NCBI RefSeq assembly: GCF_016735495.2
Contig: NZ_JAERQY020000005.1
Location: forward strand, 1 to 64,000
DNA length: 64,000 bases
Direction: 5' to 3'
Origin: Lysobacter sp. MMG2
Lineage (GTDB): Bacteria; Pseudomonadota; Gammaproteobacteria; Xanthomonadales; Xanthomonadaceae
In this document: positions 1 to 64,000 of the stretch, piece after piece
How positions within the stretch are numbered: position 1 is the stretch's first letter
Layout of the letters: the number at the start of each line of letters is the position of its first letter
Notes under the pieces: model-generated
Told to the model about the DNA's origin: nothing
What the model saw: the letters and a program-made list of their open reading frames with translations, nothing else
Database searches by the model: none
Position numbers and translations under genes: made by a program

Positions 1-62
1 CCGGCTTCAACCTCTTTCAGGATCCGGACGATCTGTTCCTCGGTGAATTTCGACTTCTTCAT
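1..62 (-). CDS. IS3-family transposase OrfA, N-terminus only (runs off the window)
   Basis: Read on the minus strand from an ATG at 62, this gives the standard opening of IS3-family OrfA proteins (MKKSKFTEEQIVRILKEVEA), the helix-turn-helix part that binds the element ends. The rest lies outside the window. It belongs to a second IS3 copy that points away from the IS3 copy at 95-1074. Confidence 0.75.
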   Translation of the reverse strand, partial: MKKSKFTEEQIVRILKEVEA

Positions 63-117
63 GCAGAGCTCCTTCTGGGGAAACTCTACTTCCAACTGGA
101 TCGAATTTTCGAGGACG

Positions 118-240
118 CTACACTCCGAGTTGCGTCGGGTGAAGGAGCTGGAAGCGGAGAACGCCCGGCTCAAGCGGATGTATGCCGAGCTGGCGCTGGA
201 CAACGCCGCGATGAAGGATCTGATCGCAAAAAAACTGTAG
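118..240 (+). pseudogene. IS3 OrfA C-terminal fragment
   Basis: The frame encodes the leucine-zipper tail typical of IS3 OrfA (VKELEAENARLKRMYAEL...) and ends at TAG 238-240. The N-terminal HTH half is missing because the neighbouring element begins at about 94. A run of seven A residues at 228-234 lies in the A|AAA|AAA register just before the stop, the usual -1 frameshift site producing the OrfAB fusion. Confidence 0.8.
228..234 (+). promoter_or_regulatory. A7 slippery sequence for -1 frameshifting (orfA to orfB)
   Basis: AAAAAAA sits in the frame A|AAA|AAA of orfA, 3 nt before its stop codon. The orfB reading frame is -1 relative to orfA and is open across this point, as expected for programmed frameshifting in IS3 elements. 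Confidence 0.65.
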
Positions 241-263
241 GGCCGGCGCGCAAGCGCGAGGCG

Positions 264-1088
264 GTGCGGTACCTGGTGGAGGTGCATGCACGGCCGGTGC
301 GTCGGTCCTGTGTCCACGTGGGCCTGTCGGAGACGGCTTGGTACCGGCCACCGTTGGAGTGGACTGTGCGCGACGCCGAGCTGATTGCGGCACTGGCTCG
401 GCTGGTCGACGAGCGGCCCAGTCGTGGCTTCTGGAAGTGCCGCGCCTTCCTGCGGCGCAGCCATCCGCAGTGGAACCACAAGCGGATCTACCGTGTGTAC
501 AGGGCGATGCGATTGAACCTGAGGCGAGCCGCGCGCAAGCGCCTGCCCAAGCGCGAACGGGCGGCACTGTACGTGCCAAGGTTGCCCGACACCGTCTGGT
601 CGATGGACTTCATGAGCGATGCGCTGGCCTGTGGCCGGCGTTTCAGGACATTCAACGTGGTCGACGACTTCAACCGCGAGGCGCTGCACATCGAGGTGGA
701 CACATCGATCAACTCTGGCCGACTGGTGCGCGTGTTCGAGCAACTCAAGCGCGACCACGGTCTGCCGCAGGTGCTGCGCTCGGACAACGGGCCTGAGTTC
801 CTGGGCGAGTCGTTCACCGCCTGGGCAAAGACCAATGGCGTGGCCCTCCAGTACATCCAGCCCGGAAAACCCAACCAGAATGCCTATATCGAGCGCTTCA
901 ACCGCACCTTCCGCGAGGAAGTGCTGGATCAGCACCTGTTCGCCCGCCTGGACGACATTCGCGAGGCGGCGTACTGGTGGATGATCGAATACAACGAACT
1001 ACGACCGCACGATTCGTTGGGCGATCAAACGCCCAGTGAGGTGCGCAAACAATCCGCCAGAAGTTCTACTTCTGAACTGTGTGCTTGA
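264..1088 (+). CDS. IS3-family transposase OrfB (DDE integrase, rve fold)
   Basis: This 274-aa protein carries the retroviral-type catalytic core. The first Asp is in WSMDFMSDAL, the second in LRSDNGPEF, and the Glu is in NAYIERFNRTFREEVLD. It catalyses strand transfer of the element as part of the OrfAB fusion. A GTG start at 264 is shown, but the frame is open further upstream, consistent with expression by -1 frameshifting from orfA. The C-terminus runs to the element's right end. The catalytic core looks intact, but the element cannot make full OrfAB because orfA is truncated. Confidence 0.9.
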   Translation: MRYLVEVHARPVRRSCVHVGLSETAWYRPPLEWTVRDAELIAALARLVDERPSRGFWKCRAFLRRSHPQWNHKRIYRVYRAMRLNLRRAARKRLPKRERAALYVPRLPDTVWSMDFMSDALACGRRFRTFNVVDDFNREALHIEVDTSINSGRLVRVFEQLKRDHGLPQVLRSDNGPEFLGESFTAWAKTNGVALQYIQPGKPNQNAYIERFNRTFREEVLDQHLFARLDDIREAAYWWMIEYNELRPHDSLGDQTPSEVRKQSARSSTSELCA

Positions 1089-1550
1089 CGGGGGAGCTTA
1101 CGGAGTCGCCTCGCCCGCCGACTGGGCGGAGTTCTCGCAACTCTGGATTGCGTTCAATGCGATTACAGCGGAGAGCATGATGCTCGGGAACGCTCACGAG
1201 TAATGTCGTGCATTCGACGCAATTTCTCCGAGAGTGCCGCACTCCGCGTCCTTCGGTCGATTCGCGGATCGACGGATCGAATCCTGGAGGTTCCGCCAGG
1301 GAACATGCAGTTGGACCGAGATGCCCCGAGTTTCCGGGCCGCTACTCAGCGCTGCGCTGCCCTCTACCGCAACCGAGGAGAGACATCTAGGAACCGCCTC
1401 GCAGCAGTGGGCGGCGTCATCTACCAGGTGAGGTGCAACCTCATCCATGGTGACAAGGATCCGGATGACGCGCGAGACCGGATGCTAGTCAGCGAGAGCG
1501 TGGCAGTGCTGCGCTCGCTTGTGCCCGCCCTGGAAGGGCAGCTCGCATGA
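1075..1550 (+). pseudogene. HEPN-type protein remnant, 5'-truncated and frameshifted
   Basis: Immediately after the IS3 right end an open frame reads DWAEFSQLWIAFNAIT, like the first helices of 'Apea-like' HEPN proteins. That frame stops at 1201-1203. The frame continuing from 1203 encodes a coherent C-terminal half, with YQVRCNLIHGDKDP containing an R-x4-H motif typical of HEPN RNases, then a final helix (SVAVLRSLVPAL). The simplest reading is one gene that lost its start to the IS insertion and later gained a frameshift near 1200. HEPN domains are RNases common in toxin-antitoxin and phage-defence loci. Assignment rests on motif recognition only. Confidence 0.5.
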
Positions 1551-1592
1551 GCGCGGACTCGACCGATACCGTGGAACGGGAACGCGTCGACC

Positions 1593-3086
1593 TCATGCGC
1601 CGTGGCATTTCTTGTACTTCTTACCCGAGCCGCATGGGCAAGGATCGTAGCGGCCGATTTTCATCGCCCGCTTGCCGGCCACCGCAGCATCTTCAGGCGG
1701 AACGAATTGCGTCAAATGTATGTTGAACTGCTGCATCTGATCAGTACCAAAGAACTGCCAAGGTCCATTCAGTTCCTCGTAGTGCGAGCGCAGCTGCTCC
1801 GTCCAAGTGCCACATTCCATCAGGCTGAAGTCCTCTCCATCCCTACCGTTCGAGTGCTTCGGGGCATCTATAGCGATCCCGACGACCTTCATCAGTTCCG
1901 GGAACTTGTTCTTTGCCGCTCCGCACGCGATTTCAAGCAATGCCTGCCGCTTCTCGCGGTAGTCGGCCTGAGCCTTGAATTCGTCCGGTGCATGGAGCTG
2001 CAACAGGACATACCCCACGTTGGGCTGGGATGACGGAACGTACGTAACCTGTCGGGCGAACCGGCCTGCATCATCGGGAAAGCGTTCGACTGCTGTCAGC
2101 ATCTTGTCCGCAAGACCACGACGCACGAAGCGCGGTTCCTTCACCATCTCGTAGATCGCGCTCTTGCCGCGGAGCAAGTCCGCGTTGCCCCCAACCGTGC
2201 CATCTAACGTGTTCTGGCAAGTTCGCTGAATTAGGTCGTCCCAGAAGTAGGAAATCCGGTCCTCGCTCTTGGTGTTCTTGTAGAGATCGGTCTGGACGAA
2301 GTCGTGCCATTCGCCTTCTCCGATCATCACCCCGTTGAAGCCGCCACCTCCCTCCTTCAGGCCAATTGCGTGCCTTTTCTCCTTTTCGTTGTAGTTCAGG
2401 AGATAGTGCCCGAGCAAGTCCTCCTCACCGCAGTAGCTCAAATAGTCGAGTTTGGCGACTGCGCTACACTTCACTTCAAGATACGCCGAGAGGTCCGTTA
2501 CCGTATCGAGTTCGGACAGCACGATCGACAGGTTGTGGCTGTCAAGAACATGGACAGGATTGTTCTTGTCGATCTGGATATGGAAGGGATGCTCGAAGTC
2601 GGCGTGCGAATCCAGTTCGCTGTACGTGATCGCCAAGCTTCCGTAGATATTCTGCTCCGACGCGTTCTTGCAGGCCTCCTTCGCGCCATGCGCCACAATG
2701 ATCTTGTGAATCACCGTATTCGCCGGGTCGATGGCAAGCGGAAATGGGATGGAATTCTTGCTATCCAGGAAGATTGCTCGTCCACTGCGGATGTACCGTT
2801 CGGCGCCATGAGCCGTCTTCACTTGGCGATCAATCACGTTGCGCTTCCAGCGCCCCCAAAGTACTTCGGGATCTTTGTCGGATGTCTCAGGCATCGCATT
2901 CTCGCGATCGAAGAAGACAAAGACCTGGTCTCCAAAGACGGCCAACAGATCGCAGAGCTCATCGCCGTCATCCTTGTATGGATTGGCATAGGCCCACAAC
3001 CTCAGAAACGTACGATCGCAGAACTCCGCGAGCAGCCGTTCGGTATCGGTGACGCCACTTGATTTTATGATCTTCGTACTATCCAA
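1593..3086 (-). CDS. SEC-C motif protein with nuclease-like N-terminus
   Basis: This is a 497-aa protein of unknown role. The C-terminus is a classic zinc-binding SEC-C motif (DPCPCGSGKKYKKCHG). The N-terminal ~60 residues (DGDELCDLLAVFGDQVFVFFDRE) resemble a PD-(D/E)XK-like pattern seen in uncharacterised proteins (E-C-D, then V-x-V/I-F-x-D-K), though here R replaces the expected K. The middle has no motif I recognise. The start is TTG at 3086 behind a purine-rich stretch; no upstream ATG fits. It lies 54 bp downstream of the 1069-aa nuclease-like gene on the same strand, so the two are probably one operon. A defence or stress role is inference from architecture and the mobile neighbourhood. 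Confidence 0.6.
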   Translation of the reverse strand: MDSTKIIKSSGVTDTERLLAEFCDRTFLRLWAYANPYKDDGDELCDLLAVFGDQVFVFFDRENAMPETSDKDPEVLWGRWKRNVIDRQVKTAHGAERYIRSGRAIFLDSKNSIPFPLAIDPANTVIHKIIVAHGAKEACKNASEQNIYGSLAITYSELDSHADFEHPFHIQIDKNNPVHVLDSHNLSIVLSELDTVTDLSAYLEVKCSAVAKLDYLSYCGEEDLLGHYLLNYNEKEKRHAIGLKEGGGGFNGVMIGEGEWHDFVQTDLYKNTKSEDRISYFWDDLIQRTCQNTLDGTVGGNADLLRGKSAIYEMVKEPRFVRRGLADKMLTAVERFPDDAGRFARQVTYVPSSQPNVGYVLLQLHAPDEFKAQADYREKRQALLEIACGAAKNKFPELMKVVGIAIDAPKHSNGRDGEDFSLMECGTWTEQLRSHYEELNGPWQFFGTDQMQQFNIHLTQFVPPEDAAVAGKRAMKIGRYDPCPCGSGKKYKKCHGA

Positions 3087-3140
3087 ACAGCCCCCTGGCT
3101 GGACACCGTTGGCCCTTTGCTCCCGGCGTATCGGAATCGA

Positions 3141-6100
3141 TTAGCGCTTCACAGGAGTTAAGCCGCGCGGCTTCAAGAAGATTGTCTCGGGGTCGCTAGG
3201 GCCCACGTCGGCGGCCAATTTCACGCTGAGCGTCCGCTTTAGCACGGGCAAGTCCTTGAGGAGCAGTGGCTGGGTCTGTCCCTCCGGCAACACCATCGCC
3301 ATCAGCAGGTACGCACCGAAGCGTTGGTAATCGGCCAAGAATCGACTCAGGTTCATGTCATCGGCCGGCTCCATCGACAGCGACCGGGACACGACCATGG
3401 AAAGATCTGTCTGCGTGTCGAGATCAGTTTCGGGAAGGCGAGACGTCACGATCATGCCGTAGTGCGCCTTATGAGCGCTTGAGTACTCGCGAATGATGCC
3501 GATATAGATCTCTTCGGCCTCGTCATGCTCGCCAAAGCGCTCGCGCCATCGTTCGAAGATGCGCGTGGCAGCATCCGCATTCTTGAACATCAGCGCTATG
3601 AAAGGAGGTGCCGACGGGCCGAAGCTCCCGTACGCCGTTCCGGTCCAGCCGGCCTGGTCCCAGTGGTGCACGTCGATCACCGAGCGCACCTGGACAGCGA
3701 GATGGTCCGTTACTTTCCACGGATCCGACACTTCGTCTCGCTCCCGCGCTGGCGACGCAGCTGACCGCGTGGGCGCTTGCGGAGCCACCGTCGGTCGATC
3801 GGCTCGCAGTTCGTGCACCCGAGGCAAATGCTTGTCCCATTTGGAGAGCCGGGCCACGCCACCGAAGATGCGCAGCCGGCTCAAGCACAGCGATCCGACC
3901 ATGGCCAAGCGCTCGGCCGCCGCGTCGCCTTTCAGAATGCGTGACGCCGCCTCTCCATGGCTGCTCGTATGGCACGTGGCCCAGAACACGGTCGTCGCGA
4001 CTTCGAACAGCATCCGCTGGAATTCTGGGTAGACCGCCGGCGAACCGGGAAACACTCCCGCGGGGCATCGCACCGTCACCCGCATGCGATCCAGGTCCGC
4101 TTTAACCTGGAAGTTGTCGACCGAGTCCTCGAGCACCTGGACGCTGAAACGTTCGACATGTCCAAAAGCGCCCAGTTCGAACGCCGTGACGAAGAATGCC
4201 TCCACGGCGCCGGCGACGGCCTCGGCCACGATGATCGCCGTGTCGGTGGGCTCGTGCACGATATCCACGCGTACGCCTAGTACCGTCGTCGCGCACACCT
4301 GCGTCTGGCCGGCGTTGAGAACGGCTGGCCGCCAGCGCGCCACGCCGGTGGGTTGCCCTGCCATCTTGGCAAACAGGGCCGCGACGTCGTCGCGCGATTC
4401 GCCATGCGGAATCCAGCCTTCCGTCCGCAGGTGGTCTTCGTATCCTAGGCGGTACATCAACGCCGACCAGCTGTGGTGCAGCCCCATCCCACGCAATACA
4501 TCGGGAATTGACTTGAGCTGCGCGAGTTCGAGCTCGGTCAGGTTGACCAGCTGGCAAGCCAGCACCATGTCGAACGACTCGAGCTGCTTGTTCGCGCGCT
4601 CGGCAGATTCGTCGTCAAACGGCAATACCGTCAGGCAGCCACGCGCGACTTGGATGGCATCGAGTACGTCTGGTAGATACTTCAGGGACAACGCCATCCA
4701 AGCAACGTTCATCAGTATCGGGAAGGCGCTTGCGGGCAACTCGCTGCCGTCGTTGGCGTCGATGAACATAGTCGCTGCGGCGGACATCGCGCTCGCGCGT
4801 GCGGCCCAGCCCAAGCCGGCGCTTTTGTAGGCCACGGCCAATTCGGCCAGCGCGCTCACCTGCTCCTGCGCGTGTTCCTTCTTCGTGAGCAGCCGCGCCG
4901 CGCGTCCGAGCAGGCGGATCATCTCCATGTTTTGTTCGAGCGAGATCTGCCTGGCGCGCCGCAGCAGAATCAAGGCGCCCTGGCTCTCCCCGGTGCGCTT
5001 GGCCGTGAAGTCGGCCAGCTGGTCCAGGAGGTCGCGATAACCGCGGTCGTCCCCGGCCACCTCACCGAACCGCTCGATCAGCTGTGACAGGCGCGAGGCA
5101 TCAAACTCACCGAGTCCCTCGGCCTGCGTGAGTACGTCGGCGAAGTTCGGCCAGAGCGCGGCCAGTGACTCGGGGGCCTGCGCCAACACCGCGCGATTGA
5201 CCTCGATGGTCAGCCATGACGTCCGGGCCTCCAGCGCGTTGTTGGGCCGCTCGGTATCCTCCGACAAGGCCGCCAACCGCGCGGTCAGACGTCCGATCCG
5301 AGGCTCCAATTGCACGTGCTCGGGCGAGTGCTGGCCGGAGATGACGGCATTGAAGAGCAGTTGTCCCAGATTGCACAGCATCTCCAGATTCGACGCTTGC
5401 GAGTCCTCGAGCACCTGGGCCTCGAAGCTGTCGTATCCCGCCAGCACGGCGCGCAGGTCGTCGAACCACCAGAACGCGGTCCACAGCGTCTCGTAGCGTG
5501 CTTCCAACTGCTGCCGATACGTGCCGCCGTCGTCCGCGAGCCGAATCGCGCGCAGGAACCGCCCCTCGACCTCGACCCGAGGCAGTTCCAAGCTCCGCGC
5601 CAACTTGGCGGCGACCAGAGCTTCGGTCGCGCGGTGCATTTCCATCGCGCCAAACGCAGACGGATCCGCCAGCTCACGTTCGACTTCGGCCAGTTGCCTG
5701 GTGCGTGAGTAGTCTCCAGGACCCACATCACGGTCGCGGGATTCCTCCCCGATGCCCAAGTAATTGAACGCCAGGTCGTGTCGATCCTTTTCTATGACTT
5801 CGTCGACGATCCAGCTGCGGTCGAGAATCGTCACCGGAACGCCCGCCTCGGCGGTGAGTTCGTCCTCCAGCCGCGCCCGGTCCTTGGCGCGGGCAGCGCG
5901 GGACGTCACGAAGAAGATGCGCTGGTAACCGCGCTTGGTCGCTACGATGCCGGCCACGTCGGACCTGGCCTTGCCAGCCCAAGTTCGCTTTGCACTGAAC
6001 GCAAAGGCCCACCGCTCGCTGCCGTGGTTGGCGACGCCGACGTAGGTGAGCTTGCTGATTTCGTCAGCGGCCGGTGTTGTCTCGGTATCGGCCTTGCTGT

Positions 6101-6350
6101 CGCCCCCCCCTTCCGGACCGGTCGCCGGTCGCAAGTTGGGGCAAATCGTCCGCTCGCACAGCTTCCGGCAGAACAGCTCGAAGTCGTGGGTCTGGTTCCG
6201 CTCGGTAAGAGTGTCTAGGTAATGCGAGAGGATCTCTGAGCCGAGCCGGTACTTAGCTCGGGACGTGGAATCCGAGTAGAGCTCGGGCCGCAATTGGCGC
6301 ATGAACTGCGATGGCGAAGGGCGGCTGGCGGGGTGCTTCGGATCCATCAT
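3141..6350 (-). CDS. Large protein with N-terminal PD-(D/E)XK-like domain and helical repeats
   Basis: This is a 1069-aa protein. Residues about 35-200 look like a restriction-endonuclease fold: ICPNLRPATGPEGGGDSKAD supplies the acidic residue, AFSAKRTW the S-x-K catalytic lysine, then a SDV helix, a FVTS strand and ILDRSWIVDEV. About 600 mostly helical residues follow, with TPR-like character. The C-terminal ~150 residues form a compact mixed domain (FIALMFKNADAATRIFERW...). There is no Walker motif, so it is not a STAND ATPase. ATG 6350 is preceded by an AGGA ribosome-binding site. It is probably the first gene of a two-gene operon with the SEC-C gene. The function is not known to me; DNA cleavage in phage or plasmid defence is the likeliest role. 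Confidence 0.6.
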   Translation of the reverse strand: MMDPKHPASRPSPSQFMRQLRPELYSDSTSRAKYRLGSEILSHYLDTLTERNQTHDFELFCRKLCERTICPNLRPATGPEGGGDSKADTETTPAADEISKLTYVGVANHGSERWAFAFSAKRTWAGKARSDVAGIVATKRGYQRIFFVTSRAARAKDRARLEDELTAEAGVPVTILDRSWIVDEVIEKDRHDLAFNYLGIGEESRDRDVGPGDYSRTRQLAEVERELADPSAFGAMEMHRATEALVAAKLARSLELPRVEVEGRFLRAIRLADDGGTYRQQLEARYETLWTAFWWFDDLRAVLAGYDSFEAQVLEDSQASNLEMLCNLGQLLFNAVISGQHSPEHVQLEPRIGRLTARLAALSEDTERPNNALEARTSWLTIEVNRAVLAQAPESLAALWPNFADVLTQAEGLGEFDASRLSQLIERFGEVAGDDRGYRDLLDQLADFTAKRTGESQGALILLRRARQISLEQNMEMIRLLGRAARLLTKKEHAQEQVSALAELAVAYKSAGLGWAARASAMSAAATMFIDANDGSELPASAFPILMNVAWMALSLKYLPDVLDAIQVARGCLTVLPFDDESAERANKQLESFDMVLACQLVNLTELELAQLKSIPDVLRGMGLHHSWSALMYRLGYEDHLRTEGWIPHGESRDDVAALFAKMAGQPTGVARWRPAVLNAGQTQVCATTVLGVRVDIVHEPTDTAIIVAEAVAGAVEAFFVTAFELGAFGHVERFSVQVLEDSVDNFQVKADLDRMRVTVRCPAGVFPGSPAVYPEFQRMLFEVATTVFWATCHTSSHGEAASRILKGDAAAERLAMVGSLCLSRLRIFGGVARLSKWDKHLPRVHELRADRPTVAPQAPTRSAASPARERDEVSDPWKVTDHLAVQVRSVIDVHHWDQAGWTGTAYGSFGPSAPPFIALMFKNADAATRIFERWRERFGEHDEAEEIYIGIIREYSSAHKAHYGMIVTSRLPETDLDTQTDLSMVVSRSLSMEPADDMNLSRFLADYQRFGAYLLMAMVLPEGQTQPLLLKDLPVLKRTLSVKLAADVGPSDPETIFLKPRGLTPVKR

Positions 6351-6417
6351 GGGTGTCCTGCAACATTGGCAACGACACGTCTAGCCTGCCGTCGTGGGCG
6401 CCCGGACCGGCTAACCG

Positions 6418-6453
6418 TCCGACGATGATAGCCCGCCGCCCATCGTCGGATAA
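6418..6453 (-). promoter_or_regulatory. Putative promoter with embedded inverted repeat, upstream of the 1069-aa gene
   Basis: On the minus strand TTATCC (6453-6448), a 17-bp spacer and TATCAT (6430-6425) form a plausible sigma-70 promoter 75 bp before the start codon. A perfect 10-bp inverted repeat (6418-6427 / 6441-6450, TCCGACGATG...CATCGTCGGA) covers the -10 box and the spacer, as an operator would. No adjacent gene encodes an obvious repressor. Confidence 0.4.
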
Positions 6454-6607
6454 TCCCGCCTCGCCAGCGTCCTCATCCCCGTGGCCTCATCGGCAGCGCG
6501 GTTGCGGCACCGACGCAAGCGCGCAAGATGTCTGCGTGCAGCGCGTCGAGCGGCGCCGATCCTACTCCAACCGTGCCGACGCGTCAGCCCGTTTCGCTTG
6601 GACAGCC

Positions 6608-6649
6608 ACCGACCCGCGAAGCGGGTTCGGCTTGAATGAATTATTAGGC
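6608..6649 (-). other. Degenerate attC-like site at the 3' end of the gene cassette
   Basis: Read on the minus strand, GCCTAAT (6649-6643) is a variant R'' box holding the TAA stop of the cassette gene. AATTCATTCAAGCCGAACCC follows, then an inverted half (CGCTTCGCGGG), closely matching the intact attC at 6989-7048. The distal half (expected to end in GTTRRRY) is not recognisable, so the site looks partly eroded. Confidence 0.6.
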
Positions 6650-6982
6650 CCTGATCGAGCCCAACTGCTTCTTCAACGCCTTGATTGCAGAGGCCCTACC
6701 CGGGCTCTCAGGCATGGCTTCGAGTCGCCTAATTTCCTGCTCTAGATCGTGACGGTGCCGCACAGACTCTTTCTCAAGACTCAGTGCGCGCTCACGCTGA
6801 AGTCGAAAATAACTTTCCTTGAGCAGTTCCCAATCTTTGACCTTGGACTTGGGAGGAACTGGAGTCTGCCAGCCGATGCATTCGCAGGGCCGAGCGCAAC
6901 TTGGGCACCGCACGTCCTTCGACGTGCCATGCCGACGTACTGTGGCGCGACATTGAAAGCAGACCCATGCGTAATTGCTCAT
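6644..6982 (-). CDS. Integron cassette gene: zinc-ribbon, coiled-coil protein
   Basis: This 112-aa protein has an N-terminal zinc ribbon (CFQC near residue 9, CPSCARPC near residue 27) followed by a charged helical region likely to form a coiled coil (residues ~50-105). Its start lies 6 nt past the GTTAGGC recombination box of the upstream attC, and its TAA stop lies inside the next attC R'' box. This spacing is the hallmark of a promoterless integron gene cassette. No function can be assigned. Expression would depend on a promoter outside the cassette, and none is obvious. Confidence 0.8.
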
Positions 6983-6988
6983 GGAAGG

Positions 6989-7048
6989 GCCTAACGTCTG
7001 AATTAGGCCGCGCCGCGAAGCGGCGTCGGCTTGAATGAGTTGTTAGGT
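6989..7048 (-). other. Integron attC recombination site (60 bp)
   Basis: On the minus strand it runs ACCTAAC (R'', 7048-7042), then a strongly self-complementary core (AAGCCGACGCCGC TTCG CGGCGCGGC), then GTTAGGC (R', 6995-6989). This matches the RYYYAAC...GTTRRRY consensus and the hairpin form recognised by integron integrases. No intI or attI is in the window, so this is a stray cassette or an integrase-less cluster. Confidence 0.85.
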
Positions 7049-7132
7049 GGCACCGCCGGAGCAGCAGGGCTACTCATCGATGTCGCTCCAGCGCTGGGTT
7101 GATGCCTTGTGCGAAAGACAACGATGCTGCGA

Positions 7133-9094
7133 CTACTGGCTTCCGCGTGTTCTTCGCTCGGTCAGCAGGCCGCGCGCGTCATAGTCGAGATCCGTGATTA
7201 CGCCATTGGCGTCTTTGATCGACAGGGCGCGACCTGCGCCGTCATACCGAAGCGTCTCGGTCACCTGCCCCGACGCATTGGTCACCTTCCACAAGTCGCC
7301 CTTACGCCAGGCGCACGTCGTGGGCGCCGTTGCGCAGTCCGGATGGTCCGAGCCGTAGTAGGCATACGTGGTGAGGTCGCCAACATCAGTTCGTGGCCCA
7401 TCGGTTGTCAGGACGAGGCCCACCAACGGGCACGTCCCAGTATCGACTCCTGTCTGCTCGCAATAGGTGGTCGTCGCCGTTCGCGCTGCTCCCGACACGG
7501 TGTCGTGCTGACTGCTCGTCAGCTCCTGTCCGCGATCGTTGTACGTCCACGTGGTCCGCTGCACAACAGTCCCGCTCGCGTCCAGCACCTTGCGTTCAAG
7601 CGGGACCGGAAACACCGCATCCCACGACGTCTGTTCCGTACGCTTGGTTGCTGCCTGATTTGCAGCCTCGATCTTCTGAACAAGCAACCCTCGACCGTTG
7701 TAGTCGAAGTCTGTCACCGTCCCGTCGCTGCTGGTTTCCGTATTGACATACGAGTTCTTGTCGTACTTGTACGTAGTGCGGAAGGAGCTGCAGCCGGGGC
7801 AATAGCTTGAGTACACATAGTCGGGCATCGCGGCCCCTTGCTTCAGCCGGACCGGACCGGACCGCGTGCCACCGCCGGGCTCCTTGACCTCGAAGAAGGT
7901 CGGCACCGCAGTCGTGCCGCTGTACTTGAAGTCATATCGGTCAACTCCGCTACCGAGCCAGGTGCTGGCAGCTCGCCCGTATGTGTCGTATTTTGTCGAC
8001 GAGTATCGCTGACCGTCATGGATGACCGCCGTCAATAGGCCGGAGTTTGCCGCTGCTTCCGAGAATCCGCTTTCGTCATAGCGATACTCCGTTCTTGAGC
8101 CTCCCGGATAGACAACCTCGACCAGGTCCCCTGTTGGAGAGTAGGAGAAGGCAGTGATCCCGCCGTCAGGCTGGTGCAGCCGAGAGACCCGACCATCTTG
8201 ATACTCGAATACGAGCGCTCGCCCGTAGCGATCAACCACGCGCTCAAGCCGACCTTCCAGATCGTATGACAGGGTTTGCTCCTCCCCTTGCGGGCTGCGA
8301 AGGCTGAGGAGTCGGCCGTCGAGACCGTAGAACTCAGATCCACCCTTGCCGTCGTCGAACCGATACTTCGACGACCCGTCCGGCATCGTGACCATGGCGA
8401 GCGCGCCCGGATCATCACCATTGGACGACCAGCCTGCGTCTCCGCCCTTGTAGAAGCGGATTGTGTTGCCGTCGGGGCGTGCTACGAGCGATACGATGAG
8501 CCCGCTCTCCGTGCCATTCAGTACGCGTCGGCCATAAAAGTGGGACCTGTTCCTTCCGAAAATCAGATCCTCAGCCGTGAGCGCGGCAGACGTGCCGCTG
8601 GCGTTGTATGTCCACTCTGCCCGGAGTGGAAACGACCCGGCGCCAACGAACTCCGTGTGGGTCTCAAACTTGTTTCCGGTCAACGCGTTGACCGGATCCC
8701 CGAAGCACCCCTTCTCGCAAGGTGGATTTCCGCGATTTCGTTCGACGTCGGGCGTATTGCTTGCGTAGTCGTAGTAGTACCGAACCCAGCCGACCCAGCC
8801 CGCCCGAATATCCGTGTTAATGCAAGCATCGAAATGACCAAGCGGCACGCTATCGTTTCCGACATGCTCGGTGGCCGGACAGGTGTAGTGACCCCATGTC
8901 GTCCCGCAGGCGTGAGTCGTCTCGCGCTTCGCCTGGCACAATTGCAGTGCCTTTGCTCTGGGACACAGATCTTCGTATCGGTCGCACTCCTCGGCCAATA
9001 CAGGCATCGCTAAGCCGAGTAGCACGATACAAGCCACCAGCTTGCACACGGACAGCCCCGCATGAGCGACTCGCTCTGCGCTTCCTTGCAGCAT
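7133..9094 (-). CDS. Secreted YD-repeat (RHS-type) protein, N-terminal half type, copy 2
   Basis: About 653 aa from the start at 9094, which puts a Sec signal peptide at the N-terminus (VACIVLLGLAMPVLA). A Cys-rich segment follows, then a DUF6531-type motif (GDPVNALTGNKFETHTEF) near residue 155 and YD repeats to the end. It lacks the RHS core and the variable toxin tip. Its last ~150 residues are almost identical to those of the gene at 12135-14084, so the two arose by duplication. In copy 1 this half is followed by a second half-gene. Here the partner is missing and the integron attC lies 85 bp beyond the stop. It is likely an orphan of the toxin locus. Confidence 0.75.
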   Translation of the reverse strand: MLQGSAERVAHAGLSVCKLVACIVLLGLAMPVLAEECDRYEDLCPRAKALQLCQAKRETTHACGTTWGHYTCPATEHVGNDSVPLGHFDACINTDIRAGWVGWVRYYYDYASNTPDVERNRGNPPCEKGCFGDPVNALTGNKFETHTEFVGAGSFPLRAEWTYNASGTSAALTAEDLIFGRNRSHFYGRRVLNGTESGLIVSLVARPDGNTIRFYKGGDAGWSSNGDDPGALAMVTMPDGSSKYRFDDGKGGSEFYGLDGRLLSLRSPQGEEQTLSYDLEGRLERVVDRYGRALVFEYQDGRVSRLHQPDGGITAFSYSPTGDLVEVVYPGGSRTEYRYDESGFSEAAANSGLLTAVIHDGQRYSSTKYDTYGRAASTWLGSGVDRYDFKYSGTTAVPTFFEVKEPGGGTRSGPVRLKQGAAMPDYVYSSYCPGCSSFRTTYKYDKNSYVNTETSSDGTVTDFDYNGRGLLVQKIEAANQAATKRTEQTSWDAVFPVPLERKVLDASGTVVQRTTWTYNDRGQELTSSQHDTVSGAARTATTTYCEQTGVDTGTCPLVGLVLTTDGPRTDVGDLTTYAYYGSDHPDCATAPTTCAWRKGDLWKVTNASGQVTETLRYDGAGRALSIKDANGVITDLDYDARGLLTERRTRGSQ

Positions 9095-9219
9095 AAAAAG
9101 ATCCCCTTGGTTCAGTGCTGAGCGAATATGTGCGCGTCGCTCCGCCACTTGCGGAGGCGCTTGCCGTGCGTTTGCGTGCGTTCGCTGAGTACGCTTCTCG
9201 AAACGCGCGCTGTTAGCGC

Positions 9220-9621
9220 CTATCCGGAACCGCTCGCGTTAGAAGTGCATTCCGGCACAACATAGGTACGTCCCCAATCTACACGCTGACTGCGAATCCT
9301 GTTAAGCAATTCGGGGTCACGCTTCTTGAGCATTCCGACGAAGACGCCATCCGGATAATCTCGCACATGCTCTGCAAGGAGCATCATGTTTAACTCTATT
9401 TGTTCGGCTACTAGCCTCGTCGCGCTGAGACTGCACCCCTTCTCCAGATAGTCTTGAACCTCACGAAACGTCGCAATGCTCTGAACTGCTCGATCGGCCT
9501 GAACGAACTGAACTTGCTCGCCCAAACGACTGGATTTGCCGGGAGGCGCGGCGACGAAGCCGAGCGCGAATGCTCCGATCATGAGAACGACAACTCCGAG
9601 GAACTTCGCGAATGTCTTCAT
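9220..9621 (-). CDS. Small membrane-anchored protein, probable immunity gene of the RHS toxin
   Basis: ATG 9621 overlaps the TGA of the upstream RHS toxin gene (ATGA), so the two are translationally coupled. The 133-aa product begins with a hydrophobic segment (LGVVVLMIGAFALGFVAA) that is a signal anchor or uncleaved signal; the rest is soluble and mostly helical. RHS and polymorphic toxins are regularly followed by such an immunity gene, so position is the main evidence. No immunity family was recognised. A longer upstream start exists but would run inside the toxin gene. Confidence 0.55.
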   Translation of the reverse strand: MKTFAKFLGVVVLMIGAFALGFVAAPPGKSSRLGEQVQFVQADRAVQSIATFREVQDYLEKGCSLSATRLVAEQIELNMMLLAEHVRDYPDGVFVGMLKKRDPELLNRIRSQRVDWGRTYVVPECTSNASGSG

Positions 9622-12119
9622 GGCTTGTCGAAAGTCAGCCCAGGGCAGTTTGGATTTCCTTCTGCACACCACAACTCGCATTTGCAGTTGCCGTCTGAGT
9701 TCGGGTCGTATCCAGGACCAGAATTATAGGGATAGCCACGACCAATGTAATAGCGCTCTGGCTTCTTGCAGCGATCCTCTCTGAGGCAGGACCAAACCAC
9801 ACACACCAAACTCCAGCACTCCGGTCGATTGGGGTACCAGTCGCACCTTTTGCTTTCGAGGAGATCTTTAACGGCGTCGATCGCCCCACTTCTCCCGCCG
9901 TTTTGCGACACTTCTTTGGGGACTCGTGCGCGATTCGTGGTTGAGCGATGACCAGTGTTAGGGTGTCGCGTGAAGCCGCTAAGCCCGTCGGGATCAAGAG
10001 CAACCAATGGCATCGATGCAACGTAAGAGTAAGTCGACACCCCCCCGCTCAGCCCGACGGGATCGCTCTGGGAATACCTGCCCGTCGTAGAGTCGTATTC
10101 TCGAAAGTGGTTTTGACTTAAGCCGCTAGCGTTATCAAAGCGCTGACCAGGGAACCGCATGTTGAACACAAACGGGAACCCATCGCCATCACTGTCCTGA
10201 TTGGGAATGCTATTGCCGAAGGCCTCGCCTGCCAAATCCCACGTCCAGACTGCTGAATCATTCGTGGCATCGAGTACTGCTCTAGGCGTGCCCAAGTGGT
10301 CCGCCTCTACATAGATGACGCGCCCTCCTGAGATACCCCCTACGGGCAAGTCATCCAGCCAGAACACTTGCTGGGCAGGGGCGTCACTCGCAGTGTAACT
10401 GCCCAACCAGCGCCCTGATTCGTCGTACTGATCGTGCACGCGCGTCGCGCCCAGAGTACGGCACACCTGCTGCCCCCGCCCGTTATACGAGTATTCCATC
10501 ACCAACGCATTGTTGCGTTCGACCCGGCTCATCCTGCCGGCGGCGTTATAGGCGAACTCACGCTCGACACCGCCGATCGACGTGGTGTTGCCGATTGCAT
10601 CGTAGGTACGCGGTAGCCCGTTGACCGCATCGAGGCGGTGACTGTTCGCCGGATAGTCGTAGGCCTGCGTGCCGCCGGCATTGCTGAAGCTGGTGCGGTT
10701 GCCGGTCGCGTCGTAGGTATAGCCTTCGATCGTCGCGCCGGTCGGACCGTCCTTGAACGCGGTCAGCCGGTTCAACGCGTCATAGCCAAAGGTGATGCGT
10801 GGTGGCTGTTCCAGGCCACTCGTATGCAGGCTGCTCAGGTTGCCCACGGCGTCCCAGCCGAAGCCCAGGTTCAGGCCGCCCGGGCCGGTGCCCGTGCTCA
10901 GGATCGTCTTGGGCCGGTAGTCCAGGTCCAGCGTCCGGCTCATCGTGCGGCCGTTGCCGAACGTCCAACCGGCCACCGGGCCAAGGGGGTGGTAGGTCGC
11001 GCCGGTCAGGAGGATCTGGCGCGGCTCACCGGGTTGGGTCACCCCGACCTCTGTGGCGCGGCCGAGGCCGTCGCGCACGTAGTCCACCTGAAGGCCGTTC
11101 GGGTACTGGATGGCGGAGATCGCGCCCGCCTTGGTGTAGGCATAGCGCAGGATGAAGGCTTGCCCGTCCGTCACCTGTACCCTGCGCGTCAGGTTGCCGA
11201 AGCGATCAAAGCAGTACCGCGTCTCGCCGCTGCCGTCGGTCATCCGGGTGAGACGCCCGACCCCGAAGGACTCAAAAGGCTCGCAGTCGGGCTGCACCGC
11301 GTCGTAGGTGTACGTGACGCTGAGGGTCGTGTCGCTGTAGGCAATGCCGGTGAGCCGGTTCAGGACATCGTAGGTGTAGGTGCTCGGCTCGCCACGGGCA
11401 TCCAGCGCGCTGGTGCGATTGCCCGCGCTGTCATAGCCATAGGTGGTCACCCCCGTGTCCGGGCTCTCCAGTCGCACTAGGTCGCCGAAGGCGTTGTACT
11501 GGTACTTCGTACTCAGGCCCTTCGGGTCGATCACCTCGGTGAGGTTGTCCTGGGCGTCGTACTTGAACTGGGTGGTTGCGGCGATGCCGCCCACGTTCTG
11601 GATCGTCTTGACCAGACGCCCCAGCGCATCGTAATCCTCGTCGGTGCGGCGATTGAGCGGATCGGTCGTGACGTCGCGATTTCCCACGACGTCATACGTA
11701 AATGCCGTCGCCCGGTTCGCAGAGTCCTTCTGGGCCGTGAGCTGCCCCAGCTCGTTGTACACACGGGACAGCGTCCGCCGCAGTGCCCCGTCCTCGCCCT
11801 TGACCTCTTCCTTGGTCCGGTTGCCGGCATTGTCCAGGGTGTAATGGATCGAGTTGCCTTCGGCGTCGACGATGTCCGTCAGCCGCTGGGCGGCGTCATA
11901 GATGTAGGACGTGAAGCTGCCGTCGGGCAAGGTCGTGCTGCTGACCAGTCCGTTGGGGTAGTACTCGATCCGCGTGACCTGATCGTCAGCGGACTGCGCG
12001 AAAGCGGTAACCGGCGCCACCGTCGCCGCGATCGCCAGTGCGAGTGTCGAAAGGATGACGGCCCCGTTGCCCCTTGCGTCCCTGATCACATTCCTTCCCC
12101 CGTTACATGTCCGTGTCAT
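9618..12119 (-). CDS. RHS-repeat protein with RHS core and variable Cys-rich C-terminal tip (putative toxin)
   Basis: This 833-aa protein has its own signal peptide (ALAIAATVAPVTAFA, cleavage after AFA likely), many YD repeats, and an RHS-associated core near residue 690 (GRYSQSDPVGLSGG ... VALDPDGLSG). After the core, the last ~115 residues are unrelated to RHS and rich in Cys and Trp (RPECWSLVCVVWSCLRED, CKCELWCAEGNPNCPG). Such tips are the toxin of polymorphic toxin systems; this one I do not recognise. The gene starts 15 bp after the 649-aa YD gene with a GGGAG site, so the protein pair appears to be one RHS shell split into two secreted chains. Confidence 0.8.
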   Translation of the reverse strand: MTRTCNGGRNVIRDARGNGAVILSTLALAIAATVAPVTAFAQSADDQVTRIEYYPNGLVSSTTLPDGSFTSYIYDAAQRLTDIVDAEGNSIHYTLDNAGNRTKEEVKGEDGALRRTLSRVYNELGQLTAQKDSANRATAFTYDVVGNRDVTTDPLNRRTDEDYDALGRLVKTIQNVGGIAATTQFKYDAQDNLTEVIDPKGLSTKYQYNAFGDLVRLESPDTGVTTYGYDSAGNRTSALDARGEPSTYTYDVLNRLTGIAYSDTTLSVTYTYDAVQPDCEPFESFGVGRLTRMTDGSGETRYCFDRFGNLTRRVQVTDGQAFILRYAYTKAGAISAIQYPNGLQVDYVRDGLGRATEVGVTQPGEPRQILLTGATYHPLGPVAGWTFGNGRTMSRTLDLDYRPKTILSTGTGPGGLNLGFGWDAVGNLSSLHTSGLEQPPRITFGYDALNRLTAFKDGPTGATIEGYTYDATGNRTSFSNAGGTQAYDYPANSHRLDAVNGLPRTYDAIGNTTSIGGVEREFAYNAAGRMSRVERNNALVMEYSYNGRGQQVCRTLGATRVHDQYDESGRWLGSYTASDAPAQQVFWLDDLPVGGISGGRVIYVEADHLGTPRAVLDATNDSAVWTWDLAGEAFGNSIPNQDSDGDGFPFVFNMRFPGQRFDNASGLSQNHFREYDSTTGRYSQSDPVGLSGGVSTYSYVASMPLVALDPDGLSGFTRHPNTGHRSTTNRARVPKEVSQNGGRSGAIDAVKDLLESKRCDWYPNRPECWSLVCVVWSCLREDRCKKPERYYIGRGYPYNSGPGYDPNSDGNCKCELWCAEGNPNCPGLTFDKP

Positions 12120-12134
12120 GCCGAGCTCCCAGGC

Positions 12135-14084
12135 TCAATTCGTTGCGCGCGTCGTACGGCCCGTGAGCCGTCCCCGCGCGTCGTAGCCGAGATCAGTGAT
12201 GACCCCGTTGGCATCCTTGATCGAAAGGGCGCGCCCCGCGCCGTCGTACCGGAGCGTCTCGGTCACCTGCCCCGAAGCATTGGTCACTTTCCACAGATCA
12301 CCTTTGCGCCAGGCACACGTCGTAGGCGACGTTGCGCAGTCCACGTGATCTGCAGCGTAGTAGGCATACGTGGTGACGTCGCTGACGTCGGTCCGAGGGC
12401 CATCCACTGACAGAACGAGGCCCACCAACGGGCAAGTCCCCGCATCGACTCCGGCCTGGTCGCAATAGGTGGTCGTCGTCGTTCGCACAGCCCCCGACAC
12501 GGTGTCGTGCTCACTGCTCGTCAGTTCCTGACCCCGATCGTTGTACGTCCACGTGGTCCGCTGCACGACAGCTCCGCTCGCGTCCAGCACCTTGCGTTCT
12601 GTCGGAAGCGGAAGAGTTGCATGCCACGTCGTCCGTTCCGATCGCCTCGTCGAAGGATCATTGGCAGCCTCGATAACTCCCGTCAGCCGGCCCTGCTGGT
12701 TGTAGTCGTAGTCCGTGGCAATGCCATTCCGGGTGACCACATCCACGTGACCGTTTGCGTCGTACGTAAAGCTGAGGTCTTCAACCGCACAGCCGGTGCA
12801 CGATGTCGTCGACGTCGCCGGCACGGCGATACCGTTCACTGTCCTGAACTTCACCACGCGCCGCTCACCGTTCTCCAGGGAAATCGTCGACGTCATCGGT
12901 CGGTCGGCCCGCGAGTACGTGGCGGAGGTCACCGCCGCACCACCGCCTAGTGCTGTGCCCTTTGCACGACCATTTCCGTCGTACCACGTTGATGACGAAC
13001 GGATACCTGCTTCGTCAATGACGCCCGTCAGAAGACTGGCCGGCAAGCTGTTGGCGTAGTTGCTCTCGTTGTAGAGGTAGCGGACCCGCGACTCGTCAGG
13101 ATAGATCACCTCCGACAGGTCCCCAGCTGAAGCGTACAGAAACGAGATCCGCGTGCCTTCGGGCGTCATTACGCGGGCGACACCCGCGGCCGAGTACTCA
13201 AACGTCAGGATGCGCCCCTGGTCATCGGTCACGGACGTCAGCTGGCTTGCCGCGTTGTAGGCAAGGGTATGCGTTCTGCCACTCCGGTCCCGAAGCTGAG
13301 TCAGCAATCCGTCCCGGTCATACCATTCGACCAGCCCATCGTCGGCTTCAAGCACCCAGCCCGTGAGCGTCTCGCCTGCCCTCAGTTCGCTAATGCGCTC
13401 GCTGACACCGGACTCGCCAATCCAGGTTCCGTCCTGCGGGGTGTATCGCAGCGCACCACCATCGGGACGATAGGCCCAAAGATTGGTGATTGATGACACG
13501 CTCAAGACACGGAGGCTTCTGCCGTAGTAGTGAGTCCGCTTCGTGCCAAATATCTGGGTTCGCTTGTCGATGTAGCCACGATCGAGCATGGAGTTGTACG
13601 TCCACGTGACGGATAGCGGAAACGCGCTGGCCGTCTGGTACTCAGTGTGCCTCTCGAACTTGTTGCCTGTGCCCGCGTTGATCGGGTCGCCAAAGAGTTT
13701 CACCTTGCATGTGGCAGCGTCACAATTATCCACTGCCATGTTCTTGGACGGATTGATGCGAGAGTAACCGTAGTTCGCTCTCCAGTAATGCTGGGGAGTT
13801 ACTTTCACGTCCTTCTGTTCCGTGAAGTAGCCCCCCCACGAATATCCGTAGACCGTGCCTTCTTCCCACAGCTCCGACCAGCCACAACGTTCGGCCTCAT
13901 GACCGTGCGCCGTCGCGATGGCACCACACCCCGCAAGGGCTGCTGCGCGGCTGGGGCATTCTGCCTCGTACAGATAGCTCAACCCACTACCTTGGTCGAT
14001 CACTTCCACCGAGCATCCAAACGCTTCGATCGGAACCGACGACACGGCCAATCCCACCGCAAGAAGCAGCACGCTCTTCATCAT
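12135..14084 (-). CDS. Secreted YD-repeat (RHS-type) protein, N-terminal half type, copy 1
   Basis: This 649-aa protein has a signal peptide (SVLLLAVGLAVSSVPIEAFG), an N-terminal Cys-containing region, the DUF6531-type motif (GDPINAGTGNKFERHTEY) near residue 130 and YD repeats. It lacks the RHS core and a toxin tip, which sit in the next gene (12119-9618). It is the first gene of the locus. It is paralogous to the 7133-9094 gene, with near-identity in the C-terminal ~150 residues and much weaker similarity upstream, as if the 3' parts were homogenised by recombination. ATG at 14084 or 14081 are both possible. Confidence 0.8.
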   Translation of the reverse strand: MMKSVLLLAVGLAVSSVPIEAFGCSVEVIDQGSGLSYLYEAECPSRAAALAGCGAIATAHGHEAERCGWSELWEEGTVYGYSWGGYFTEQKDVKVTPQHYWRANYGYSRINPSKNMAVDNCDAATCKVKLFGDPINAGTGNKFERHTEYQTASAFPLSVTWTYNSMLDRGYIDKRTQIFGTKRTHYYGRSLRVLSVSSITNLWAYRPDGGALRYTPQDGTWIGESGVSERISELRAGETLTGWVLEADDGLVEWYDRDGLLTQLRDRSGRTHTLAYNAASQLTSVTDDQGRILTFEYSAAGVARVMTPEGTRISFLYASAGDLSEVIYPDESRVRYLYNESNYANSLPASLLTGVIDEAGIRSSSTWYDGNGRAKGTALGGGAAVTSATYSRADRPMTSTISLENGERRVVKFRTVNGIAVPATSTTSCTGCAVEDLSFTYDANGHVDVVTRNGIATDYDYNQQGRLTGVIEAANDPSTRRSERTTWHATLPLPTERKVLDASGAVVQRTTWTYNDRGQELTSSEHDTVSGAVRTTTTTYCDQAGVDAGTCPLVGLVLSVDGPRTDVSDVTTYAYYAADHVDCATSPTTCAWRKGDLWKVTNASGQVTETLRYDGAGRALSIKDANGVITDLGYDARGRLTGRTTRATN

Positions 14085-14089
14085 TGAAG

Positions 14090-15165
14090 CGAATTCCCTC
14101 TTCGTTCTGCGCTTGTGCTGCGCGTAGGCACAGCGTAGCCATGATCACGGCTACGCGGTTCACCATCCACAATATCGGGCTCTGTACCAGGACGACCCCG
14201 CACAAAGGGCGCCCTATTTCGCGCCGCCTCTGGTGTGACTGATAAGACATCCGGGTACGCAGTAGCGGACATCCGCCGAGATGATTTCGGCATCTCGAAT
14301 CATGGCGATCAGAACCAGACCCTGGGCGAGCACCGGCAACCACTCGGTACGCCGCACGCGATGTATACCCTTCGCTGCGTTGTCCAGCGAGAAAAAGACT
14401 TTCGCGCATGCTAAACCCAGAACTCCGTATGTCACGGCCACGTCCGGGTCATGCCTGGGTTCGGGTGCTCGCTCCTGCGACACACAGACCCCTGATGACC
14501 TTCCATAGCCACAGCCCCGCATCAGACTCCATTGCGGAGCACTGGCAAGTCAAGTCGGTGTAAGCCCGACAACACGGATTGCAATCGCCGTCACAGCTGC
14601 GCAGCCCACCGCCCCCGTGGCGGCGGCATCGGACTGCCGAGGCAGCGCCGCTTGGCCAGTATGATGGCCGGGTGCTTGGTGGCTGCAATCCCCTCGCCGG
14701 TGATGAGGATCGCGGTGTCCGACAGCCTCAGGTCGATCCCGATCCCGATCCCGATCGCGGCTCGCGTGGCCATCCCATGACCGGCACCGCCACGCCATCG
14801 GCGGTGAACGTGGCAAACCGGCGCCCGGCCGCGTCGCGGCACACCGTCAGCGAACGCAGGGGGCCGTGAAGCTGACCCGAGAACGGAGCTTACCGATGCC
14901 GTCGCGATGCGTTCCGCACTGATCGGTAGGGTCGTGAGCCTCCTGCCTCCTTCACCGCATTCCCGCCCGACACGGTGCGTGCGACCTGGGCCCCATTGGA
15001 TCGTACCCCGATGGCCGCGCCGATCGCGGTTACTCGTGTACTTGGCGACATGACCGCCAGAACCGGGTCAAACCCGCGATGGATGGGCGACCTACCCTTG
15101 ATAACCTGGCCTAATCGCCAGAAAGGCGTGTCTCGCTAGCGGCAGGGAACGCTGGCCTGTAGGCA
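14090..15165. other. Gene-poor stretch between the RHS locus and the XRE/GNAT pair
   Basis: There is no convincing gene except perhaps a 102-aa minus ORF (listed separately). A short tandem repeat of GATCCC lies at 14735-14756. The rest consists of overlapping short ORFs with no recognisable domain, consistent with decayed mobile DNA. Confidence 0.5.
14214..14522 (-). CDS. Hypothetical small protein
   Basis: A 102-aa ORF whose third codon positions are moderately GC-rich, which favours real coding. The central part is hydrophobic (EWLPVLAQGLVLIAMIRDAE). No family was recognised and no strong ribosome-binding site is visible. It may equally be a chance ORF. Confidence 0.25.
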   Translation of the reverse strand: MRGCGYGRSSGVCVSQERAPEPRHDPDVAVTYGVLGLACAKVFFSLDNAAKGIHRVRRTEWLPVLAQGLVLIAMIRDAEIISADVRYCVPGCLISHTRGGAK

Positions 15166-15169
15166 CCGC

Positions 15170-15661
15170 TTACGCGCGTTCTATGACCAGGCCTGGACCA
15201 TGCCGCTCACGCCAACGGCGCGAGGGTTGGTAGTAGTTGTAGGTCCCAAACCTATGGAAGCCAGAACTGCGCAGGAACTGGGCCAGTCGCGGGTTATGCA
15301 CCGCTTCAACCAGGGTGGCGTCCCACGGGTTGGTAGCGTCAACCAGCCCCAGCAGGCACTGGAACCAGCCGCGCCCCCGAAGGGCTGGGGTCAAGAAGAC
15401 ATTGGCCAGATCGAGGGTGATGGCGGCCTCGCCCATTCCCGGCAGCGACCAGGTCGAGCGGCGTACGTACAGGCGGAAGCCGCCCCGTCGCAACGTCAGG
15501 CAGCGGCTGACCAGGTGCGTCTCCACCAGTTGCATCCATGCCAGCAACTGCGCTTCGACCGACGGCAGCCGCAGCAGCGCGGCGTCATTGCGCACCAGGC
15601 TGTCGGATAACTTGATCACGAACGCTCCCCACCCGTCACCGGAGCGGGCTCCGACGGTCAT
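15170..15661 (-). CDS. GNAT-like acetyltransferase
   Basis: A 163-aa protein with the GNAT layout. The acetyl-CoA loop is probably VFLTPALRGRGWFQCLL (residues ~88-104, R-G-R-G-W), followed by a helix and the C-terminal strand (ARFLRSSGF-like, QFLRSSGFHRFG). Its ATG overlaps the stop of the XRE regulator gene (ATGA), so both are made from one transcript. Such XRE-GNAT pairs can be toxin-antitoxin modules, or a simple regulator plus enzyme. The substrate is unknown. It lies next to the Tn7-like element and may be cargo. Confidence 0.6.
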   Translation of the reverse strand: MTVGARSGDGWGAFVIKLSDSLVRNDAALLRLPSVEAQLLAWMQLVETHLVSRCLTLRRGGFRLYVRRSTWSLPGMGEAAITLDLANVFLTPALRGRGWFQCLLGLVDATNPWDATLVEAVHNPRLAQFLRSSGFHRFGTYNYYQPSRRWRERHGPGLVIERA

Positions 15662-15999
15662 CGTTGCGAGCGCTGCGCCTCGACATCCTTGACCAGCTTG
15701 CGGCGCTCGCTAGCACTCATTTCACTCCACAGCAGGAGCAGCTTGGCCAGCTGATCGTCCTCGGCGTACAGGAACGCGGCGGGCACCCCGAGCGCTTTGG
15801 CCAGCTGACGGGCCGTCTCCAAAGGGGGCTCGTGGACGCCTCGCTCGTACTGGTTGATGCGCGGACTGGCCACGTGAGGCTCCAAACCGGCGAGCACGCC
15901 CAATTGTTTCTGCGACACGCCCATGCGCTGGCGCGCCTGCGCCAGGCGTTTGGCAAATACCGATAGCCGCGTCGCCGTTTCCGCCACTTCCGTCCCCAT
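15658..15999 (-). CDS. XRE-family transcriptional regulator
   Basis: A 113-aa protein with a helix-turn-helix at residues ~14-72 (LAQARQRMGVSQKQLGVLAG ... INQYERGVHEPPLETARQLA). It is the first gene of a two-gene unit with the GNAT-like gene. A perfect palindrome, ATACTAAG-CGATC-CTTAGTAT, lies 39 bp upstream between this gene and the divergent gene at 16073. It is the natural candidate operator for autoregulation. Confidence 0.85.
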   Translation of the reverse strand: MGTEVAETATRLSVFAKRLAQARQRMGVSQKQLGVLAGLEPHVASPRINQYERGVHEPPLETARQLAKALGVPAAFLYAEDDQLAKLLLLWSEMSASERRKLVKDVEAQRSQR

Positions 16000-16038
16000 C
16001 CAGATGGCGGTAAGGATGTCGGAAGTGGCGCGTGCCGC

Positions 16039-16059
16039 ATACTAAGCGATCCTTAGTAT
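16039..16059. promoter_or_regulatory. Perfect palindromic operator between the XRE gene and the divergent ORF
   Basis: ATACTAAG (16039-16046), a 5-nt centre and CTTAGTAT (16052-16059) form a perfect 8-bp inverted repeat in the 73-bp divergent intergenic region. Position and symmetry fit an XRE dimer site controlling both directions. Confidence 0.6.
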
Positions 16060-16072
16060 CGCGGCAACCACA

Positions 16073-16846
16073 GTGACCGACCTGCACCCATGCGGCGCCG
16101 TGGGAGACATCCCACCGCGCACCTGCCTGCTGTTGCAGGCCCTTCTGGCCAGTCGAGACGGGCCACTCCCGCTCGCGCCCACCCTGGCGCTGACGATCGC
16201 GCTATTGGATGAACTGGAGGGCGACGGTGTGATCGCCGTTGACTGGCGCGTCCGGCCCCAGACGCGAGAGGGACCATGGGCGCTGCGCTGGCGATTGTCC
16301 CCTGACGTGGCGGCGATCGACGCCCTGCCCGACTGGTTGGGCGCGCGCCTACATAGCGCCCCCCTGATGCCGATGCTGCCGGCGTTGTGCCTGCCACTGT
16401 GGCAGGCGCTGATAGTGGCCGAGGCCACGGCCTTTCACGCCCGCCGACTGCGCCGGTGCGGTTGGGACCCGGACGCGGCGGCGGACGTCGCTGACGTGGC
16501 GGACCGCCTGCCCACGCCGCTGGCAGTGATGCAATGGCGCCGGTGCAGCCGGGCGGCCCTTATGCAGGCCTCAGCGATCGGGCCAACGCGCTGGCCACAC
16601 GAGGCACGGCGTGAGGTCGCCTATCAGGCCCTGCTGCGCCATGCCTCTGTCGTCATCGTGTCCCCGCCCCCTCGCCGGCGTCCGGCCGCGACGCCACCGC
16701 CAACCACGGCGCTGGCACGCCTGCTGGTCGCGCTGTTGGGACTTGAGGACCGCTATTTCCGGGCGCCGCCTACGCCCGAAGCGCTGGGCCCACCATTTCA
16801 CCTGGACCGCGCTTTGCGGCGGTGCTCGACGCATAGCCGAACGTGA
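16073..16846 (+). CDS. Unknown Ala/Pro/Arg-rich protein, possible Tn7-like element accessory
   Basis: A 257-aa protein starting at GTG 16073, divergent from the XRE gene across the shared palindrome and ending 5 bp before the convergent tniQ stop. It is basic and Pro-rich; the middle (DALPDWLGARLHSAPLMPML...) is helical and the C-terminus has LARLLVALLGLEDRYF. I recognise no family. Its tight position between tniQ and a regulator suggests it is part of the element, possibly a targeting or regulatory factor. That is inference from context only. The start codon has no clear ribosome-binding site. Confidence 0.5.
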   Translation: MTDLHPCGAVGDIPPRTCLLLQALLASRDGPLPLAPTLALTIALLDELEGDGVIAVDWRVRPQTREGPWALRWRLSPDVAAIDALPDWLGARLHSAPLMPMLPALCLPLWQALIVAEATAFHARRLRRCGWDPDAAADVADVADRLPTPLAVMQWRRCSRAALMQASAIGPTRWPHEARREVAYQALLRHASVVIVSPPPRRRPAATPPPTTALARLLVALLGLEDRYFRAPPTPEALGPPFHLDRALRRCSTHSRT

Positions 16847-16851
16847 CGTCC

Positions 16852-18435
16852 CTAATCCGGCGGAAGCGGAAGCGATGACCACCGCGCTTTCGCATACCGG
16901 CACTCGCGCTTGAACGGCTCGCCCAGATACCAGGGCTCCTCACGCGGCAACGCGATGGGATGTGGATGCAGAAACACCCAGTCATGGCCCATCGGTGTAA
17001 AGGGCAACGGGTCCCCGGGCAGATCGGTCGGCGGCGCCGGGTCTTCTTCGCGGCGAAGCCCCCGCCGTCCGGTGACCTCGCCCCGGCACAACGGGTCGTC
17101 CATCAGCCCCGCGCCGTCGATCACGTCGAGCCGCCAGCGGGTCGGCAGTCCCTCGGGGGTGACGGCGATCGACACGTCGGAAGGAACCGCACACGCCGGG
17201 TCCCAGGCGTCATCAAACAGTCCGCGCAACGACTGCAGCGAGATCGCGGCCGGCTGGCCCTCGCGGTGGCAACGCGTCGTGTGCCGGGCCACCGCCAGGC
17301 AGACGTGTAAATGGGAGCGCACGATGTTGGGCAGCCAACCGCGGTAATCCCGAGCCAGGTCGGTATGCTTCAGAAAGCCCGGCGCGCGCAACAGCGCGCT
17401 GTGCGCGGTCCCCCACCGCAACCGCCATAACCAGAAGCCGAGTGCGATCGGGCACGTGTCCAGCACGGCGGCGTCAGCGGCGGTCAGCCGTGGCCACATC
17501 CCGAGCAGCTGATAGGGTCGGTTCCAACAGCGTCGATGCTCCACGCCGTAGCAAACCAGGAACTCCTTGGCGCTGAGGCGCAACGCGCGACCCAGGCGCT
17601 GCAAACAGTGAAGAACCTCCCCCCGGTCCTCCAGCGCTGCGCGGCGCCGCGCCGCGCCGATGGGCGGCGCGCTGTCCGGGTCGGGAGGCGGGCGCACACG
17701 CAATGCCAGCCGCGCGGGCACGTCCACGCGATTTGCCCACGACGGCACCCGCGAGCACGTGCGAAGCATCGCTTCCAACGCCAATTGCGCACGGAAGGGA
17801 ACGTAGTGGCAAACATTGAAACCGTATTCTTGAACGTTCAGCGGGTACCGTGCGTGTAACTCGTCCAACCAACGCTGGGCACCGTGCACCCGGCGCAGGG
17901 AACGCGCCTGCGCGGCGGCCGATGGAATGAGATTGCGCGGCTCCTCGGCAATGAGACTATGGTTGTTTAGACAGCACGCGAAGGGCGACCGGTCGTGGCG
18001 CAACCGAAGGCTGAGCGTGTTGCCACATCTGGGACACTCGTGCATCAGGCGCTGCCATGGGTGGATGGGACAGCATGCCAGGGCCGCATGCTGGTGCAGC
18101 CGCAGGTGAACGCCCTGAGCAATGCAGCGCGGGCACACGGTGAGCGATCGGCGGCGCCAAGGCGTCGGCACCTCGCGGCGCGCCTGCTCCGCTAGTTGCA
18201 CCAGTAATGCCCCCACCACCTGCCCGTGCACACACGGCAAGCCCGGCGTTTCGATCAGCCGATCGATCCAGGATTCGGGTTCGTCGTAACGCCATCGGGT
18301 GCGGCCCCGGCTACCGCGCAGGAGCGAAACCGGTCTGCAGCATAAGAACCAGCTCACCTTGTTCAACAAGGCAAAGGATGACTCGACCTCAGAAAACGCG
18401 TCGTCGCGCCACGGGATGAAAGGGGCGTTGCTCAT
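16852..18435 (-). CDS. tniQ: TniQ-family transposition protein
   Basis: A 527-aa protein from ATG 18435. The N-terminus (FIPWRDDAFSEVESSFALLN) matches the TniQ opening. The zinc-binding cluster follows: CPRC near residue 107, H-x-H and CCPIHPWQRLMHECPRCG. TniQ links target recognition to TnsC. It is the last gene of the tns operon, 195 bp after tnsC. A TTG at 18555 would extend the protein, but the sequence added has no TniQ character, so the downstream ATG is preferred. At about 530 aa it is longer than the minimal TniQ (~400), which leaves room for a TnsD-like DNA-recognition tail. Confidence 0.8.
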   Translation of the reverse strand: MSNAPFIPWRDDAFSEVESSFALLNKVSWFLCCRPVSLLRGSRGRTRWRYDEPESWIDRLIETPGLPCVHGQVVGALLVQLAEQARREVPTPWRRRSLTVCPRCIAQGVHLRLHQHAALACCPIHPWQRLMHECPRCGNTLSLRLRHDRSPFACCLNNHSLIAEEPRNLIPSAAAQARSLRRVHGAQRWLDELHARYPLNVQEYGFNVCHYVPFRAQLALEAMLRTCSRVPSWANRVDVPARLALRVRPPPDPDSAPPIGAARRRAALEDRGEVLHCLQRLGRALRLSAKEFLVCYGVEHRRCWNRPYQLLGMWPRLTAADAAVLDTCPIALGFWLWRLRWGTAHSALLRAPGFLKHTDLARDYRGWLPNIVRSHLHVCLAVARHTTRCHREGQPAAISLQSLRGLFDDAWDPACAVPSDVSIAVTPEGLPTRWRLDVIDGAGLMDDPLCRGEVTGRRGLRREEDPAPPTDLPGDPLPFTPMGHDWVFLHPHPIALPREEPWYLGEPFKRECRYAKARWSSLPLPPD

Positions 18436-18630
18436 CGCGACACATCTGCACGCCACCGACGGCTGCGCCATCGGTGGCCCGTAGCTTCGATGACGCACAC
18501 CACCCGTCGCACCGCAGACCAGCCAGGCATCTGAATCACCTTTGAAGCGGGCCAACGTTGCGCCGACGTAGTGCTTGGCCTCAAAGGGTCACGCACGGCA
18601 GCTTCGTTTCGTCGCATCGGGTCACGACCC

Positions 18631-19575
18631 TCATGCGCCCTCCAGCGAACGCTTTACGATAGGCGCGATGTCTTCGCTCGGCCACGCCAGCTCGGCGGCA
18701 TCGTGCGCGCGCACGTGTTCCATCAGCGCTGCCAGGATCTTGGCGACCACCTTCATGGCGAGGCCGCGGAGCCGCTGCTTGCGTGGCAGCTGCTTGGCAA
18801 TCTCGGTCCACAGGCCGTCGCACAAGGGCGTCAAGCGCAATCCGGCCGCGTAGGCCCGTGGGAACAACGTCTGCAGGTATGGGCAGCCGCTGCCGGCCGG
18901 GTACTCCGATTTGCGATCGACGGCATCGCAGATCACCCGCAGATCGTCTACCCCGCGGCAGCCCTTGTACTCATGCAACACGTCCATGAAACGGGAGACC
19001 AGATCGTCGCGCCCCGTATCCTCCAGGCGCTGGCGCAGCTTTTTGAGCTGGCTTTGCCCGAACAGCACCGTGCACACCTTGACGCGAATCCGAATCAAGC
19101 GGTTGATCACGGCCTTGAACCAGCCTAGTTCGGCTTCGCTGAATTCCTGCGCCTCGTCAATCAGGATAAACAGGTGGCGCCGAGGCCCGGCCAGCGCCAG
19201 CAGAGCGCGGTTGACCTGGTCGCGCTTGCCGGCCAATGTATGTTCGATGCGGTGCGCATAATTGATGCTGCGCAAGATTTCTTCCAGCAGGCGCCCTTCG
19301 GCCTGCTGCCGGTCTTCCACCGGCTCCAGCCACAGCGTCCCGCAGCCCGGAAAGCGTGCCAGCACGGTGTTCTGAATCAGTAGCAGACAGGAGGTCTTGC
19401 CCACATCCGGGTCGGCCCAGAATGCGATGGACCCACGCATCTTTCTGCCTTCGCCCAACACGCGCGCAGCCGCGTCCTGCGCCGGGCGCGTGGGCAGGAT
19501 CGCGCACTGCATGTTCAGCGGATGGTCGTCCCACAAACTCTCGCGCTGGGCGATCAAGGTATGAAGACTGGTCAC
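18631..19575 (-). CDS. tnsC: TnsC/TniB-like AAA+ transposition ATPase
   Basis: A 314-aa AAA+ protein that would polymerise on target DNA and connect TniQ to the TnsB transposase. The Walker A region is at residues ~53-62 (FWADPDVGKTS): GKT is intact but the first Gly of GxxxxGK is replaced by Ala. Walker B is at ~134-142 (LFILIDEAQEF). The ATG at 19575 overlaps the tnsB stop (ATGA). The C-terminal part is helical and basic. Confidence 0.85.
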   Translation of the reverse strand: MTSLHTLIAQRESLWDDHPLNMQCAILPTRPAQDAAARVLGEGRKMRGSIAFWADPDVGKTSCLLLIQNTVLARFPGCGTLWLEPVEDRQQAEGRLLEEILRSINYAHRIEHTLAGKRDQVNRALLALAGPRRHLFILIDEAQEFSEAELGWFKAVINRLIRIRVKVCTVLFGQSQLKKLRQRLEDTGRDDLVSRFMDVLHEYKGCRGVDDLRVICDAVDRKSEYPAGSGCPYLQTLFPRAYAAGLRLTPLCDGLWTEIAKQLPRKQRLRGLAMKVVAKILAALMEHVRAHDAAELAWPSEDIAPIVKRSLEGA

Positions 19576-21560
19576 AGGTCACCCCCATTGAGGGCGGATA
19601 GGCCGTCCAGGCGCAGCAGCGGCTCCTCAATCGGCTCCTCGTCCGCTGTCTCGTCTTCCTGGGCTTGCGCCATCACGCCCTGCAAGAACTCGTGGGCCAC
19701 GCGTGAGCTGGCGCGTTTCTGCTGGATCGCCTCCTCCACTGCGCGGTTGACGACGGACGCGGACTTCGTCGCTTTGGACCTGCGCGATTCGTCCAGCATT
19801 TCGTCCATCAGCCGGTGGACCGGGTCTTCGTCGTAGCCGACCTTGAGTTGCCCATCGCGAACCAGCTTGTTGATCAGCGTGCGCATCATCAAGGAGTGCG
19901 GGCTGTGCCGCCACCGACCCGCCACGCTAACGGTGCCAAGCGCCACTCCCTTGACCGTATACAAATGCAGTTTGCGGATGTCGAGCCGGTCGACATACGC
20001 GGTCAACCAGTCGCCGATGCTGACCTCGTCGCGATTGGCCAGCGCTTCACCGACATAGGTCTCATCGCCGTAATGCGTGTAGGCTCGCTTGCCTTGAGTC
20101 AGATCACCGCACACTCGCACGCGCACCAGGCTTGTATGCAATCCGGGTTCACCTGCAGACAGCGGCGGCAGTTGCGGAAAGATGGTGCCGAAGCCGTCGA
20201 CGTCCTCGACCAGATTCTGCAAATGTGTGAGCGCGCTGATGCCAAAGCAGCGTTTGCGGATGGCGTTGTTGTGCGTTCGGACCACATCATCGATAAGCTC
20301 CAAGACCCGCTGCGCCGTCATTCGCGTCGCTTGGGCGGCTTTGTCGGGTTTCTGCCGCAACGGATCATTCGGATGGCTGCCGGTCGTACTGGGAACCCGT
20401 TGAAAGCCATTGCGCTCGAAGACGCCAAAGATCGACTCGGCCATCGGGCGGCGTTCGGGATGCCCGACCGGCCCGAAGTTCACATCACAGCCAATCAGAT
20501 CGCGGGCACGCCCCAGCACCGGCGCCGCCAAGTGGATGAGGGCGTTGTCGACCAGCAGTTGATTGAAGGCGCACCATGTGAACGGCGCGCCGAGCTCACT
20601 GGGGAAGCCGGCGGTCTCTGCAGGCGCCATCGTCTCACCCCACAGATAACTGCGATCACCCCCACACATCGCATGCAGCACATCCAGCACGTCATCGGCG
20701 TCAGCTTCGACCCGAAAGATGGCCTTGTACGCGAGCACGGTGCCGTAAGCGCGGTCTGCGGCCATGATGATCGTGACGCGCTGAAGCGGCATCCATCGGA
20801 TCCCCTCCGGAGATGCGATGCCAATCGTGCCAAGGAAGTGGCACTTGTGCTCATCCAGCTCCACCACGTCAAGCGTGCGCTCAGCGTTGATGCGGCTGAA
20901 CTCCCCCGTGCCGGAGTGCCACTTGGCCGCCGCTTTGGCGCCGTACTGCGTGGCAATGATGTCGTCGTGACGGGCGCGCAGAAAGGCAATGATGTACTTC
21001 CGGATCGCCCCGCGCCCCAGCTTCTCGGTATTGAGCGGCCATTCGTTCTCGGGCACGCCCTCGGTTCGGCACAGGTCCACGAACTTCTGGTGCGCCGACT
21101 TCGGCCGGAGCCGACTCTCACCGCCAACCAAGCGTTTGGCATTGCGCATCAAATAGAGGTCGAACTCCCGTCGGATGTTGGGGTTAAGCCGCAGGCGGAC
21201 TTGCAACGCCCCCGACAACCCGCCGCGTCCATTCCGGCCACACGGGATGAGCGGCTTCCGACGGGTGGCCCGCCGCACCCGCACATAGGGGAGCAGCCCG
21301 CGCCATCCCATCTGCCGACCGGTGGGATCCAAGGCCAGGCACCGATTGAAAGCGTGCAGGAAGGCGCTCCAGCTGATCCGGTTGTCTTCAAGGGAACCTG
21401 AGATCGCCTCGCCGTTGACGTACGCCCGAATCGCGACCTGCAAGACTTCGGCCTTTCGCCGGCGCGACCCCAGCGCTGCGGTGTCGATGTCACACCATTC
21501 GTCAAGACGGACCCGATCAGGGGGCATATTGGTCCGGGTGAACCACGCCACGGCGCTCAT
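19572..21560 (-). CDS. tnsB: TnsB-like DDE transposase
   Basis: A 662-aa protein with the TnsB/MuA catalytic triad: Asp in VVELDEHKCHF (~234), Asp in LLVDNALIHL (~337) and Glu in RRPMAESIFGVFER (~375). The D-E spacing of ~38 fits the rve fold. The N-terminal third carries the DNA-binding helices and the C-terminal tail is acidic (DETADEEPIEEP), as expected for contact with TnsC. ATG 21560 overlaps the tnsA-like stop by 4 nt (ATGA), so this start is preferred over one 33 bp upstream. Confidence 0.85.
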   Translation of the reverse strand: MSAVAWFTRTNMPPDRVRLDEWCDIDTAALGSRRRKAEVLQVAIRAYVNGEAISGSLEDNRISWSAFLHAFNRCLALDPTGRQMGWRGLLPYVRVRRATRRKPLIPCGRNGRGGLSGALQVRLRLNPNIRREFDLYLMRNAKRLVGGESRLRPKSAHQKFVDLCRTEGVPENEWPLNTEKLGRGAIRKYIIAFLRARHDDIIATQYGAKAAAKWHSGTGEFSRINAERTLDVVELDEHKCHFLGTIGIASPEGIRWMPLQRVTIIMAADRAYGTVLAYKAIFRVEADADDVLDVLHAMCGGDRSYLWGETMAPAETAGFPSELGAPFTWCAFNQLLVDNALIHLAAPVLGRARDLIGCDVNFGPVGHPERRPMAESIFGVFERNGFQRVPSTTGSHPNDPLRQKPDKAAQATRMTAQRVLELIDDVVRTHNNAIRKRCFGISALTHLQNLVEDVDGFGTIFPQLPPLSAGEPGLHTSLVRVRVCGDLTQGKRAYTHYGDETYVGEALANRDEVSIGDWLTAYVDRLDIRKLHLYTVKGVALGTVSVAGRWRHSPHSLMMRTLINKLVRDGQLKVGYDEDPVHRLMDEMLDESRRSKATKSASVVNRAVEEAIQQKRASSRVAHEFLQGVMAQAQEDETADEEPIEEPLLRLDGLSALNGGDL

Positions 21561-22201
21561 GCTGCCCCCCACACCAGCGTGTTCAAAGACCATGGCCGAG
21601 TGTCGCAGTCGCCTTCCAGCAGCCGCCTCCTAAGCAGGGCGGCGAGCGCGCCGTAGAAGAGCCCGGCGGGCGCCTCGACCAACCCCATCAGCTGGCGCAC
21701 GCTGCGCTGTTTACCCGTACAGACAGCCAGGATCTGGCGCTCAATCCCATGAGTGTCGTGAAAATGCACGCGGCGGATGTGCGGAACGATGCGGCGCCAG
21801 TTCGCGATCCGAGTCGGGGCTGCGCTGAGCTCCCGCAAGGAAACCATCCAGCGCGTTGCGGTCGAGGTACTGGGACCGTCGCTCTCCAGCAGGGCGAGGA
21901 AGACCTCGATGCGTTCACCCTGAGCCATGCACGCGCTGGCGAAGTGGTACGGAACAACGCTTTGCGGCAGAGGATCTTCAAGACCAAGACGCAAAGGGGA
22001 GTAGTCTATTTGCGTGAAGCGCGCGTCGCCCTCCAGGAAGTAGAATAGTTCCATGGCAGGATCGGAGGACAGGATCAGATCCTCCTCTTCGAAGGGCGGC
22101 CGTACTAGCCAGATGTTGTACGGGCTTTCACCGCGTGACCTGATGACGTCGGCAAGCTTTGCGCGCTGCTGCTGCGCGGGTGACAGGTTGTACTTGGGCA
22201 T
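21557..22201 (-). CDS. tnsA: TnsA-like protein with probable loss of nuclease residues
   Basis: A 214-aa protein, first gene of the tns operon, with ATG 22201 behind a clear AGGAGA site. Residues ~55-80 (MELFYFLEGDARFTQIDYSP) resemble the TnsA segment that precedes the catalytic D and (E/Q)xK. The next strand, where a PD...VK pattern is expected, reads YHFASACMAQGERIEVFLAL and lacks both the Asp and the Lys. The C-terminal half looks like a winged helix (KQRSVRQLMGLVEAPAGLFYGALAALL). Assignment rests on position and weak motif similarity. If correct, 5'-strand cleavage may be lost. Confidence 0.6.
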   Translation of the reverse strand: MPKYNLSPAQQQRAKLADVIRSRGESPYNIWLVRPPFEEEDLILSSDPAMELFYFLEGDARFTQIDYSPLRLGLEDPLPQSVVPYHFASACMAQGERIEVFLALLESDGPSTSTATRWMVSLRELSAAPTRIANWRRIVPHIRRVHFHDTHGIERQILAVCTGKQRSVRQLMGLVEAPAGLFYGALAALLRRRLLEGDCDTRPWSLNTLVWGAA

Positions 22202-22303
22202 GGCTTTCTCCTGGCAACGACCGCCCGTGTCAGCCCCGTAGGGACTTGACAAGGCATAGAGAAAGGAGGGAGCCTTGCGATGTGTCGTCGCTTAGAGCTC
22301 CGG

Positions 22304-22343
22304 GCCCCTGAAACCGCGCCAACGGTTCGGGGGCTTTTCCTTT
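22304..22343 (+). terminator. Rho-independent terminator-like hairpin reading rightwards
   Basis: A stem GCCCCTGAAACCG / CGGTTCGGGGGC with a 6-nt loop (one bulge, one G-T pair) is followed by TTTTCCTTT on the plus strand. No plus-strand gene precedes it, since tnsA faces away, so it may end a short untranslated RNA or protect the operon from incoming transcription. Confidence 0.5.
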
Positions 22344-22511
22344 CTGACGATTGATGAAAGCTATTCCAGCGACGGAAGACACCTCCTGGGATACGCGGTT
22401 ACGACCCGAACGTAGCACCCGCAAATCGGCTGAACAACTGGGGCTTACAAAGAATCCCTTAGGTGCGCGCGGAAGCAGCGCCCGTCAATTTCATATAGCA
22501 ACGCAAGTCGC

Positions 22512-22552
22512 TACCAATCGAATTGGTATATGCCAATGAAAGTTATTGGCAT
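22512..22552. repeat. Tandem small palindromes built from CCAAT/ATTGG
   Basis: TACCAAT-CGA-ATTGGTA (22512-22528) is followed 1 nt later by ATGCCAAT-7 nt-ATTGGCAT (22530-22552). Both are perfect inverted repeats. They lie 310 bp upstream of the tns operon, and the core ACCAATCGA recurs twice further on (22729-22750). Confidence 0.65.
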
Positions 22553-22885
22553 TGTGTCGAGCGGCCTTTTTTCCGGGCTTTTGCGGGCGATCGCCATTCG
22601 CGCCGACAGGCCTGGTCGTCTGATAGACCGCATTCCACTACGAGGTTAGCCATGAAGGCCCATGTATGACGATGGGAGGCCTATTAGTGGGCGGGCGGAT
22701 CGAAAGAGCGCCATCGTTCAGCGCCGCCACCAATCGACGCCACCAATCGATACCTTGACGAAAAGTGGGGTCTCTCAACTTCAGTCGCCAAAAGTGGATT
22801 CTTACGAAAACACCGACCGAAGCCATTCGCTGAATTTGGTAGGTCTAAGGCCGCGAGACGTTCAGGAGCGGATTAGGCCCGCGCT
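22553..22885. other. Non-coding stretch at the presumed right flank of the Tn7-like element
   Basis: No gene is supported here. The stretch is noticeably less GC-rich than its neighbours and contains the ACCAATCGA repeats described separately. A transposon end may lie within it, but no clear TGT...ACA terminus with a target duplication could be found by eye. Confidence 0.4.
22729..22750. repeat. Two direct repeats of ACCAATCGA at 13-bp spacing
   Basis: ACCAATCGA occurs at 22729-22737 and 22742-22750, embedded in GCCACCAATCGA-c-GCCACCAATCGA. With the copy at 22513-22521 there are three copies in 240 bp on the operon side of the Tn7-like genes, as expected for transposase-binding sites at an element end. 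Confidence 0.5.
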
Positions 22886-23143
22886 CTAACGTTTAGAGAT
22901 TAGTGATCCCGGCAGCCGTTTGCGCTGCGGCCCGCCTGCTGCACACGGCTCTTTCCCGCTGTCCTGCGTAGAAAATTGCGTCATGCCTAGGTAGAAGCTC
23001 AGCGTTCTTGAGGCAGAAAATTTGAGCTTCCGAACTAGAAGGTTCCTGGCCCAGTTCAACACGGCCTCGTGAGGAATCGTTCGTCCGCTGGCGACGTCTT
23101 CCAGCCCTTCGACAATTGCCTGATGTTTCTCCAACTCCTCCAT
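22886..23143 (-). CDS. Small protein with antitoxin-like N-terminus
   Basis: An 85-aa ORF with a good GGAG ribosome-binding site before ATG 23143, 34 bp after the broken PAS kinase gene. Residues 8-30 (VEGLEDVASGRTIPHEAVLNW) resemble the C-terminal segment of many RelB/ParD-type antitoxins (DxxxGRxxxHEEVxxW). The remaining residues look unrelated, and no toxin gene is adjacent. It is probably a decayed or solitary antitoxin-like gene. Confidence 0.4.
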   Translation of the reverse strand: MEELEKHQAIVEGLEDVASGRTIPHEAVLNWARNLLVRKLKFSASRTLSFYLGMTQFSTQDSGKEPCAAGGPQRKRLPGSLISKR

Positions 23144-23177
23144 CGATATCTCCGCTCGTAACTTGCTCTACTGGCCG

Positions 23178-25030
23178 TTACAGAGCCCGGTGGATCGGCT
23201 CCACATCACGGTGATCGCACTGTAGAGCAAAATCTGAGCGCCCCGCAGGCGCATGTCCAGCCGACACGGACGCCTTGCCGACCGTTACCTGGTCCCCGGG
23301 CGCGAGACGCAGCAGCTCGGCAGCCGTGCGGATCGGCGCCAGCGGATTTCGCAGTTCGTGCGCGAGCATTGCAAGAAACTCGTCCTTGCGTCGATCCGAC
23401 TGCTCCAGCTCCTGCATCATCTGGCGCCGCTCGGTGATGTCGATGGAAGCGCCGATCACGCCGATCACGTTGCCCGCGTCGTCAAACCAGGGCGCTTTGG
23501 TGGACAGCCACGTCGCAGGTGCACCATCCGCCAGCCGGACCTCTTCCTCGATCTGTTCGGGGAGACCGCGAGCCATAATCCGGCGATCGTTGGCCATGAC
23601 GGCTTCGGCCTGCGATCTGTCGGCCAGTAATTCGATGTCGGTACGACCCAGGAATTGCGATTCCGGTACGCCGAGCAGGTCGGCGACACCGCGATTGCCA
23701 ACGACCAGCCGCCCCTCGCGATCCTTCGCGTACACCACGCCGGGCACGGTCTCGGTGAATGTTTTAAGGAGCGTCAGTGCGCGGTCGCGCTCGGCCTCGA
23801 CTCGATGACGCTCATCATGGCCGAGCAGCACGCCCGGGAAGCGCACCGGCCTGCCTCTTTCGTCCGTCTCTACACGTCCGTTCGCTTCTACCCACGTCCA
23901 CGTACCGTCCCGAGTCAGTACGCGGTACTCGCAGCGGTATGCCCCGCCCCGCGCCAGCACCTCGTCTATCGCCGCAGACACGCGCTCACGATCGGCGGGG
24001 TGAATGGCATCGAACGCCGCCCCTAGCGGGATGCCTTCACGGCAGGCTGCCTCGTCAAGGCCAAAAAGATGCGCGAACCTCTCGTCGCCGCTTATACGGT
24101 CCTCCGGAATCGACCACACCCACGTTCCGAGAATTGCGCCGGCATCCAAGGCCAACTGAACACGCTCGGCCGCGAGCGAGGCTGCCTTCGCCTCTTCGCG
24201 CCGCTGCGTGATGTCGTGGAAGAACACCGCCAACCCTTCCTCGACAGGAAATGCACGGACGTCGAACCAGCAGTCCCGTCCATCGCCGAACGTGTAGCGA
24301 TACTCGATACTTCAGGCCGACTGGTGGCTTGCGCTCGCACGTACATCTCGCCAATCGGCGATTCGAGTGTGCCGGGAAACAGATCCCAGTGCAGCCGCCC
24401 CACCAGTTCGTCGCGACTAAGCTGCGTCAGCCGCTCCGCTACCGGGTTGACCTCAACCACATGGAAGTCGCGATCAAGCAGCACGAATGCCTCGTCCATA
24501 TTCGTGAGCACTTGCCGATGCCGGGCGTCACTTGTGGTCAGATCCCGCTCCAGCCGCATCTTCGCGGTGATGTCGCTGCAGACCCCGAACATGCCAGCGA
24601 CGCTACCGGATGCATCTCGCACGGGCGCGAAAAAGAACGAGAAATAGGTTTCTTCTGGATAGCCATTTCGCTCAAGCATGAGTCGCATGCTCGGGACGTG
24701 CACCGGGTCACCGCTCGCCACGGCGTCAATCAAAGGTTCGAGTTCACTACGTATCTCGGGCCACACCTCTTCGAGGATGTCGCGCCCGATCGCCGCCGGA
24801 TGCTTGGCGCCCAGAAAAGGCATGTAGTGATCGTTGTAGAGGAACGATCTTGCCTGTCCCCAAATGATGTACGTCGGCTGGTTGGAAGCGAGCATCAACT
24901 GAACCAACGTGCGCAGTGCCTCAGGCCACGTTTCGACGGGCCCGAGCGCCGTGTTGCTCCAGTCCATGTCGCGGAGGCGCTCGCCCATCTGACCGCCGCC
25001 GGCAAGAATGTCCTGTCCCGTATGGGTCAT
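23178..25030 (-). pseudogene. PAS-domain histidine kinase, frameshifted and 3'-truncated
   Basis: Two frames join into one kinase. From ATG 25030 (MTHTGQDILAGGGQMG) run a PAS-like domain and a second PAS, up to about 24,310. The frame then shifts, and the coherent sequence ([16 protein letters not shown], then two further PAS domains) continues in another frame from ~24,305 to 23178. The HisKA box is present ([20 protein letters not shown]), but the sequence degenerates right after it and there is no HATPase domain. The protein is related to the intact hybrid kinase just upstream (same N-terminal layout). It is therefore probably non-functional, unless the shift is a sequencing error. Confidence 0.7.
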
Positions 25031-25257
25031 CTCTGCAACTCTCCTCGCGCCGGCGGCCGTCTTGTCCATGGTAAGAATCTGGGGGCGCCGCACGCGCGCT
25101 CAGGGGCGCCCGCGGCCATGGGCGCGGCAGCTTCGACACCGCGTCCACGTTGCTGTATCGCGCTGTAACGCGACGAATAGATCCTTCGACGGAGGTTGAA
25201 AATGGGCACAGGGAAACTAGTCACCTCGCTCTTATAGCCTGGAAACTTGCTGGGCGT

Positions 25258-27666
25258 TCATCCCATGATGCGCAACGGCACGGCGGCGAGGATCTCCCGC
25301 AACGCTTGAATCGTTGCAGGTTTGACCAGGTGATGGTCGAACCCTGCCTCCAGTGCGCGATTGCGATCCTCTTCCTGGCCGAATCCAGTCAAGGCGACAA
25401 GCAGTGGCCTGCGACTTGCGCCGGTGCGGAGACGACGCGCGACTTCGTAACCATCCATGCCGGGCATCGCGATGTCGATGAAAGCGATCTCTGGCCCGAA
25501 GGCATCGTACGCCTCCAACGCTGCCGCGCCGTCATACGCGATATGCAGGTGCTGTCCAAGCGATTCGAGCATCATCGCCAGAGTGTCGGCCGACGATGTC
25601 AAATCGTCGACGACCAAGACGCGATGCGACGGGAGCGGGAGTGCTCCTGCGAGCGGCTGCGCCACTTCGGCATGCGAGGTCGCGTCGGAAATCGCGGGCA
25701 GGCGCACCTCGAACTCGCTGCCGAAGCCCAGGCCTTCGCTGCGCGCCTTTATGCTGCCGCCGTGCAGTTCGACGAGGCTCTTGACCAGCGTCAGGCCGAT
25801 GCCCAGCCCACCATGCGCACGCCCAAGCGACTGATCCACCTGCGCGAACATCTCGAATACTTCCGTGAGCATGTCCGTCGGAATGCCCAACCCGCTGTCG
25901 CGAATCGTCACGATCGCCGCATCGCGTTCCTGCCTTGCGACAATGTGGATCTCGCCGCCCGGCGCGGTGTACTTGGCCGCGTTGTGCAGCAGGTTTCCGA
26001 AGACCTGTACGAGCCGGCCAATGTCCGCCTCAACGTACACCGGCTCCACGGGCAGGTCGACAACGAGTCGGTGTGCGTTGGAATCGATGAACGGCTTGAG
26101 TGCCTCGACGGCCTCCTGGACCGCAAGCGACAAGTCAAGCCGCTCCCGCCGCAAGTCGATGCGGCCGCGCGTGATTCGCGATACATCAAGCAGGTCGTCG
26201 ATGAGCCGCGCCATCTGCCGGACCTGTCGCTCCATCATCCCGCGTAGCCGGCCGGCTTCCTCGGCCTTGCCCTCGACGTGCGGCCAGACCTGCAGTGCGT
26301 TGGAGATCGGCGTCAGCGGATTGCGCAGTTCATGCGCGAGCGTCGCGAGGAATTGGTCCTTGCGACGGCTGGCTTCCTCGACAGCCTCTTCCGCGCGACG
26401 GCGCGCATCGATGTCGAACACCACGCCCACCATGCCCGCGTACTCACCGGTTTCCGAGTACCACGGTCGGCCCAGGTCCACCGCCCATCGGTAGGAGCCG
26501 TCGGCGGTGCGAAGGCGGTATTCGGTCTGGAACTGCTGGCGCTTTTGGTTTGCCTCGAGGAACGCGTTGCGCGCATGCTCCTGGTCGTCCGGATGCGTCG
26601 CTGTGGTCCACCCCAAGCCCAGCGCCTGGGCTTCCGTCTGGCCGGTCAGCTCGTACCACTGGCTGGACAGGAAGGTGCAATGGCCGTTTGGATCGGTCAG
26701 CCAGAGCGCGGCCGGCGATGCGTTCGCCATCAGGCGGAAGCGCGCTTCATCCTCGCGCAGAACTTCCTCGGCCATGCGTCGCTCGGTAATGTCGGCGACG
26801 GTACCTGCATAGCTCGTCAACACGCGGGACGCGCCGCTCCCCTCGAAGCTGGGAATGCCGCGTGCCTCCAGCCAGCGGGTGGCACCATCCGGACGACGGA
26901 TGCGGTACTCGATCGCGTAAGGTTCCGGCTCGGACGACCTGATCGCGGCCTCGGCTGCGGCCCGCAGTCGAGGGGCGTCTTCCTCATACACGAGATGACG
27001 GATCTCATCGACGTGACGCGGCGACGATGCGTCCAGTCCATAGATCTGCCCATAACGCTCGTCGTGCGTGACGGCGCCGGTCGCGGTGTCGTACTGCCAC
27101 CATCCCAGCTGGGCGGCGTCGAGCGCTAGCTGGCGCTGCTCGGCCAGGGACGCGAGCCGCTGCGTCTGCGCTTCGCGCGCGGCTTCCAGCAGCACACCGT
27201 GCGTGGTCTCGGTACACACGCAATACATGCCGGCGATTCGGCCGTCGTCGCCGGTGACCGGCGAGTAGGAGAACGTGAACCAGGTCTGCTCGTCGTAGCC
27301 CTTGCGGCTCATCAGCAACGGCATGTTCTCGACGTAGCTGGCCTCGCCCTGCAGCGCACGGTGCGCCAACGGCCCCACCTCGCTCCAGATCTCCGACCAG
27401 ATCTCCTCGAACGGCCGCCCCAGTGAGGACGGATGCTTCGCGCCGAGGATCTCCGCGTAAGGATCGTTGTACACGAAGCCCAGCTGCGGTCCCCAGGCGA
27501 CGAACATGGGGAACTTGGACCACAGCAGGAGGCTGACAACGCTGCGCAGCGATTGCGGCCACTGCGCCGGCGGGCCGAGAGGCGAGCCGCTCCAGTCGTG
27601 GCTGCGCATCATCGAAGCCACCTTGCCCGGCGCATCAAGGAACTCAAGGTTGGCGCTCGCTGGCAT
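25258..27666 (-). CDS. Hybrid sensor histidine kinase (PAS-PAS-PAS-HisKA-HATPase-REC)
   Basis: An 802-aa cytosolic kinase from ATG 27666. Three PAS-type sensor domains occupy residues ~10-420. HisKA follows at ~440 ([13 protein letters not shown], phospho-His), then HATPase_c with N box (HNAAKYTAPGG) and G boxes (DSGLGIPTD, HGGLGIGLTLV), and a C-terminal receiver domain (FIDIAMPGMDGYEVARR, phospho-Asp). It has no transmembrane segments, so it senses a cytosolic signal. Its output partner is not obvious and phosphotransfer to a separate Hpt protein is likely. An open frame extends 900 bp further upstream, but it is antisense to the TspO-like gene and was discarded. Confidence 0.85.
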   Translation of the reverse strand: MPASANLEFLDAPGKVASMMRSHDWSGSPLGPPAQWPQSLRSVVSLLLWSKFPMFVAWGPQLGFVYNDPYAEILGAKHPSSLGRPFEEIWSEIWSEVGPLAHRALQGEASYVENMPLLMSRKGYDEQTWFTFSYSPVTGDDGRIAGMYCVCTETTHGVLLEAAREAQTQRLASLAEQRQLALDAAQLGWWQYDTATGAVTHDERYGQIYGLDASSPRHVDEIRHLVYEEDAPRLRAAAEAAIRSSEPEPYAIEYRIRRPDGATRWLEARGIPSFEGSGASRVLTSYAGTVADITERRMAEEVLREDEARFRLMANASPAALWLTDPNGHCTFLSSQWYELTGQTEAQALGLGWTTATHPDDQEHARNAFLEANQKRQQFQTEYRLRTADGSYRWAVDLGRPWYSETGEYAGMVGVVFDIDARRRAEEAVEEASRRKDQFLATLAHELRNPLTPISNALQVWPHVEGKAEEAGRLRGMMERQVRQMARLIDDLLDVSRITRGRIDLRRERLDLSLAVQEAVEALKPFIDSNAHRLVVDLPVEPVYVEADIGRLVQVFGNLLHNAAKYTAPGGEIHIVARQERDAAIVTIRDSGLGIPTDMLTEVFEMFAQVDQSLGRAHGGLGIGLTLVKSLVELHGGSIKARSEGLGFGSEFEVRLPAISDATSHAEVAQPLAGALPLPSHRVLVVDDLTSSADTLAMMLESLGQHLHIAYDGAAALEAYDAFGPEIAFIDIAMPGMDGYEVARRLRTGASRRPLLVALTGFGQEEDRNRALEAGFDHHLVKPATIQALREILAAVPLRIMG

Positions 27667-27993
27667 GATCGGGCACGGCTCGAGGGAAGGCGGCGAGTAT
27701 CGCAGAAGGTCTGCAGGTATCGCGTCAGCGTCAGCTTCCTCGTCGCTCCCAACCCGCTGCGACGGCGCCGGCGCGAGGTAGATAGCGATCTCACGCGTTT
27801 GCGCCCCTAATCCTGGCGCGATTGGTGCCCGATGAGACGACGTAGTGAATGCCGCCGCGCCGGTCGAGGGAGTCCGCCCGGCACGGCAGCCGGCCCTCGC
27901 AGGGTGCGGGCCGGACACCAACTGGATGGCGCCGACAATACGATCGACCGCGACGAATGGCGGCGTCCAGCGAAGGACCAACAGGCCGGCCTG

Positions 27994-28004
27994 CGTAGTT
28001 CTAC
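27994..28004 (+). promoter_or_regulatory. CGTAGTTCTAC motif upstream of the TspO-like gene
   Basis: An 11-bp near-palindrome (CGTAGTTCTAC) lies 83 bp before the ATG at 28087. The reverse complement matches GTACAACTACG at 32075-32085 and GTACAACTAC at 39464-39473 with one mismatch. It is a candidate response-regulator site. Confidence 0.35.
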
Positions 28005-28086
28005 TGACGTCCGACCAGTGCTGCGACGCATGCGCGAGACGCGGGCGATGCGGTTCCATCGTTGCGTTCTCGAATGGAGCACGCCC

Positions 28087-28845
28087 ATGCGATACCTCGC
28101 CCTGCTGAGCGCGCTGTCGATGCCGGCCATCGCGTTCCTCACGATGCGCGACGCGTTCGGGCCCGATACCGGCGCCGTTTCGGACCGCTACCCCACCCTC
28201 TTGTCCGCCGCTGGCTACGCCTTCGGGATCTGGGGGCTGATCTTCCTGCTCGACATCGCATACGCCGGCTGGCGGTTCTTCCGCCGCTCGCATCCGCAGC
28301 GCGACCGTGTGGTGCCAATGGCGACGGCCGGGTTCGTGCTCACGGCGGCGTGGATGCCAGTGTTCTCGATGGGCTGGTTCGTCGCGGCATGGGCCATCAT
28401 CATCGCCGCGCTGGTGTGCCTGCTGTACTGCGCGACAACGCTCTCGCAACCGGCCCGCACATGGCCGGGAGAGACGGTCTTCGCGTGGCTGCCCCTCTCG
28501 CTTCATGCGGGCTGGCTTTCGCTGGCGGTGTTCCTCAACACAGCGCAGCTGATCGTCGCGCACCAATGGTTGTCCACCGCCGTGCAGCTCCCGTGGAGCA
28601 TCGCGCTGCTGGGCGGCGCGGCGACCCTGCTGCTGCTCGCCAATCTGGCAATGCGCGGAAATATCCCCTACGTGGCGGCCGCGGTGTGGGGCCTGGTCGC
28701 GCTGTACGTGAAGCAGTCCGGCGCGTCAATAGATGGCGCTAGCACCACGGGGATCGCGGCACTCATCCTCGCGTTGGCGCTGGCCGTGCAAAGCGCGTGG
28801 CTCCACTGGAATCGCGACGCGCCGGAGATCGGCGAGGCGGCATGA
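28087..28845 (+). CDS. TspO/MBR-like integral membrane protein
   Basis: A 252-aa polytopic membrane protein with about seven hydrophobic segments. The GYAFGIWGLIFLLDIAYAGW segment and Trp-rich helices resemble the tryptophan-rich sensory (TspO/MBR) superfamily, although it is longer than the ~160-aa TspO. A GGAG site precedes ATG 28087. TspO proteins bind tetrapyrroles and affect stress and redox regulation; whether this one does is unknown. It converges with the MASE1 kinase gene, leaving 20 bp between the stops. Confidence 0.6.
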   Translation: MRYLALLSALSMPAIAFLTMRDAFGPDTGAVSDRYPTLLSAAGYAFGIWGLIFLLDIAYAGWRFFRRSHPQRDRVVPMATAGFVLTAAWMPVFSMGWFVAAWAIIIAALVCLLYCATTLSQPARTWPGETVFAWLPLSLHAGWLSLAVFLNTAQLIVAHQWLSTAVQLPWSIALLGGAATLLLLANLAMRGNIPYVAAAVWGLVALYVKQSGASIDGASTTGIAALILALALAVQSAWLHWNRDAPEIGEAA

Positions 28846-28865
28846 CGATGCGCTTGCGTGACCCG

Positions 28866-30452
28866 CTAACCCCAGGTGTCGTCGCGCTGGTTCGCCTGCG
28901 AAGCGACGCCCGCCACTCGCGCGATGACTCGCGTTCCACCGTGCAAGCCACTCACCAGCCGAAGCTCGCCGCCGATTTCGCGAGCACGCTCGCGCATGCT
29001 GAGCAGACCCAGTCCGCGCGGCGCATCGTGCCGATGATCTTCAAGCCCGACGCCGTCGTCGCCGATCTCAAGCTGGATGTCGGACCCCACACGTTGGAGA
29101 CGCACGGTGACCTGACTGGCGTGGGCATGCTTCTCGACGTTGCGCAGCGACTCCTGCGCGATGCGGTACAGCGCGGTGGAGACTTCGAGCGGGAGGTCGG
29201 GCAACTCGTCCAGTTCTGCATGCACGCGCAGCTCGGCCGGTTGCGCTTCGCAGAGCGAACGCAGCGCCATCGTCAGGCCCGTGTACCGCAGCAGGCTGGG
29301 GTGCAGCTCGTGCGAAAGGCGGCGTACGTCTTCGGACACGTCGGTCACGGCCGCCTGCAGTTCGCCGAGCAACTCGCGTTCGGCCGCCCCCTGCGTGTTC
29401 TGGCGGGCGATGCTCAGTCGAATCGCGATGGAGGCGATGGACTGGTTGATGCCGTCGTGCAGGTCGCGCGCGATGCGGCTTCGCTCGTCCTCCTGGGCGC
29501 GCATCAGCTGCACCGTCATCGACTGCAGCCGCTGGTGCGCGTGCTGCAGCGCCTGCGTGCGCGTAGCGCGCTGCTCGACGACTACGGTCATGTAGAGCAG
29601 CGCTACGGTGAGCGAGGCGGTCCACAGCTGAACGGCGATCGTGGTCGTGGCCAGGTCGTCGCGGATGAAAGGCCCTACTCCGGCGACGCTGAAGTGCATG
29701 GCCAGCAGGCCCACGGCGAGCATCGCCAGCGAGGCGCCGACGGCGCGGAAGCTCACCATGGCCCAGATCAGGAATGGCACCGGTGCGACCACCAGCGCCG
29801 GCTGGAGACGTTGCATGGGCAAGTGCCACGTCCACAGCAGGCACAAGATCACCAGCAGCCCCGCGCCGACAGCGAGGCTGGTGCCATTGGCTTCCAGCGG
29901 CACCGCGTTGCGCCGACGCATCGCGGTCCACACGACGGCTGGTACGAGCATCAGGTTGCCAAGACTCTGCGCGAGCGTGACGTTGGGCCAATCCGACAGG
30001 TACGGTTCCAGTACGTTGCCGCGGATCGCGATGGCGATCCACGCAGCGCTGAGCATCGGGAGCGCGAGTCCGCCGAGCACCACGAAGGCGGTAAGCAGGC
30101 GGAAGTCCTCCAGCGGAGATTGCAGGCGGCTGCGCAGCGATTCCAGCGCCATCGCGACCGCCGGAGTGAGTACCAGCGAGCCCAGCATCGCGACCGTGAC
30201 CGCCAGCGGTGGAACGCCCAGGACGCCGAATGCCGCTGCCTCGCCGACGGCCGTGCCGAGCAGGCAGGCCCACCAGCGCCGGCGTGGCTGCAGCAACAGC
30301 GCGCCCAGAAGGACCGCGCCCGGAAACCACACCATATGACTGCGCGGGTTCGGCATCCAGAGCAGCATCGACGCCCACTGCGAGCACGCCACCGACACCG
30401 CCACGATGCCGGCGACGGCGAAAGGATGGCCGGTCGCGCGGTGCATGCTCAT
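28866..30452 (-). CDS. MASE1-type membrane sensor histidine kinase (NarL/HisKA_3 class)
   Basis: About 528 aa from ATG 30452, which has AGGAGG 5 nt upstream. Residues ~5-290 form eight or so membrane helices of the MASE1 type (TGHPFAVAGIVAVSVACSQW...). HisKA_3 dimerisation follows with the phospho-His in ERSRIARDLHDGINQS, then a HATPase_c domain (IAQESLRNVEKHA, GDDGVGLEDH, GLLSMRERA). It is transcribed divergently from the LuxR-type response regulator 77 bp away, its obvious partner. Confidence 0.85.
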   Translation of the reverse strand: MSMHRATGHPFAVAGIVAVSVACSQWASMLLWMPNPRSHMVWFPGAVLLGALLLQPRRRWWACLLGTAVGEAAAFGVLGVPPLAVTVAMLGSLVLTPAVAMALESLRSRLQSPLEDFRLLTAFVVLGGLALPMLSAAWIAIAIRGNVLEPYLSDWPNVTLAQSLGNLMLVPAVVWTAMRRRNAVPLEANGTSLAVGAGLLVILCLLWTWHLPMQRLQPALVVAPVPFLIWAMVSFRAVGASLAMLAVGLLAMHFSVAGVGPFIRDDLATTTIAVQLWTASLTVALLYMTVVVEQRATRTQALQHAHQRLQSMTVQLMRAQEDERSRIARDLHDGINQSIASIAIRLSIARQNTQGAAERELLGELQAAVTDVSEDVRRLSHELHPSLLRYTGLTMALRSLCEAQPAELRVHAELDELPDLPLEVSTALYRIAQESLRNVEKHAHASQVTVRLQRVGSDIQLEIGDDGVGLEDHRHDAPRGLGLLSMRERAREIGGELRLVSGLHGGTRVIARVAGVASQANQRDDTWG

Positions 30453-30529
30453 GATGACCTCCTGCAACTTTCCAGCCCGTCAGTGGAGTACCCTCGCCAC
30501 GGAGGCACCCTCCTCCGCCGCAGGTCACG

Positions 30530-31195
30530 ATGATGCCCGAGATGCCCGCTGATCGACCACGCGTCGTGCTTGCCGACGACCACCGCCTGGTGGCCGAAGG
30601 GCTCCAGCGCCTGCTGGAAGACGAGTGCGAACTGGTGGCGTGCGTGTCCAGCGGCACCGCACTCCTGGACGCCGTTCATCTGTACGCGCCTGACCTGGTG
30701 GTAACCGACCTCAGCATGCCCGATCGCAACGGCCTCAGCGTCATGCGCGAACTGCGCGCGACCGGCGTGGAGGTGCCGTTCGTATTCTTGACCATGCACG
30801 CCGAGCCCACGCTCGCGGAGCAGGCCCTGCGCGCCGGTGCATCGGCCTACGTGTTGAAGAGTTCCGCCGGCGAGGAACTGCTCCGGGCGATCCACGCGGT
30901 GCGTGGGGGCCGCACCTACATCACCCCGACGCTGGGTGCGCACGTGATCGCCGCACCCGGTCGAGGCCAGAAACAGGAGCTCACCGACAAGCAGATGCAG
31001 GTGCTGCAACTGGTGTCGGCCGGCCTGCGGTCCAAGCAGATCGCCGCCGAACTCGGCGTGTCCGTGCGAACGGTCGAGTCGCACAAGTACGCGATCATGC
31101 AGGCGCTCGACGTGCACAGTACGCTGGAGCTGGTGCGCAAGGCCGATGAATACGGCCTCACGCCTGGGCTTCGCACGACGCGCCCCATCCCCTAG
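30530..31195 (+). CDS. LuxR/NarL-family response regulator
   Basis: A 221-aa protein. The receiver domain (residues 10-125) has the acidic pocket (VVLADDHRL), the phospho-Asp in LVVTDLSMPDRNG and the Lys in AYVLKSSAG. The C-terminal LuxR helix-turn-helix (LTDKQMQVLQLVSAGLRSKQ ... VSVRTVESHK) binds DNA. It is divergent from the MASE1 kinase, so the two form a two-component system. Its stop overlaps that of the convergent outer-membrane protein gene within a CTAG palindrome. Candidate targets are promoters with the CGTAGTT(C/G)TAC motif. Confidence 0.88.
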   Translation: MMPEMPADRPRVVLADDHRLVAEGLQRLLEDECELVACVSSGTALLDAVHLYAPDLVVTDLSMPDRNGLSVMRELRATGVEVPFVFLTMHAEPTLAEQALRAGASAYVLKSSAGEELLRAIHAVRGGRTYITPTLGAHVIAAPGRGQKQELTDKQMQVLQLVSAGLRSKQIAAELGVSVRTVESHKYAIMQALDVHSTLELVRKADEYGLTPGLRTTRPIP

Positions 31196-31974
31196 AAGTC
31201 CCACCGCACCGCCAGCGTCACCGGAACGGAAATGCGCCGGCCCGTGTCGTTGATGCGGGACAGGCCCAGCGGTCCGATCGCGCTGTCGTCTCCTTCCAGG
31301 TCGTCGACGTAGCGCACGCCAGTTTCGGCGATGAAACTGGCGTGTTCGGAAAGCGGAACGTTTACGCCGACATCCAGCCCCGCACTGAGGGCCCATTTCT
31401 TCTCGTAGAACGGCGCGTTGGGGATCAGAATATCGGCTGCGGGGATCTGGAAGGTCGCATCAATGTCGTCCGTCTCCGTGCCGCCCAGGCGCGCGGCCAC
31501 GTACGGACGGGCAAAACCGGGATCCATGAAGAACCAGCGCACACCCACTTCCGCGCTCCACGCCTGGTAGGACGAGAACCGGCCATACACCGGTAGTGCG
31601 ACATCGAGGGCGGGCACGTAGGCCTCGCCGACCTGCACGTTCCCCGCCGACGCGTGCGTCTCCCGCAGTTCGCCGAATACTTCCATGCGGTCGCTCATGC
31701 CCCATGCCATGCGCAGCCCGTACGTGGAGGCCATGTCGTAGACGCGTTCGTGCGTGCGCGAGCCGATGCGCAACTGCGCGTCGACGCCTGCCAGCGCCGG
31801 GTTGAGCGGCCCGAGATCGGGAACGTCGACCGTCGCACCGTCGTGCACGTCGCCGCTGACAGGGACATCGCCGCCGCCGAGCAGTGTGAGCGAGAACCGG
31901 CCGGGTTGGGGACCGGCGGCATGCGCCGATGTACAGGCCAGAAATGCGATCGCCGCAATCGTCATCGTTTTCAT
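31192..31974 (-). CDS. Outer-membrane beta-barrel protein
   Basis: About 260 aa with a Sec signal peptide (KTMTIAAIAFLACTSAHA). Alternating strands rich in Gly and aromatic residues follow, ending in VTLAVRWDF with the terminal Phe typical of BAM-assembled barrels. The preferred ATG at 31974 has GGAG 6 nt upstream. The function is unknown; it could be a porin or lipid-binding barrel. It is transcribed away from the desaturase operon, and the GTACAACTACG motif lies between them. Confidence 0.6.
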   Translation of the reverse strand: MKTMTIAAIAFLACTSAHAAGPQPGRFSLTLLGGGDVPVSGDVHDGATVDVPDLGPLNPALAGVDAQLRIGSRTHERVYDMASTYGLRMAWGMSDRMEVFGELRETHASAGNVQVGEAYVPALDVALPVYGRFSSYQAWSAEVGVRWFFMDPGFARPYVAARLGGTETDDIDATFQIPAADILIPNAPFYEKKWALSAGLDVGVNVPLSEHASFIAETGVRYVDDLEGDDSAIGPLGLSRINDTGRRISVPVTLAVRWDF

Positions 31975-32074
31975 GAGCATCTCCGTAGAAGGATCGTCGT
32001 GGACACGATGCGGCCACCATGCATGCGTTGCCGCGTCAGCTCGACGTTAGCGCCGGCGCCGCCGCATGCCTTCG

Positions 32075-32085
32075 GTACAACTACG
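32075..32085 (+). promoter_or_regulatory. GTACAACTACG motif between the barrel gene and the desaturase operon
   Basis: The motif lies 121 bp before the desaturase start (32206) and about 100 bp before the divergent barrel gene start. It shares 10 nt exactly with 39464-39473 and is the one-mismatch reverse complement of 27994-28004. Confidence 0.4.
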
Positions 32086-32205
32086 CAACTTCGCGCGGTC
32101 AGCGCCGGTACTTCCTGAAAAGGACCGCCGGTCTACGCAAATCTACGGATGTGGCCGACGGGCCCTGCGTGCCATAAAGCGTCCCGGATCCTTCGTGGCG
32201 ACCCG

Positions 32206-33156
32206 ATGCCTGCTCCGTCTCCCCTGCCCTGGCGCTTCCACGTGCTCGCCTCGGTTCGCCGATGGTTCGACGCCGGCGCGACGCACGTGCCCGACGAGAT
32301 CGACGATTTCGACAGGCTCGACCTCGTGCGCGTCGTACCTTTCGTCGCGATGCACCTGGCCTGCCTCGGCGTGTTCTGGGTCGGCGTGTCGGCCACGGCG
32401 GTCGTCGTCGCGGCGGTGCTGTACGCGGTGCGGATGTTCGCAATCACCGCGTTCTACCACCGCTATTTCTCGCATCGCACTTTTCACGCGTCGCGCCCGG
32501 TGCAGTTCGCCTTCGCGTTGATAGGCGCCTCCTGCGTGCAGCGCGGCCCGCTCTGGTGGGCGGCTCATCATCGCCACCACCACGCGCATGCCGATTCGCC
32601 GCAGGACCTTCATTCCCCCCGCGTCCACGGGTTCTGGCGCAGCCACGTCGGCTGGTTCCTCACCCGACGCGCGTTCGCCACGGACCTCTCGCGCGTGCCG
32701 GATCTCGCTCGCTACGCGGAACTTCGGTGGCTGGACCGTTACGACATCGTCATTCCCGTAGCGCTTGCGTCGGCGCTCTACGGCCTGGGCGCGTTCCTGC
32801 AGCACGCCGCGCCGTCTCTCGAAACCAGCGGCATGCAACTGGTCGTCTGGGGATTCTTCGTTTCCACCATAGTGCTGTTCCATGTGGCGGTGACGATCAA
32901 TTCGCTGGCGCACCGCTTCGGCAGCCGACGCTTCGAGACGCGCGACGACAGCCGCAACAACGCGTGGCTGGCGCTGCTCACCTTCGGCGAGGGTTGGCAC
33001 AACAACCACCACTTCTTCCCGGGGACGGCGCGACAGGGCTTCCGCTGGTGGGAGATCGACCTGACCTGGTACGGCCTGAAGTTGCTGGCCTGGGTCGGTC
33101 TCGTGCGCGACCTCAAGCCCGTGCCGGCCTGGGTCTGGGCGCGGGCGAGGCACTGA
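32206..33156 (+). CDS. Fatty-acid (acyl-CoA type) desaturase
   Basis: A 316-aa membrane-bound di-iron desaturase from ATG 32206. The three histidine boxes are present: HRYFSH (~95), HHRHHH (~130) and HNNHH (~265), with paired hydrophobic helices between them. It would introduce a double bond, probably delta-9, into a saturated acyl chain. It is the first gene of the lipid-modification run; the FAD gene starts 1 nt after its stop. The double bond it makes is the substrate needed by the cyclopropane-synthase-like methyltransferases downstream. A longer start (32149) lacks support. Confidence 0.88.
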   Translation: MPAPSPLPWRFHVLASVRRWFDAGATHVPDEIDDFDRLDLVRVVPFVAMHLACLGVFWVGVSATAVVVAAVLYAVRMFAITAFYHRYFSHRTFHASRPVQFAFALIGASCVQRGPLWWAAHHRHHHAHADSPQDLHSPRVHGFWRSHVGWFLTRRAFATDLSRVPDLARYAELRWLDRYDIVIPVALASALYGLGAFLQHAAPSLETSGMQLVVWGFFVSTIVLFHVAVTINSLAHRFGSRRFETRDDSRNNAWLALLTFGEGWHNNHHFFPGTARQGFRWWEIDLTWYGLKLLAWVGLVRDLKPVPAWVWARARH

Positions 33157-33157
33157 G

Positions 33158-34468
33158 ATGCGGATCGCGATCATCGGCTCGGGCATCTCGGGACTCGGCG
33201 CGGCGTGGCTGCTGTCGCGCGAGCACGAAGTCGTGCTGTTCGAAGCGAACGACTATCTCGGCGGACACACGCACACGCACGAGGTGGACGTGGACGGCGT
33301 AGCGCTGGCGGTGGATACCGGCTTCATCGTGCACAACCCCGTCCACTATCCCCTGCTCACACGGCTGTTCCGCGAACTGGACGTGCCCACGCAGGACACC
33401 ACCATGAGCTTCTCGGTGCACAACGAACGCACCGGCCTGGTATACAACGCCAACTCGCTCGACGCACTGTTCTGCCAGCGGCGGAACCTGATGTCGCCGC
33501 GGTTCCTTCGCATGCTGGCCGACCTGTGGCGCTTCTACCGAATCGCGCCGCGACTGCTCGCCGGCACCGATCCCGGCCCCACGCTGGGCGATTACCTGCT
33601 CGCTCAGGGCTTCGGCGAGGCGTTCCGCGACGATCACCTGGTTCCCATGGCTTCCGCGCTGTGGTCGGCGCCCGCCGATCAGATCCTGCACTTTCCCGCT
33701 CGGCACCTGGTGCAGTTCATGGCGAACCACCAGATGCTGCAGGCCGTCGGGCGGTCGCAGTGGAAGGTCGTGCGCGGAGGCTCGCGGCGCTACGTGGACG
33801 CGCTTGCCAAACGGTGGTCGGCGTCCGTGCGACTCGCCGCTCCGGTGCAGGCCGTCCGAAGGCTGCAGAATGGCATCGCGCTGACGACCGCCGAGGGAGA
33901 GGAGACCTTCGACCAGGTGGTGCTGGCGTGCCACAGCGACCAGGCGCTTTCGCTCCTGTCCGACGCGGACGAACGTGAGCGCGAGGTGCTCGGCGCAATC
34001 GCCTACCAGACCAACGACGTCGTCCTCCACACCGACGAACGACTGCTCCCTCGCAACCGCAAGGCATGGGCAGCGTGGAACGCTCACGTCGGCGCCGACG
34101 TGGCGCAGGCGTGCACCGTGAGCTACTGCATGAACCTGCTGCAAGGTTTGCCGTTAACGACGCCAGTGGTGGTGACGCTCAATCGCAGCGATGCCATCGA
34201 TCCGCGTCGCATCCTCAAGCGCGTGCGTTACCACCATCCGGTCTTCACGACCGAAGCGGTCGCCGCGCAGGCGCGCCGACACGAGATACAGGGCCGTCGC
34301 GGCACCTGGTTTGCAGGCGCGTACTGGGGATGGGGATTCCACGAGGACGGGCTTCGCAGCGCCGTCGAGGTCGCCCGCTCGCTCGGGGTCGCGTGGCCGG
34401 AGATCGCGCCGGAACCGCGCTCGATCGACAACGCGACGCCCGGCAATCTCGCGTGGGGCCGCGCATGA
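33158..34468 (+). CDS. FAD-dependent amine-oxidase-like oxidoreductase
   Basis: A 436-aa flavoprotein with an N-terminal Rossmann dinucleotide-binding motif ([17 protein letters not shown], then [10 protein letters not shown]) and the C-terminal FAD signature ([21 protein letters not shown]). It belongs to the group that is regularly next to DUF1365 and cyclopropane synthase genes in proteobacteria. It likely oxidises or desaturates a lipid chain during modification, but the reaction is not established. Its TGA overlaps the next start (ATGA at 34465). Confidence 0.8.
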
Positions 34469-35256
34469 GCGACGGCGGCGAACGCATGCGGCCGCGCAGC
34501 AGCGCACTGTACGAAGGTACGGTGCGGCACCGCCGTTTCGCGCCGCGTCGGCATGCTTTCCAGTACCGGATGGCGCAGCTATTCCTCGATCTGGACGAAG
34601 TGGAAGCGATCCTGGATGCGCATCCGCTCTGGTCCACGCGCGGCCGCAACCTCGGCGAATTCCGCCGCAGCGATTACCTCGGCCCCGTCGAGGTGCCGCT
34701 CGCACAGGCGGTGCGCCAACGCATCGCGACAGTCACCGGTTCATCGTCCATCGGGCCGATCCGCTTGCTTACCCACGCCCGCTATTGCGGTCACGTGTTC
34801 AACCCGGTGAGCTTCTACTACTGCTACGGAGCCGACCACAGGACGCTGGAACATGTCGTGGCCGAGATCACGAATACACCATGGGGCGAACGGCACGCCT
34901 ACGTGCTGCCGGTCGTGGCCGCGGAGCCACGCGGACGCGCATTCCACTGGCAGTTCGACAAGACCTTCCACGTCTCGCCGTTCATGCCGATGCGACGCCG
35001 CTACGCTTGGACGTTCACGCCGCCCGGCGACACCCTGAATGTGCACATGAACGTGTACGACGACCAGCGGCGCGAGTTCGACGCCACGCTGTCGCTGGAG
35101 CGCCGCCCGCTCGATGCGGCCGCGCTGTCGCGCGTACTGTGGCGATATCCCGCGATGACGCTGCAGATCGTCGGTGCCATCCACTGGCAGGCGCTGAAGC
35201 TCTGGCTCAAGCGCATTCCTTTCCACCCTCATCCCGGCGAGGGCACGGCACCATGA
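34465..35256 (+). CDS. DUF1365 family protein
   Basis: A 263-aa protein starting ATG 34465. The family hallmarks are [17 protein letters not shown] at the start, [18 protein letters not shown] near residue 110, and [11 protein letters not shown] near residue 175. The function is unknown, but the family co-occurs with the FAD oxidoreductase and cyclopropane synthase on both sides, which points to fatty-acid modification. The stop overlaps the next start (ATGA). Confidence 0.85.
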
Positions 35257-36524
35257 GCGACACCGCGCAGCAAACCCTTCCCCTGCCCGGCGTCGGCGCC
35301 ATCGATCGGCTCCTGCGCGGTCGCGTCGTGTCGCAGCTCAACGCATTGCGTTCCGGCGCCGTCGTGCTGCACGACCCGTGGGGGTCGATCACGCTCGGCG
35401 AGAACGCCGGCCATGCGCGGTGGCCGACGCTGCGCGTGAGCGACACACGCTTCTATCGCGCTGTGGCGCTTGGCGGCAGCGTCGGCGCCGCCGAGGCGTA
35501 CATGGACGGCGCGTGGACGTGCGACGACCTGGTCGGCCTGGTGCGACTGCTTGTACGTAATCGCGATCTGCTGGACAACGTGGAGCGCGGCCCCGCGCGC
35601 GCTGCCGGGTGGGCGCTCCGCCTGGCCCACGCGCTGCGAAGGAATACCGCGTCGGGCGCACGCCGCAACATCGCGGCCCACTACGACCTGGGCAATACCT
35701 TCTTCCGGCTGTTCCTGTCCGACGACCTGATGTACTCGTCGGCATTGTTCGAACGCGAAGACGAAACGCTGGAGGCGGCCTCCAAACGCAAGCTCGATAC
35801 GATCTGCAGCAAGCTGCAACTGCGCCAAGGCGATCGCGTGCTGGAAATCGGCACCGGCTGGGGCGGGTTCGCAGTGCACGCCGCGCGCGAGTACGGATGC
35901 CACGTCACCACCACGACGCTTTCGCGCGAGCAGTACGAACTGGCGGGCCAGCGCGTCGCCGAGGCCGGACTGCAGGATCGCGTGGCCGTCCTGCTGCGCG
36001 ATTTCCGCGAGCTGGACGGAACCTATGACAAGCTCGCGTCTGTCGAAATGGTGGAGGCCATCGGACCGGAGAACCTGCGCCGCTATTTCGCGTGCATCGG
36101 TGAGCGGCTCTCGGAAAAGGGGCTCGCACTGGTTCAGGCCATCACCATCGAAGACCACCGTTACGAGCAGGCAGTTCGGTCGGTCGACTTCATCAAGCGT
36201 TACGTGTTCCCTGGCTCGTTCATCCCGTCCATCGCCGCGATGATGTCAGCGAAGGCGGCGGCCAGCGATCTTTCACTGCTGCACCTGGAGGACATGGGAC
36301 TTTCATACGCACGGACGTTGAAGGCCTGGCGGGGTCGCTTCCTGGACCGATTGCCACAAGTGCGCGCACTTGGTTTCGACGAACGTTTCATCCGCATGTG
36401 GGAGTTCTACCTGGCCTACTGCGAAGGCGGCTTTCGCGAGCGATCGATCGGTGTCGCGCAGATGCTCTTCGCGCGTCCAGGGTATCGGCCGCACGCGCAG
36501 GACGCGGCCCTTACGGAGGAATGA
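35253..36524 (+). CDS. Cyclopropane-fatty-acid synthase-like SAM methyltransferase
   Basis: A 423-aa protein from ATG 35253. The SAM-binding motif [15 protein letters not shown] (~residue 197) is preceded by the CFA-type segment [20 protein letters not shown], with [10 protein letters not shown] downstream. It transfers a methyl(ene) group from SAM to a double bond in phospholipid acyl chains. It has the full-length CFA layout including the N-terminal lipid-binding part. The TGA overlaps the DUF2878 start. Orthology to E. coli Cfa is not assured, since this neighbourhood often encodes methylases with other products. Confidence 0.85.
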
Positions 36525-37057
36525 TGCGTTCCATGGCGAACTTCGCCGGCTTCCAGATTGCATGGTGGGCCTGCGTGCTCGGCGCGGTCCATGGCGCGCC
36601 GTGGCCGGGTGTCGTCGCGTGCGTCACCTTCGTCGCACTGCAGTGGCTCGCGTCGTCGTGCCGCCGCGCGGACGCTTGGCTGGTTGCCTGCGCCGTCTTG
36701 ACGGCTGTGGCGTTTGACGGGTCTCTCGCGCAGCTGGGCTGGATCGACTACCGCGGCAGCATCGCTCTCCCCGCGCCCGCGTGGATCGTCGCGTTGTGGG
36801 CCGCGTTCGCGATGACGATTAACCACTCGCTGGCATGGCTGCGTCCCGGAATGGCGATCGTACTCGGCGCCGTGGGCGGACCAATGGCGTATCTGGGTGC
36901 GGAGCGGCTGGGCGCCATCGAATTGATCGCCACGGTGCAAGCCACGATCGCGCTGGCGATCGGCTGGGCGATCGCAACCTGGGCGCTCACGCTGGTCGCG
37001 CGACACGCGCGCGGCGGCGCCGTCTCCAGACCGTTCGCCGTGGGCAGCTCGCGATGA
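36521..37057 (+). CDS. DUF2878 family membrane protein
   Basis: A 178-aa inner-membrane protein with five or six helices (NFAGFQIAWWACVLGAVHGA, WIVALWAAFAMTINHSL). Its GGAGGA site lies at 36515-36520, so the second ATG (36524) or the one at 36533 may be the real start. The family is of unknown function and is usually found in this same lipid cluster. It overlaps the next gene (ATGA at 37054). Confidence 0.75.
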   Translation: MMRSMANFAGFQIAWWACVLGAVHGAPWPGVVACVTFVALQWLASSCRRADAWLVACAVLTAVAFDGSLAQLGWIDYRGSIALPAPAWIVALWAAFAMTINHSLAWLRPGMAIVLGAVGGPMAYLGAERLGAIELIATVQATIALAIGWAIATWALTLVARHARGGAVSRPFAVGSSR

Positions 37058-37833
37058 GCACCGGCGCTTCGCTGCTGCTCGTGTGGGCGCTCGCGGCGCT
37101 CGCGCAGACGCTCGCCTGGTGGTGGCAGCAGCGCCACCGCAACGCGGGACTGGTCGACGTCGTGTGGGCGGGCGGCGTCGCAGCGGCGGCCGTGCTGCTG
37201 GCGGCACTGGGGGATGGCGCTACGGCGCCGCGCCTGCTGCTCGCACTGCTCGGCGGACTCTGGGGCCTTCGCCTGGCGTGGCACCTCTGGCGGCGCGTGC
37301 ACGGCGAACACGAGGACGGCCGCTACGGCGCGTTGCGTGATGGCTGGGGCGATGCACCGCTGCGATGGCTCGTGCTGTTCCAGGCGCAGGCGCTGCTGGT
37401 GGTGCTGTTCGCGCTGCCCTTTGCGGCAGTGGCGCGCAATCCGCTGGAATCCACCGGGTTCCTATGGGCGGCCGTGCTCGTATGGGTGGTCTCCCTCGTT
37501 GGCGAAACGGTCGCCGATGCGCAGCTCGCCCGCTTTCGCTCGCGCCCCGAAAACCGCGGCCGCACGATGCGCACCGGCCTGTGGCGCTACAGCCGGCACC
37601 CCAACTACTTCTTCGAGTGGCTGCACTGGTTCGCCTACGTGCTACTTGCCGTGGGATCGCCGATCGCGTGGCTGGCCTGGTCAGGCCCGCTGACGATGTA
37701 TGCCTTCCTGCGCTGGCTCAGTGGCGTGCCGCACACCGAGCGCCAGGCGTTGCGCACGCGCGGCGACGACTACCGCCGTTACCAACGCTCCACCCCGATG
37801 CTGTTCCCCTGGTTTCCGAAGGAAGACCGATGA
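37054..37833 (+). CDS. DUF1295 / steroid-5-alpha-reductase-like membrane protein
   Basis: A 259-aa polytopic membrane protein. The C-terminal signature [19 protein letters not shown] (~residue 172) is the NADPH-binding part shared by DUF1295, steroid 5-alpha-reductase and isoprenylcysteine methyltransferase proteins. It is expected to reduce or methylate a lipid intermediate. Overlapping start and stop codons on both sides place it firmly in the operon. Confidence 0.85.
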
Positions 37834-38900
37834 GCACCGTGCTGCATGCGATTCCCGACCTGCCCGCCCCTGGCCTGCTGGGGATGGCCGAACGCGCGCT
37901 CCTGCCCGATGCCGTGGTCCGATTCGGCATCCGTCGCCTGTGCGCGCAACGCTTGCGCGAGGAGCATGCCGGCGGCACCCAGGGGCAGTCGCAACGCATG
38001 ACGCAACGATTGTCGATGTTGCGCCACAGCCCGCTCGCCCTTCATACCGATGCTGCCAACCGCCAGCATTACGAACTGCCGGCTGCGTTCTTCCAGGCCT
38101 GTCTCGGCGCGCGGCTAAAGTACTCGTGTTGCTACTACCCCACCGGCCGCGAAACGCTCGACGAAGCCGAGGACGCCATGCTCGAGCTTTACGCCGAGCG
38201 CGCGCGCCTGGCCGATGGACTCGACATCCTCGAGCTTGGCTGCGGCTGGGGGTCCCTCACGTTATGGATGGCGCAACGATACCGTCATTCGCGCATCACG
38301 GCCGTGTCGAACTCGCATGGGCAGCGCGAGCATATCCTGGCCCGATGCCACGAGCTGGGCCTCAACAACGTTCGCGTCATCACCTGCGACGTCAACCGCC
38401 TCGAACTCGACCGCACCTCGTTCGATCGCTGTGTGTCCGTGGAGATGTTCGAGCACATGCGCAACTACGACGTGCTGATGCGGCGCATCGCCCGATGGCT
38501 GCGCCCCGACGGCAGCCTCTTCGTGCACATCTTCTGCCACCGCACCCTGCTCTATCCGTTCGATGACGACGGCAAGGACGACTGGATGGGACGCCACTTC
38601 TTCACCGGCGGCCTTATGCCCGCCGCCGACACGCTGCTGCATTTCCAGCAGTCGTTGCAGCTGGACGAACGCTGGATAATGGACGGGGAGCACTATGCGC
38701 GCACCGCCAACCACTGGCTGGCCAACCACGACGCACGACGCGATGAAGTGATGCGCCATCTGCGCCAGGCCTACGGCGATGCCGCGGGCTTGTGGAACCA
38801 GCGCTGGCGCATGTTCTGGATGGCCTGCGCGGAGTTGTTCGGGTATCGCGACGGCGAGGAATGGCAGGTGGCCCACTACCGCTTCGTGCGGGAGGACTGA
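37830..38900 (+). CDS. Second CFA-like SAM-dependent methyltransferase
   Basis: A 356-aa protein from ATG 37830. The SAM motif is [17 protein letters not shown] (~residue 130), preceded by [20 protein letters not shown]. Compared with the 423-aa paralogue in this operon it lacks much of the N-terminal region and differs at the C-terminus ([17 protein letters not shown]). Two diverged CFA-type enzymes in one operon imply two methyl-transfer steps or two substrates. Confidence 0.82.
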
Positions 38901-38901
38901 C

Positions 38902-39456
38902 ATGAGACTTCCATCCGCACTCATCGCCGGTGTGCTCGCACTGTGCGGTTGCGCCCATACCGCGCCCACTGTGCCCAGGGTCGCGACGGTGGACATCCCG
39001 CGCTTCATGGGCGACTGGTACGTGATCGCCCACATCCCGTCGTTCCCCGAGCGAGAGGCCTACAACGCCATCGAGTCGTACTCGATGCGCGACGACGGCC
39101 GCATACAGACGCATTTCCGCTACCGGCGTGGAAGCTTCGACGCGCCGGTGCGCATGATGGAGCCCATTGGCACCGTGCGGCCGGGCACGGGTAATGCGGT
39201 GTGGGGAATGCAGTTCATCTGGCCGATCCAGGCTGAATATGTCATCTCCCATCTCGACCCGGATTACACGCTCACCATCGTCGCCCGCAGCAAGCGCGAC
39301 TACGCTTGGATCATGGCGCGCACGCCCACGATTTCCGACGCGATGTACGCCGATGCCGTGCAGCGACTGCGCGACATGGGCTACCCCATGGACCAACTGC
39401 GCAAGGTGCCGCAACGCTGGCCGGAATCGCGCGGCACCGGTGACACCGAACGCTGA
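38902..39456 (+). CDS. blc: Outer-membrane lipoprotein lipocalin (Blc type)
   Basis: A 184-aa lipocalin with a lipoprotein signal (LIAGVLALCGCAHTA, lipobox L-C-G-C). The lipocalin fold motif follows (FMGDWYVIAHIPSFPE, G-x-W) and the C-terminal YTLTIVARSKRDYAWIMART. It starts 1 nt after the methyltransferase stop, so it is the last gene of the run. Blc-type lipocalins bind fatty acids or lysophospholipids in the outer membrane, matching the lipid-modification theme. Confidence 0.88.
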   Translation: MRLPSALIAGVLALCGCAHTAPTVPRVATVDIPRFMGDWYVIAHIPSFPEREAYNAIESYSMRDDGRIQTHFRYRRGSFDAPVRMMEPIGTVRPGTGNAVWGMQFIWPIQAEYVISHLDPDYTLTIVARSKRDYAWIMARTPTISDAMYADAVQRLRDMGYPMDQLRKVPQRWPESRGTGDTER

Positions 39457-39463
39457 TCCCTGC

Positions 39464-39473
39464 GTACAACTAC
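39464..39473 (+). promoter_or_regulatory. GTACAACTAC motif upstream of the exported-protein gene
   Basis: This is an exact 10-nt match to 32075-32084, 105 bp before the ATG at 39579 and just after the lipocalin stop. It suggests that the gene pair 39579-41010 has its own promoter under the same control as the lipid operon. Confidence 0.4.
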
Positions 39474-39578
39474 CGAGCCCGATTGCGTGCTTGTCCGCTG
39501 GAGGCCCAGCGAATGCGGGGAGAAGCTGGGATCACCGCGCGTGCCTTGCGCGGTTCCCCTACGGATGAGGAAGATTCC

Positions 39579-40175
39579 ATGCGCACTCCAGCTCTCATCG
39601 GCGGCGTCCTGCTGGTCTCGTCGCTCGCTCTCGCTACTCCGGCGCATGCCGCGCCCACTGTTTCGACAATCGGCGGCGACACGCGCGTCGAACTCAGCCC
39701 GACGTTCACCGGCGCACTGGGCAGCCTGGGCGTCCGCGCCACGGCGAGCCATCCTGCGCGCCTGCGCGGCGGGACCGCATCCTTCCCGATCCCGGCCGGT
39801 GAAGTCGACCTGGGCACGATCAAGGGCGAGATCGTGCATACCGGCGGGCTCGATCTCGCCGCCGGCGCCTTGATGGTGAACCTGGGCAGCTTCGTGATCG
39901 ACACCACCGGCGCCACGCCGGTCCTTACCGGGCTGGTGAAGGTGAACGACTCCGTGGTCGGCCGACTTCCGTTGTTCGATCTCGGGCTGTCTACCGCGCC
40001 CACCGTGAAACGCAACGCGCGCGTCGGTCAGCTCCGTGTTGGCGACGTCGCTGTCACGCTGACGGCCGATGCGGCCTCCGCGCTCAATACGGTGTTCGGC
40101 GTGTCCGCCTTCACCGCAGGCATCCCGATTGGCACGGCACACGTGAACACCTGGTTCTATGAGCCCGACAGGTAA
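39579..40175 (+). CDS. Exported protein with HtaA-like character
   Basis: A 198-aa protein with a signal peptide (LIGGVLLVSSLALATPAHA). The mature part is beta-rich with GxxDL and GLVKVNDS repeats reminiscent of HtaA-type domains (residues ~85-140), but the match is weak. It lies downstream of the lipid operon behind the GTACAACTAC motif and overlaps the next gene. Confidence 0.5.
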   Translation: MRTPALIGGVLLVSSLALATPAHAAPTVSTIGGDTRVELSPTFTGALGSLGVRATASHPARLRGGTASFPIPAGEVDLGTIKGEIVHTGGLDLAAGALMVNLGSFVIDTTGATPVLTGLVKVNDSVVGRLPLFDLGLSTAPTVKRNARVGQLRVGDVAVTLTADAASALNTVFGVSAFTAGIPIGTAHVNTWFYEPDR

Positions 40176-41010
40176 GCACGAACATGTGATTTCTGGCACG
40201 CGCGTGCGACCGGCCGCGGATCGCATATCGCAGTCGGCCGCGACCGCGCGTGGCGCCCGCGCGCTCGCGATGTTGTTGTTCGCAAGTGGGGTGGCCGGCG
40301 GAGCCACCATCGAACATACGACGGGAAAAGCGACGGACCTGCGTACCGGCCGCCTGCTGTACGAGGAGCAGCATTGGATCCGCACCACCGGGAGCGAACG
40401 CACTCGTCTGGTCGTGTACAGATGTCCCGATGGACGGGCATTCGCGCGCAAGCGGGTGATCGACACCGCGTTGCCGGGCGCGCCCGTCTTCGAGTTCGAC
40501 GATGCCCGCGACGGCTACCGCGAAGGCGTGGATGGCGCATCGGGTACGCGTCGGGCGTACTGGCGCGCGTCGGCGTTCTCGCCGCTGCGCGAGCGGACGG
40601 TGGTCGTCGGCTCCGACACGGTGATCGACGCGGGCTTCGACGACTGGGTGCGCGAACGATGGAACTCACTCGCAGACGGCTCACCGTCGCGCGCCCAGTT
40701 TGTCGTGCCCAGCCGCGGCTCACAGGTGCCCATACGCGTCCAGCGCGTGGATGCGCCAGGGGCCGGCCTCGTACGTTTCCGGCTCAGCCTCGATAGCTGG
40801 CTGGACTTCGTCGCGCCCAGCATGCAGATCACCTACGACGCCAGCACTCGACGCCTTCGTACATTCGAGGGCATCGGGACGATACGTGGACCCAACGGCA
40901 CTCCGCTGAAGGTGCGCATAGATTTTCCGAGGGCCCCACAACGCGCTGATTCGTCCAGGAGCGCCTACGAAGCAGCGCTGAAGATGCCTTTGGTTGCGCG
41001 GTGCGAATGA
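40159..41010 (+). CDS. Exported hypothetical protein
   Basis: A 283-aa protein with an N-terminal hydrophobic segment (ALAMLLFASGVAGGATIEH) that is likely a signal peptide after a basic leader. The mature region is beta-rich and contains TGRLLYEEQHW. No family was recognised. The start lies inside the 3' end of the preceding gene (17-nt overlap), so the two are co-transcribed. Its location suggests a periplasmic role linked to the lipid cluster. Confidence 0.5.
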   Translation: MSPTGKHEHVISGTRVRPAADRISQSAATARGARALAMLLFASGVAGGATIEHTTGKATDLRTGRLLYEEQHWIRTTGSERTRLVVYRCPDGRAFARKRVIDTALPGAPVFEFDDARDGYREGVDGASGTRRAYWRASAFSPLRERTVVVGSDTVIDAGFDDWVRERWNSLADGSPSRAQFVVPSRGSQVPIRVQRVDAPGAGLVRFRLSLDSWLDFVAPSMQITYDASTRRLRTFEGIGTIRGPNGTPLKVRIDFPRAPQRADSSRSAYEAALKMPLVARCE

Positions 41011-41337
41011 TGGCGCGTATCTCTGCGCGTGAGCGGACCTCGTGTCCTGCATCACTGCGAGCCAGTCGCACCGCCGCATTGCGTCGTCGGCTCGACGTCC
41101 GCCATGGCTAGCATTAAGGAGAGGACCTCCACGCCGCCGCGCCGCACTGTCCAACGTCCGCTATCGGCCACGAGCGGAGGCCGGGGTCCTTGCAGACGCT
41201 CAACGTCGAGGCTACGGAGAAAGGTATCGGAATTTGCCGTCCGGTCGGCTTAGGACATGGCGGGCATTGGGAGCCTCGACACGGCCTCAACATAGCAAAA
41301 TCGAACTCAAACGCGCTCAGGGCGCTAATCTGAGAGT
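41011..41337. other. Intergenic region with a half copy of the AGCGGACAT repeat
   Basis: No gene is supported. Positions 41153-41180 match the second hairpin of the dispersed 85-bp repeat (AACGTCCGCTATCGGCCACG...), so this is the leftmost, degenerate copy of that family in the window. Confidence 0.5.
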
Positions 41338-41366
41338 CTTGAAAATCGCCTGCTGGAATCCATTCT
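41338..41366 (+). promoter_or_regulatory. Sigma-32-type heat-shock promoter of the Hsp20 gene
   Basis: CTTGAAA (41338-41344), a 15-bp spacer and CCATTCT (41360-41366) closely match the sigma-32 consensus (CTTGAAA, N11-16, CCCCATNT). The promoter lies 47 bp before ATG 41413. Confidence 0.65.
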
Positions 41367-41412
41367 CGTCGGCGGACGGAGTGACCGTCCCTTGCCAGTT
41401 GGAGACCTAGCC

Positions 41413-41886
41413 ATGAACGAGATGGTTCGTAATCCCCAGTGGCCCGCGCAGGGTTCGATGAAGGATCCGGTCAAGCAGATCTTTGACCGCCTGTTCGAGG
41501 GGAGTGTGTTCCAGAACACCACCGACGAGTCGTCGGTCGTCACAAGCCAATGGGTGCCGCGCGTGGACATCAAGGAAGAAGCTGATCGCTTCCTGCTGTA
41601 CGCGGATATTCCTGGCGTCGATCCGCAGGCGATCGAGGTGCAGATGGACAAGGGCTTGCTGACGATCAAGGGCGAACGTCGCGAAGAGAAGGTGGACGAA
41701 ACCGAACGGTACTCGCGCATTGAGCGTCGACACGGCGTCTTCCACCGGCGCTTCGCGCTGCCCGACAGTGCCGACCCGGACGGCATCACCGCGTCCGGGC
41801 ACAACGGCGTGCTGACGATCAGCATTCCCAAGCGACCCGAATCCACGCCTCGGCGTATCCAGGTCGGGTCCGTCTTCAACTCCTAG
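41413..41886 (+). CDS. Hsp20 small heat-shock protein
   Basis: A 157-aa chaperone with an alpha-crystallin domain (residues ~45-140: WVPRVDIKEEADRFLLYADI, LTIKGERREEK, GVLTISIPKR). It binds unfolding proteins and prevents aggregation in the cytosol. GGAG precedes the ATG at a suitable distance, and a sigma-32-type promoter lies upstream. The upstream TTG at 41392 is less likely. Confidence 0.9.
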   Translation: MNEMVRNPQWPAQGSMKDPVKQIFDRLFEGSVFQNTTDESSVVTSQWVPRVDIKEEADRFLLYADIPGVDPQAIEVQMDKGLLTIKGERREEKVDETERYSRIERRHGVFHRRFALPDSADPDGITASGHNGVLTISIPKRPESTPRRIQVGSVFNS

Positions 41887-41904
41887 CCCGACGGGAGGAC
41901 ACGC

Positions 41905-42222
41905 ATGGATAGAAGCACTGAAGAAACCGTGTGCAGTCTGCAAGCGCAAGTACACGTGCAGGGCTTGGCGCTGCGTGCGCTGGCTGCCACGCATCCCGAT
42001 CCAGCCGCACTACTCGCGGCGTGGCGGCAGGGTCTGGACGATGCCACATGCGGGCCGGTCGCGGTGCGCGAGCGCGACAGTACTTACCTGGGCGAACTCT
42101 GCCGGGTCCGTGCGGAGGACTGGACCGCCGAGCTGGTTGAGCTGACGCTGCCCAAGCTCGACGCCGACAAGATTGCTGTATCCAAAGGTGGCATCGTCTC
42201 GTTGCGACGCCCGGAGGAATGA
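41905..42222 (+). CDS. Small hypothetical protein co-transcribed with Hsp20
   Basis: A 105-aa protein with GGGAGGA before ATG 41905, 18 bp after hsp20. It is mostly helical (LQAQVHVQGLALRALAATH) with an acidic middle. No family was recognised. A strong terminator hairpin follows at 42265-42286, so hsp20 and this gene form a two-gene heat-shock unit. Confidence 0.6.
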   Translation: MDRSTEETVCSLQAQVHVQGLALRALAATHPDPAALLAAWRQGLDDATCGPVAVRERDSTYLGELCRVRAEDWTAELVELTLPKLDADKIAVSKGGIVSLRRPEE

Positions 42223-42264
42223 ATGGCGCGAAGCCGTCTGCGTGGGTGAAGTGCGTATCAGGGG

Positions 42265-42290
42265 CGGAGGGAGTTGAATCCCTCCGTTCC
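42265..42290 (+). terminator. Rho-independent terminator of the Hsp20 operon
   Basis: CGGAGGGA-GTTGAA-TCCCTCCG is a perfect 8-bp stem with a 6-nt loop, followed by TTCCCTCTTCTC. Confidence 0.6.
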
Positions 42291-42700
42291 CTCTTCTCGA
42301 TCTTCTGCTCGCATTGCAGCCGCTCATCCGAGCGGCAGGGCTATTGCTAGCTGTCCCTGCTCCCGCGTGCGGGCCTGCGGCGACTTGAGGCGGACGCGGG
42401 GCGGCGGACGCCGCAGGCGCTTGAGGGTACGTCGTCGAGGAAACAGCTCTCCGCCGCGACCATCTAGCGATCCTAATCTGCCGTCCGCTTTGGGTTTAGT
42501 ACCGCCGGGTACGCCTTATACGGGGTTCGCCTTGGCCAAAAAAAAGCGGATACTCGCCAGCAGACTTGGCCGAACTGCCAGGCAGTACTCGCGAGAAGCC
42601 CACCCACTTCGGCTGAGTGCGGATTCAGGCCCTTGACCAACTCCAATTGGTATAGTTTCCCTTGCGACAATACGTCGCGTGTCCACACCTCCGAACGGCC
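42291..42700. other. Intergenic region, no gene seen
   Basis: It contains a perfect hairpin GCCGCTC-ATCC-GAGCGGC (42319-42336), an A8 run near 42539 and the palindrome CCAATTGG just before TATAGT near 42650. No coding sequence is supported. Confidence 0.4.
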
Positions 42701-42964
42701 ATGGATCCTATCTCGCTCGAAGACCTCGCATTGCTGGAGGTGTTAACACGAATCTCCCAGCAGGCCGCGCTGACCGATGATGACTCCGTCGTTCGAGACC
42801 GAATGATCGAGAGCGGGTTGGTGACTGAGGGTGATGAAGGACTCGCACTGACCTCGGCCGGGATTGAGATGTGCAAGTCACTACAGCATCGGGCTGCCGC
42901 CGACACGCAGGTGGCCAAGATTCTCCAGCAGCGCGAGAACAGCGACGAAGCCCCAGCGGGCTAG
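42701..42964 (+). CDS. Small hypothetical protein, possibly winged-helix
   Basis: An 87-aa protein (MDPISLEDLALLEVLTRISQ...) whose helical pattern followed by LVTEGDEGLALTSAG resembles the wing of small winged-helix domains. No family is certain. The first 85-bp repeat begins 3 nt after its stop. Confidence 0.5.
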   Translation: MDPISLEDLALLEVLTRISQQAALTDDDSVVRDRMIESGLVTEGDEGLALTSAGIEMCKSLQHRAAADTQVAKILQQRENSDEAPAG

Positions 42965-42967
42965 GAA

Positions 42968-43051
42968 AGCGCTGTGGGTCTGAAGCGGACATTAGTACCG
43001 GTCCCGGCGCCTGGCAGCCCCGGTGTCCGCTAACAGCCAGAAGCGGACTTT
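42968..43051 (+). repeat. AGCGGACAT bipartite hairpin repeat, copy R1
   Basis: Two imperfect palindromes (AGCGCTGTGGGTCTGAAGCGGACATT and GGTGTCCGCTAACAGCCAGA-AGCGGACTTT) are separated by about 25 variable bases. It lies 51 bp beyond the stop of the minus-strand receiver pseudogene. Confidence 0.8.
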
Positions 43052-43102
43052 TGCCACACTCACAACGCCAGATGGATCGGCTGCGAACAGGCCATTGAAT
43101 CC

Positions 43103-43460
43103 TCACCGTCCATCTGAGCACGCTCGACAGATCTGTAGTGCACTCTCGAGGTCGTTCAACAGGTACGGCTTCCTCAAATGTGGTCCACCGCGCATCACAG
43201 CGAGAATCTCGTCGCCGTCATATGTACTTGCAACCACATACGGAATCCCGCGCTCAGTAAGCAGGATGGCGACGTTGGCACCCGTCTCGCCTCCGAGATC
43301 AACATCCAGCCGCGCCGCGGCAATTGATGGCTCCCGATGGATCAGTTCGATCGCTTCCTTTACCGATCTGGCATGAACGGCCCGTGTGGCCTAGGTTCCT
43401 CAACGCCATGACAACGCAGGCGGCGCAGTCCGGGTCGTCTTCCAACACCAAGATCAGCAT
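43103..43460 (-). pseudogene. Single-domain response regulator (receiver), frameshifted
   Basis: From ATG 43460 the frame reads MLILVLEDDPDCAACVVMAL, a receiver-domain start with the acidic pair. After the codons for NLGHTG (about 43,395) the frame is lost. The next frame continues coherently (KEAIELIHREP, LDVDLGGETGANVA, PYVVASTYDGD, RKPYLLNDLESAL) to TGA at 43103. The span is 3n+1 nt, so a single 1-nt indel explains it. The protein was CheY-like, about 118 aa. It lies between repeat copies R1 and R2. Confidence 0.7.
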
Positions 43461-43585
43461 CGTCGCCCCCGCGAGAATTCTCGGCGGAACTTGCCTGAGC
43501 AGGCGTGATGATCGCGGCAATAGACCGCTCACGAGTCGCTGGCTAGCAAAAGGCGAAGTAAGACAGCGCGTCGGACGGCTCTTCG

Positions 43586-43673
43586 ATGTCCACTTAGGGT
43601 CGGAAGCGGACATTAGCAGCCCGGCCCAGCTCGTCCCGGCCGAACGTCCGCTATCGGCCAAAAGCGGACATCC
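43586..43673 (+). repeat. AGCGGACAT bipartite hairpin repeat, copy R2
   Basis: ATGTCCACTTAGGGTCGGAA-GCGGACATTAGC, a spacer, then AACGTCCGCTATCGGCCAAA-AGCGGACATCC. It lies 68 bp beyond the DUF1254 stop. Confidence 0.85.
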
Positions 43674-43741
43674 AGCTTGTTCGCGCAAGCCATCAGGAAG
43701 GCCCGCTACAACGGGCCTCCCCGGGTTTTACTGCGCGCTTG

Positions 43742-45229
43742 CTACATGCGCTTTAGCGCCGGTGGCGCCCATGCACCCTCCATGACAGCGGCGCGGGGCG
43801 AATACAGGCGCAGCGTCGGCTGGATCGGGCCGGATACCGGTGACGGCAACCAATTGGACTCCTTGTCCGCGCCCGGCGATTGAGGCTGGATATAAATGTC
43901 CAGCGAACCGTCGGCGTTGAACTTGAGCTTGTCGCGGTCGCCGATGGCGAAGCGGTCGATGGGGTTCGGCACCTGGAAACCCTGCGCGTCGTACATGGTC
44001 AGCGACCAGAAGGCGTCGGCTGGCGGCAGTTGGCCCTTGTCAAAGTGCAGGACGTACTTGTTGGCGCCATCCAGCGGTTTGCCGTCGCTGTCTGCGAACA
44101 CCGACGGATAGATCGCATCCTCAGGCAGGTTGGCGCCCAGGCCCGCCAGCGCCACGGTGGCGCGTCGCAGGTAGGACGTGCCGTAGGCGCCCATGCCCTC
44201 GGTCGTCAGATTCCAGCCGTTGACGTGGGTGGCGCCGCCGCCGCGCTTGATGTTGGCCGTGATGTCGGCCAGCGCCGCCTTCGCGCCATCGTTGATGAGT
44301 GCAGTGGTCTTATCGTCGAACTTGCCGGCGTCCCAGTCGTGCCCGGGCGACAGCCCCATCGCGCGCATGCGGAAGAGGATCGGGTAGTCGTTGGCGTGCG
44401 GCGGATATTTCTTCAGCAGTTGCGCGAAGCGGTTGAAGAAATCGACGCCGCTCATCTTGTCCAGCGTTACCAGTGGCGGTGTCTTGTCGTCCACGCTGGC
44501 GTCGACCGGCGACGTCGCCGGCGGCGCGTAGTCCTTGCCCCAACTCGCCAGGGGGGTCAGCTTCAGGCCGTCCTGGACCTTGTGCACGTTCTCGTAGTCG
44601 GAAGGCCCGTTCGTCTGCGTGCGTCCCATCATCCAGATCGTCGACGTCGGCGCCTGGATTCTCTCGACACCCTCCGGCAGCGTGCCGGTCCAGCCGGGAG
44701 GCACGTACGCAAAGTGGCCGGCCTTGGTGCCCGTCGTGCGCGCGCCCAAGGACGAGAATACGTCGGACCACATGTCCAGCGTCGGCACCAGGTAATAGCG
44801 GCCGTCGGTGTCCGGAACCGTGAGGATGACCGGCCCCTGGCTCAGGTCGAGCCAGGCAAACGAGTACAGCGTGTCGAAGTTGAACCGCACCACGTCCTTG
44901 GCGTCGGCCTTCGGGTAGCTGCGGAAGTGCGCGAACTGGTTGATCGGCGCTCGCATCGACACCGCGGTCGCGTTTGGCACGTTGGTCGCCTGCCGCTGCG
45001 TGACGTCCATCAGCACCAGCGGGTAGGCGTAGGTGTAGACATCTTTGACTAGCGCGGCGGCTTTTTCGGGCGTCAACGTATCGAGAGCGGGTGCGGGCGC
45101 CGGGCTGGTCGATGCGATCTGGGACGGTTCGGAGCCGCTTTGTGTGGCGGATGCCTGTTCGCGCGAGCAGGCGGCGATGGCCAACGATAACAGCGCGATG
45201 GCGATTGGAATGGTGACGGTCGAGCGCAT
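43742..45229 (-). CDS. DUF1254/DUF1214 lipoprotein
   Basis: A 495-aa protein with a lipoprotein signal (IAIALLSLAIAACSREQ, lipobox then Cys). DUF1254 spans residues ~60-190 (VYTYAYPLVLMDVTQRQ, FDTLYSFAWLDLSQGP) and DUF1214 is at the C-terminus (PADAFWSLTMYDAQGF ... DGSLDIYIQ). The domains adopt a beta-rich fold of unknown enzymatic role and sit in the periplasm. The gene is bracketed by repeat copies R2 and R3. Confidence 0.85.
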   Translation of the reverse strand: MRSTVTIPIAIALLSLAIAACSREQASATQSGSEPSQIASTSPAPAPALDTLTPEKAAALVKDVYTYAYPLVLMDVTQRQATNVPNATAVSMRAPINQFAHFRSYPKADAKDVVRFNFDTLYSFAWLDLSQGPVILTVPDTDGRYYLVPTLDMWSDVFSSLGARTTGTKAGHFAYVPPGWTGTLPEGVERIQAPTSTIWMMGRTQTNGPSDYENVHKVQDGLKLTPLASWGKDYAPPATSPVDASVDDKTPPLVTLDKMSGVDFFNRFAQLLKKYPPHANDYPILFRMRAMGLSPGHDWDAGKFDDKTTALINDGAKAALADITANIKRGGGATHVNGWNLTTEGMGAYGTSYLRRATVALAGLGANLPEDAIYPSVFADSDGKPLDGANKYVLHFDKGQLPPADAFWSLTMYDAQGFQVPNPIDRFAIGDRDKLKFNADGSLDIYIQPQSPGADKESNWLPSPVSGPIQPTLRLYSPRAAVMEGAWAPPALKRM

Positions 45230-45302
45230 GGCTTCCTCCCTGGATGGCCTCCAATGGTCATCGGGGGAAAGGTGAAGGCGCAGTGAGGGACGGACATCAC
45301 CG

Positions 45303-45390
45303 ATGACCGCTATGGGTCGGAAGCGGGCATTAGCGCCGTCGATGCCATCCCACCGAGCCGAACGTCCGCCAACGGCCAGAAGCGGACGTT
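45303..45390 (+). repeat. AGCGGACAT bipartite hairpin repeat, copy R3
   Basis: ATGACCGCTATGGGTCGGAA-GCGGGCATTAGC, a spacer, then AACGTCCGCCAACGGCCAGA-AGCGGACGTT. It lies upstream of the DUF1254 start and at the 3' end of the small membrane ORF 45310-45684, whose last codons run into it. Confidence 0.85.
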
Positions 45391-45684
45391 TGGAACTGAC
45401 GACCCGGGGAAAATTGTGTCGAACACCCGGTCCATGACCTTTGCGGCTCTATCCGTGTGCTTACATGAAGTGGTATGCCCAGTAGCGTCAAGATGATCCC
45501 CGCCACCATCGACACCATTCGGGCCGACGTAGTGCCACTCCCCCGCATCGCAACTGCATGACCATTCCGGCTCTGACGCCGCCATTGTCACCATCAAGGC
45601 GACGGCGAGTGTCGCCACGATTGCTCCCGGAATCAGGACCAGCCAAGTTCTATTCTCCACGATGCCCCGCAATGAATGAATCAC
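45310..45684 (-). CDS. Small single-pass membrane protein (tentative)
   Basis: The frame from GTG 45684 (or GTG 45660) encodes a hydrophobic helix (WLVLIPGAIVATLAVALMV) followed by a short soluble part (SCSCDAGEWHYVGPNGVDGG, HTTSCKHTDRAAKVMD). The last ~20 codons are translation of repeat R3 and are probably not conserved. The ORF fills the space between R3 and R4 exactly. It is not part of the very long ORF reading through this region. Confidence 0.4.
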   Translation of the reverse strand: MIHSLRGIVENRTWLVLIPGAIVATLAVALMVTMAASEPEWSCSCDAGEWHYVGPNGVDGGGDHLDATGHTTSCKHTDRAAKVMDRVFDTIFPGSSVPNVRFWPLADVRLGGMASTALMPASDP

Positions 45685-45687
45685 CCC

Positions 45688-45776
45688 AATGACCGCTTTG
45701 GGTCGGAAGCGGACATTAGCACCACCGACGCGGCCAAGCTCGGCCGCATGTCCGCTATCGGCCAGAAGCGGACATT
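45688..45776 (+). repeat. AGCGGACAT bipartite hairpin repeat, copy R4
   Basis: AATGACCGCTTTGGGTCGGA-AGCGGACATTAGC, a spacer, then ATGTCCGCTATCGGCCAGAA-GCGGACATT. It lies between the small membrane ORF start and the sulfatase, 95 bp before the sulfatase ATG. It is the only full copy not at the 3' end of a minus-strand gene. Confidence 0.85.
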
Positions 45777-45870
45777 CGCCCTCACAAACTTCTAACCGTC
45801 CTGCGCTATACCAGCGCCGCTCAACCCCATGAGCCAGCGGCTGGCTGGTTTCCAGCCTAGGAGAGATGGT

Positions 45871-47376
45871 ATGGCAGCGAATGGAGCGGAAACACCGAAC
45901 ATCCTGTTTATCATGGGCGACGACATCGGCTGGTACAACGTCAGCGCCTACAACTTGGGGGTTATGGGATACAAGACGCCCAACATCGATCGCATCGCGA
46001 AGGAAGGTGCGCTGTTTACAGATTGGTACGGGCAGCAGAGCTGCACTGCCGGGCGAGCGGCATTCCTCACCGGCCAGTCCCCGATACGTACCGGCCTCAC
46101 GAAGGTCGGCCTGCCTGGCGCGGAGCTGGGCCTGGGGCCGGACGATCCCTGCATCGCGCAGGTGTTGAAGGCAAGAGGCTACGCCACCGGGCAGTTCGGC
46201 AAGAACCACCTCGGCGACCGCGACGAGCATCTCCCGACGATGCATGGCTTCGATGAGTTCTTCGGCAACCTTTACCACCTCAACGCCGAGGAGGAGCCGG
46301 AGAACGAGGACTACCCCAAGGATCCGCGCTTCAAGGAGAAATTTGGTCCGCGCGGCGTGTTGCGCTGCAAGTCCGACGGCAAGGGCGGACAGACCATCGA
46401 GAACACCGGCGCGTTGAACAAGAAGCGTATGGAGACGATCGACGAGGAATTCCTCTCCGACGCCAAGGATTTCATCAGGCGCAACAACGGCAAGTCTCCG
46501 TGGTTCTGCTACTTCAACTCCACGCGCATGCACATTTTCACGCACCTTAAGAAGGAGTCGCAGGGAAAGACGGGGCTCGGCATTTATCCCGACGGCATGG
46601 TCGAACACGACGGACACGTCGGCGAACTGCTTGCGCTCCTGGATGAACTGGGCGCGACAGACAACACCATCGTTGTTTACACCACCGACAACGGCGCCGA
46701 GTGCTTCACCTGGCCTGACGGCGGTACCACGCCTTTCCGGGGCGAGAAGGCGACGAACTGGGAAGGCGGCTTCCGCGTGCCTTGCGCCATCCGCTGGCCC
46801 GGCGTCATCGAACCCGGTCGAGTGATCAACGAGATCTGCTCGCACGAAGATTTCCTCGCGACGCTGGGCGCGGCGGCGGGCGACGGCGACGTCGTCGAGC
46901 GCATCCGCAAGGGTGGAAAGATCGGCGACAAGATCTTCAAGGTGCACCTGGACGGCAACAACCTGATCCCGCTGTTCAAGGGCGAGGCCGACAAATCGCC
47001 GCGTGAGTTCTTCCCGTACTGGAGCGACGACGGGGATCTTCTGGCGATCCGCGTGAGGCAATGGAAGATCACCTTCATGGAGCAGCACGCCGAAATCACG
47101 CCCAAGACGCCCCTTGGCGTATGGCAGGGGCAGTTCACCGTGCTGCGTGCGCCGAACATCTACAACCTGCGCTCCGACCCCTTCGAAGGCGGAACCGACG
47201 GCATCTACTACGGCGACTGGCAGGCGCATCGCGTCTTCCTGCTCGTCCCGGCGCAGGCGATCGTCGGCAAGATGCTTGAGAGCTTCAAGGAGTTCCCGCC
47301 GCGCGCGAAGGCCGCGAGCTTCACCGTCGGCGACGCGATGGAAAAGATCAGCACGGCGAGCCCAAGCCAGAACTGA
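45871..47376 (+). CDS. Arylsulfatase (alkaline-phosphatase superfamily)
   Basis: A 501-aa protein from ATG 45871 (GGAGAG upstream). The metal site begins NILFIMGDDIGWYN. The formylglycine signature is SCTAGRAAFLTGQ, with Ala in place of the usual Pro of CxPxR, a variant known to be accepted by maturases. VVYTTDNGAE and KATNWEGGFRVP complete the metal and substrate site. There is no signal peptide, so hydrolysis of a sulfate ester would occur in the cytosol. An IS110-family element sits right behind the gene. Confidence 0.85.
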   Translation: MAANGAETPNILFIMGDDIGWYNVSAYNLGVMGYKTPNIDRIAKEGALFTDWYGQQSCTAGRAAFLTGQSPIRTGLTKVGLPGAELGLGPDDPCIAQVLKARGYATGQFGKNHLGDRDEHLPTMHGFDEFFGNLYHLNAEEEPENEDYPKDPRFKEKFGPRGVLRCKSDGKGGQTIENTGALNKKRMETIDEEFLSDAKDFIRRNNGKSPWFCYFNSTRMHIFTHLKKESQGKTGLGIYPDGMVEHDGHVGELLALLDELGATDNTIVVYTTDNGAECFTWPDGGTTPFRGEKATNWEGGFRVPCAIRWPGVIEPGRVINEICSHEDFLATLGAAAGDGDVVERIRKGGKIGDKIFKVHLDGNNLIPLFKGEADKSPREFFPYWSDDGDLLAIRVRQWKITFMEQHAEITPKTPLGVWQGQFTVLRAPNIYNLRSDPFEGGTDGIYYGDWQAHRVFLLVPAQAIVGKMLESFKEFPPRAKAASFTVGDAMEKISTASPSQN

Positions 47377-47384
47377 GAAGGATA

Positions 47385-47411
47385 CGGAGCGCGCACTATC
47401 GGCGCGCTCCG
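47385..47411 (+). terminator. Strong hairpin after the sulfatase gene
   Basis: CGGAGCGCGC-7 nt-GCGCGCTCCG is a perfect 10-bp GC-rich stem 8 bp after the stop. It lacks a T-tract. It lies 15 bp from the IS110-family terminal repeat and could also have been the insertion target. Confidence 0.5.
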
Positions 47412-47426
47412 GTCCAATGTCCGTAT

Positions 47427-48514
47427 ATGGACTCCTCTCCTTCGATCCGCGGCGCAGCATGGCCCAGGCCATGCGTGCCGCCTTGTTGGCCATCGCCACA
47501 CAGGCCACGTCCGGGTGCGATCCGGCCGACAGGCGGGTGACCCAGCGACTCAATGGATCGTCGTGGCGCGGCGCCGTTCGCAGCATCGCCCGGGCGCCGT
47601 GCACCAGCAGCAAACGCACGTAGGCGTCGCCACGCTTGCTGATGCCCAGCAAGCGCTCCTTGCCGCCGGAACTGTGCCGGCGCGGCGTCAGTCCCAGGGA
47701 TGCCGCCATCTGCCGGCCATTGGCGAACTGGCGGGCATCGCCCACGCAGGCCAACAGCGCGGTCGCAACCAGCGGGCCGACGCCGCGAAGTTGCTGCAGC
47801 CGGCGCGCATCCGGGGCGGCCTTGGCCGCGTCGCTGATCTGGCGGTCCAATTCGGCTACACGCTCATCCAGCACACGCAAGTCGCGCCACAGTCCGTCGA
47901 GCCGGTGTCGAAAGTGCTCGCTCAATCCGTTGTCGACCGCTTCCAGCCAGCACGGAATCGCGCGGCGCAGCGATGACAACTCCTTCGGAGCGACCAAGCC
48001 ACACTCGGCGACCAGGCCACGGATCTGATTGCCTTTCGCCGTCCCCTGCCCCACGAGCTCGCGCGCGTCCGCTGAAGATCCTGCTGGGCCACGCTCTTCA
48101 CGCTGACGAAGCGCATGCACGGCCGGCTCATCGCCTCGCAGATCGCCTCTGCATGGTTGGCGTCGTTCTTGTTGCTCTTCAAGTATGGCTTCACGAACTG
48201 CGGCGCGATCAGCTTCACGCGATAACCCAAAGCCTGCAGTTGTCGCGCCCAATGATGCGCCCCGCCACACGCTTCCATGCCGATTTCACACCCCGGCGGC
48301 GCCGCCTCCGTGACGGCCTTGATCCACCGATCTCGCGACAAGCGGCGACGCCACGCCGGTTGCTCATGCCGATCGACCCTGTGGACCTGGAATACCTGCT
48401 TGGCCACGTCGACTCCAATGCGCGTAAGCTGCTTCATGGTGGACTCCTCCTCGTCGCGACTGGTTCTTTCGCTTCCAGTCTGGCACTCGATGCCGTAGAC
48501 GGAGAGGAGTCCAT
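47427..48514 (-). mobile_element. IS110-family (IS1111-like) element with 14-bp inverted ends
   Basis: ATGGACTCCTCTCC (47427-47440) and its exact reverse complement (48501-48514) flank the transposase. Subterminal inverted repeats are a feature of the IS1111 subgroup of IS110. The exact outer ends and any bridge RNA cannot be fixed from one copy. Confidence 0.7.
47430..48437 (-). pseudogene. IS110-family transposase, frameshifted
   Basis: From ATG 48437 the N-terminal DEDD RuvC-like domain is clear (IGVDVAKQVFQVHRVD, EACGGAHHWARQL, KNDANHAEAICEA). Near 48,070 the frame breaks after QQDLQ. A second frame continues with ARELVGQGTAKGNQIRGLVA and the C-terminal Transposase_20 domain (LRGVGPLVATALLACVGDAR, MAASLGLTPRRHSSGGKE, MANKAARMAWAML). 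No stop codon occurs before the right repeat, so the C-terminal end is undefined. The catalytic Ser motif region is present, but the gene is split. Confidence 0.75.
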
Positions 48515-48528
48515 CTCATTGCTCCCCG

Positions 48529-48589
48529 GCGCCCAGGTAGTGCAGCTCCATTTTTCCCACGCCTACAACCGGGTATGACACCTGGGCGC
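48529..48589. repeat. Long inverted repeat beside the IS110-family element
   Basis: GCGCCCAGGT (48529-48538) and ACCTGGGCGC (48580-48589) pair perfectly around 41 nt that contain TTTTTCCC. It lies just outside the element's left repeat. It could be part of the element (bridge-RNA-like structure) or a terminator. Confidence 0.5.
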
Positions 48590-49243
48590 GTCGGCCCGCA
48601 CACTAAGTATTTCTACGCGGAGACGAGCAGCATGATTACGGTGGACCCTTGCTGTGCTTGGAGGTACTACTTCCACCCATTGACATGCGCAACACTCGCA
48701 ACCGCCCTGTTAGTCAATCGAAGCTCTGACGAATCGTTCAGGCAGATCACAACGCGGAGGAGTCGTCATGTATTGCGTTAGCTCTCGTGATGATCAGACG
48801 GGCGCTAGCTTCACAGCGCCCCTTCCTCCAGTACGTTCGCTTGCAGAGGCGAATCGCGCACAAAGCGTTGAGTGGGGCGAGGTTCGCAGCTGCGCGCGGG
48901 CAACATTCAGAACGATTCGCGTGGAGTGGCGAACAGTAGCGTTGCCGCGCTGGATGACGTCGCAGGCAGCAAAATCGGCGGCGGGAGACGGTCCACTTCG
49001 ACCGACGCTCGAATCCGACCGAACCTTCGCAGTGTTCCAACCGGGCTCACCCAACGGGTCGATGCTCGCGTGCGCCTGGCATCGGATGGCAGCACTACGC
49101 GCGTGAGCTGTTAATCCTTTGGACAATGCCGCCACGGAGGGTGGCGACCCGCCGACATATCGCATTGGCTTCACTTCGTTTCCTGGCTGGTGAGTAGACG
49201 CTCGCCGCGTCTTGTCATCTGCCCCACATGCGCAGGTGGCCCC
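48590..49243. other. Gene-poor spacer with one doubtful ORF
   Basis: Short ORFs lie on both strands. The only hint of a real gene is ATG 48768 preceded by GGAGGAG (6-nt spacing), listed separately. Nothing else is supported. Confidence 0.35.
48768..49106 (+). CDS. Doubtful small ORF with a strong ribosome-binding site
   Basis: A 112-aa product starting MYCVSSRDDQTGASF, with GGAGGAG ideally placed before the ATG. The composition is not gene-like after the first ~30 residues and no domain is recognised. It may be the start of a decayed gene. Confidence 0.2.
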   Translation: MYCVSSRDDQTGASFTAPLPPVRSLAEANRAQSVEWGEVRSCARATFRTIRVEWRTVALPRWMTSQAAKSAAGDGPLRPTLESDRTFAVFQPGSPNGSMLACAWHRMAALRA

Positions 49244-50848
49244 ATGACGTCCTATCGTGCGAACCGTCGCGACTTCCTGAAGACGAGCGGCCTGGCGGCG
49301 CTCGGCGTCGCGCTTTCCAAGAACCTTTACGCGCAAGCGTCCGGCGCTGCGACATCCTCACCGTCGTCGTTCGACATCGATGCCGCGTTTGCGACGTTCA
49401 TGCGCGATCTCGGTGGGACCGCGCAGGACGGAGGCGGCAGCGTGACGTTCACCGGCGCCGATCCCATCCTGCGCAGCCATTTCCGCATCGGCGCCAGCAT
49501 GGCCATTCCGGCGATGGGCGCGGCGGTTGGCGCCGCGGCCATCTGGAAGGCTCGCACCGGAGAGGGGCAGGACCTCAGGGTCGACCTGCGCGACTCGGTA
49601 TGGAACGTCAACCCGATGGTCGGACTGGTCGCGCAGCAACTGCAGAAGGCCGGCCAGATTCCGGCCAACGATCCGATTCCCGGCAATCTGACGTGGATGC
49701 CGACCGTCAACGGCTTGATGGTGCAGGCACCGCTCGGATTGGGCCATCCGATGTCGTTTCGTCCATTCGCCACGAAGGACGGACGCTTCATGAATTTCAC
49801 CGGCGCCTATCCGCACCTCGGCGACCGCGTGCTCAACACGCTCAAGTGCCCGCCCAATCTTGCCGCGATCCAGGCCGCGTCGCGGGAATGGAACGCGCTC
49901 GAACTGGAGGAGGCCCTGGCCGAAGCGCGCGCAGCAGGCGCCATGCACCGCACCGCGGAGGAATGGGCGCGTCATCCCGAGGGTATCCACCTGGCGGGCA
50001 AGCCGCTGATCGAGATCGTCAAGCTCGGCGATTCGGCGCCGGTGCCCTTCACCGAAAATCCGACGCGCCCGCTATCGGGCATCAACGTGTTGTCGCTCAC
50101 GCACGTGATCGCCGGCACCACCGCGTCGCGCACCCTGGCCGAATACGGCGCCAACGTGCTGCACGTCGCGCGCGACCAGGGTTTCGAACACGAAGCGCTC
50201 GTGATGGACGTCAATGTGGGCATGCGCTCGACGTTCGTGGACCTACGCGATCAGAAGCAGAACGCGCGGCTGGCCGAACTGGTGCCCCAAACCGACGTGT
50301 TCGCCGAGTCGTTTCGTGGCGGTGCGATCGAACGGCTCGGCTTCGGCCCCGCGGAAGTCGCACGTCGGCGGCCCGGCGTCGTGTACCTGTCGGTGCGCTG
50401 TTACAGCCACGACGGCCCTTGGCGCGACCGCGCGGGCTTCGACATGGAAGGGCTCACCGTATCCGGATTCACGCTGGCCGAGGGCGATGGCACGCCGCGG
50501 TTTCCGCCAACGTTGGTGATGAACGATTACATCGCCGGCTATCTGGGTGCATGCGGCGTCCTCGCCGCGTTGCGGCGACGCGCCACGGAAGGCGGCAGCT
50601 ACCACGTGCGCGTGTCCTTGACCCGTGCGGCCATGTGGTACAAGTCGCTCGGCCAATTCGCCACCACGGCGTTCGACGCGACGCGCCCCGAGCACCGCAT
50701 CGGCGCGCCTCGCACGATCACGCGACAGACTCCCTACGGCGAAGTGGTGCGCCTCGCCCCTCAGGTGGAACTGTCGAAGACGCCGGGCCAATGGCGCGAT
50801 CCGCTGGTCGCGGTGCGCGGAAGCGATCGCCCCCGGTGGCGCGCCTGA
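49244..50848 (+). CDS. CoA-transferase family III (CaiB/BaiF) protein with Tat signal
   Basis: A 534-aa protein from ATG 49244. It opens with a twin-arginine signal (NRRDFLKTSGLAALGVALS). The body is a family III CoA-transferase-like chain with a duplicated-looking N-terminal part (residues ~75-240) and the family core LSGINVLSLTHVIAGTTASR ... EYGANVLHV ... DVFAESFRGGAIERLGFGP ... SVRCYSHDGPW. The normal catalytic Asp lies in a segment that here reads AGFDMEGLTVSG. Members act in the cytosol on acyl-CoA, so Tat export is odd. The outer-membrane OprB gene starts 14 bp downstream. Confidence 0.75.
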   Translation: MTSYRANRRDFLKTSGLAALGVALSKNLYAQASGAATSSPSSFDIDAAFATFMRDLGGTAQDGGGSVTFTGADPILRSHFRIGASMAIPAMGAAVGAAAIWKARTGEGQDLRVDLRDSVWNVNPMVGLVAQQLQKAGQIPANDPIPGNLTWMPTVNGLMVQAPLGLGHPMSFRPFATKDGRFMNFTGAYPHLGDRVLNTLKCPPNLAAIQAASREWNALELEEALAEARAAGAMHRTAEEWARHPEGIHLAGKPLIEIVKLGDSAPVPFTENPTRPLSGINVLSLTHVIAGTTASRTLAEYGANVLHVARDQGFEHEALVMDVNVGMRSTFVDLRDQKQNARLAELVPQTDVFAESFRGGAIERLGFGPAEVARRRPGVVYLSVRCYSHDGPWRDRAGFDMEGLTVSGFTLAEGDGTPRFPPTLVMNDYIAGYLGACGVLAALRRRATEGGSYHVRVSLTRAAMWYKSLGQFATTAFDATRPEHRIGAPRTITRQTPYGEVVRLAPQVELSKTPGQWRDPLVAVRGSDRPRWRA

Positions 50849-50862
50849 GTGAGACCGAAGCC

Positions 50863-52146
50863 ATGAGCCGGATCATCTGGTTGTTCGCCTCGCTGCTCGC
50901 GTGCCCCTTCGCGGTCGTGGCGCAGACCATGGAGCCCGCGGCCGATGACACCCAAGAACTGCTGTATCCGCCACTCCAACAGGGCACGCTGTCGGCCGAA
51001 GGGGATCAAGAGCAGGCCGATGCGGAGGTCACGCGCAGCCCGTTCCCGCTCAATTCGCCGCTGGAGCCGTGGTTCGCCTACAAGCAGGGACTGCAGGAGC
51101 GATATGGGCTCACCATCGGCGGATCGTGGGGCCTGCTCTACCAGAACTACAGCAGCAGCCGCATCGACGAACACCATTCCACCGGGTCCAAGTTCACGTT
51201 CAACCTGGCGTACGACCTGTTCCGGCGAGGCACACCGGAAGCGCTGACATTCGCCATGGCGATCGAGGACCGCCGCCCCGTGTTCGGCAGCGACCTGCCA
51301 CCGCTGTTCGCCGGGTTCGCAGCCGGCTCGGCAGTGCCCACCGCGGCGACGTGGGGCGAGTTCGACCTGGGGGTCACGCAGGCCTACATCCGCCAGAACC
51401 TGTTCGGGAACAAGTTCCAGTACACCATCGGCAAGGTGTTCGCGCCGAACTTCGTCAACGCCTATCCGTTCTTCGACGACAACCGCCAGTTCCTGAGCCA
51501 GCAGTTCTCGACCAGCCCCACCATACAAACGCCACTGCGCGGGTTCGGCATGGTGGCCGCTTACTACCCCACCGCCACCGGCCTGTACCTGCAGGCAGGC
51601 GTGTACACCGCGCGCAGCGACGACACCGGCAGCACCATCGACGATTTCTTCAACACCTCCGAGCGCTTCTATCACTTCGACATCGGCTTCACCGGACGGC
51701 CGCGGGCGGGCCTGCCCATCGAGGCGCGCGGTCCGACCGACAGCGACAATTTCCACATCACCAGCTGGTACCGCGACGCGCAGACCGATGGCACGCCGCG
51801 TTCCTACGGCATCGCGTTCAACGCCAACTGGATGGTCGCCGAGCAGGCGCTGGTGTTCTTCCGTGGCGGCTGGTCCGAAGACTGGGCTGCCGAGCGCAGC
51901 CTCTCGGCCGGTGTCGGCTGGCGACCCGGTGGCTCGCCGGCCAACCTCGTCGGCATCGGCGTCGGTTGGACCGAGCCGGCAGCGGAGGTGCTGCGCTCGC
52001 AGTACACGATCGAAGCGTTCTACCGGTTCCACCTGACGCGCAACTTCGCGATTACGCCCGACCTGCAGGCCATCATCGATCCTTCCACCAATCCCAACAC
52101 CAGCGTGCTCTGGGTGGCCAGCCTGCGTGCGCGCGTGACCTTCTAG
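50863..52146 (+). CDS. OprB-family carbohydrate-selective porin
   Basis: A 427-aa protein with a signal peptide (WLFASLLACPFAVVAQ) and a beta-barrel pattern. FNLAYDLFRRGTPEALTF, GKVFAPNFVNAYPFFDDNRQ and a C-terminus ending SLRARVTF (terminal Phe) fit the OprB family. It would allow diffusion of a substrate across the outer membrane, the substrate being unknown. It follows the CoA-transferase-like gene closely and precedes another envelope protein gene, so the three may be one transcript. Confidence 0.75.
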   Translation: MSRIIWLFASLLACPFAVVAQTMEPAADDTQELLYPPLQQGTLSAEGDQEQADAEVTRSPFPLNSPLEPWFAYKQGLQERYGLTIGGSWGLLYQNYSSSRIDEHHSTGSKFTFNLAYDLFRRGTPEALTFAMAIEDRRPVFGSDLPPLFAGFAAGSAVPTAATWGEFDLGVTQAYIRQNLFGNKFQYTIGKVFAPNFVNAYPFFDDNRQFLSQQFSTSPTIQTPLRGFGMVAAYYPTATGLYLQAGVYTARSDDTGSTIDDFFNTSERFYHFDIGFTGRPRAGLPIEARGPTDSDNFHITSWYRDAQTDGTPRSYGIAFNANWMVAEQALVFFRGGWSEDWAAERSLSAGVGWRPGGSPANLVGIGVGWTEPAAEVLRSQYTIEAFYRFHLTRNFAITPDLQAIIDPSTNPNTSVLWVASLRARVTF

Positions 52147-52170
52147 AACGCATCCATCGGGGAGCCTGTC

Positions 52171-52977
52171 ATGCACCTAGCAGTGCCTTGTGTGGGCCTG
52201 GCAATGCTGGCGGCGCCGCTATCGGGTCTGGCCCAGGCGGCGGAAGCCGACCGGCTGGCCCAGCAGTTGGCCAACCCGATCTCCAGCCTGACCAGCGTGC
52301 CGCTGCAGTTCAACTACATCGACGGGCTAGGCGTGAACGATGAAGCATCGCGCACGTTCCTCAACGTGCAGCCCGTCGTCCCCGTGTCGATCGGCGAGAA
52401 CTGGAATCTGATATCGCGCACCATCGTGCCAATCATCTATCAGGAGGGCGTGTTTCCGGGGGCAGGAAGCCAATTCGGCACGGGGGATGTGCTGCAGAGC
52501 CTGTTCTTTTCGCCCAAGGCGTTGACCGCATCAGGCTGGACGTGGGGCATCGGCCCCGTGCTCCTGCTGCCTACCGCCAGTGACGATCTGCTGGGAGGCG
52601 AGAAGTGGGGTGGCGGGCCCACAGCCGTCGTGCTCAAGCAGACCCCGCAAGGCTGGACGTACGGCGCGCTGGTCAATCACATCTGGTCGTTTGCCGGCGA
52701 TGACGATCGTGCCGACGTCAGCTCCACCTTCCTGCAGCCCTTCGTCGCGCGCGGAGTGGGCCAGGGACGCACCGTGTCGGCTAGCCTGGAGTCCACGTTT
52801 GATTGGAAGGCTCGGCAGTGGACGATTCCTGTGAACTTCTTCTACTCGAAGGTGAGCCGGATTGGCTCGCAGATGGTGAGCTACCAGGGCGGCATCAACC
52901 TGTTCGTCGACTCGCCGGCCGGCGGTCCCGAATGGGGCGTGCGGTTCACGCTCACGTTCCTCTATCCGCGTCGCTGA
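52171..52977 (+). CDS. Outer-membrane transporter-like beta-barrel protein
   Basis: A 268-aa protein with a signal peptide (VGLAMLAAPLSGLAQAAEA). It is beta-rich (LQFNYIDGLG, FLNVQPVVPVSIGENWNLI, WTWGIGPVLLLPTAS, GVRFTLTFLYPRR) and resembles the small barrel family often annotated as 'transporter' or 'neuromedin U'. The function is unknown. It lies 24 bp after the OprB gene. Confidence 0.65.
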   Translation: MHLAVPCVGLAMLAAPLSGLAQAAEADRLAQQLANPISSLTSVPLQFNYIDGLGVNDEASRTFLNVQPVVPVSIGENWNLISRTIVPIIYQEGVFPGAGSQFGTGDVLQSLFFSPKALTASGWTWGIGPVLLLPTASDDLLGGEKWGGGPTAVVLKQTPQGWTYGALVNHIWSFAGDDDRADVSSTFLQPFVARGVGQGRTVSASLESTFDWKARQWTIPVNFFYSKVSRIGSQMVSYQGGINLFVDSPAGGPEWGVRFTLTFLYPRR

Positions 52978-53008
52978 CGCAGCCGACACCACGCACGAGG
53001 CCCGCGTC

Positions 53009-53920
53009 ATGCCGCTCGACAACCGCTCCGAGCAGCGCCACCTCCTCTTCTCGATCCTGGTGACCGTGGTGCTCGGCGGTGCCGGGGTGATCATCGGCCT
53101 GCTCGCGCGTTCCCGGGCGATCGTGTTCGACGGCATGTACAGCCTGGTCGACGTGGTCATCACGAGCGTCTCGCTGGTAATCGCGCGACTGATCGCCACC
53201 GAGGGAACACGCCGGTTCCAGTACGGGTTCTGGCACCTGGAGCCCTTGATCGAAGCTTTCGGTGGCGCCGCACTTGGTTTGTCGTGCCTCTACGCGACGC
53301 TGACGGCGATCGCCGACTTGCGGGCCGGCGGGTCGCGGGAAGTGCAGTACGGCGCGGGCATGATCTGGGCGGCGCTGACCGCGGCCCTGGGGTTTGCAAT
53401 GGCATGGTTGATGCACCGCGCGTCCAGACGAACCGCGTCCGGGTTGCTCGCGATGGATGCGCGCGGGTGGCTGGTCTCCGGCGGCCTGAGCGTTGGTCTG
53501 CTGGTCGGATTCAGTGCGGCGCGCATCATGGCCGACGGCCCCCTCGCGGCATGGGTTCGCTACTGCGACGGTCTGGTGCTGCTGGTGGTGTCGCTGGCGC
53601 TGCTGCCGGTACCGTTTCGCTCCCTCTGGCACGCGGCGGCCGAGGTCGGCCAGATGGCGCCCGCGGCGTTAGACGCACGCGTAGCCGAAGTGCTCGCACA
53701 AGCGCTACAGCATTACGGATTCACCGACTTCACCAGCTATGTCACCCAATCTGGGCGGGCGCGATTCGTGGATATCCAGCTTCTGGCGCCGCCCGGTTAC
53801 GAAGACGGCGCCGTTGACCGATTGGACGCGCTTCGGAACCACATCGCCGCGGCCATTAGCGATGACGATGCGCACCTATGGCTGACCGTCAGTGTTACGT
53901 GCGAAAGGCGTTGGATGTGA
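53009..53920 (+). CDS. Cation diffusion facilitator (CDF) family transporter
   Basis: A 303-aa protein with six transmembrane helices. The second helix carries FDGMYSLVDVVITSVSL (D-x3-D metal site, where HxxxD or DxxxD is usual), then RFQYGFWHLEPLIEAFGG, and a C-terminal cytosolic domain (residues ~210-303). It should export a divalent cation (Zn, Fe, Mn or Co) in exchange for protons. It ends the plus-strand run of envelope genes; R5 follows. Confidence 0.8.
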   Translation: MPLDNRSEQRHLLFSILVTVVLGGAGVIIGLLARSRAIVFDGMYSLVDVVITSVSLVIARLIATEGTRRFQYGFWHLEPLIEAFGGAALGLSCLYATLTAIADLRAGGSREVQYGAGMIWAALTAALGFAMAWLMHRASRRTASGLLAMDARGWLVSGGLSVGLLVGFSAARIMADGPLAAWVRYCDGLVLLVVSLALLPVPFRSLWHAAAEVGQMAPAALDARVAEVLAQALQHYGFTDFTSYVTQSGRARFVDIQLLAPPGYEDGAVDRLDALRNHIAAAISDDDAHLWLTVSVTCERRWM

Positions 53921-54080
53921 CCCTCGCGCCTTTCGAGCGCACCACATCTGGGGGCGCCAAGCTCTCGTAACGGTTTGGATGAGGCGCAAGTGCTGCCCAA
54001 TTGTGACGGTGCAGCGGATCCCGTTGCGGCAAGTCTGCCGCAACGAAGTCTGCAGTGGAGTCGTCCGCGCGCACCGATGG

Positions 54081-54170
54081 AATGACCGCTTCGGGTCGAA
54101 AGTGAAAATTCGCACCCCCAGCCGCGGCCGGCCGCGATCAATGTCCACTATCGCCCAGAAGCAGACGTTG
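54081..54170 (+). repeat. AGCGGACAT bipartite hairpin repeat, copy R5 (diverged)
   Basis: AATGACCGCTTCGGGTCGAA-AGTGAAAATTCGC, a spacer, then AATGTCCACTATCGCCCAGA-AGCAGACGTT. It is the most diverged full copy. It lies 14 bp beyond the HupE-like gene stop. Confidence 0.75.
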
Positions 54171-54184
54171 GGCGTCAACCAAAT

Positions 54185-55192
54185 TTAGCCCAGGAACGCT
54201 CCGGCCCGCTCGACCACCCAGAACATCGCGACACTACCGATCGCGTACGGCATCGCGACCTCGGCGGAACGCGGCAGCGCCCACCGGCGAAGTCGCGCGA
54301 ACCTGAGCAACAACAGCACGGCGGTGACGAACATTAACTGCCCGATCTCCACGCCGACGTTGAACATCAGCAGCGCCACCGGTATCGCGTTCTGTGGTAG
54401 GCCCACTTCCGCCAGCGCACCGGCAAACCCCAGTCCGTGCAGCAACCCGAAGCCGAAGGCCACTAACCACGGCGCGCGAGCGGTCAAGCCGGGATTGCCG
54501 CGCAGCCCGTGCACGACTTCGGCCGCGACGAAGGCGATGCTCAGCGCGATGGTCGCCTCCAGCGGCGGGCCGGGCACGTGCACCCACCCCAGCGTGGCCG
54601 CGACCAGCGTGATGCTGTGCGCGACGGTGAACGCGGTGACCGTGGCAACGATGCGCAGGCCGCCCCGCACAATCAGCAGCAGCGCCAGCACGAACAGCAG
54701 GTGGTCGAAGCCGCCAAGAATGTGCTCAACGCCAAGCACGAGGTAGGTCTTCGCCACCGCGAGCGCGCCGGCCGGCGCTTCGACGACGAACGCGGGCGCG
54801 TCCGGCATCAGGCGTTCGACCTGGCTGCTGCCGTCCAGCCGTTCGACGCGCGCGAGCACGTCGGTGATGCTGCCCGACACGCCTTCGATGCGGATCGTTT
54901 GCCCGACCAATCCACCGGCGCGGTGGATCCGGCGTCGCTCGATCACCGCGCCGGGCACGGCATAGGTCTGCGCCGCACCCGCCTCCTCCGTGTCGGGCGG
55001 AAAAACTATGCGCGACGGCGCGCGCAGGGATTCGCCGAGTGCTGGAACTTTCCACAGCACGTCGTACGAGTTGTTGCCGGTTTCACGCAATTCCAGGTAC
55101 GCCGGCCGGAAGACGTCCGCCATCAACGGCCATGCCAGCAACAGCAGTGCGAGCAGCGCCCAGCGCAAGCCGCGAAGCGGTATGCGCTTCAT
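54185..55192 (-). CDS. HupE/UreJ-family membrane protein
   Basis: A 335-aa protein with a signal peptide (LLALLLLAWPLMA), a periplasmic N-terminal domain (~130 aa) and a C-terminal HupE/UreJ_2 membrane domain of about six helices. Metal-type histidines lie in LGVEHILGGFDHLLFVLA, VAHSITLVAATLGW and FGFGLLHGLGFAGAL. Related proteins transport nickel or cobalt, but this longer form is not proven to do so. It is last in the DUF3604-PpiC-HupE operon; its ATG overlaps the previous stop (ATGA). Confidence 0.8.
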   Translation of the reverse strand: MKRIPLRGLRWALLALLLLAWPLMADVFRPAYLELRETGNNSYDVLWKVPALGESLRAPSRIVFPPDTEEAGAAQTYAVPGAVIERRRIHRAGGLVGQTIRIEGVSGSITDVLARVERLDGSSQVERLMPDAPAFVVEAPAGALAVAKTYLVLGVEHILGGFDHLLFVLALLLIVRGGLRIVATVTAFTVAHSITLVAATLGWVHVPGPPLEATIALSIAFVAAEVVHGLRGNPGLTARAPWLVAFGFGLLHGLGFAGALAEVGLPQNAIPVALLMFNVGVEIGQLMFVTAVLLLLRFARLRRWALPRSAEVAMPYAIGSVAMFWVVERAGAFLG

Positions 55193-56061
55193 GGCGCGGT
55201 CGACGCGAGCGCGGCGGCGGACTGGGGCGATGGAGCCTCGACCTTCACTACATAACGGGCACGCAGGCGCTGATACAGGTCTTTCTGCGCTTGACGCGCG
55301 CGACTGGCAAGCACATCGCGCTGCACCTGATCATGCACGTCGGCAAGCGTGGGCATCGAGCCCGGCTCGCGCGTCGTTACGCGGACGAAGTGGAGGCCGT
55401 ACGGCGATCGCACCGGTCCCGACCACGCGCCGAGCGGGCTGCTGTCGATCACCTTGGCGAAGCCTGTGCCGAACACGTTTTCTACATCACTTGCCGTGAC
55501 CGTATCGAGGACGGCGGGGAGCATGGTGCCGTCGCCGACGCGTCGCCAATCGGTGCCGGGCTTGGCGAGGGCGCCCCTGACGTCAGCAACAGCACGCGCG
55601 GCATCACCGACGTGACGCGACGGATCCACGTACGCCTGCTGTAACGTGTACACCGTCGGCCGCCGGTACTGCATGGCATGCGTATCCAGCCATGCTTGCA
55701 GCTCGCGCTCGGTCGGCGGTTGCGGCGTCTTCTGCACCAGGAACGCGACCTTCTGTCCGACGCGTCGGCGCACCACGGCATCGTCGCGCTCCAGCCCCAG
55801 CGCCAGGCCTTCGCGGTACAGGACTTCCTCGCGGACAAACTGCTCGATCAGGCCCTCGCGCTCGTCTCGCGTGGGCGTTCGCTGCCACACCAGGCGGAAC
55901 TGCTCGTCGAGCGAGGCGATGCGGTCGGCGCTGACGACGATCGCTTCGCCCTCCCCCGACGCACGGGGATTCACCCACGCGTACAGCGCGAACATTGCCG
56001 CGCCCGCGACGGCGAAATGCAAAAGCGGCTCGCGCAGCAGTCGATGCAAGGCCGGATTCAT
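55189..56061 (-). CDS. PpiC-type peptidyl-prolyl cis-trans isomerase
   Basis: A 290-aa protein with an N-terminal membrane anchor (LLHFAVAGAAMFALYAWV) and a SurA-like helical part. A parvulin domain occupies residues ~150-240 (TVYTLQQAYVDPS, FGTGFAKVIDSSPLGAWSGP, SPYGLHFVRVTTREPGS). It would assist folding of exported proteins in the periplasm. Start and stop codons overlap both neighbours, so it is translated with DUF3604 and HupE. Confidence 0.82.
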   Translation of the reverse strand: MNPALHRLLREPLLHFAVAGAAMFALYAWVNPRASGEGEAIVVSADRIASLDEQFRLVWQRTPTRDEREGLIEQFVREEVLYREGLALGLERDDAVVRRRVGQKVAFLVQKTPQPPTERELQAWLDTHAMQYRRPTVYTLQQAYVDPSRHVGDAARAVADVRGALAKPGTDWRRVGDGTMLPAVLDTVTASDVENVFGTGFAKVIDSSPLGAWSGPVRSPYGLHFVRVTTREPGSMPTLADVHDQVQRDVLASRARQAQKDLYQRLRARYVVKVEAPSPQSAAALASTAP

Positions 56062-57926
56062 GGCGTGTACCAAATCGGCGACGTCCATGCGCGTTCCTGG
56101 ATTGTCGCTTCCACGTCCTTTCGGGGCGCGATGCCTAGCTTGGCCGCATCGAAGGTGCTCCAGCGCGGCGTGGGGATCTCGAGCACGCGAACGTAGTAGA
56201 ACGCCGGCTGCGTCGCGTCGAAGTCCGGGTCGCTCCACACCGCCGAGAGCTCGGCCGCGCCGATGTCGTTGCTGTAGGTCGCCGTCTTGATGTCGACCGT
56301 GTTGCCCACCGGCGGCGCCTTGCCCGTGGACGGGTCGACCTTGCGGTCGCCAGACAGCGCGACGTCGTAGATGCGGTCCTGCGCCTTGCCGTCCTTCACC
56401 CAACCCTTGATGATCTGGATGCGATCGAGGTTGGCGCCATCGGGATCCTTCGTCGCCGCCACCGCGAATGTCGGCGCCTGGCCGGACGGCGACTTGGGCA
56501 GGTTTCCGCCCATCGGCACACCGCCACTGTAGGCGGCCTTGATCCAGTCGGGCTGGCGCACGAGGTCGGCTGCGTAACCGTAACCGCCGAAGAAGCGCGG
56601 CCGCACGCGCACGCCGCTGGTGCCGAAGGTCTCGTTGCGCTTGATCGCCGCGAAGATCGACTCGCGCGTGTTCTGCTCGGCCCAGACTCCGGTGAGGCCA
56701 CCGCTACCCACTGCGTACGAGTACGGCTCTTTGGGCTTGACGATGCGCGCCTCAGGCGAATCGTCGGCGTCGCCGTGCACGCCCTTGAAGTTGTTCTCCT
56801 CGGGTTGCGAACCGCCGGCGTGCGAATCGCTGCCTGCGACGATGCCGAACTTGAACGGGTTGGCGCCGATCTTACGCTGATACAGCAGACCGTTCTTGAA
56901 GGCCTCGCGTAGGTAACTGTGCTTCGGATCGAACTTCGCCTGCTTGGACAGATCGTCGAAGGTTCCCAGTTGGAAGGTGGAAGCTTCGAAACCGGCGAAC
57001 TCATCGTTCGGCGCCACCAACGGGTGCGTCTCCGACGCCCCTTTGACCTGGATAATCTCGTGCGCGACCTCGTTGAGCGTGCGACGTTTGGCGTAGGCTG
57101 CATCGAGCGGCTTGCCGTAGGAGTCGGACTCCGCAAACATCAGCCCCCCTGAGATATTGCCGTTGTGCGAGATGGCCACCACGTCGCTGCCATCCTTGCG
57201 CGCCGTCTCAAGGTAGGTCCACAAGTCTTCCGGCTTCTGCGAATCCAGCGCCGAGAATGGCATGGCCGGCACCTTCTCGCTGCCGAAGATCACGTTGCGG
57301 TGCAGGTTGTTGTTGTCCGGCATTGACGTCCATTCGAAGGCGACGAATGTGGTGAACGTCCCGGGCTGGTAATGCTTCCTGGCTTCGTCAGAGTACTGCG
57401 TCCACACCGATTGGATGAGCTTGGGCTGGACCAACTCCGGCCGCGGCTTGTTGGTGGCGATGTCGCTGACGACGGACAGGTACGCCTTCATCCGCGTGTC
57501 GTAGTCGTCGCTGCGGAAGGCCTTGCCCAGCTCCGTGTCGTACAGCGGTCCGCCCTCGCGTCGCAACTCCTGCACCGCACCGGCGTACTCGGCGTGATCG
57601 GTCACCGCAAGGAAGTCGAGCGGCCGCTTAAGCTGGATGGTCTGGTTGCCAAAGCGCGCGATCGCTTCTCCCTTCGCGTAGCGATAGGCATCGTCGGGCG
57701 TGCTGTCCGTCATCAAAGCTGCATCGGCCGAGTAGCCGGTGTGCAGGTGCAGATCGCCGAAGTAGGCATTGCGCTCGGGATTGGTAGACGCAGCAGGGTT
57801 CGCCACGTCCGTCGCGGCCGTTTCGGTCGATGGTGCAGGCGGTGGATCTGGCGCCTTGGAGCAAGAAGTGGCGGCCAGTGCGGCCACCGAGATAGAAGCG
57901 ACTGCCGCGATACGCCAGCTGTGCAT
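56058..57926 (-). CDS. DUF3604 lipoprotein (PHP-like metal-dependent hydrolase fold)
   Basis: A 622-aa protein with a lipoprotein signal (VASISVAALAATSCSKAP). PHP-type metal motifs are present: YFGDLHLHTGYSADA (~62), LAVTDHAEYAG (~108), VAISHNGN (~250) and GIVAGSDSHAGG (~365). The fold suggests hydrolysis of a phosphoester or other ester in the periplasm; the substrate is unknown. It is the first gene of the three-gene operon with PpiC and HupE, which often co-occur. Confidence 0.82.
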   Translation of the reverse strand: MHSWRIAAVASISVAALAATSCSKAPDPPPAPSTETAATDVANPAASTNPERNAYFGDLHLHTGYSADAALMTDSTPDDAYRYAKGEAIARFGNQTIQLKRPLDFLAVTDHAEYAGAVQELRREGGPLYDTELGKAFRSDDYDTRMKAYLSVVSDIATNKPRPELVQPKLIQSVWTQYSDEARKHYQPGTFTTFVAFEWTSMPDNNNLHRNVIFGSEKVPAMPFSALDSQKPEDLWTYLETARKDGSDVVAISHNGNISGGLMFAESDSYGKPLDAAYAKRRTLNEVAHEIIQVKGASETHPLVAPNDEFAGFEASTFQLGTFDDLSKQAKFDPKHSYLREAFKNGLLYQRKIGANPFKFGIVAGSDSHAGGSQPEENNFKGVHGDADDSPEARIVKPKEPYSYAVGSGGLTGVWAEQNTRESIFAAIKRNETFGTSGVRVRPRFFGGYGYAADLVRQPDWIKAAYSGGVPMGGNLPKSPSGQAPTFAVAATKDPDGANLDRIQIIKGWVKDGKAQDRIYDVALSGDRKVDPSTGKAPPVGNTVDIKTATYSNDIGAAELSAVWSDPDFDATQPAFYYVRVLEIPTPRWSTFDAAKLGIAPRKDVEATIQERAWTSPIWYTP

Positions 57927-58053
57927 GACCGTGCCCTCGTGTTGGAGCGCCCTGGCTCAGTCCCACGCTCGAAGCGCCAACTATCGAGACACCCGTTTCG
58001 TCAAGCCAGCGTGAAGGCCTCGGGCCGGCTCATTGAAGGCGTACCCTGAGCGT

Positions 58054-58140
58054 GATGTCCGCTATGGGTCGAAAGCGGACATCAGCACCTGTCCCGCCTC
58101 CCCCTGCCCTGATGTCCGCTGTCGGCCAGGAGCGGACGTT
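58054..58140 (+). repeat. AGCGGACAT bipartite hairpin repeat, copy R6
   Basis: GATGTCCGCTATGGGTCGAA-AGCGGACATCAGC, a spacer, then GATGTCCGCTGTCGGCCAGG-AGCGGACGTT. It lies 17 bp beyond the stop of the small lipoprotein gene and upstream of DUF3604. Confidence 0.85.
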
Positions 58141-58157
58141 CGCTCCCGCTACTGAAG

Positions 58158-58505
58158 CTATCCCCTGATGCGGTACGAGAACACGCCTTTGCCAATGGCG
58201 ACGTAAGATGGGTCGGCACCAACTTGCGGCACGAAGTCCGAGGCCCGAGGCACAAACAGACCCCTCTCTTCAACGAAGAACGTTGAGGTGACGACATAGA
58301 GCCCTTCCTTTGCGATGTAGACGCGCTTGGGGTCAAGGCTCGAAATATCCGTAGGCCAGCGATCGGCAGGAAGGTCTCCGGCTTTGGAGGTTGTAAGCGC
58401 AATCCGTCCAGCTTGAGCAAGGGCCTGCAACGCCTCCGCGTCGGGCACAGTCCCGCAGCCGATAAGGCTCGCAATCAAGACAAGCAGGATGAGCGCGTGC
58501 TTCAT
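58158..58505 (-). CDS. Small hypothetical lipoprotein
   Basis: A 115-aa protein from ATG 58505 with a lipoprotein signal (ALILLVLIASLIGCGTVPD, lipobox LIGC). The mature part includes LDPKRVYIAKEGLYVVTSTF. No family was recognised. A longer ORF to 58550 only adds translated repeat R7 and should be ignored. The gene sits between R6 and R7. Confidence 0.6.
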   Translation of the reverse strand: MKHALILLVLIASLIGCGTVPDAEALQALAQAGRIALTTSKAGDLPADRWPTDISSLDPKRVYIAKEGLYVVTSTFFVEERGLFVPRASDFVPQVGADPSYVAIGKGVFSYRIRG

Positions 58506-58521
58506 GCCAGCGAACCTCTCC

Positions 58522-58606
58522 AATGTCTGCTTCGGGTCGAAAGCGGACATTAGCAGCCGTCGGCACCGCCGTCCCGTCCTAACGTCCGCTACCCGGAGCG
58601 GACACC
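58522..58606 (+). repeat. AGCGGACAT bipartite hairpin repeat, copy R7
   Basis: AATGTCTGCTTCGGGTCGAA-AGCGGACATTAGC, a spacer, then AACGTCCGCTACCCGGAGCG-GACACC with a shortened second hairpin. It lies 15 bp beyond the stop of the gene at 58622-58996. Confidence 0.8.
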
Positions 58607-58621
58607 TGCTCGAACGAACGG

Positions 58622-58996
58622 TCAGCTCCGAACGAACTGGACATGCTCCTTTCCTCGGTTGTCCAGCACATAGGACCGAACATAGATCCGATGATCCTCG
58701 GCGACGTAAACCTCAGTACGCATCTCCGAGATAGCACCAACGTCGACATTGTGCTGGCGCATATGCGTAGGAAGCGATTTACGGTAGTGCTTGAGAGACT
58801 CCCGTATGCGAGGCGTAAGTACAAACAGCTCGTCCGTTCGCTCGGGAATCCAGGAGACCGTGATCTTTTCTCCCCTCCGACCTCGTGCCAGCTGATACAT
58901 GTCCTCAAACACATAGTCCCCGTCAACATAGTTCATGCCACTCATGAAGGAGTGGGTCCAGTTGTGTGCCATGGACTTGATCAGCTTGTACTTCAC
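58622..58996 (-). CDS. Small hypothetical cytosolic protein
   Basis: A 124-aa protein (MKYKLIKSMAHNWTHSFMSG ... DMYQLARGRRGEKITVSW ... AISEMRTEVYVAEDHRIYVR). The composition is gene-like and AT-richer than neighbouring core genes. No domain is recognised. It lies between repeat copies R7 and R8. Confidence 0.55.
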   Translation of the reverse strand: MKYKLIKSMAHNWTHSFMSGMNYVDGDYVFEDMYQLARGRRGEKITVSWIPERTDELFVLTPRIRESLKHYRKSLPTHMRQHNVDVGAISEMRTEVYVAEDHRIYVRSYVLDNRGKEHVQFVRS

Positions 58997-59044
58997 GGGG
59001 AAGTGCTCGGTCCGAATGCGGGATGGCCGAGCGGACGGCTACCA

Positions 59045-59131
59045 AATGTCCGCTATGGGTCGAAAGCGGACATTAGCATCGCTCCGGCGCCCAGACTCGT
59101 CCAATGACCGCTATCGGCCATGAGCGGACAC
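59045..59131 (+). repeat. AGCGGACAT bipartite hairpin repeat, copy R8
   Basis: AATGTCCGCTATGGGTCGAA-AGCGGACATTAGC, a spacer, then AATGACCGCTATCGGCCATG-AGCGGACACA. It lies 11 bp beyond the stop of the small membrane protein gene. Confidence 0.85.
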
Positions 59132-59142
59132 AGGCTGGTACG

Positions 59143-59409
59143 TCAGGCTTCTTCCCGAAACTCGCGAATGCGGCGCCAAGCATGGCGGCACCAGCGAGGT
59201 CCCGCCAAGACGCAGTAGACCATCCACGTCAGCCCACCCAGCAGACCTGCGGCTCCAAATCCGAGCGCCATTCCATGGGCAGCCCCTTTAGCTCCCGCCA
59301 GCGAAGCGATGGCGGCCATTGCCCACGACACGAAGCTGATGGCGAGAAGAATGACGGAAGCCACGCGAAGGCGTGCGAGGAGGATCGTTTCGTATGATCG
59401 CAGCCACAT
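59143..59409 (-). CDS. Small two-helix membrane protein
   Basis: An 88-aa protein from ATG 59409 with AAGGAG upstream. Two hydrophobic helices are visible (VASVILLAISFVSWAMAAIA and ALGFGAAGLLGGLTWMVYCVL). The function is unknown. The ORF extends upstream to 59577 only through repeat R9 and into antisense of the LysR gene, so the shorter start is used. Confidence 0.55.
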   Translation of the reverse strand: MWLRSYETILLARLRVASVILLAISFVSWAMAAIASLAGAKGAAHGMALGFGAAGLLGGLTWMVYCVLAGPRWCRHAWRRIREFREEA

Positions 59410-59428
59410 CGCAAGACTCCTTCCTCGT

Positions 59429-59460
59429 ATGTCCGTTAGGGCTCGAGAACGGACATTAGC
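59429..59460 (+). repeat. AGCGGACAT repeat, first hairpin only (copy R9)
   Basis: ATGTCCGTTAGGGCTCGAGA-ACGGACATTAGC is a first-hairpin unit without a recognisable second hairpin. It lies 58 bp beyond the LysR stop at 59519 and upstream of the small membrane gene. Confidence 0.65.
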
Positions 59461-59518
59461 ACCGCTCTCCCTCGCCCTGAACCGCGGTGCGGACCGCCTT
59501 CTCCTGCCGCGCGAAAAA

Positions 59519-60391
59519 CTACGACCCGGACAGCAGCGCGGCATCCTGCCTGGCCGCGTCGACCAGCCATTCCGCAACCGCGCGAAAGCGCGCGATCTGC
59601 CCGGCGTCCTTGTGGCTGAGCAGCCAGAGCTCCCGGTGCGACTCGGTGCGCTCCTGTAGACGAACCAGGCCGAGGCGATCGCCCACGACGCAAGGAAGCA
59701 ACGCGACGCCTATTCCGGCTTCGCAGCCACGCGCGATCATCGCGATGGTGGTTAGGCGAATCACGCGTTCCGGACGGATCTTCTCCAGCCACTTCATCTC
59801 CGCCAGCCATGCGAACTCGCGTGGAAATGCAAGCCACGGCAGCGTCTTCCATTCCTTCCGCTCGACCCCGCGGAACGCTTCGCTTCCATAGACGGCGAAA
59901 CCGAGCGTGCCGATCTTGCGCATGCGCAACGCCGCGTCGGCCGTGGGTCGGTTCAGGCGGATGGCCAGGTCGGCCTCGCGGCGCGCGAACGACACTTCGC
60001 GGAAGTCGCCGAGCAGGCTCAGTTCCAGACGCGGATGCTTCGCCAGCAACGAAGGCGCGTGGTCGACGAGCCAATGGCTGAGTACCACGTCGATGCCCGT
60101 GATGTTGACCGGCCCGGAGACGTCCTGCTGCTCCGCACGTGCTTCCAAGACCATCGTCTCGACCCGATCGACGATCAGGTGCGCGTGCTCCAGGAAGACA
60201 CGCCCGGCTTCGGTCGGCCGATAGCCGGAAGGGTCGCGGATGAACAACCGGATGCCCAGCGCCTCCTCGGCTGCGGCCAGTCGGCGGCTCACGGTGGAGG
60301 TCACCAGTTCGAGATCGCGCGCGGTCCGCGCCATGCTTCCGGACTCGGCGAGTTTTCGCAGTAACGGTATGTCGTTCCAGTCGAAATCCAT
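59519..60391 (-). CDS. LysR-family transcriptional regulator
   Basis: A 290-aa regulator from ATG 60391. The N-terminal helix-turn-helix (LLRKLAESGSMARTARDLEL ... VSRRLAAAEEALGIRLF) is followed by a periplasmic-binding-like effector domain. It is divergent from the alpha/beta hydrolase and aldo-keto reductase genes and very likely controls them. The frame extends further upstream to 60439, but that adds no HTH sequence. Confidence 0.85.
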   Translation of the reverse strand: MDFDWNDIPLLRKLAESGSMARTARDLELVTSTVSRRLAAAEEALGIRLFIRDPSGYRPTEAGRVFLEHAHLIVDRVETMVLEARAEQQDVSGPVNITGIDVVLSHWLVDHAPSLLAKHPRLELSLLGDFREVSFARREADLAIRLNRPTADAALRMRKIGTLGFAVYGSEAFRGVERKEWKTLPWLAFPREFAWLAEMKWLEKIRPERVIRLTTIAMIARGCEAGIGVALLPCVVGDRLGLVRLQERTESHRELWLLSHKDAGQIARFRAVAEWLVDAARQDAALLSGS

Positions 60392-60425
60392 GGGCGCACT
60401 CTCGCAAGGTCCTTGCCGGCCTGCG

Positions 60426-60439
60426 TTGCAAAATTGCAA
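60426..60439. promoter_or_regulatory. TTGCAA-AA-TTGCAA palindrome in the LysR/hydrolase divergent promoter
   Basis: A perfect inverted repeat lies 35 bp before the lysR start and about 120 bp before the hydrolase start. The position fits a LysR binding site. A sequence shared with the other lysR promoter follows at 60456-60482. Confidence 0.4.
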
Positions 60440-60559
60440 TCCGATCTTGCGAGTTTAGGCATTCCCGCAACGGGCTGGGAAGCGTAGAAATTGCGCCACG
60501 GACGCGGCGAGTCCACACCCGGCCGAGCCGCCCGCTCCCTCCCCTACGGAATCGACATC

Positions 60560-61468
60560 ATGAAAACCGCGTTCCTCGGCAGCCTCCTGATGGCCGCCAC
60601 CCTCGCCTCCCCGGCCCTGGCGCAGGACACCGCCGCCACCGCCGAAACCCGCTACGTCCAGGTCAATGGCGATCGCATCGCCTACCGCCGCATCGGCACG
60701 GGCTCGCCCATCGTGCTGGCCAACCGCATGCGCGGGACGCTCGATACGTGGGACCCGCGGTTCCTGGACACGCTCGCCCGCCACCATACGGTGATCACGT
60801 TCGACTACCCCGGTGTCGGCTACTCGCGCGGCACGCTGCCCGACGACATGGGCAAGGTCGCCGCGTTCGTCGGCGACTTCACCTCCGTCATCAAGGTGGA
60901 CCGCTTCGCGATGCTCGGCTGGTCGTGGGGTGGCTTCACGACGCAGACGCTGCTGCTCGACGAGCCCGAGCGCGTGACGCACGCGATCCTCGTGGGCACC
61001 AACCCGCCAGGTCCGGGCCAGCTGCCGATCCAGGACGTATTCATCGAACGCGCGCTCAAGCCGGTCAATGACCTGGCCGACGAGGAAGTGCTCTTCTTCG
61101 ATCCGTCCTCCGACTTCAGCCGCCGCATGGCAAAGCAATCGCGTGACCGCATCTACGCGCGCCCGGACGTCATCTCGAAGATCCCGCACACGATGGACAT
61201 GATCCAGACCTACCTCAAGGCGGCCGAAGCCTTCGGCCAGGATTCGACGGAACGCCGCGCGAAGCTGGCGCAGACGCGCACGCCGATCTTCGTCATCAGC
61301 GGCGACCGCGACACCAGCACCGCCGGGCAGAACTGGTTCCCGCTGATCGGGCAGATGCGCAATGCGCAGTTCGTGTTCTATCCCGAATCCGGCCACGGCC
61401 CGCAGCACCAGTACCCGGAACTGTCGGCGCAGTACATCAGCGACTTCATCGCCCGCACGTCCAAGTGA
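60560..61468 (+). CDS. Exported alpha/beta hydrolase
   Basis: A 302-aa protein with a signal peptide (LGSLLMAATLASPALAQ). The alpha/beta hydrolase fold shows the nucleophile elbow GWSWGG (Ser) and the catalytic His in ESGHGPQH near residue 283, with the acid probably in VISGDRDTS. It would act on a small ester or similar substrate in the periplasm. It overlaps the aldo-keto reductase ORF region and is divergent from lysR. Confidence 0.82.
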   Translation: MKTAFLGSLLMAATLASPALAQDTAATAETRYVQVNGDRIAYRRIGTGSPIVLANRMRGTLDTWDPRFLDTLARHHTVITFDYPGVGYSRGTLPDDMGKVAAFVGDFTSVIKVDRFAMLGWSWGGFTTQTLLLDEPERVTHAILVGTNPPGPGQLPIQDVFIERALKPVNDLADEEVLFFDPSSDFSRRMAKQSRDRIYARPDVISKIPHTMDMIQTYLKAAEAFGQDSTERRAKLAQTRTPIFVISGDRDTSTAGQNWFPLIGQMRNAQFVFYPESGHGPQHQYPELSAQYISDFIARTSK

Positions 61469-61494
61469 CCGCGCATTCACCAGGAGGATCCGTC

Positions 61495-62529
61495 ATGCGT
61501 TACCGCATCTTCGGCAACACCGGCCTTCGCGTCTCCACGCTTGCGCTGGGCACCGGCAACTTCGGCAAGGGCTGGGGTTACGGCGCCGAGCAGGACGAGG
61601 CCCAGCGCATCTACACGACGTACCGCGAGGCCGGCGGCAATTTCATCGACACCGCCGATCAGTACCAGTTCGGCCAGTCGGAGACGATGCTCGGCGAGTT
61701 CATTGCGCGCGACCGCGACGACATCGTGCTCGCCACCAAGTTCTCGCTGGGCGATGCGCCCGATGCGGGCCTGCAGCGCAGCGGCAACAGCCGCAAGGCG
61801 ATGCTGCGTTCGGTCGAAGCCAGCCTCAAGCGTCTGAACACCGATCGCGTCGACCTGCTCTGGGTCCACATGCCCGACGGCGTCACGCCGATCGACGAGA
61901 TCGCGCGCGCACTCGACGACCTCGTGCGCAGCGGCAAGATTCTCTATGCGGGGCTGTCCGACTTTCCGGCGTGGCGCGTCGCGACCGCTGCGACCCTGGC
62001 GGAAGTTCGAGGTTGGTCACCGGTGGCCGCGGTGCAACTGGAGTACAGCCTGGTCGAACGCTCCGCCGAGCGCGAGCTGTTGCCGATGGCCGCCGGCTTC
62101 AACCTCGGCACGGTGGCCTGGTCGCCGCTGGGCGGTGGCCTGCTGACGGGCAAATACCGTCGCGGCGAAACGGGTCGCGCGCAAGGCCTCGGTGTGGTCA
62201 TCCACGGCGAGAGCGACGCGCGAAAGACGGCGACCGTCGATGCCGTGCTGGCCATCGCCGACGAGATCGGCGTGTCGCCCGGCCAGGTGGCGATCGCCTG
62301 GGTGCTGGCGAAGGGCGTGCTGCCGATCATCGGACCGCGCACGCACGAACAGCTCAATGACAACCTGTCATCGATCAATGTGACGTTGACCGACGATCAG
62401 GTCCAGCGCCTGGACGCGGCGAGCGCCATCACGCTCGGATTCCCGCACGACGTCGTCGCGGAGACTGCTCCGGCGCTGGCGGGCGGCAAGCTGGAACTGA
62501 TCGACTGGCCGCGTCGCGCCATACGCTAG
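61495..62529 (+). CDS. Aldo/keto reductase
   Basis: A 344-aa NADPH-dependent oxidoreductase from ATG 61495 (AGGAGG upstream). The catalytic tetrad is visible: Asp and Tyr in DTADQYQFG, Lys in LATKFSLG and His in LLWVHMPDG. The cofactor-binding C-terminus is present (GVLPIIGPRTHEQLNDNL). It reduces an aldehyde or ketone. It is the second gene after the alpha/beta hydrolase, and the unit is convergent with the next lysR. Confidence 0.88.
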   Translation: MRYRIFGNTGLRVSTLALGTGNFGKGWGYGAEQDEAQRIYTTYREAGGNFIDTADQYQFGQSETMLGEFIARDRDDIVLATKFSLGDAPDAGLQRSGNSRKAMLRSVEASLKRLNTDRVDLLWVHMPDGVTPIDEIARALDDLVRSGKILYAGLSDFPAWRVATAATLAEVRGWSPVAAVQLEYSLVERSAERELLPMAAGFNLGTVAWSPLGGGLLTGKYRRGETGRAQGLGVVIHGESDARKTATVDAVLAIADEIGVSPGQVAIAWVLAKGVLPIIGPRTHEQLNDNLSSINVTLTDDQVQRLDAASAITLGFPHDVVAETAPALAGGKLELIDWPRRAIR

Positions 62530-62540
62530 TGTTGGACCGG

Positions 62541-62567
62541 CCGCGCAGGTCTACCGGATCTGCGCGG
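62541..62567. terminator. Hairpin between convergent aldo-keto reductase and lysR genes
   Basis: CCGCGCAG-11 nt-CTGCGCGG is a perfect 8-bp stem placed between two convergent stops. It is a likely bidirectional terminator, without a strong T-tract. Confidence 0.5.
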
Positions 62568-62615
62568 TTCCGCCATCGACATTGCGGACATGCGTGGCGT
62601 CGCTGGGACGCGCGC

Positions 62616-63545
62616 CTAGCCGATGCTGCCGGCAAAGCGCTCGGCAAGATTCCGCGCCTTGAACGATTCGACGACGTGATCGACGAAGACGCGCGTCTTG
62701 GCCGGCATCAACGTACGACTTGCGTAGTACAGCGAGATCGGGCCGGCATCGGCGTACCACTTGGGGACCAGGCGGACGAGTTCGCCCCGCTCCATGAAAG
62801 GCAACGCGTCCGGGACGGCGATGAGTGCCACACCGAGGCCGAGCACCGCGGCGCGCGTCATCGCGGCCGGATCATTCAGCACCAAGTGATGGCGAAGCTG
62901 CGCATGCTGCGTGTGGCCGGCGGCGTCGCGCAATGTCCATTCACGGACGCGGCCGGTACGCGCCGAACGCATCACGATGCCGTCCATCTCGGACAGATCC
63001 TGAGGCGTGGTCGGCTTGCGGCGCCCTTCCACGTATGCCGGCGAGGCCACCGCGATGATGTGCGCCGGTGCGAGCGTGCGCGAGACGACGCCCGGCGACA
63101 GTTCGAAGCCGCCGCCGATGGCCGCGTCGAAACCTTCTGCGACCAGATCGACCTGGCGATTGTCGAACTGCCAGTCGATGCGCACGTGCGGATAGCGCTG
63201 CATGAACTCCGGCAGCAGCGGCAGCAGGTACTCCATTCCAAACGCCAGCGCCACACTGACCTTCAGCACGCCGGCCGGATCGCCATCGTCCTTGGCCACG
63301 CCGGAGATCGCGGACTGCAGTCCATCCAGATGGTCGCGAATCCCGAGCAGGAACCGCTCGCCGGATTCGGTCAGCGTGAGCTTGCGCGTGCTTCGATGGA
63401 ACAGTCGCGTGCCGAGGTTCTTCTCCAGAAGCGCCACGTTGCGGCTGATCGCAGCCGGCGTCAGCCCGAGTTGCCGCGCCGCCGCAGAGAAGCCGCCGAG
63501 TTCCGCGCTGCGGACGAAGGATTCCAGGTTGGCCAGGGTTTCCAC
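62616..63545 (-). CDS. LysR-family transcriptional regulator
   Basis: A 309-aa regulator. The N-terminal helix-turn-helix (LESFVRSAELGGFSAAARQL ... AAISRNVALLEKNLGTRLFHR) is followed by an effector domain of the CrgA/QbdR-like LysR group (FDAAIGGGFELSPGVVSRTL). It is divergent from the short-chain dehydrogenase gene, its likely target. Confidence 0.88.
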   Translation of the reverse strand: METLANLESFVRSAELGGFSAAARQLGLTPAAISRNVALLEKNLGTRLFHRSTRKLTLTESGERFLLGIRDHLDGLQSAISGVAKDDGDPAGVLKVSVALAFGMEYLLPLLPEFMQRYPHVRIDWQFDNRQVDLVAEGFDAAIGGGFELSPGVVSRTLAPAHIIAVASPAYVEGRRKPTTPQDLSEMDGIVMRSARTGRVREWTLRDAAGHTQHAQLRHHLVLNDPAAMTRAAVLGLGVALIAVPDALPFMERGELVRLVPKWYADAGPISLYYASRTLMPAKTRVFVDHVVESFKARNLAERFAGSIG

Positions 63546-63556
63546 GGTCGCCCCGC

Positions 63557-63573
63557 TTCAAGTAGTGCTTGAA
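63557..63573. promoter_or_regulatory. TTCAAG-TAGTG-CTTGAA palindrome in the second LysR divergent promoter
   Basis: A perfect 6-bp inverted repeat with a 5-nt centre lies 11 bp before the lysR start. It is a candidate operator. The block at 63582-63609 matches 60456-60482 of the other lysR promoter. Confidence 0.45.
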
Positions 63574-63660
63574 ACTGATTCTAGGCATTACCGGCTACCG
63601 GGTGGGAAGTGGCGGGCGCATCGTTCGCTCCACGCACTCCCCTCCTCCCGGATTACCGCC

Positions 63661-64000
63661 ATGAATACCCAAACCACCCCGTCCGCCCTCCCCCTCTCCG
63701 GCAAGGTCGCGCTCGTCACCGGCGGCTCGCGCTCCATCGGCGCGGCCGTCGCCAAGCGCCTGGCCGCCGATGGCGCCAAGGTCGCCTTCACGTACTTCGG
63801 TTCGCCGCAGCAGGCCGAAGAAACGGCGCGCGCGATCCAGGCGCTCGGCGGTACGGCGCTGCCGGTGCTCGCCGATGCGGGCAACCCGGATGCCGTCCGT
63901 GCGGCCGTCGCGCAGGTCGTGGAGACCTTCGGCGCGCTCGACATCCTGGTCAACAACGCCGGCATTGCCCTCGGCGGCGGCCCGGTCGACCAGATCGGCT
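63661..64000 (+). CDS. Short-chain dehydrogenase/reductase, 5' part (runs off the window)
   Basis: ATG 63661 opens an SDR: the NAD(P)-binding motif is VALVTGGSRSIGAAVAKRL, and LDILVNNAGIALGGG follows near residue 95. The catalytic Tyr-Lys lies beyond the window. It is divergent from the adjacent lysR and probably regulated by it. Confidence 0.85.
   Translation, partial: MNTQTTPSALPLSGKVALVTGGSRSIGAAVAKRLAADGAKVAFTYFGSPQQAEETARAIQALGGTALPVLADAGNPDAVRAAVAQVVETFGALDILVNNAGIALGGGPVDQIG

Follow-up and report, generated by a model that had tools for sequence, protein, structure and literature searches.

The cassette-moving systems that we found in the literature are integrons and dif modules, and many short orphan genes could be accounted for by a further system of this sort. 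FimB/FimE-type invertases, which are about 200 aa long and consist of a catalytic domain only, invert one promoter segment. The p-dif modules of Acinetobacter plasmids are described as bearing 28-bp sites of 11-6-11 architecture in alternating inverted orientation, acted on by XerC/XerD, and as being exchanged where spacers match (PMC13141974, PMC12907356); the arms tabulated there resemble dif (PMC13141974). CGTC-tagged REPs are portrayed as common in alphaproteobacteria and seemingly without a dedicated transposase, CGTC REPs and REPINs being mainly dimers and grouped elements being rare except in Neisseria and Wolbachia (PMC3733652).

Here we analyse a family of repeats in a stretch of 64,000 nucleotides (the window) from Lysobacter sp. 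MMG2, whose genome is called G000 below. Judged from sequence comparisons, these elements probably serve an integron-like cassette system as recombination sites, with a short tyrosine recombinase as the likely enzyme, and the system is best read as an integron-like platform that is neither an IntI integron nor a XerCD dif module. Since the paired sites have another design and the recombinase, which is very short, is probably a different one, bacteria may own another cassette-shuffling system, one that would offer a two-site cassette mechanism with a minimal recombinase. Among the matches listed in a literature search covering titles and abstract openings (preprints outside its scope), there was no account of the site, or of the recombinase with cassettes; those listed for a search by the letters of the site were all unrelated by title.

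Repeat elements in the window

A preliminary description of this window had claimed eight full and two half copies of a repeat, all in one orientation. The repeats are real: of the copies within positions 42968-59460, eight are full and one is half, the further half copy lies outside this interval, and every element is on the + strand (Table 1). The element at 58523 was scored as half by the automatic caller because of its shortened B unit, and was counted as full after reading by eye. A full copy has the two palindromic units described (A and B), with a length of about 88 bp rather than 85. The reported lack of copies in 1-41 kb held up, as no A-like unit was found there at up to 11/32 mismatches, and the B search string gave only four + strand matches, all at chance level with 11/29 mismatches each. 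At two or fewer mismatches, TGTCCGCTATSGG matched the window 22 times versus 3.6 expected from shuffles (largest shuffle 9). Rfam gave no match above gathering score, and only six sub-threshold matches in 41-60 kb.

The claimed position past minus-strand stop codons stood as a pattern, with six elements at 10-69 bp (genes ending at 43742, 54185, 58158, 58622, 59143 and 59519) instead of seven at 11-68 bp or just overlapping. The first element does follow a plus-strand gene, whose stop is at 42964.

All the window elements lie in a strain-specific region. Loci L302-L303 of G009, a genome of the same species, match window positions 26160-41115 and 61487-64000 at 99.75-100%. The sole other alignment of at least 150 bp from L302-L304 is a 285-bp, 75% match in L304, and no elements were found in these loci. 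Relatives of parts of 41116-61486, at 72-85% identity, occur elsewhere in G009.

Table 1. Elements and associated features, in window coordinates
Feature	Position	Strand	Remarks
Strain-specific region	41116..61486		Holds every window element; at this place G009 has 4.55 kb without elements
Half element	41154..41182	+	B-type site only, degenerate right arm; 39 bp inside left edge of strain-specific region
Full element	42965..43051	+	A, variable middle and B; left arm of A degenerate
Full element	43586..43672	+	
DUF1254/DUF1214 protein gene	43742..45229	-	Between elements, 3' end towards element
Full element	45303..45390	+	
Full element	45689..45776	+	B unit equals B search string exactly
Full element	54082..54169	+	More diverged
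Full element	58055..58140	+	
Cassette gene	58158..58505	-	No Pfam family
Element, complete A unit and shortened B unit	58523..58605	+	B at about 58581-58605, by eye
Cassette gene	58622..58996	-	No Pfam family
Full element	59046..59132	+	A unit equals A search string exactly
Small cassette ORF	59143..59403	-	Sub-threshold Pfam match to DUF6112 only
Half element	59429..59460	+	A-type site only

Architecture and folding of the elements

Each unit is a 28-bp dif-like site of 11-6-11 architecture (arm, spacer, arm), with the spacer GGGTCG in A and CGGCCA in B, and the two sites of an element are inverted relative to each other at a distance of about 59 bp. In the Lysobacter loci, the spacer differs from that of A or of B at no more than one position in 443 of 461 sites; close neighbour sites follow the order A then B in 124/138 pairs, and are spaced 57-60 bp apart in 127/138. 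Elements mostly end in ...GCGGACATT, with single copies ending in ...GACGTT, and the element alignment has no conserved GTTRRRY core.

Five DNA folds were computed from three elements, on one or both strands, with z-scores of -3.95 to -5.8. A long imperfect A-B hairpin was the best form in four of them, and separate hairpins in the fifth (45683-45782, minus strand). For the folded hairpin, RNAalifold detected no covariation in the element alignment (A1, which omits one weak element, L017, from 42 full ones), and base pairs are preserved slightly better in two separate hairpins than in a joint A-B fold (87% versus 84%); the folded form is therefore not favoured by the alignment.

Cassettes and crossover junctions

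The elements of the Lysobacter loci delimit 140 segments with a median length of 488 bp. Genes in these segments run mostly opposite to the elements (98 opposite versus 22 same, of 120; p about 1e-12), and eight of ten that were scanned belong to no Pfam family. There are 17 cassette families with at least two members, the same cassettes being found in other arrays next to different genes, and none of 23 homologous cassette pairs is inverted. Judged by sequence comparison, the cassettes are mobile, hold single genes and stand in an oriented array, which is an integron trait. Cassette swaps distinguish G000 from G009.

Junctions were mapped by comparing elements at least 200 bp from a locus end. 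When only the right-hand gene is common to a pair, B positions 12-17 are free of mismatches in 13/13 pairs (about nine independent groups) and B 1-11 differs in 12/13. At two junctions, two strains of the same species are identical up to B 17 and divergent from B 18. Junctions at B lie inside the 6-bp spacer and those at A in the spacer or soon after it, crossover mapping being less sharp at A than at B; three of 16 left-linked pairs, in which an indel shifts the register, were left out of the junction table. There are crossovers at either end of the element, and the outer arms accompany the gene and not the repeat core.

A short tyrosine recombinase

The candidate enzyme is a protein of about 205-215 aa with a catalytic domain, and with neither a core-binding domain nor the IntI insertion. 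Across 32 sequences its R, K, H-R, H and Y columns, which we take to have the catalytic roles, are at least 90% conserved. It matches NCBIfam NF007371 (FimB/FimE kind) weakly, and resembles such invertases in its length of about 200 aa and its single catalytic domain, whereas these are not known to form cassette arrays. Fragments included, it occurs in 72 of 398 proteobacterial genomes. It is absent from G000 and eight other genus genomes; among the 12 genus genomes, those other than G004, G008 and G011 have only Xer-like matches (best E 1.5e-7), and the G008 gene is broken.

Sites recur beside this gene. Of 35 proteobacterial loci, 20 have a B-like half-site within 110 bp after the recombinase stop that outscores the 99th percentile of the 2768 control windows, a threshold not exceeded at the other 15, and the rank test for such a half-site downstream gave p = 2e-15. 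Sites at six or fewer mismatches numbered 20 in 30 recombinase loci versus 3.0 in shuffles; seven of 14 longer recombinase loci outside Lysobacter had no site at five or fewer. In two Lysobacter genomes (L233, L234) the gene has inverted A sites on either side, and G150, G055 and G301 likewise have inverted sites around it. Signs of lineage-specific arm variants at other recombinase loci are scattered, for example inverted copies on both sides in L278 and L287.

Tyrosine integrases adjoining arrays were also considered as the array enzyme and rejected, the four compared, those of L009, L056, L015 and L093, resembling one another only weakly (best E 0.014). For the L056 prophage, the 80 kb searched contained no matching site at its far end.

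A model for cassette exchange

On the reading that we favour, each gene, together with the outer arms of the elements on either side of it, forms a gene module, and gene modules alternate with short core modules that consist of inner arms and a variable middle. Strand exchange by a tyrosine recombinase would take place within the 6-bp spacers and join A to A and B to B, with the result that modules could be excised, inserted or swapped; the substrate may be duplex DNA or a folded single strand. The difference between the two spacers would prevent inversion by A x B exchange, and this would hold the elements and most genes to a single orientation. The short recombinase presumably acts on the A/B sites. 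The B-like half-site found just after its stop in many loci would be an attI-like site, and in several lineages the candidate gene itself sits between inverted sites. The window's strain may have lost the enzyme, or the enzyme may act in trans.

Several observations count against this model. The window's genome is without the short recombinase, but swapped cassettes set G000 and G009 apart. Genes point the other way in 22/120 cases, 14/138 close site pairs in the Lysobacter loci deviate from the A-then-B order, and 41/140 segments contain no gene called by the simple gene caller. In addition, the recombinase is present in only 10/31 site-bearing genomes, and 15/35 of its loci fall below the control threshold.

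Alternative explanations

The preliminary description had offered terminators, REP-like elements or recombination sites that gather orphan genes. The last is supported by cassettes common to arrays with different neighbours and by crossovers that lie in the sites, while the other two are not supported, terminators at least as the main role. Random placement and loss of single repeats, named there as signs against the proposal, were largely not seen, apart from one 118-bp indel between two strains that consists of a lone element with no gene.

It is unlikely that the elements are dif modules of the Acinetobacter plasmid type on which XerC/XerD act. The 28-bp 11-6-11 sites in alternating inverted orientation are indeed present here, and the module logic matches p-dif; moreover, each of the 12 genus genomes has two strong PF00589 matches, taken for putative XerC and XerD, and no other tyrosine recombinases are common to all of them. 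However, the sole dif-like match of G000, TTCGCATAA TGCATA TTATGTCAA at G000:C1:7094, has ordinary Xer arms unlike the element arms TGTCCGCTTT/AAAGCGGACA, whereas the tabulated p-dif arms (PMC13141974) are similar to dif. For p-dif modules inversions have been reported, versus 0/23 cassette pairs here. The elements further differ in having two fixed spacers rather than many, a short core with roughly 30 bp between sites as one of the two module types, and a recombinase candidate of their own.

We also think it improbable that the elements are REP/REPIN or RIME-like palindromes that were spread by a transposase and that reshuffle the genes through homologous recombination from copy to copy. An inverted, intergenic pair of short palindromes fits such an origin, as does the lone-element indel, and CGTC-tagged REPs are likewise described as seemingly lacking a dedicated transposase (PMC3733652). 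The RAYT/REP route is rejected on the absence of any Y1 transposase (PF01797) match in the window's genome. Dispersal in both orientations, a REP trait, was not found in G000, where several clusters, each in one orientation, are accompanied by a few single copies. Unlike CGTC-tagged REPs and REPINs, the elements form arrays that run in one direction and have gene cassettes as well as spacer junctions; breakpoints fall at the spacers instead of being spread over 88 bp, and the outer arms go with the gene rather than with the repeat core.

That the arrays are a true integron with a lost integrase (CALIN) and unusual attC sites is very unlikely. Integrons share with them arrays of short, single-gene cassettes that mostly point in one direction, a recombinase with an adjoining simple site, arrays that also occur without a recombinase, and an attC-like capacity to fold with a variable terminal loop. 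TIGR02249 (IntI) is above cut-off in only two of the 12 genus genomes, G005 and G010, and not in G000. However, those two IntI arrays carry ordinary attC (GCCTAAC...GTTAGGC; genus attC, GCCTAAC...TTGTTAGGC), on which grounds identity with canonical attC was rejected; the element model gives no strong match next to them (best 15.9 bits, E 0.045), and their genomes have the fewest element-model matches, 6 and 9. The elements differ from attC in their arms and in having no conserved GTTRRRY, each contains two 11-6-11 sites with crossovers at both, and the candidate recombinase is without the core-binding domain and the IntI insertion.

It is scarcely credible that the elements are only transcription terminators or RNA-stability hairpins: their location just after stop codons would suit this, but the GC hairpin and T-tract of an intrinsic terminator are not found at them (a simple pattern scan of 42,900-59,600 gave eight terminator-like patterns, none within an element, where shuffles average 10.3), and shared cassettes and junctions would be left unexplained.

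Distribution in the genus and phylum

The window's genome contains 41 A units, versus 0 for the reversed pattern, and the element model has matches in 12/12 genus genomes, in counts that may include one element on both strands. The reversed control pattern matched once in 6/397 genomes of the phylum sample, so some single sites are chance matches. Site-bearing genomes in this sample carry the short recombinase more often than the others (10/31 versus 62/366, p = 0.036). We are evenly divided on the broader proposal that this is an independent integron-like platform across Proteobacteria, in which a catalytic-domain-only recombinase with its own attI-like half-site would capture and shuffle cassettes by means of paired 11-6-11 sites and two orthogonal spacers, and whose relic arrays would be unrecognised gene reservoirs in many genomes. 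TGTCCGCTT-N8-AAGCGGACA provides a search handle for hidden cassette arrays. An A-type half site like that at 59429 also terminates another array in G000/G009 (L048:14716).

Structure of the element

Each element of about 88 bp consists of two 28-bp sites, both of 11-6-11 layout, on either side of a variable middle. The A site reads ATGTCCGCTTT-GGGTCG-AAAGCGGACAT and is usually followed by TAGC, after which comes the variable middle; the B site, 3' of the middle, reads ATGTCCGCTAT-CGGCCA-GAAGCGGACAT. Comparison of the sites revealed that the reverse complement of B and A are versions of each other, and the two therefore form an inverted pair. A and B paired into a single long hairpin in four of five folds. 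Of the 42 full elements identified in the portions retrieved from the window's own genome, 41 were aligned, and this alignment did not favour the folded form. Searches of Lysobacter loci, allowing up to five mismatches over 20 arm positions, yielded 461 sites, 443 of which had a spacer that differed from that of A or B, read in either direction, at no more than one position. Near-neighbour site pairs were in A-then-B order in 124 of 138 cases and were spaced 57-60 bp apart in 127; the 14 close pairs that break the order rule lie in other genomes. Open frames inside the elements give rise to spurious small ORFs with MSAIGQKRTF-like peptides. Similar peptides appear in alphaproteobacterial annotation, but none of six such strings was found in the literature searched.

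Distribution of the sites

The window's own genome (4.17 Mb, 10 contigs) contained 41 matches to the A unit (33 forward, 8 reverse) and none to a reversed control pattern. Matches cluster on contigs C1, C3, C4, C6 (two clusters) and C8, with further single copies, and each cluster has a single orientation; because several clusters lie at contig ends, the count may be low. All 12 genus genomes contained elements, with 6 to 99 model matches each, both strands counted, and the same sites were present on Lysobacter soli contig NZ_QTJR01000004.1. Alpha-, beta- and gammaproteobacterial contigs, including those of Caulobacter, Sphingomonas, Rhizobium and Dyella, were among the matches listed for the exact 28-bp pattern with a free spacer, the spacer varying from taxon to taxon. 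Across the phylum, 31 of 397 genomes had a match at two or fewer mismatches, 14 of them with at least two matches, and the reversed control gave a single match in each of 6 genomes. Other lineages contained few additional sites with these arms.

Junctions at the B and A sites

Pairs of elements homologous on one flank only were drawn from 184 full elements, giving 16 left-linked and 13 right-linked pairs; a further 6 were homologous on both flanks. All 13 right-linked pairs (about nine independent groups) were identical at B positions 12-17, while 12 differed somewhere in positions 1-11; their middles matched at 6 to 22 positions out of 20 to 27. This pattern indicates that the B outer arm travels with the gene, and it places the change within the spacer CGGCCA. 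Homologous recombination between element copies would instead scatter the breakpoints, a pattern that B does not show. Thirteen of the 16 left-linked pairs were tabulated; their middle was fully shared in two and nearly shared in two (23 and 24 of 27 positions, a common middle type), the remainder matching at 6-19 positions. The change therefore falls in or soon after the A spacer, and the crossover point is less sharp at A than at B. Two different spacers would permit A-A and B-B exchange and bar A-B inversion, a scheme that the observed orientation fits.

Segments between elements

Neighbouring elements of the same orientation were separated by 140 segments, 60-2500 bp long with a median of 488 bp. 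Of the genes called in them, 98 ran opposite to the element direction and 22 along it (p about 1e-12); a simple gene caller found none in 41 segments. Two of ten scanned segment proteins matched a Pfam family over cut-off (DUF1254/DUF1214 and a response regulator). The 17 segment families with at least two members gave 23 homologous pairs, none of them inverted, and the same-side neighbour families of two members, wherever recorded, were always different. Loci L052 and L062, which come from two other species and bear arrays, contain relatives of an Hsp20-like block of the window, a hint that the block moves with or near the arrays.

G009 belongs to the same species as the window's strain. The two window flanks matched it at 99.75-100%, and where the window has the interval that holds all its elements G009 has 4.55 kb without any; other places in G009 have relatives of parts of that interval, 72-85% identical. 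Another array is present in both strains, with differences in single cassettes. The sequence at two junctions was identical up to and including B position 17 and divergent from position 18; at the array end, which carries a half element, the strains have different gene modules but keep both adjoining cores.

A candidate recombinase

Neither a Y1 transposase nor an IntI over cut-off was found in the window's genome. Within the genus, IntI occurs in G005 and G010, each time next to ordinary attC arrays. All 12 genomes share just two tyrosine recombinases, strong PF00589 matches taken for XerC and XerD, but the dif-like site found has ordinary arms.

The candidate enzyme is a short, catalytic-domain-only tyrosine recombinase, detected in 72 of 398 phylum genomes (E up to 1e-20, fragments included). 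Three genus genomes carry it (G004, G008 and G011; broken in G008), and it is absent from the window's strain. It matches PF00589, and no NCBIfam model scores above its cut-off. In an alignment of 32 such proteins the catalytic residues are kept, and both the core-binding region at the N-terminus and the insertion found in IntI are missing. A half-site resembling the B spacer and right arm closely follows the stop codon in 20 of 35 loci, with scores exceeding the 99th percentile of 2768 control windows (rank test, p = 2e-15); it lies 27-50 bp past the stop in 18 of these, and one of the 20, L242, has an A-type spacer. In loci L233 and L234 the gene lies between two inverted A sites, and a hairpin separates the stop codon from the site. 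Sites and enzyme occur together in ten sampled genomes and on one contig in seven, the nearest site being 27 bp to 59 kb away (12 kb or less in six); their presence is only weakly linked (enzyme in 10/31 site-bearing genomes versus 62/366 others, p = 0.036). G271 (L282) has two same-orientation copies about 4.6 kb apart.

Judged from sequence, the system appears to work like an integron, with gene cassettes arrayed in one orientation, an attI-like site belonging to the recombinase itself, and some arrays that have no recombinase, but it lacks IntI and the attC core. With dif modules it shares 11-6-11 sites and inverted alternation, but its arms are not dif-like. A defining feature of the integron and one of the dif module are therefore missing.

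Three loci (L009, L056 and L110) have a tyrosine recombinase gene whose end is 7-80 bp away from an element or site. The first two genes resemble phage or island integrases, which suggests that arrays serve other elements as landing places.

Coordinates of features in the window and in fetched loci
Sequence	Position	Feature	Remarks
Window	26160-41115	Flank matching G009	
Window	41116-61486	Element-bearing interval	
Window	61487-64000	Flank matching G009	
Window	41336-42286	Hsp20-like gene (named by eye) and small neighbour	Block 86-87% identical elsewhere
Window	45310-48437 (-)	Overlapping frames between two elements, broken-transposase look	Presumably IS110 family (by eye)
Window	45676-45795	Spurious ORF within element	
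L018; L048	17154-17271; 8871	Lone element without gene	118-bp insertion or deletion, same-species strains
L074 (G010)	8231-13824	Chromosomal integron	At least 12 canonical attC repeats beside IntI in stretch searched
L076 (G005)	8285-17190	Chromosomal integron	At least 21 canonical attC repeats beside IntI in stretch searched
L305 (G229)	2052-2627; 15077-15652	Short recombinase, two inverted copies	About 13 kb apart
L009	9211-10299	Tyrosine recombinase near element or site	Phage or island integrase look
L056	8630-9610	Tyrosine recombinase near element or site	Phage or island integrase look
L110 (Sphingomonas MAG)	3405-3914	Tyrosine recombinase near element or site	Short-recombinase look, by eye
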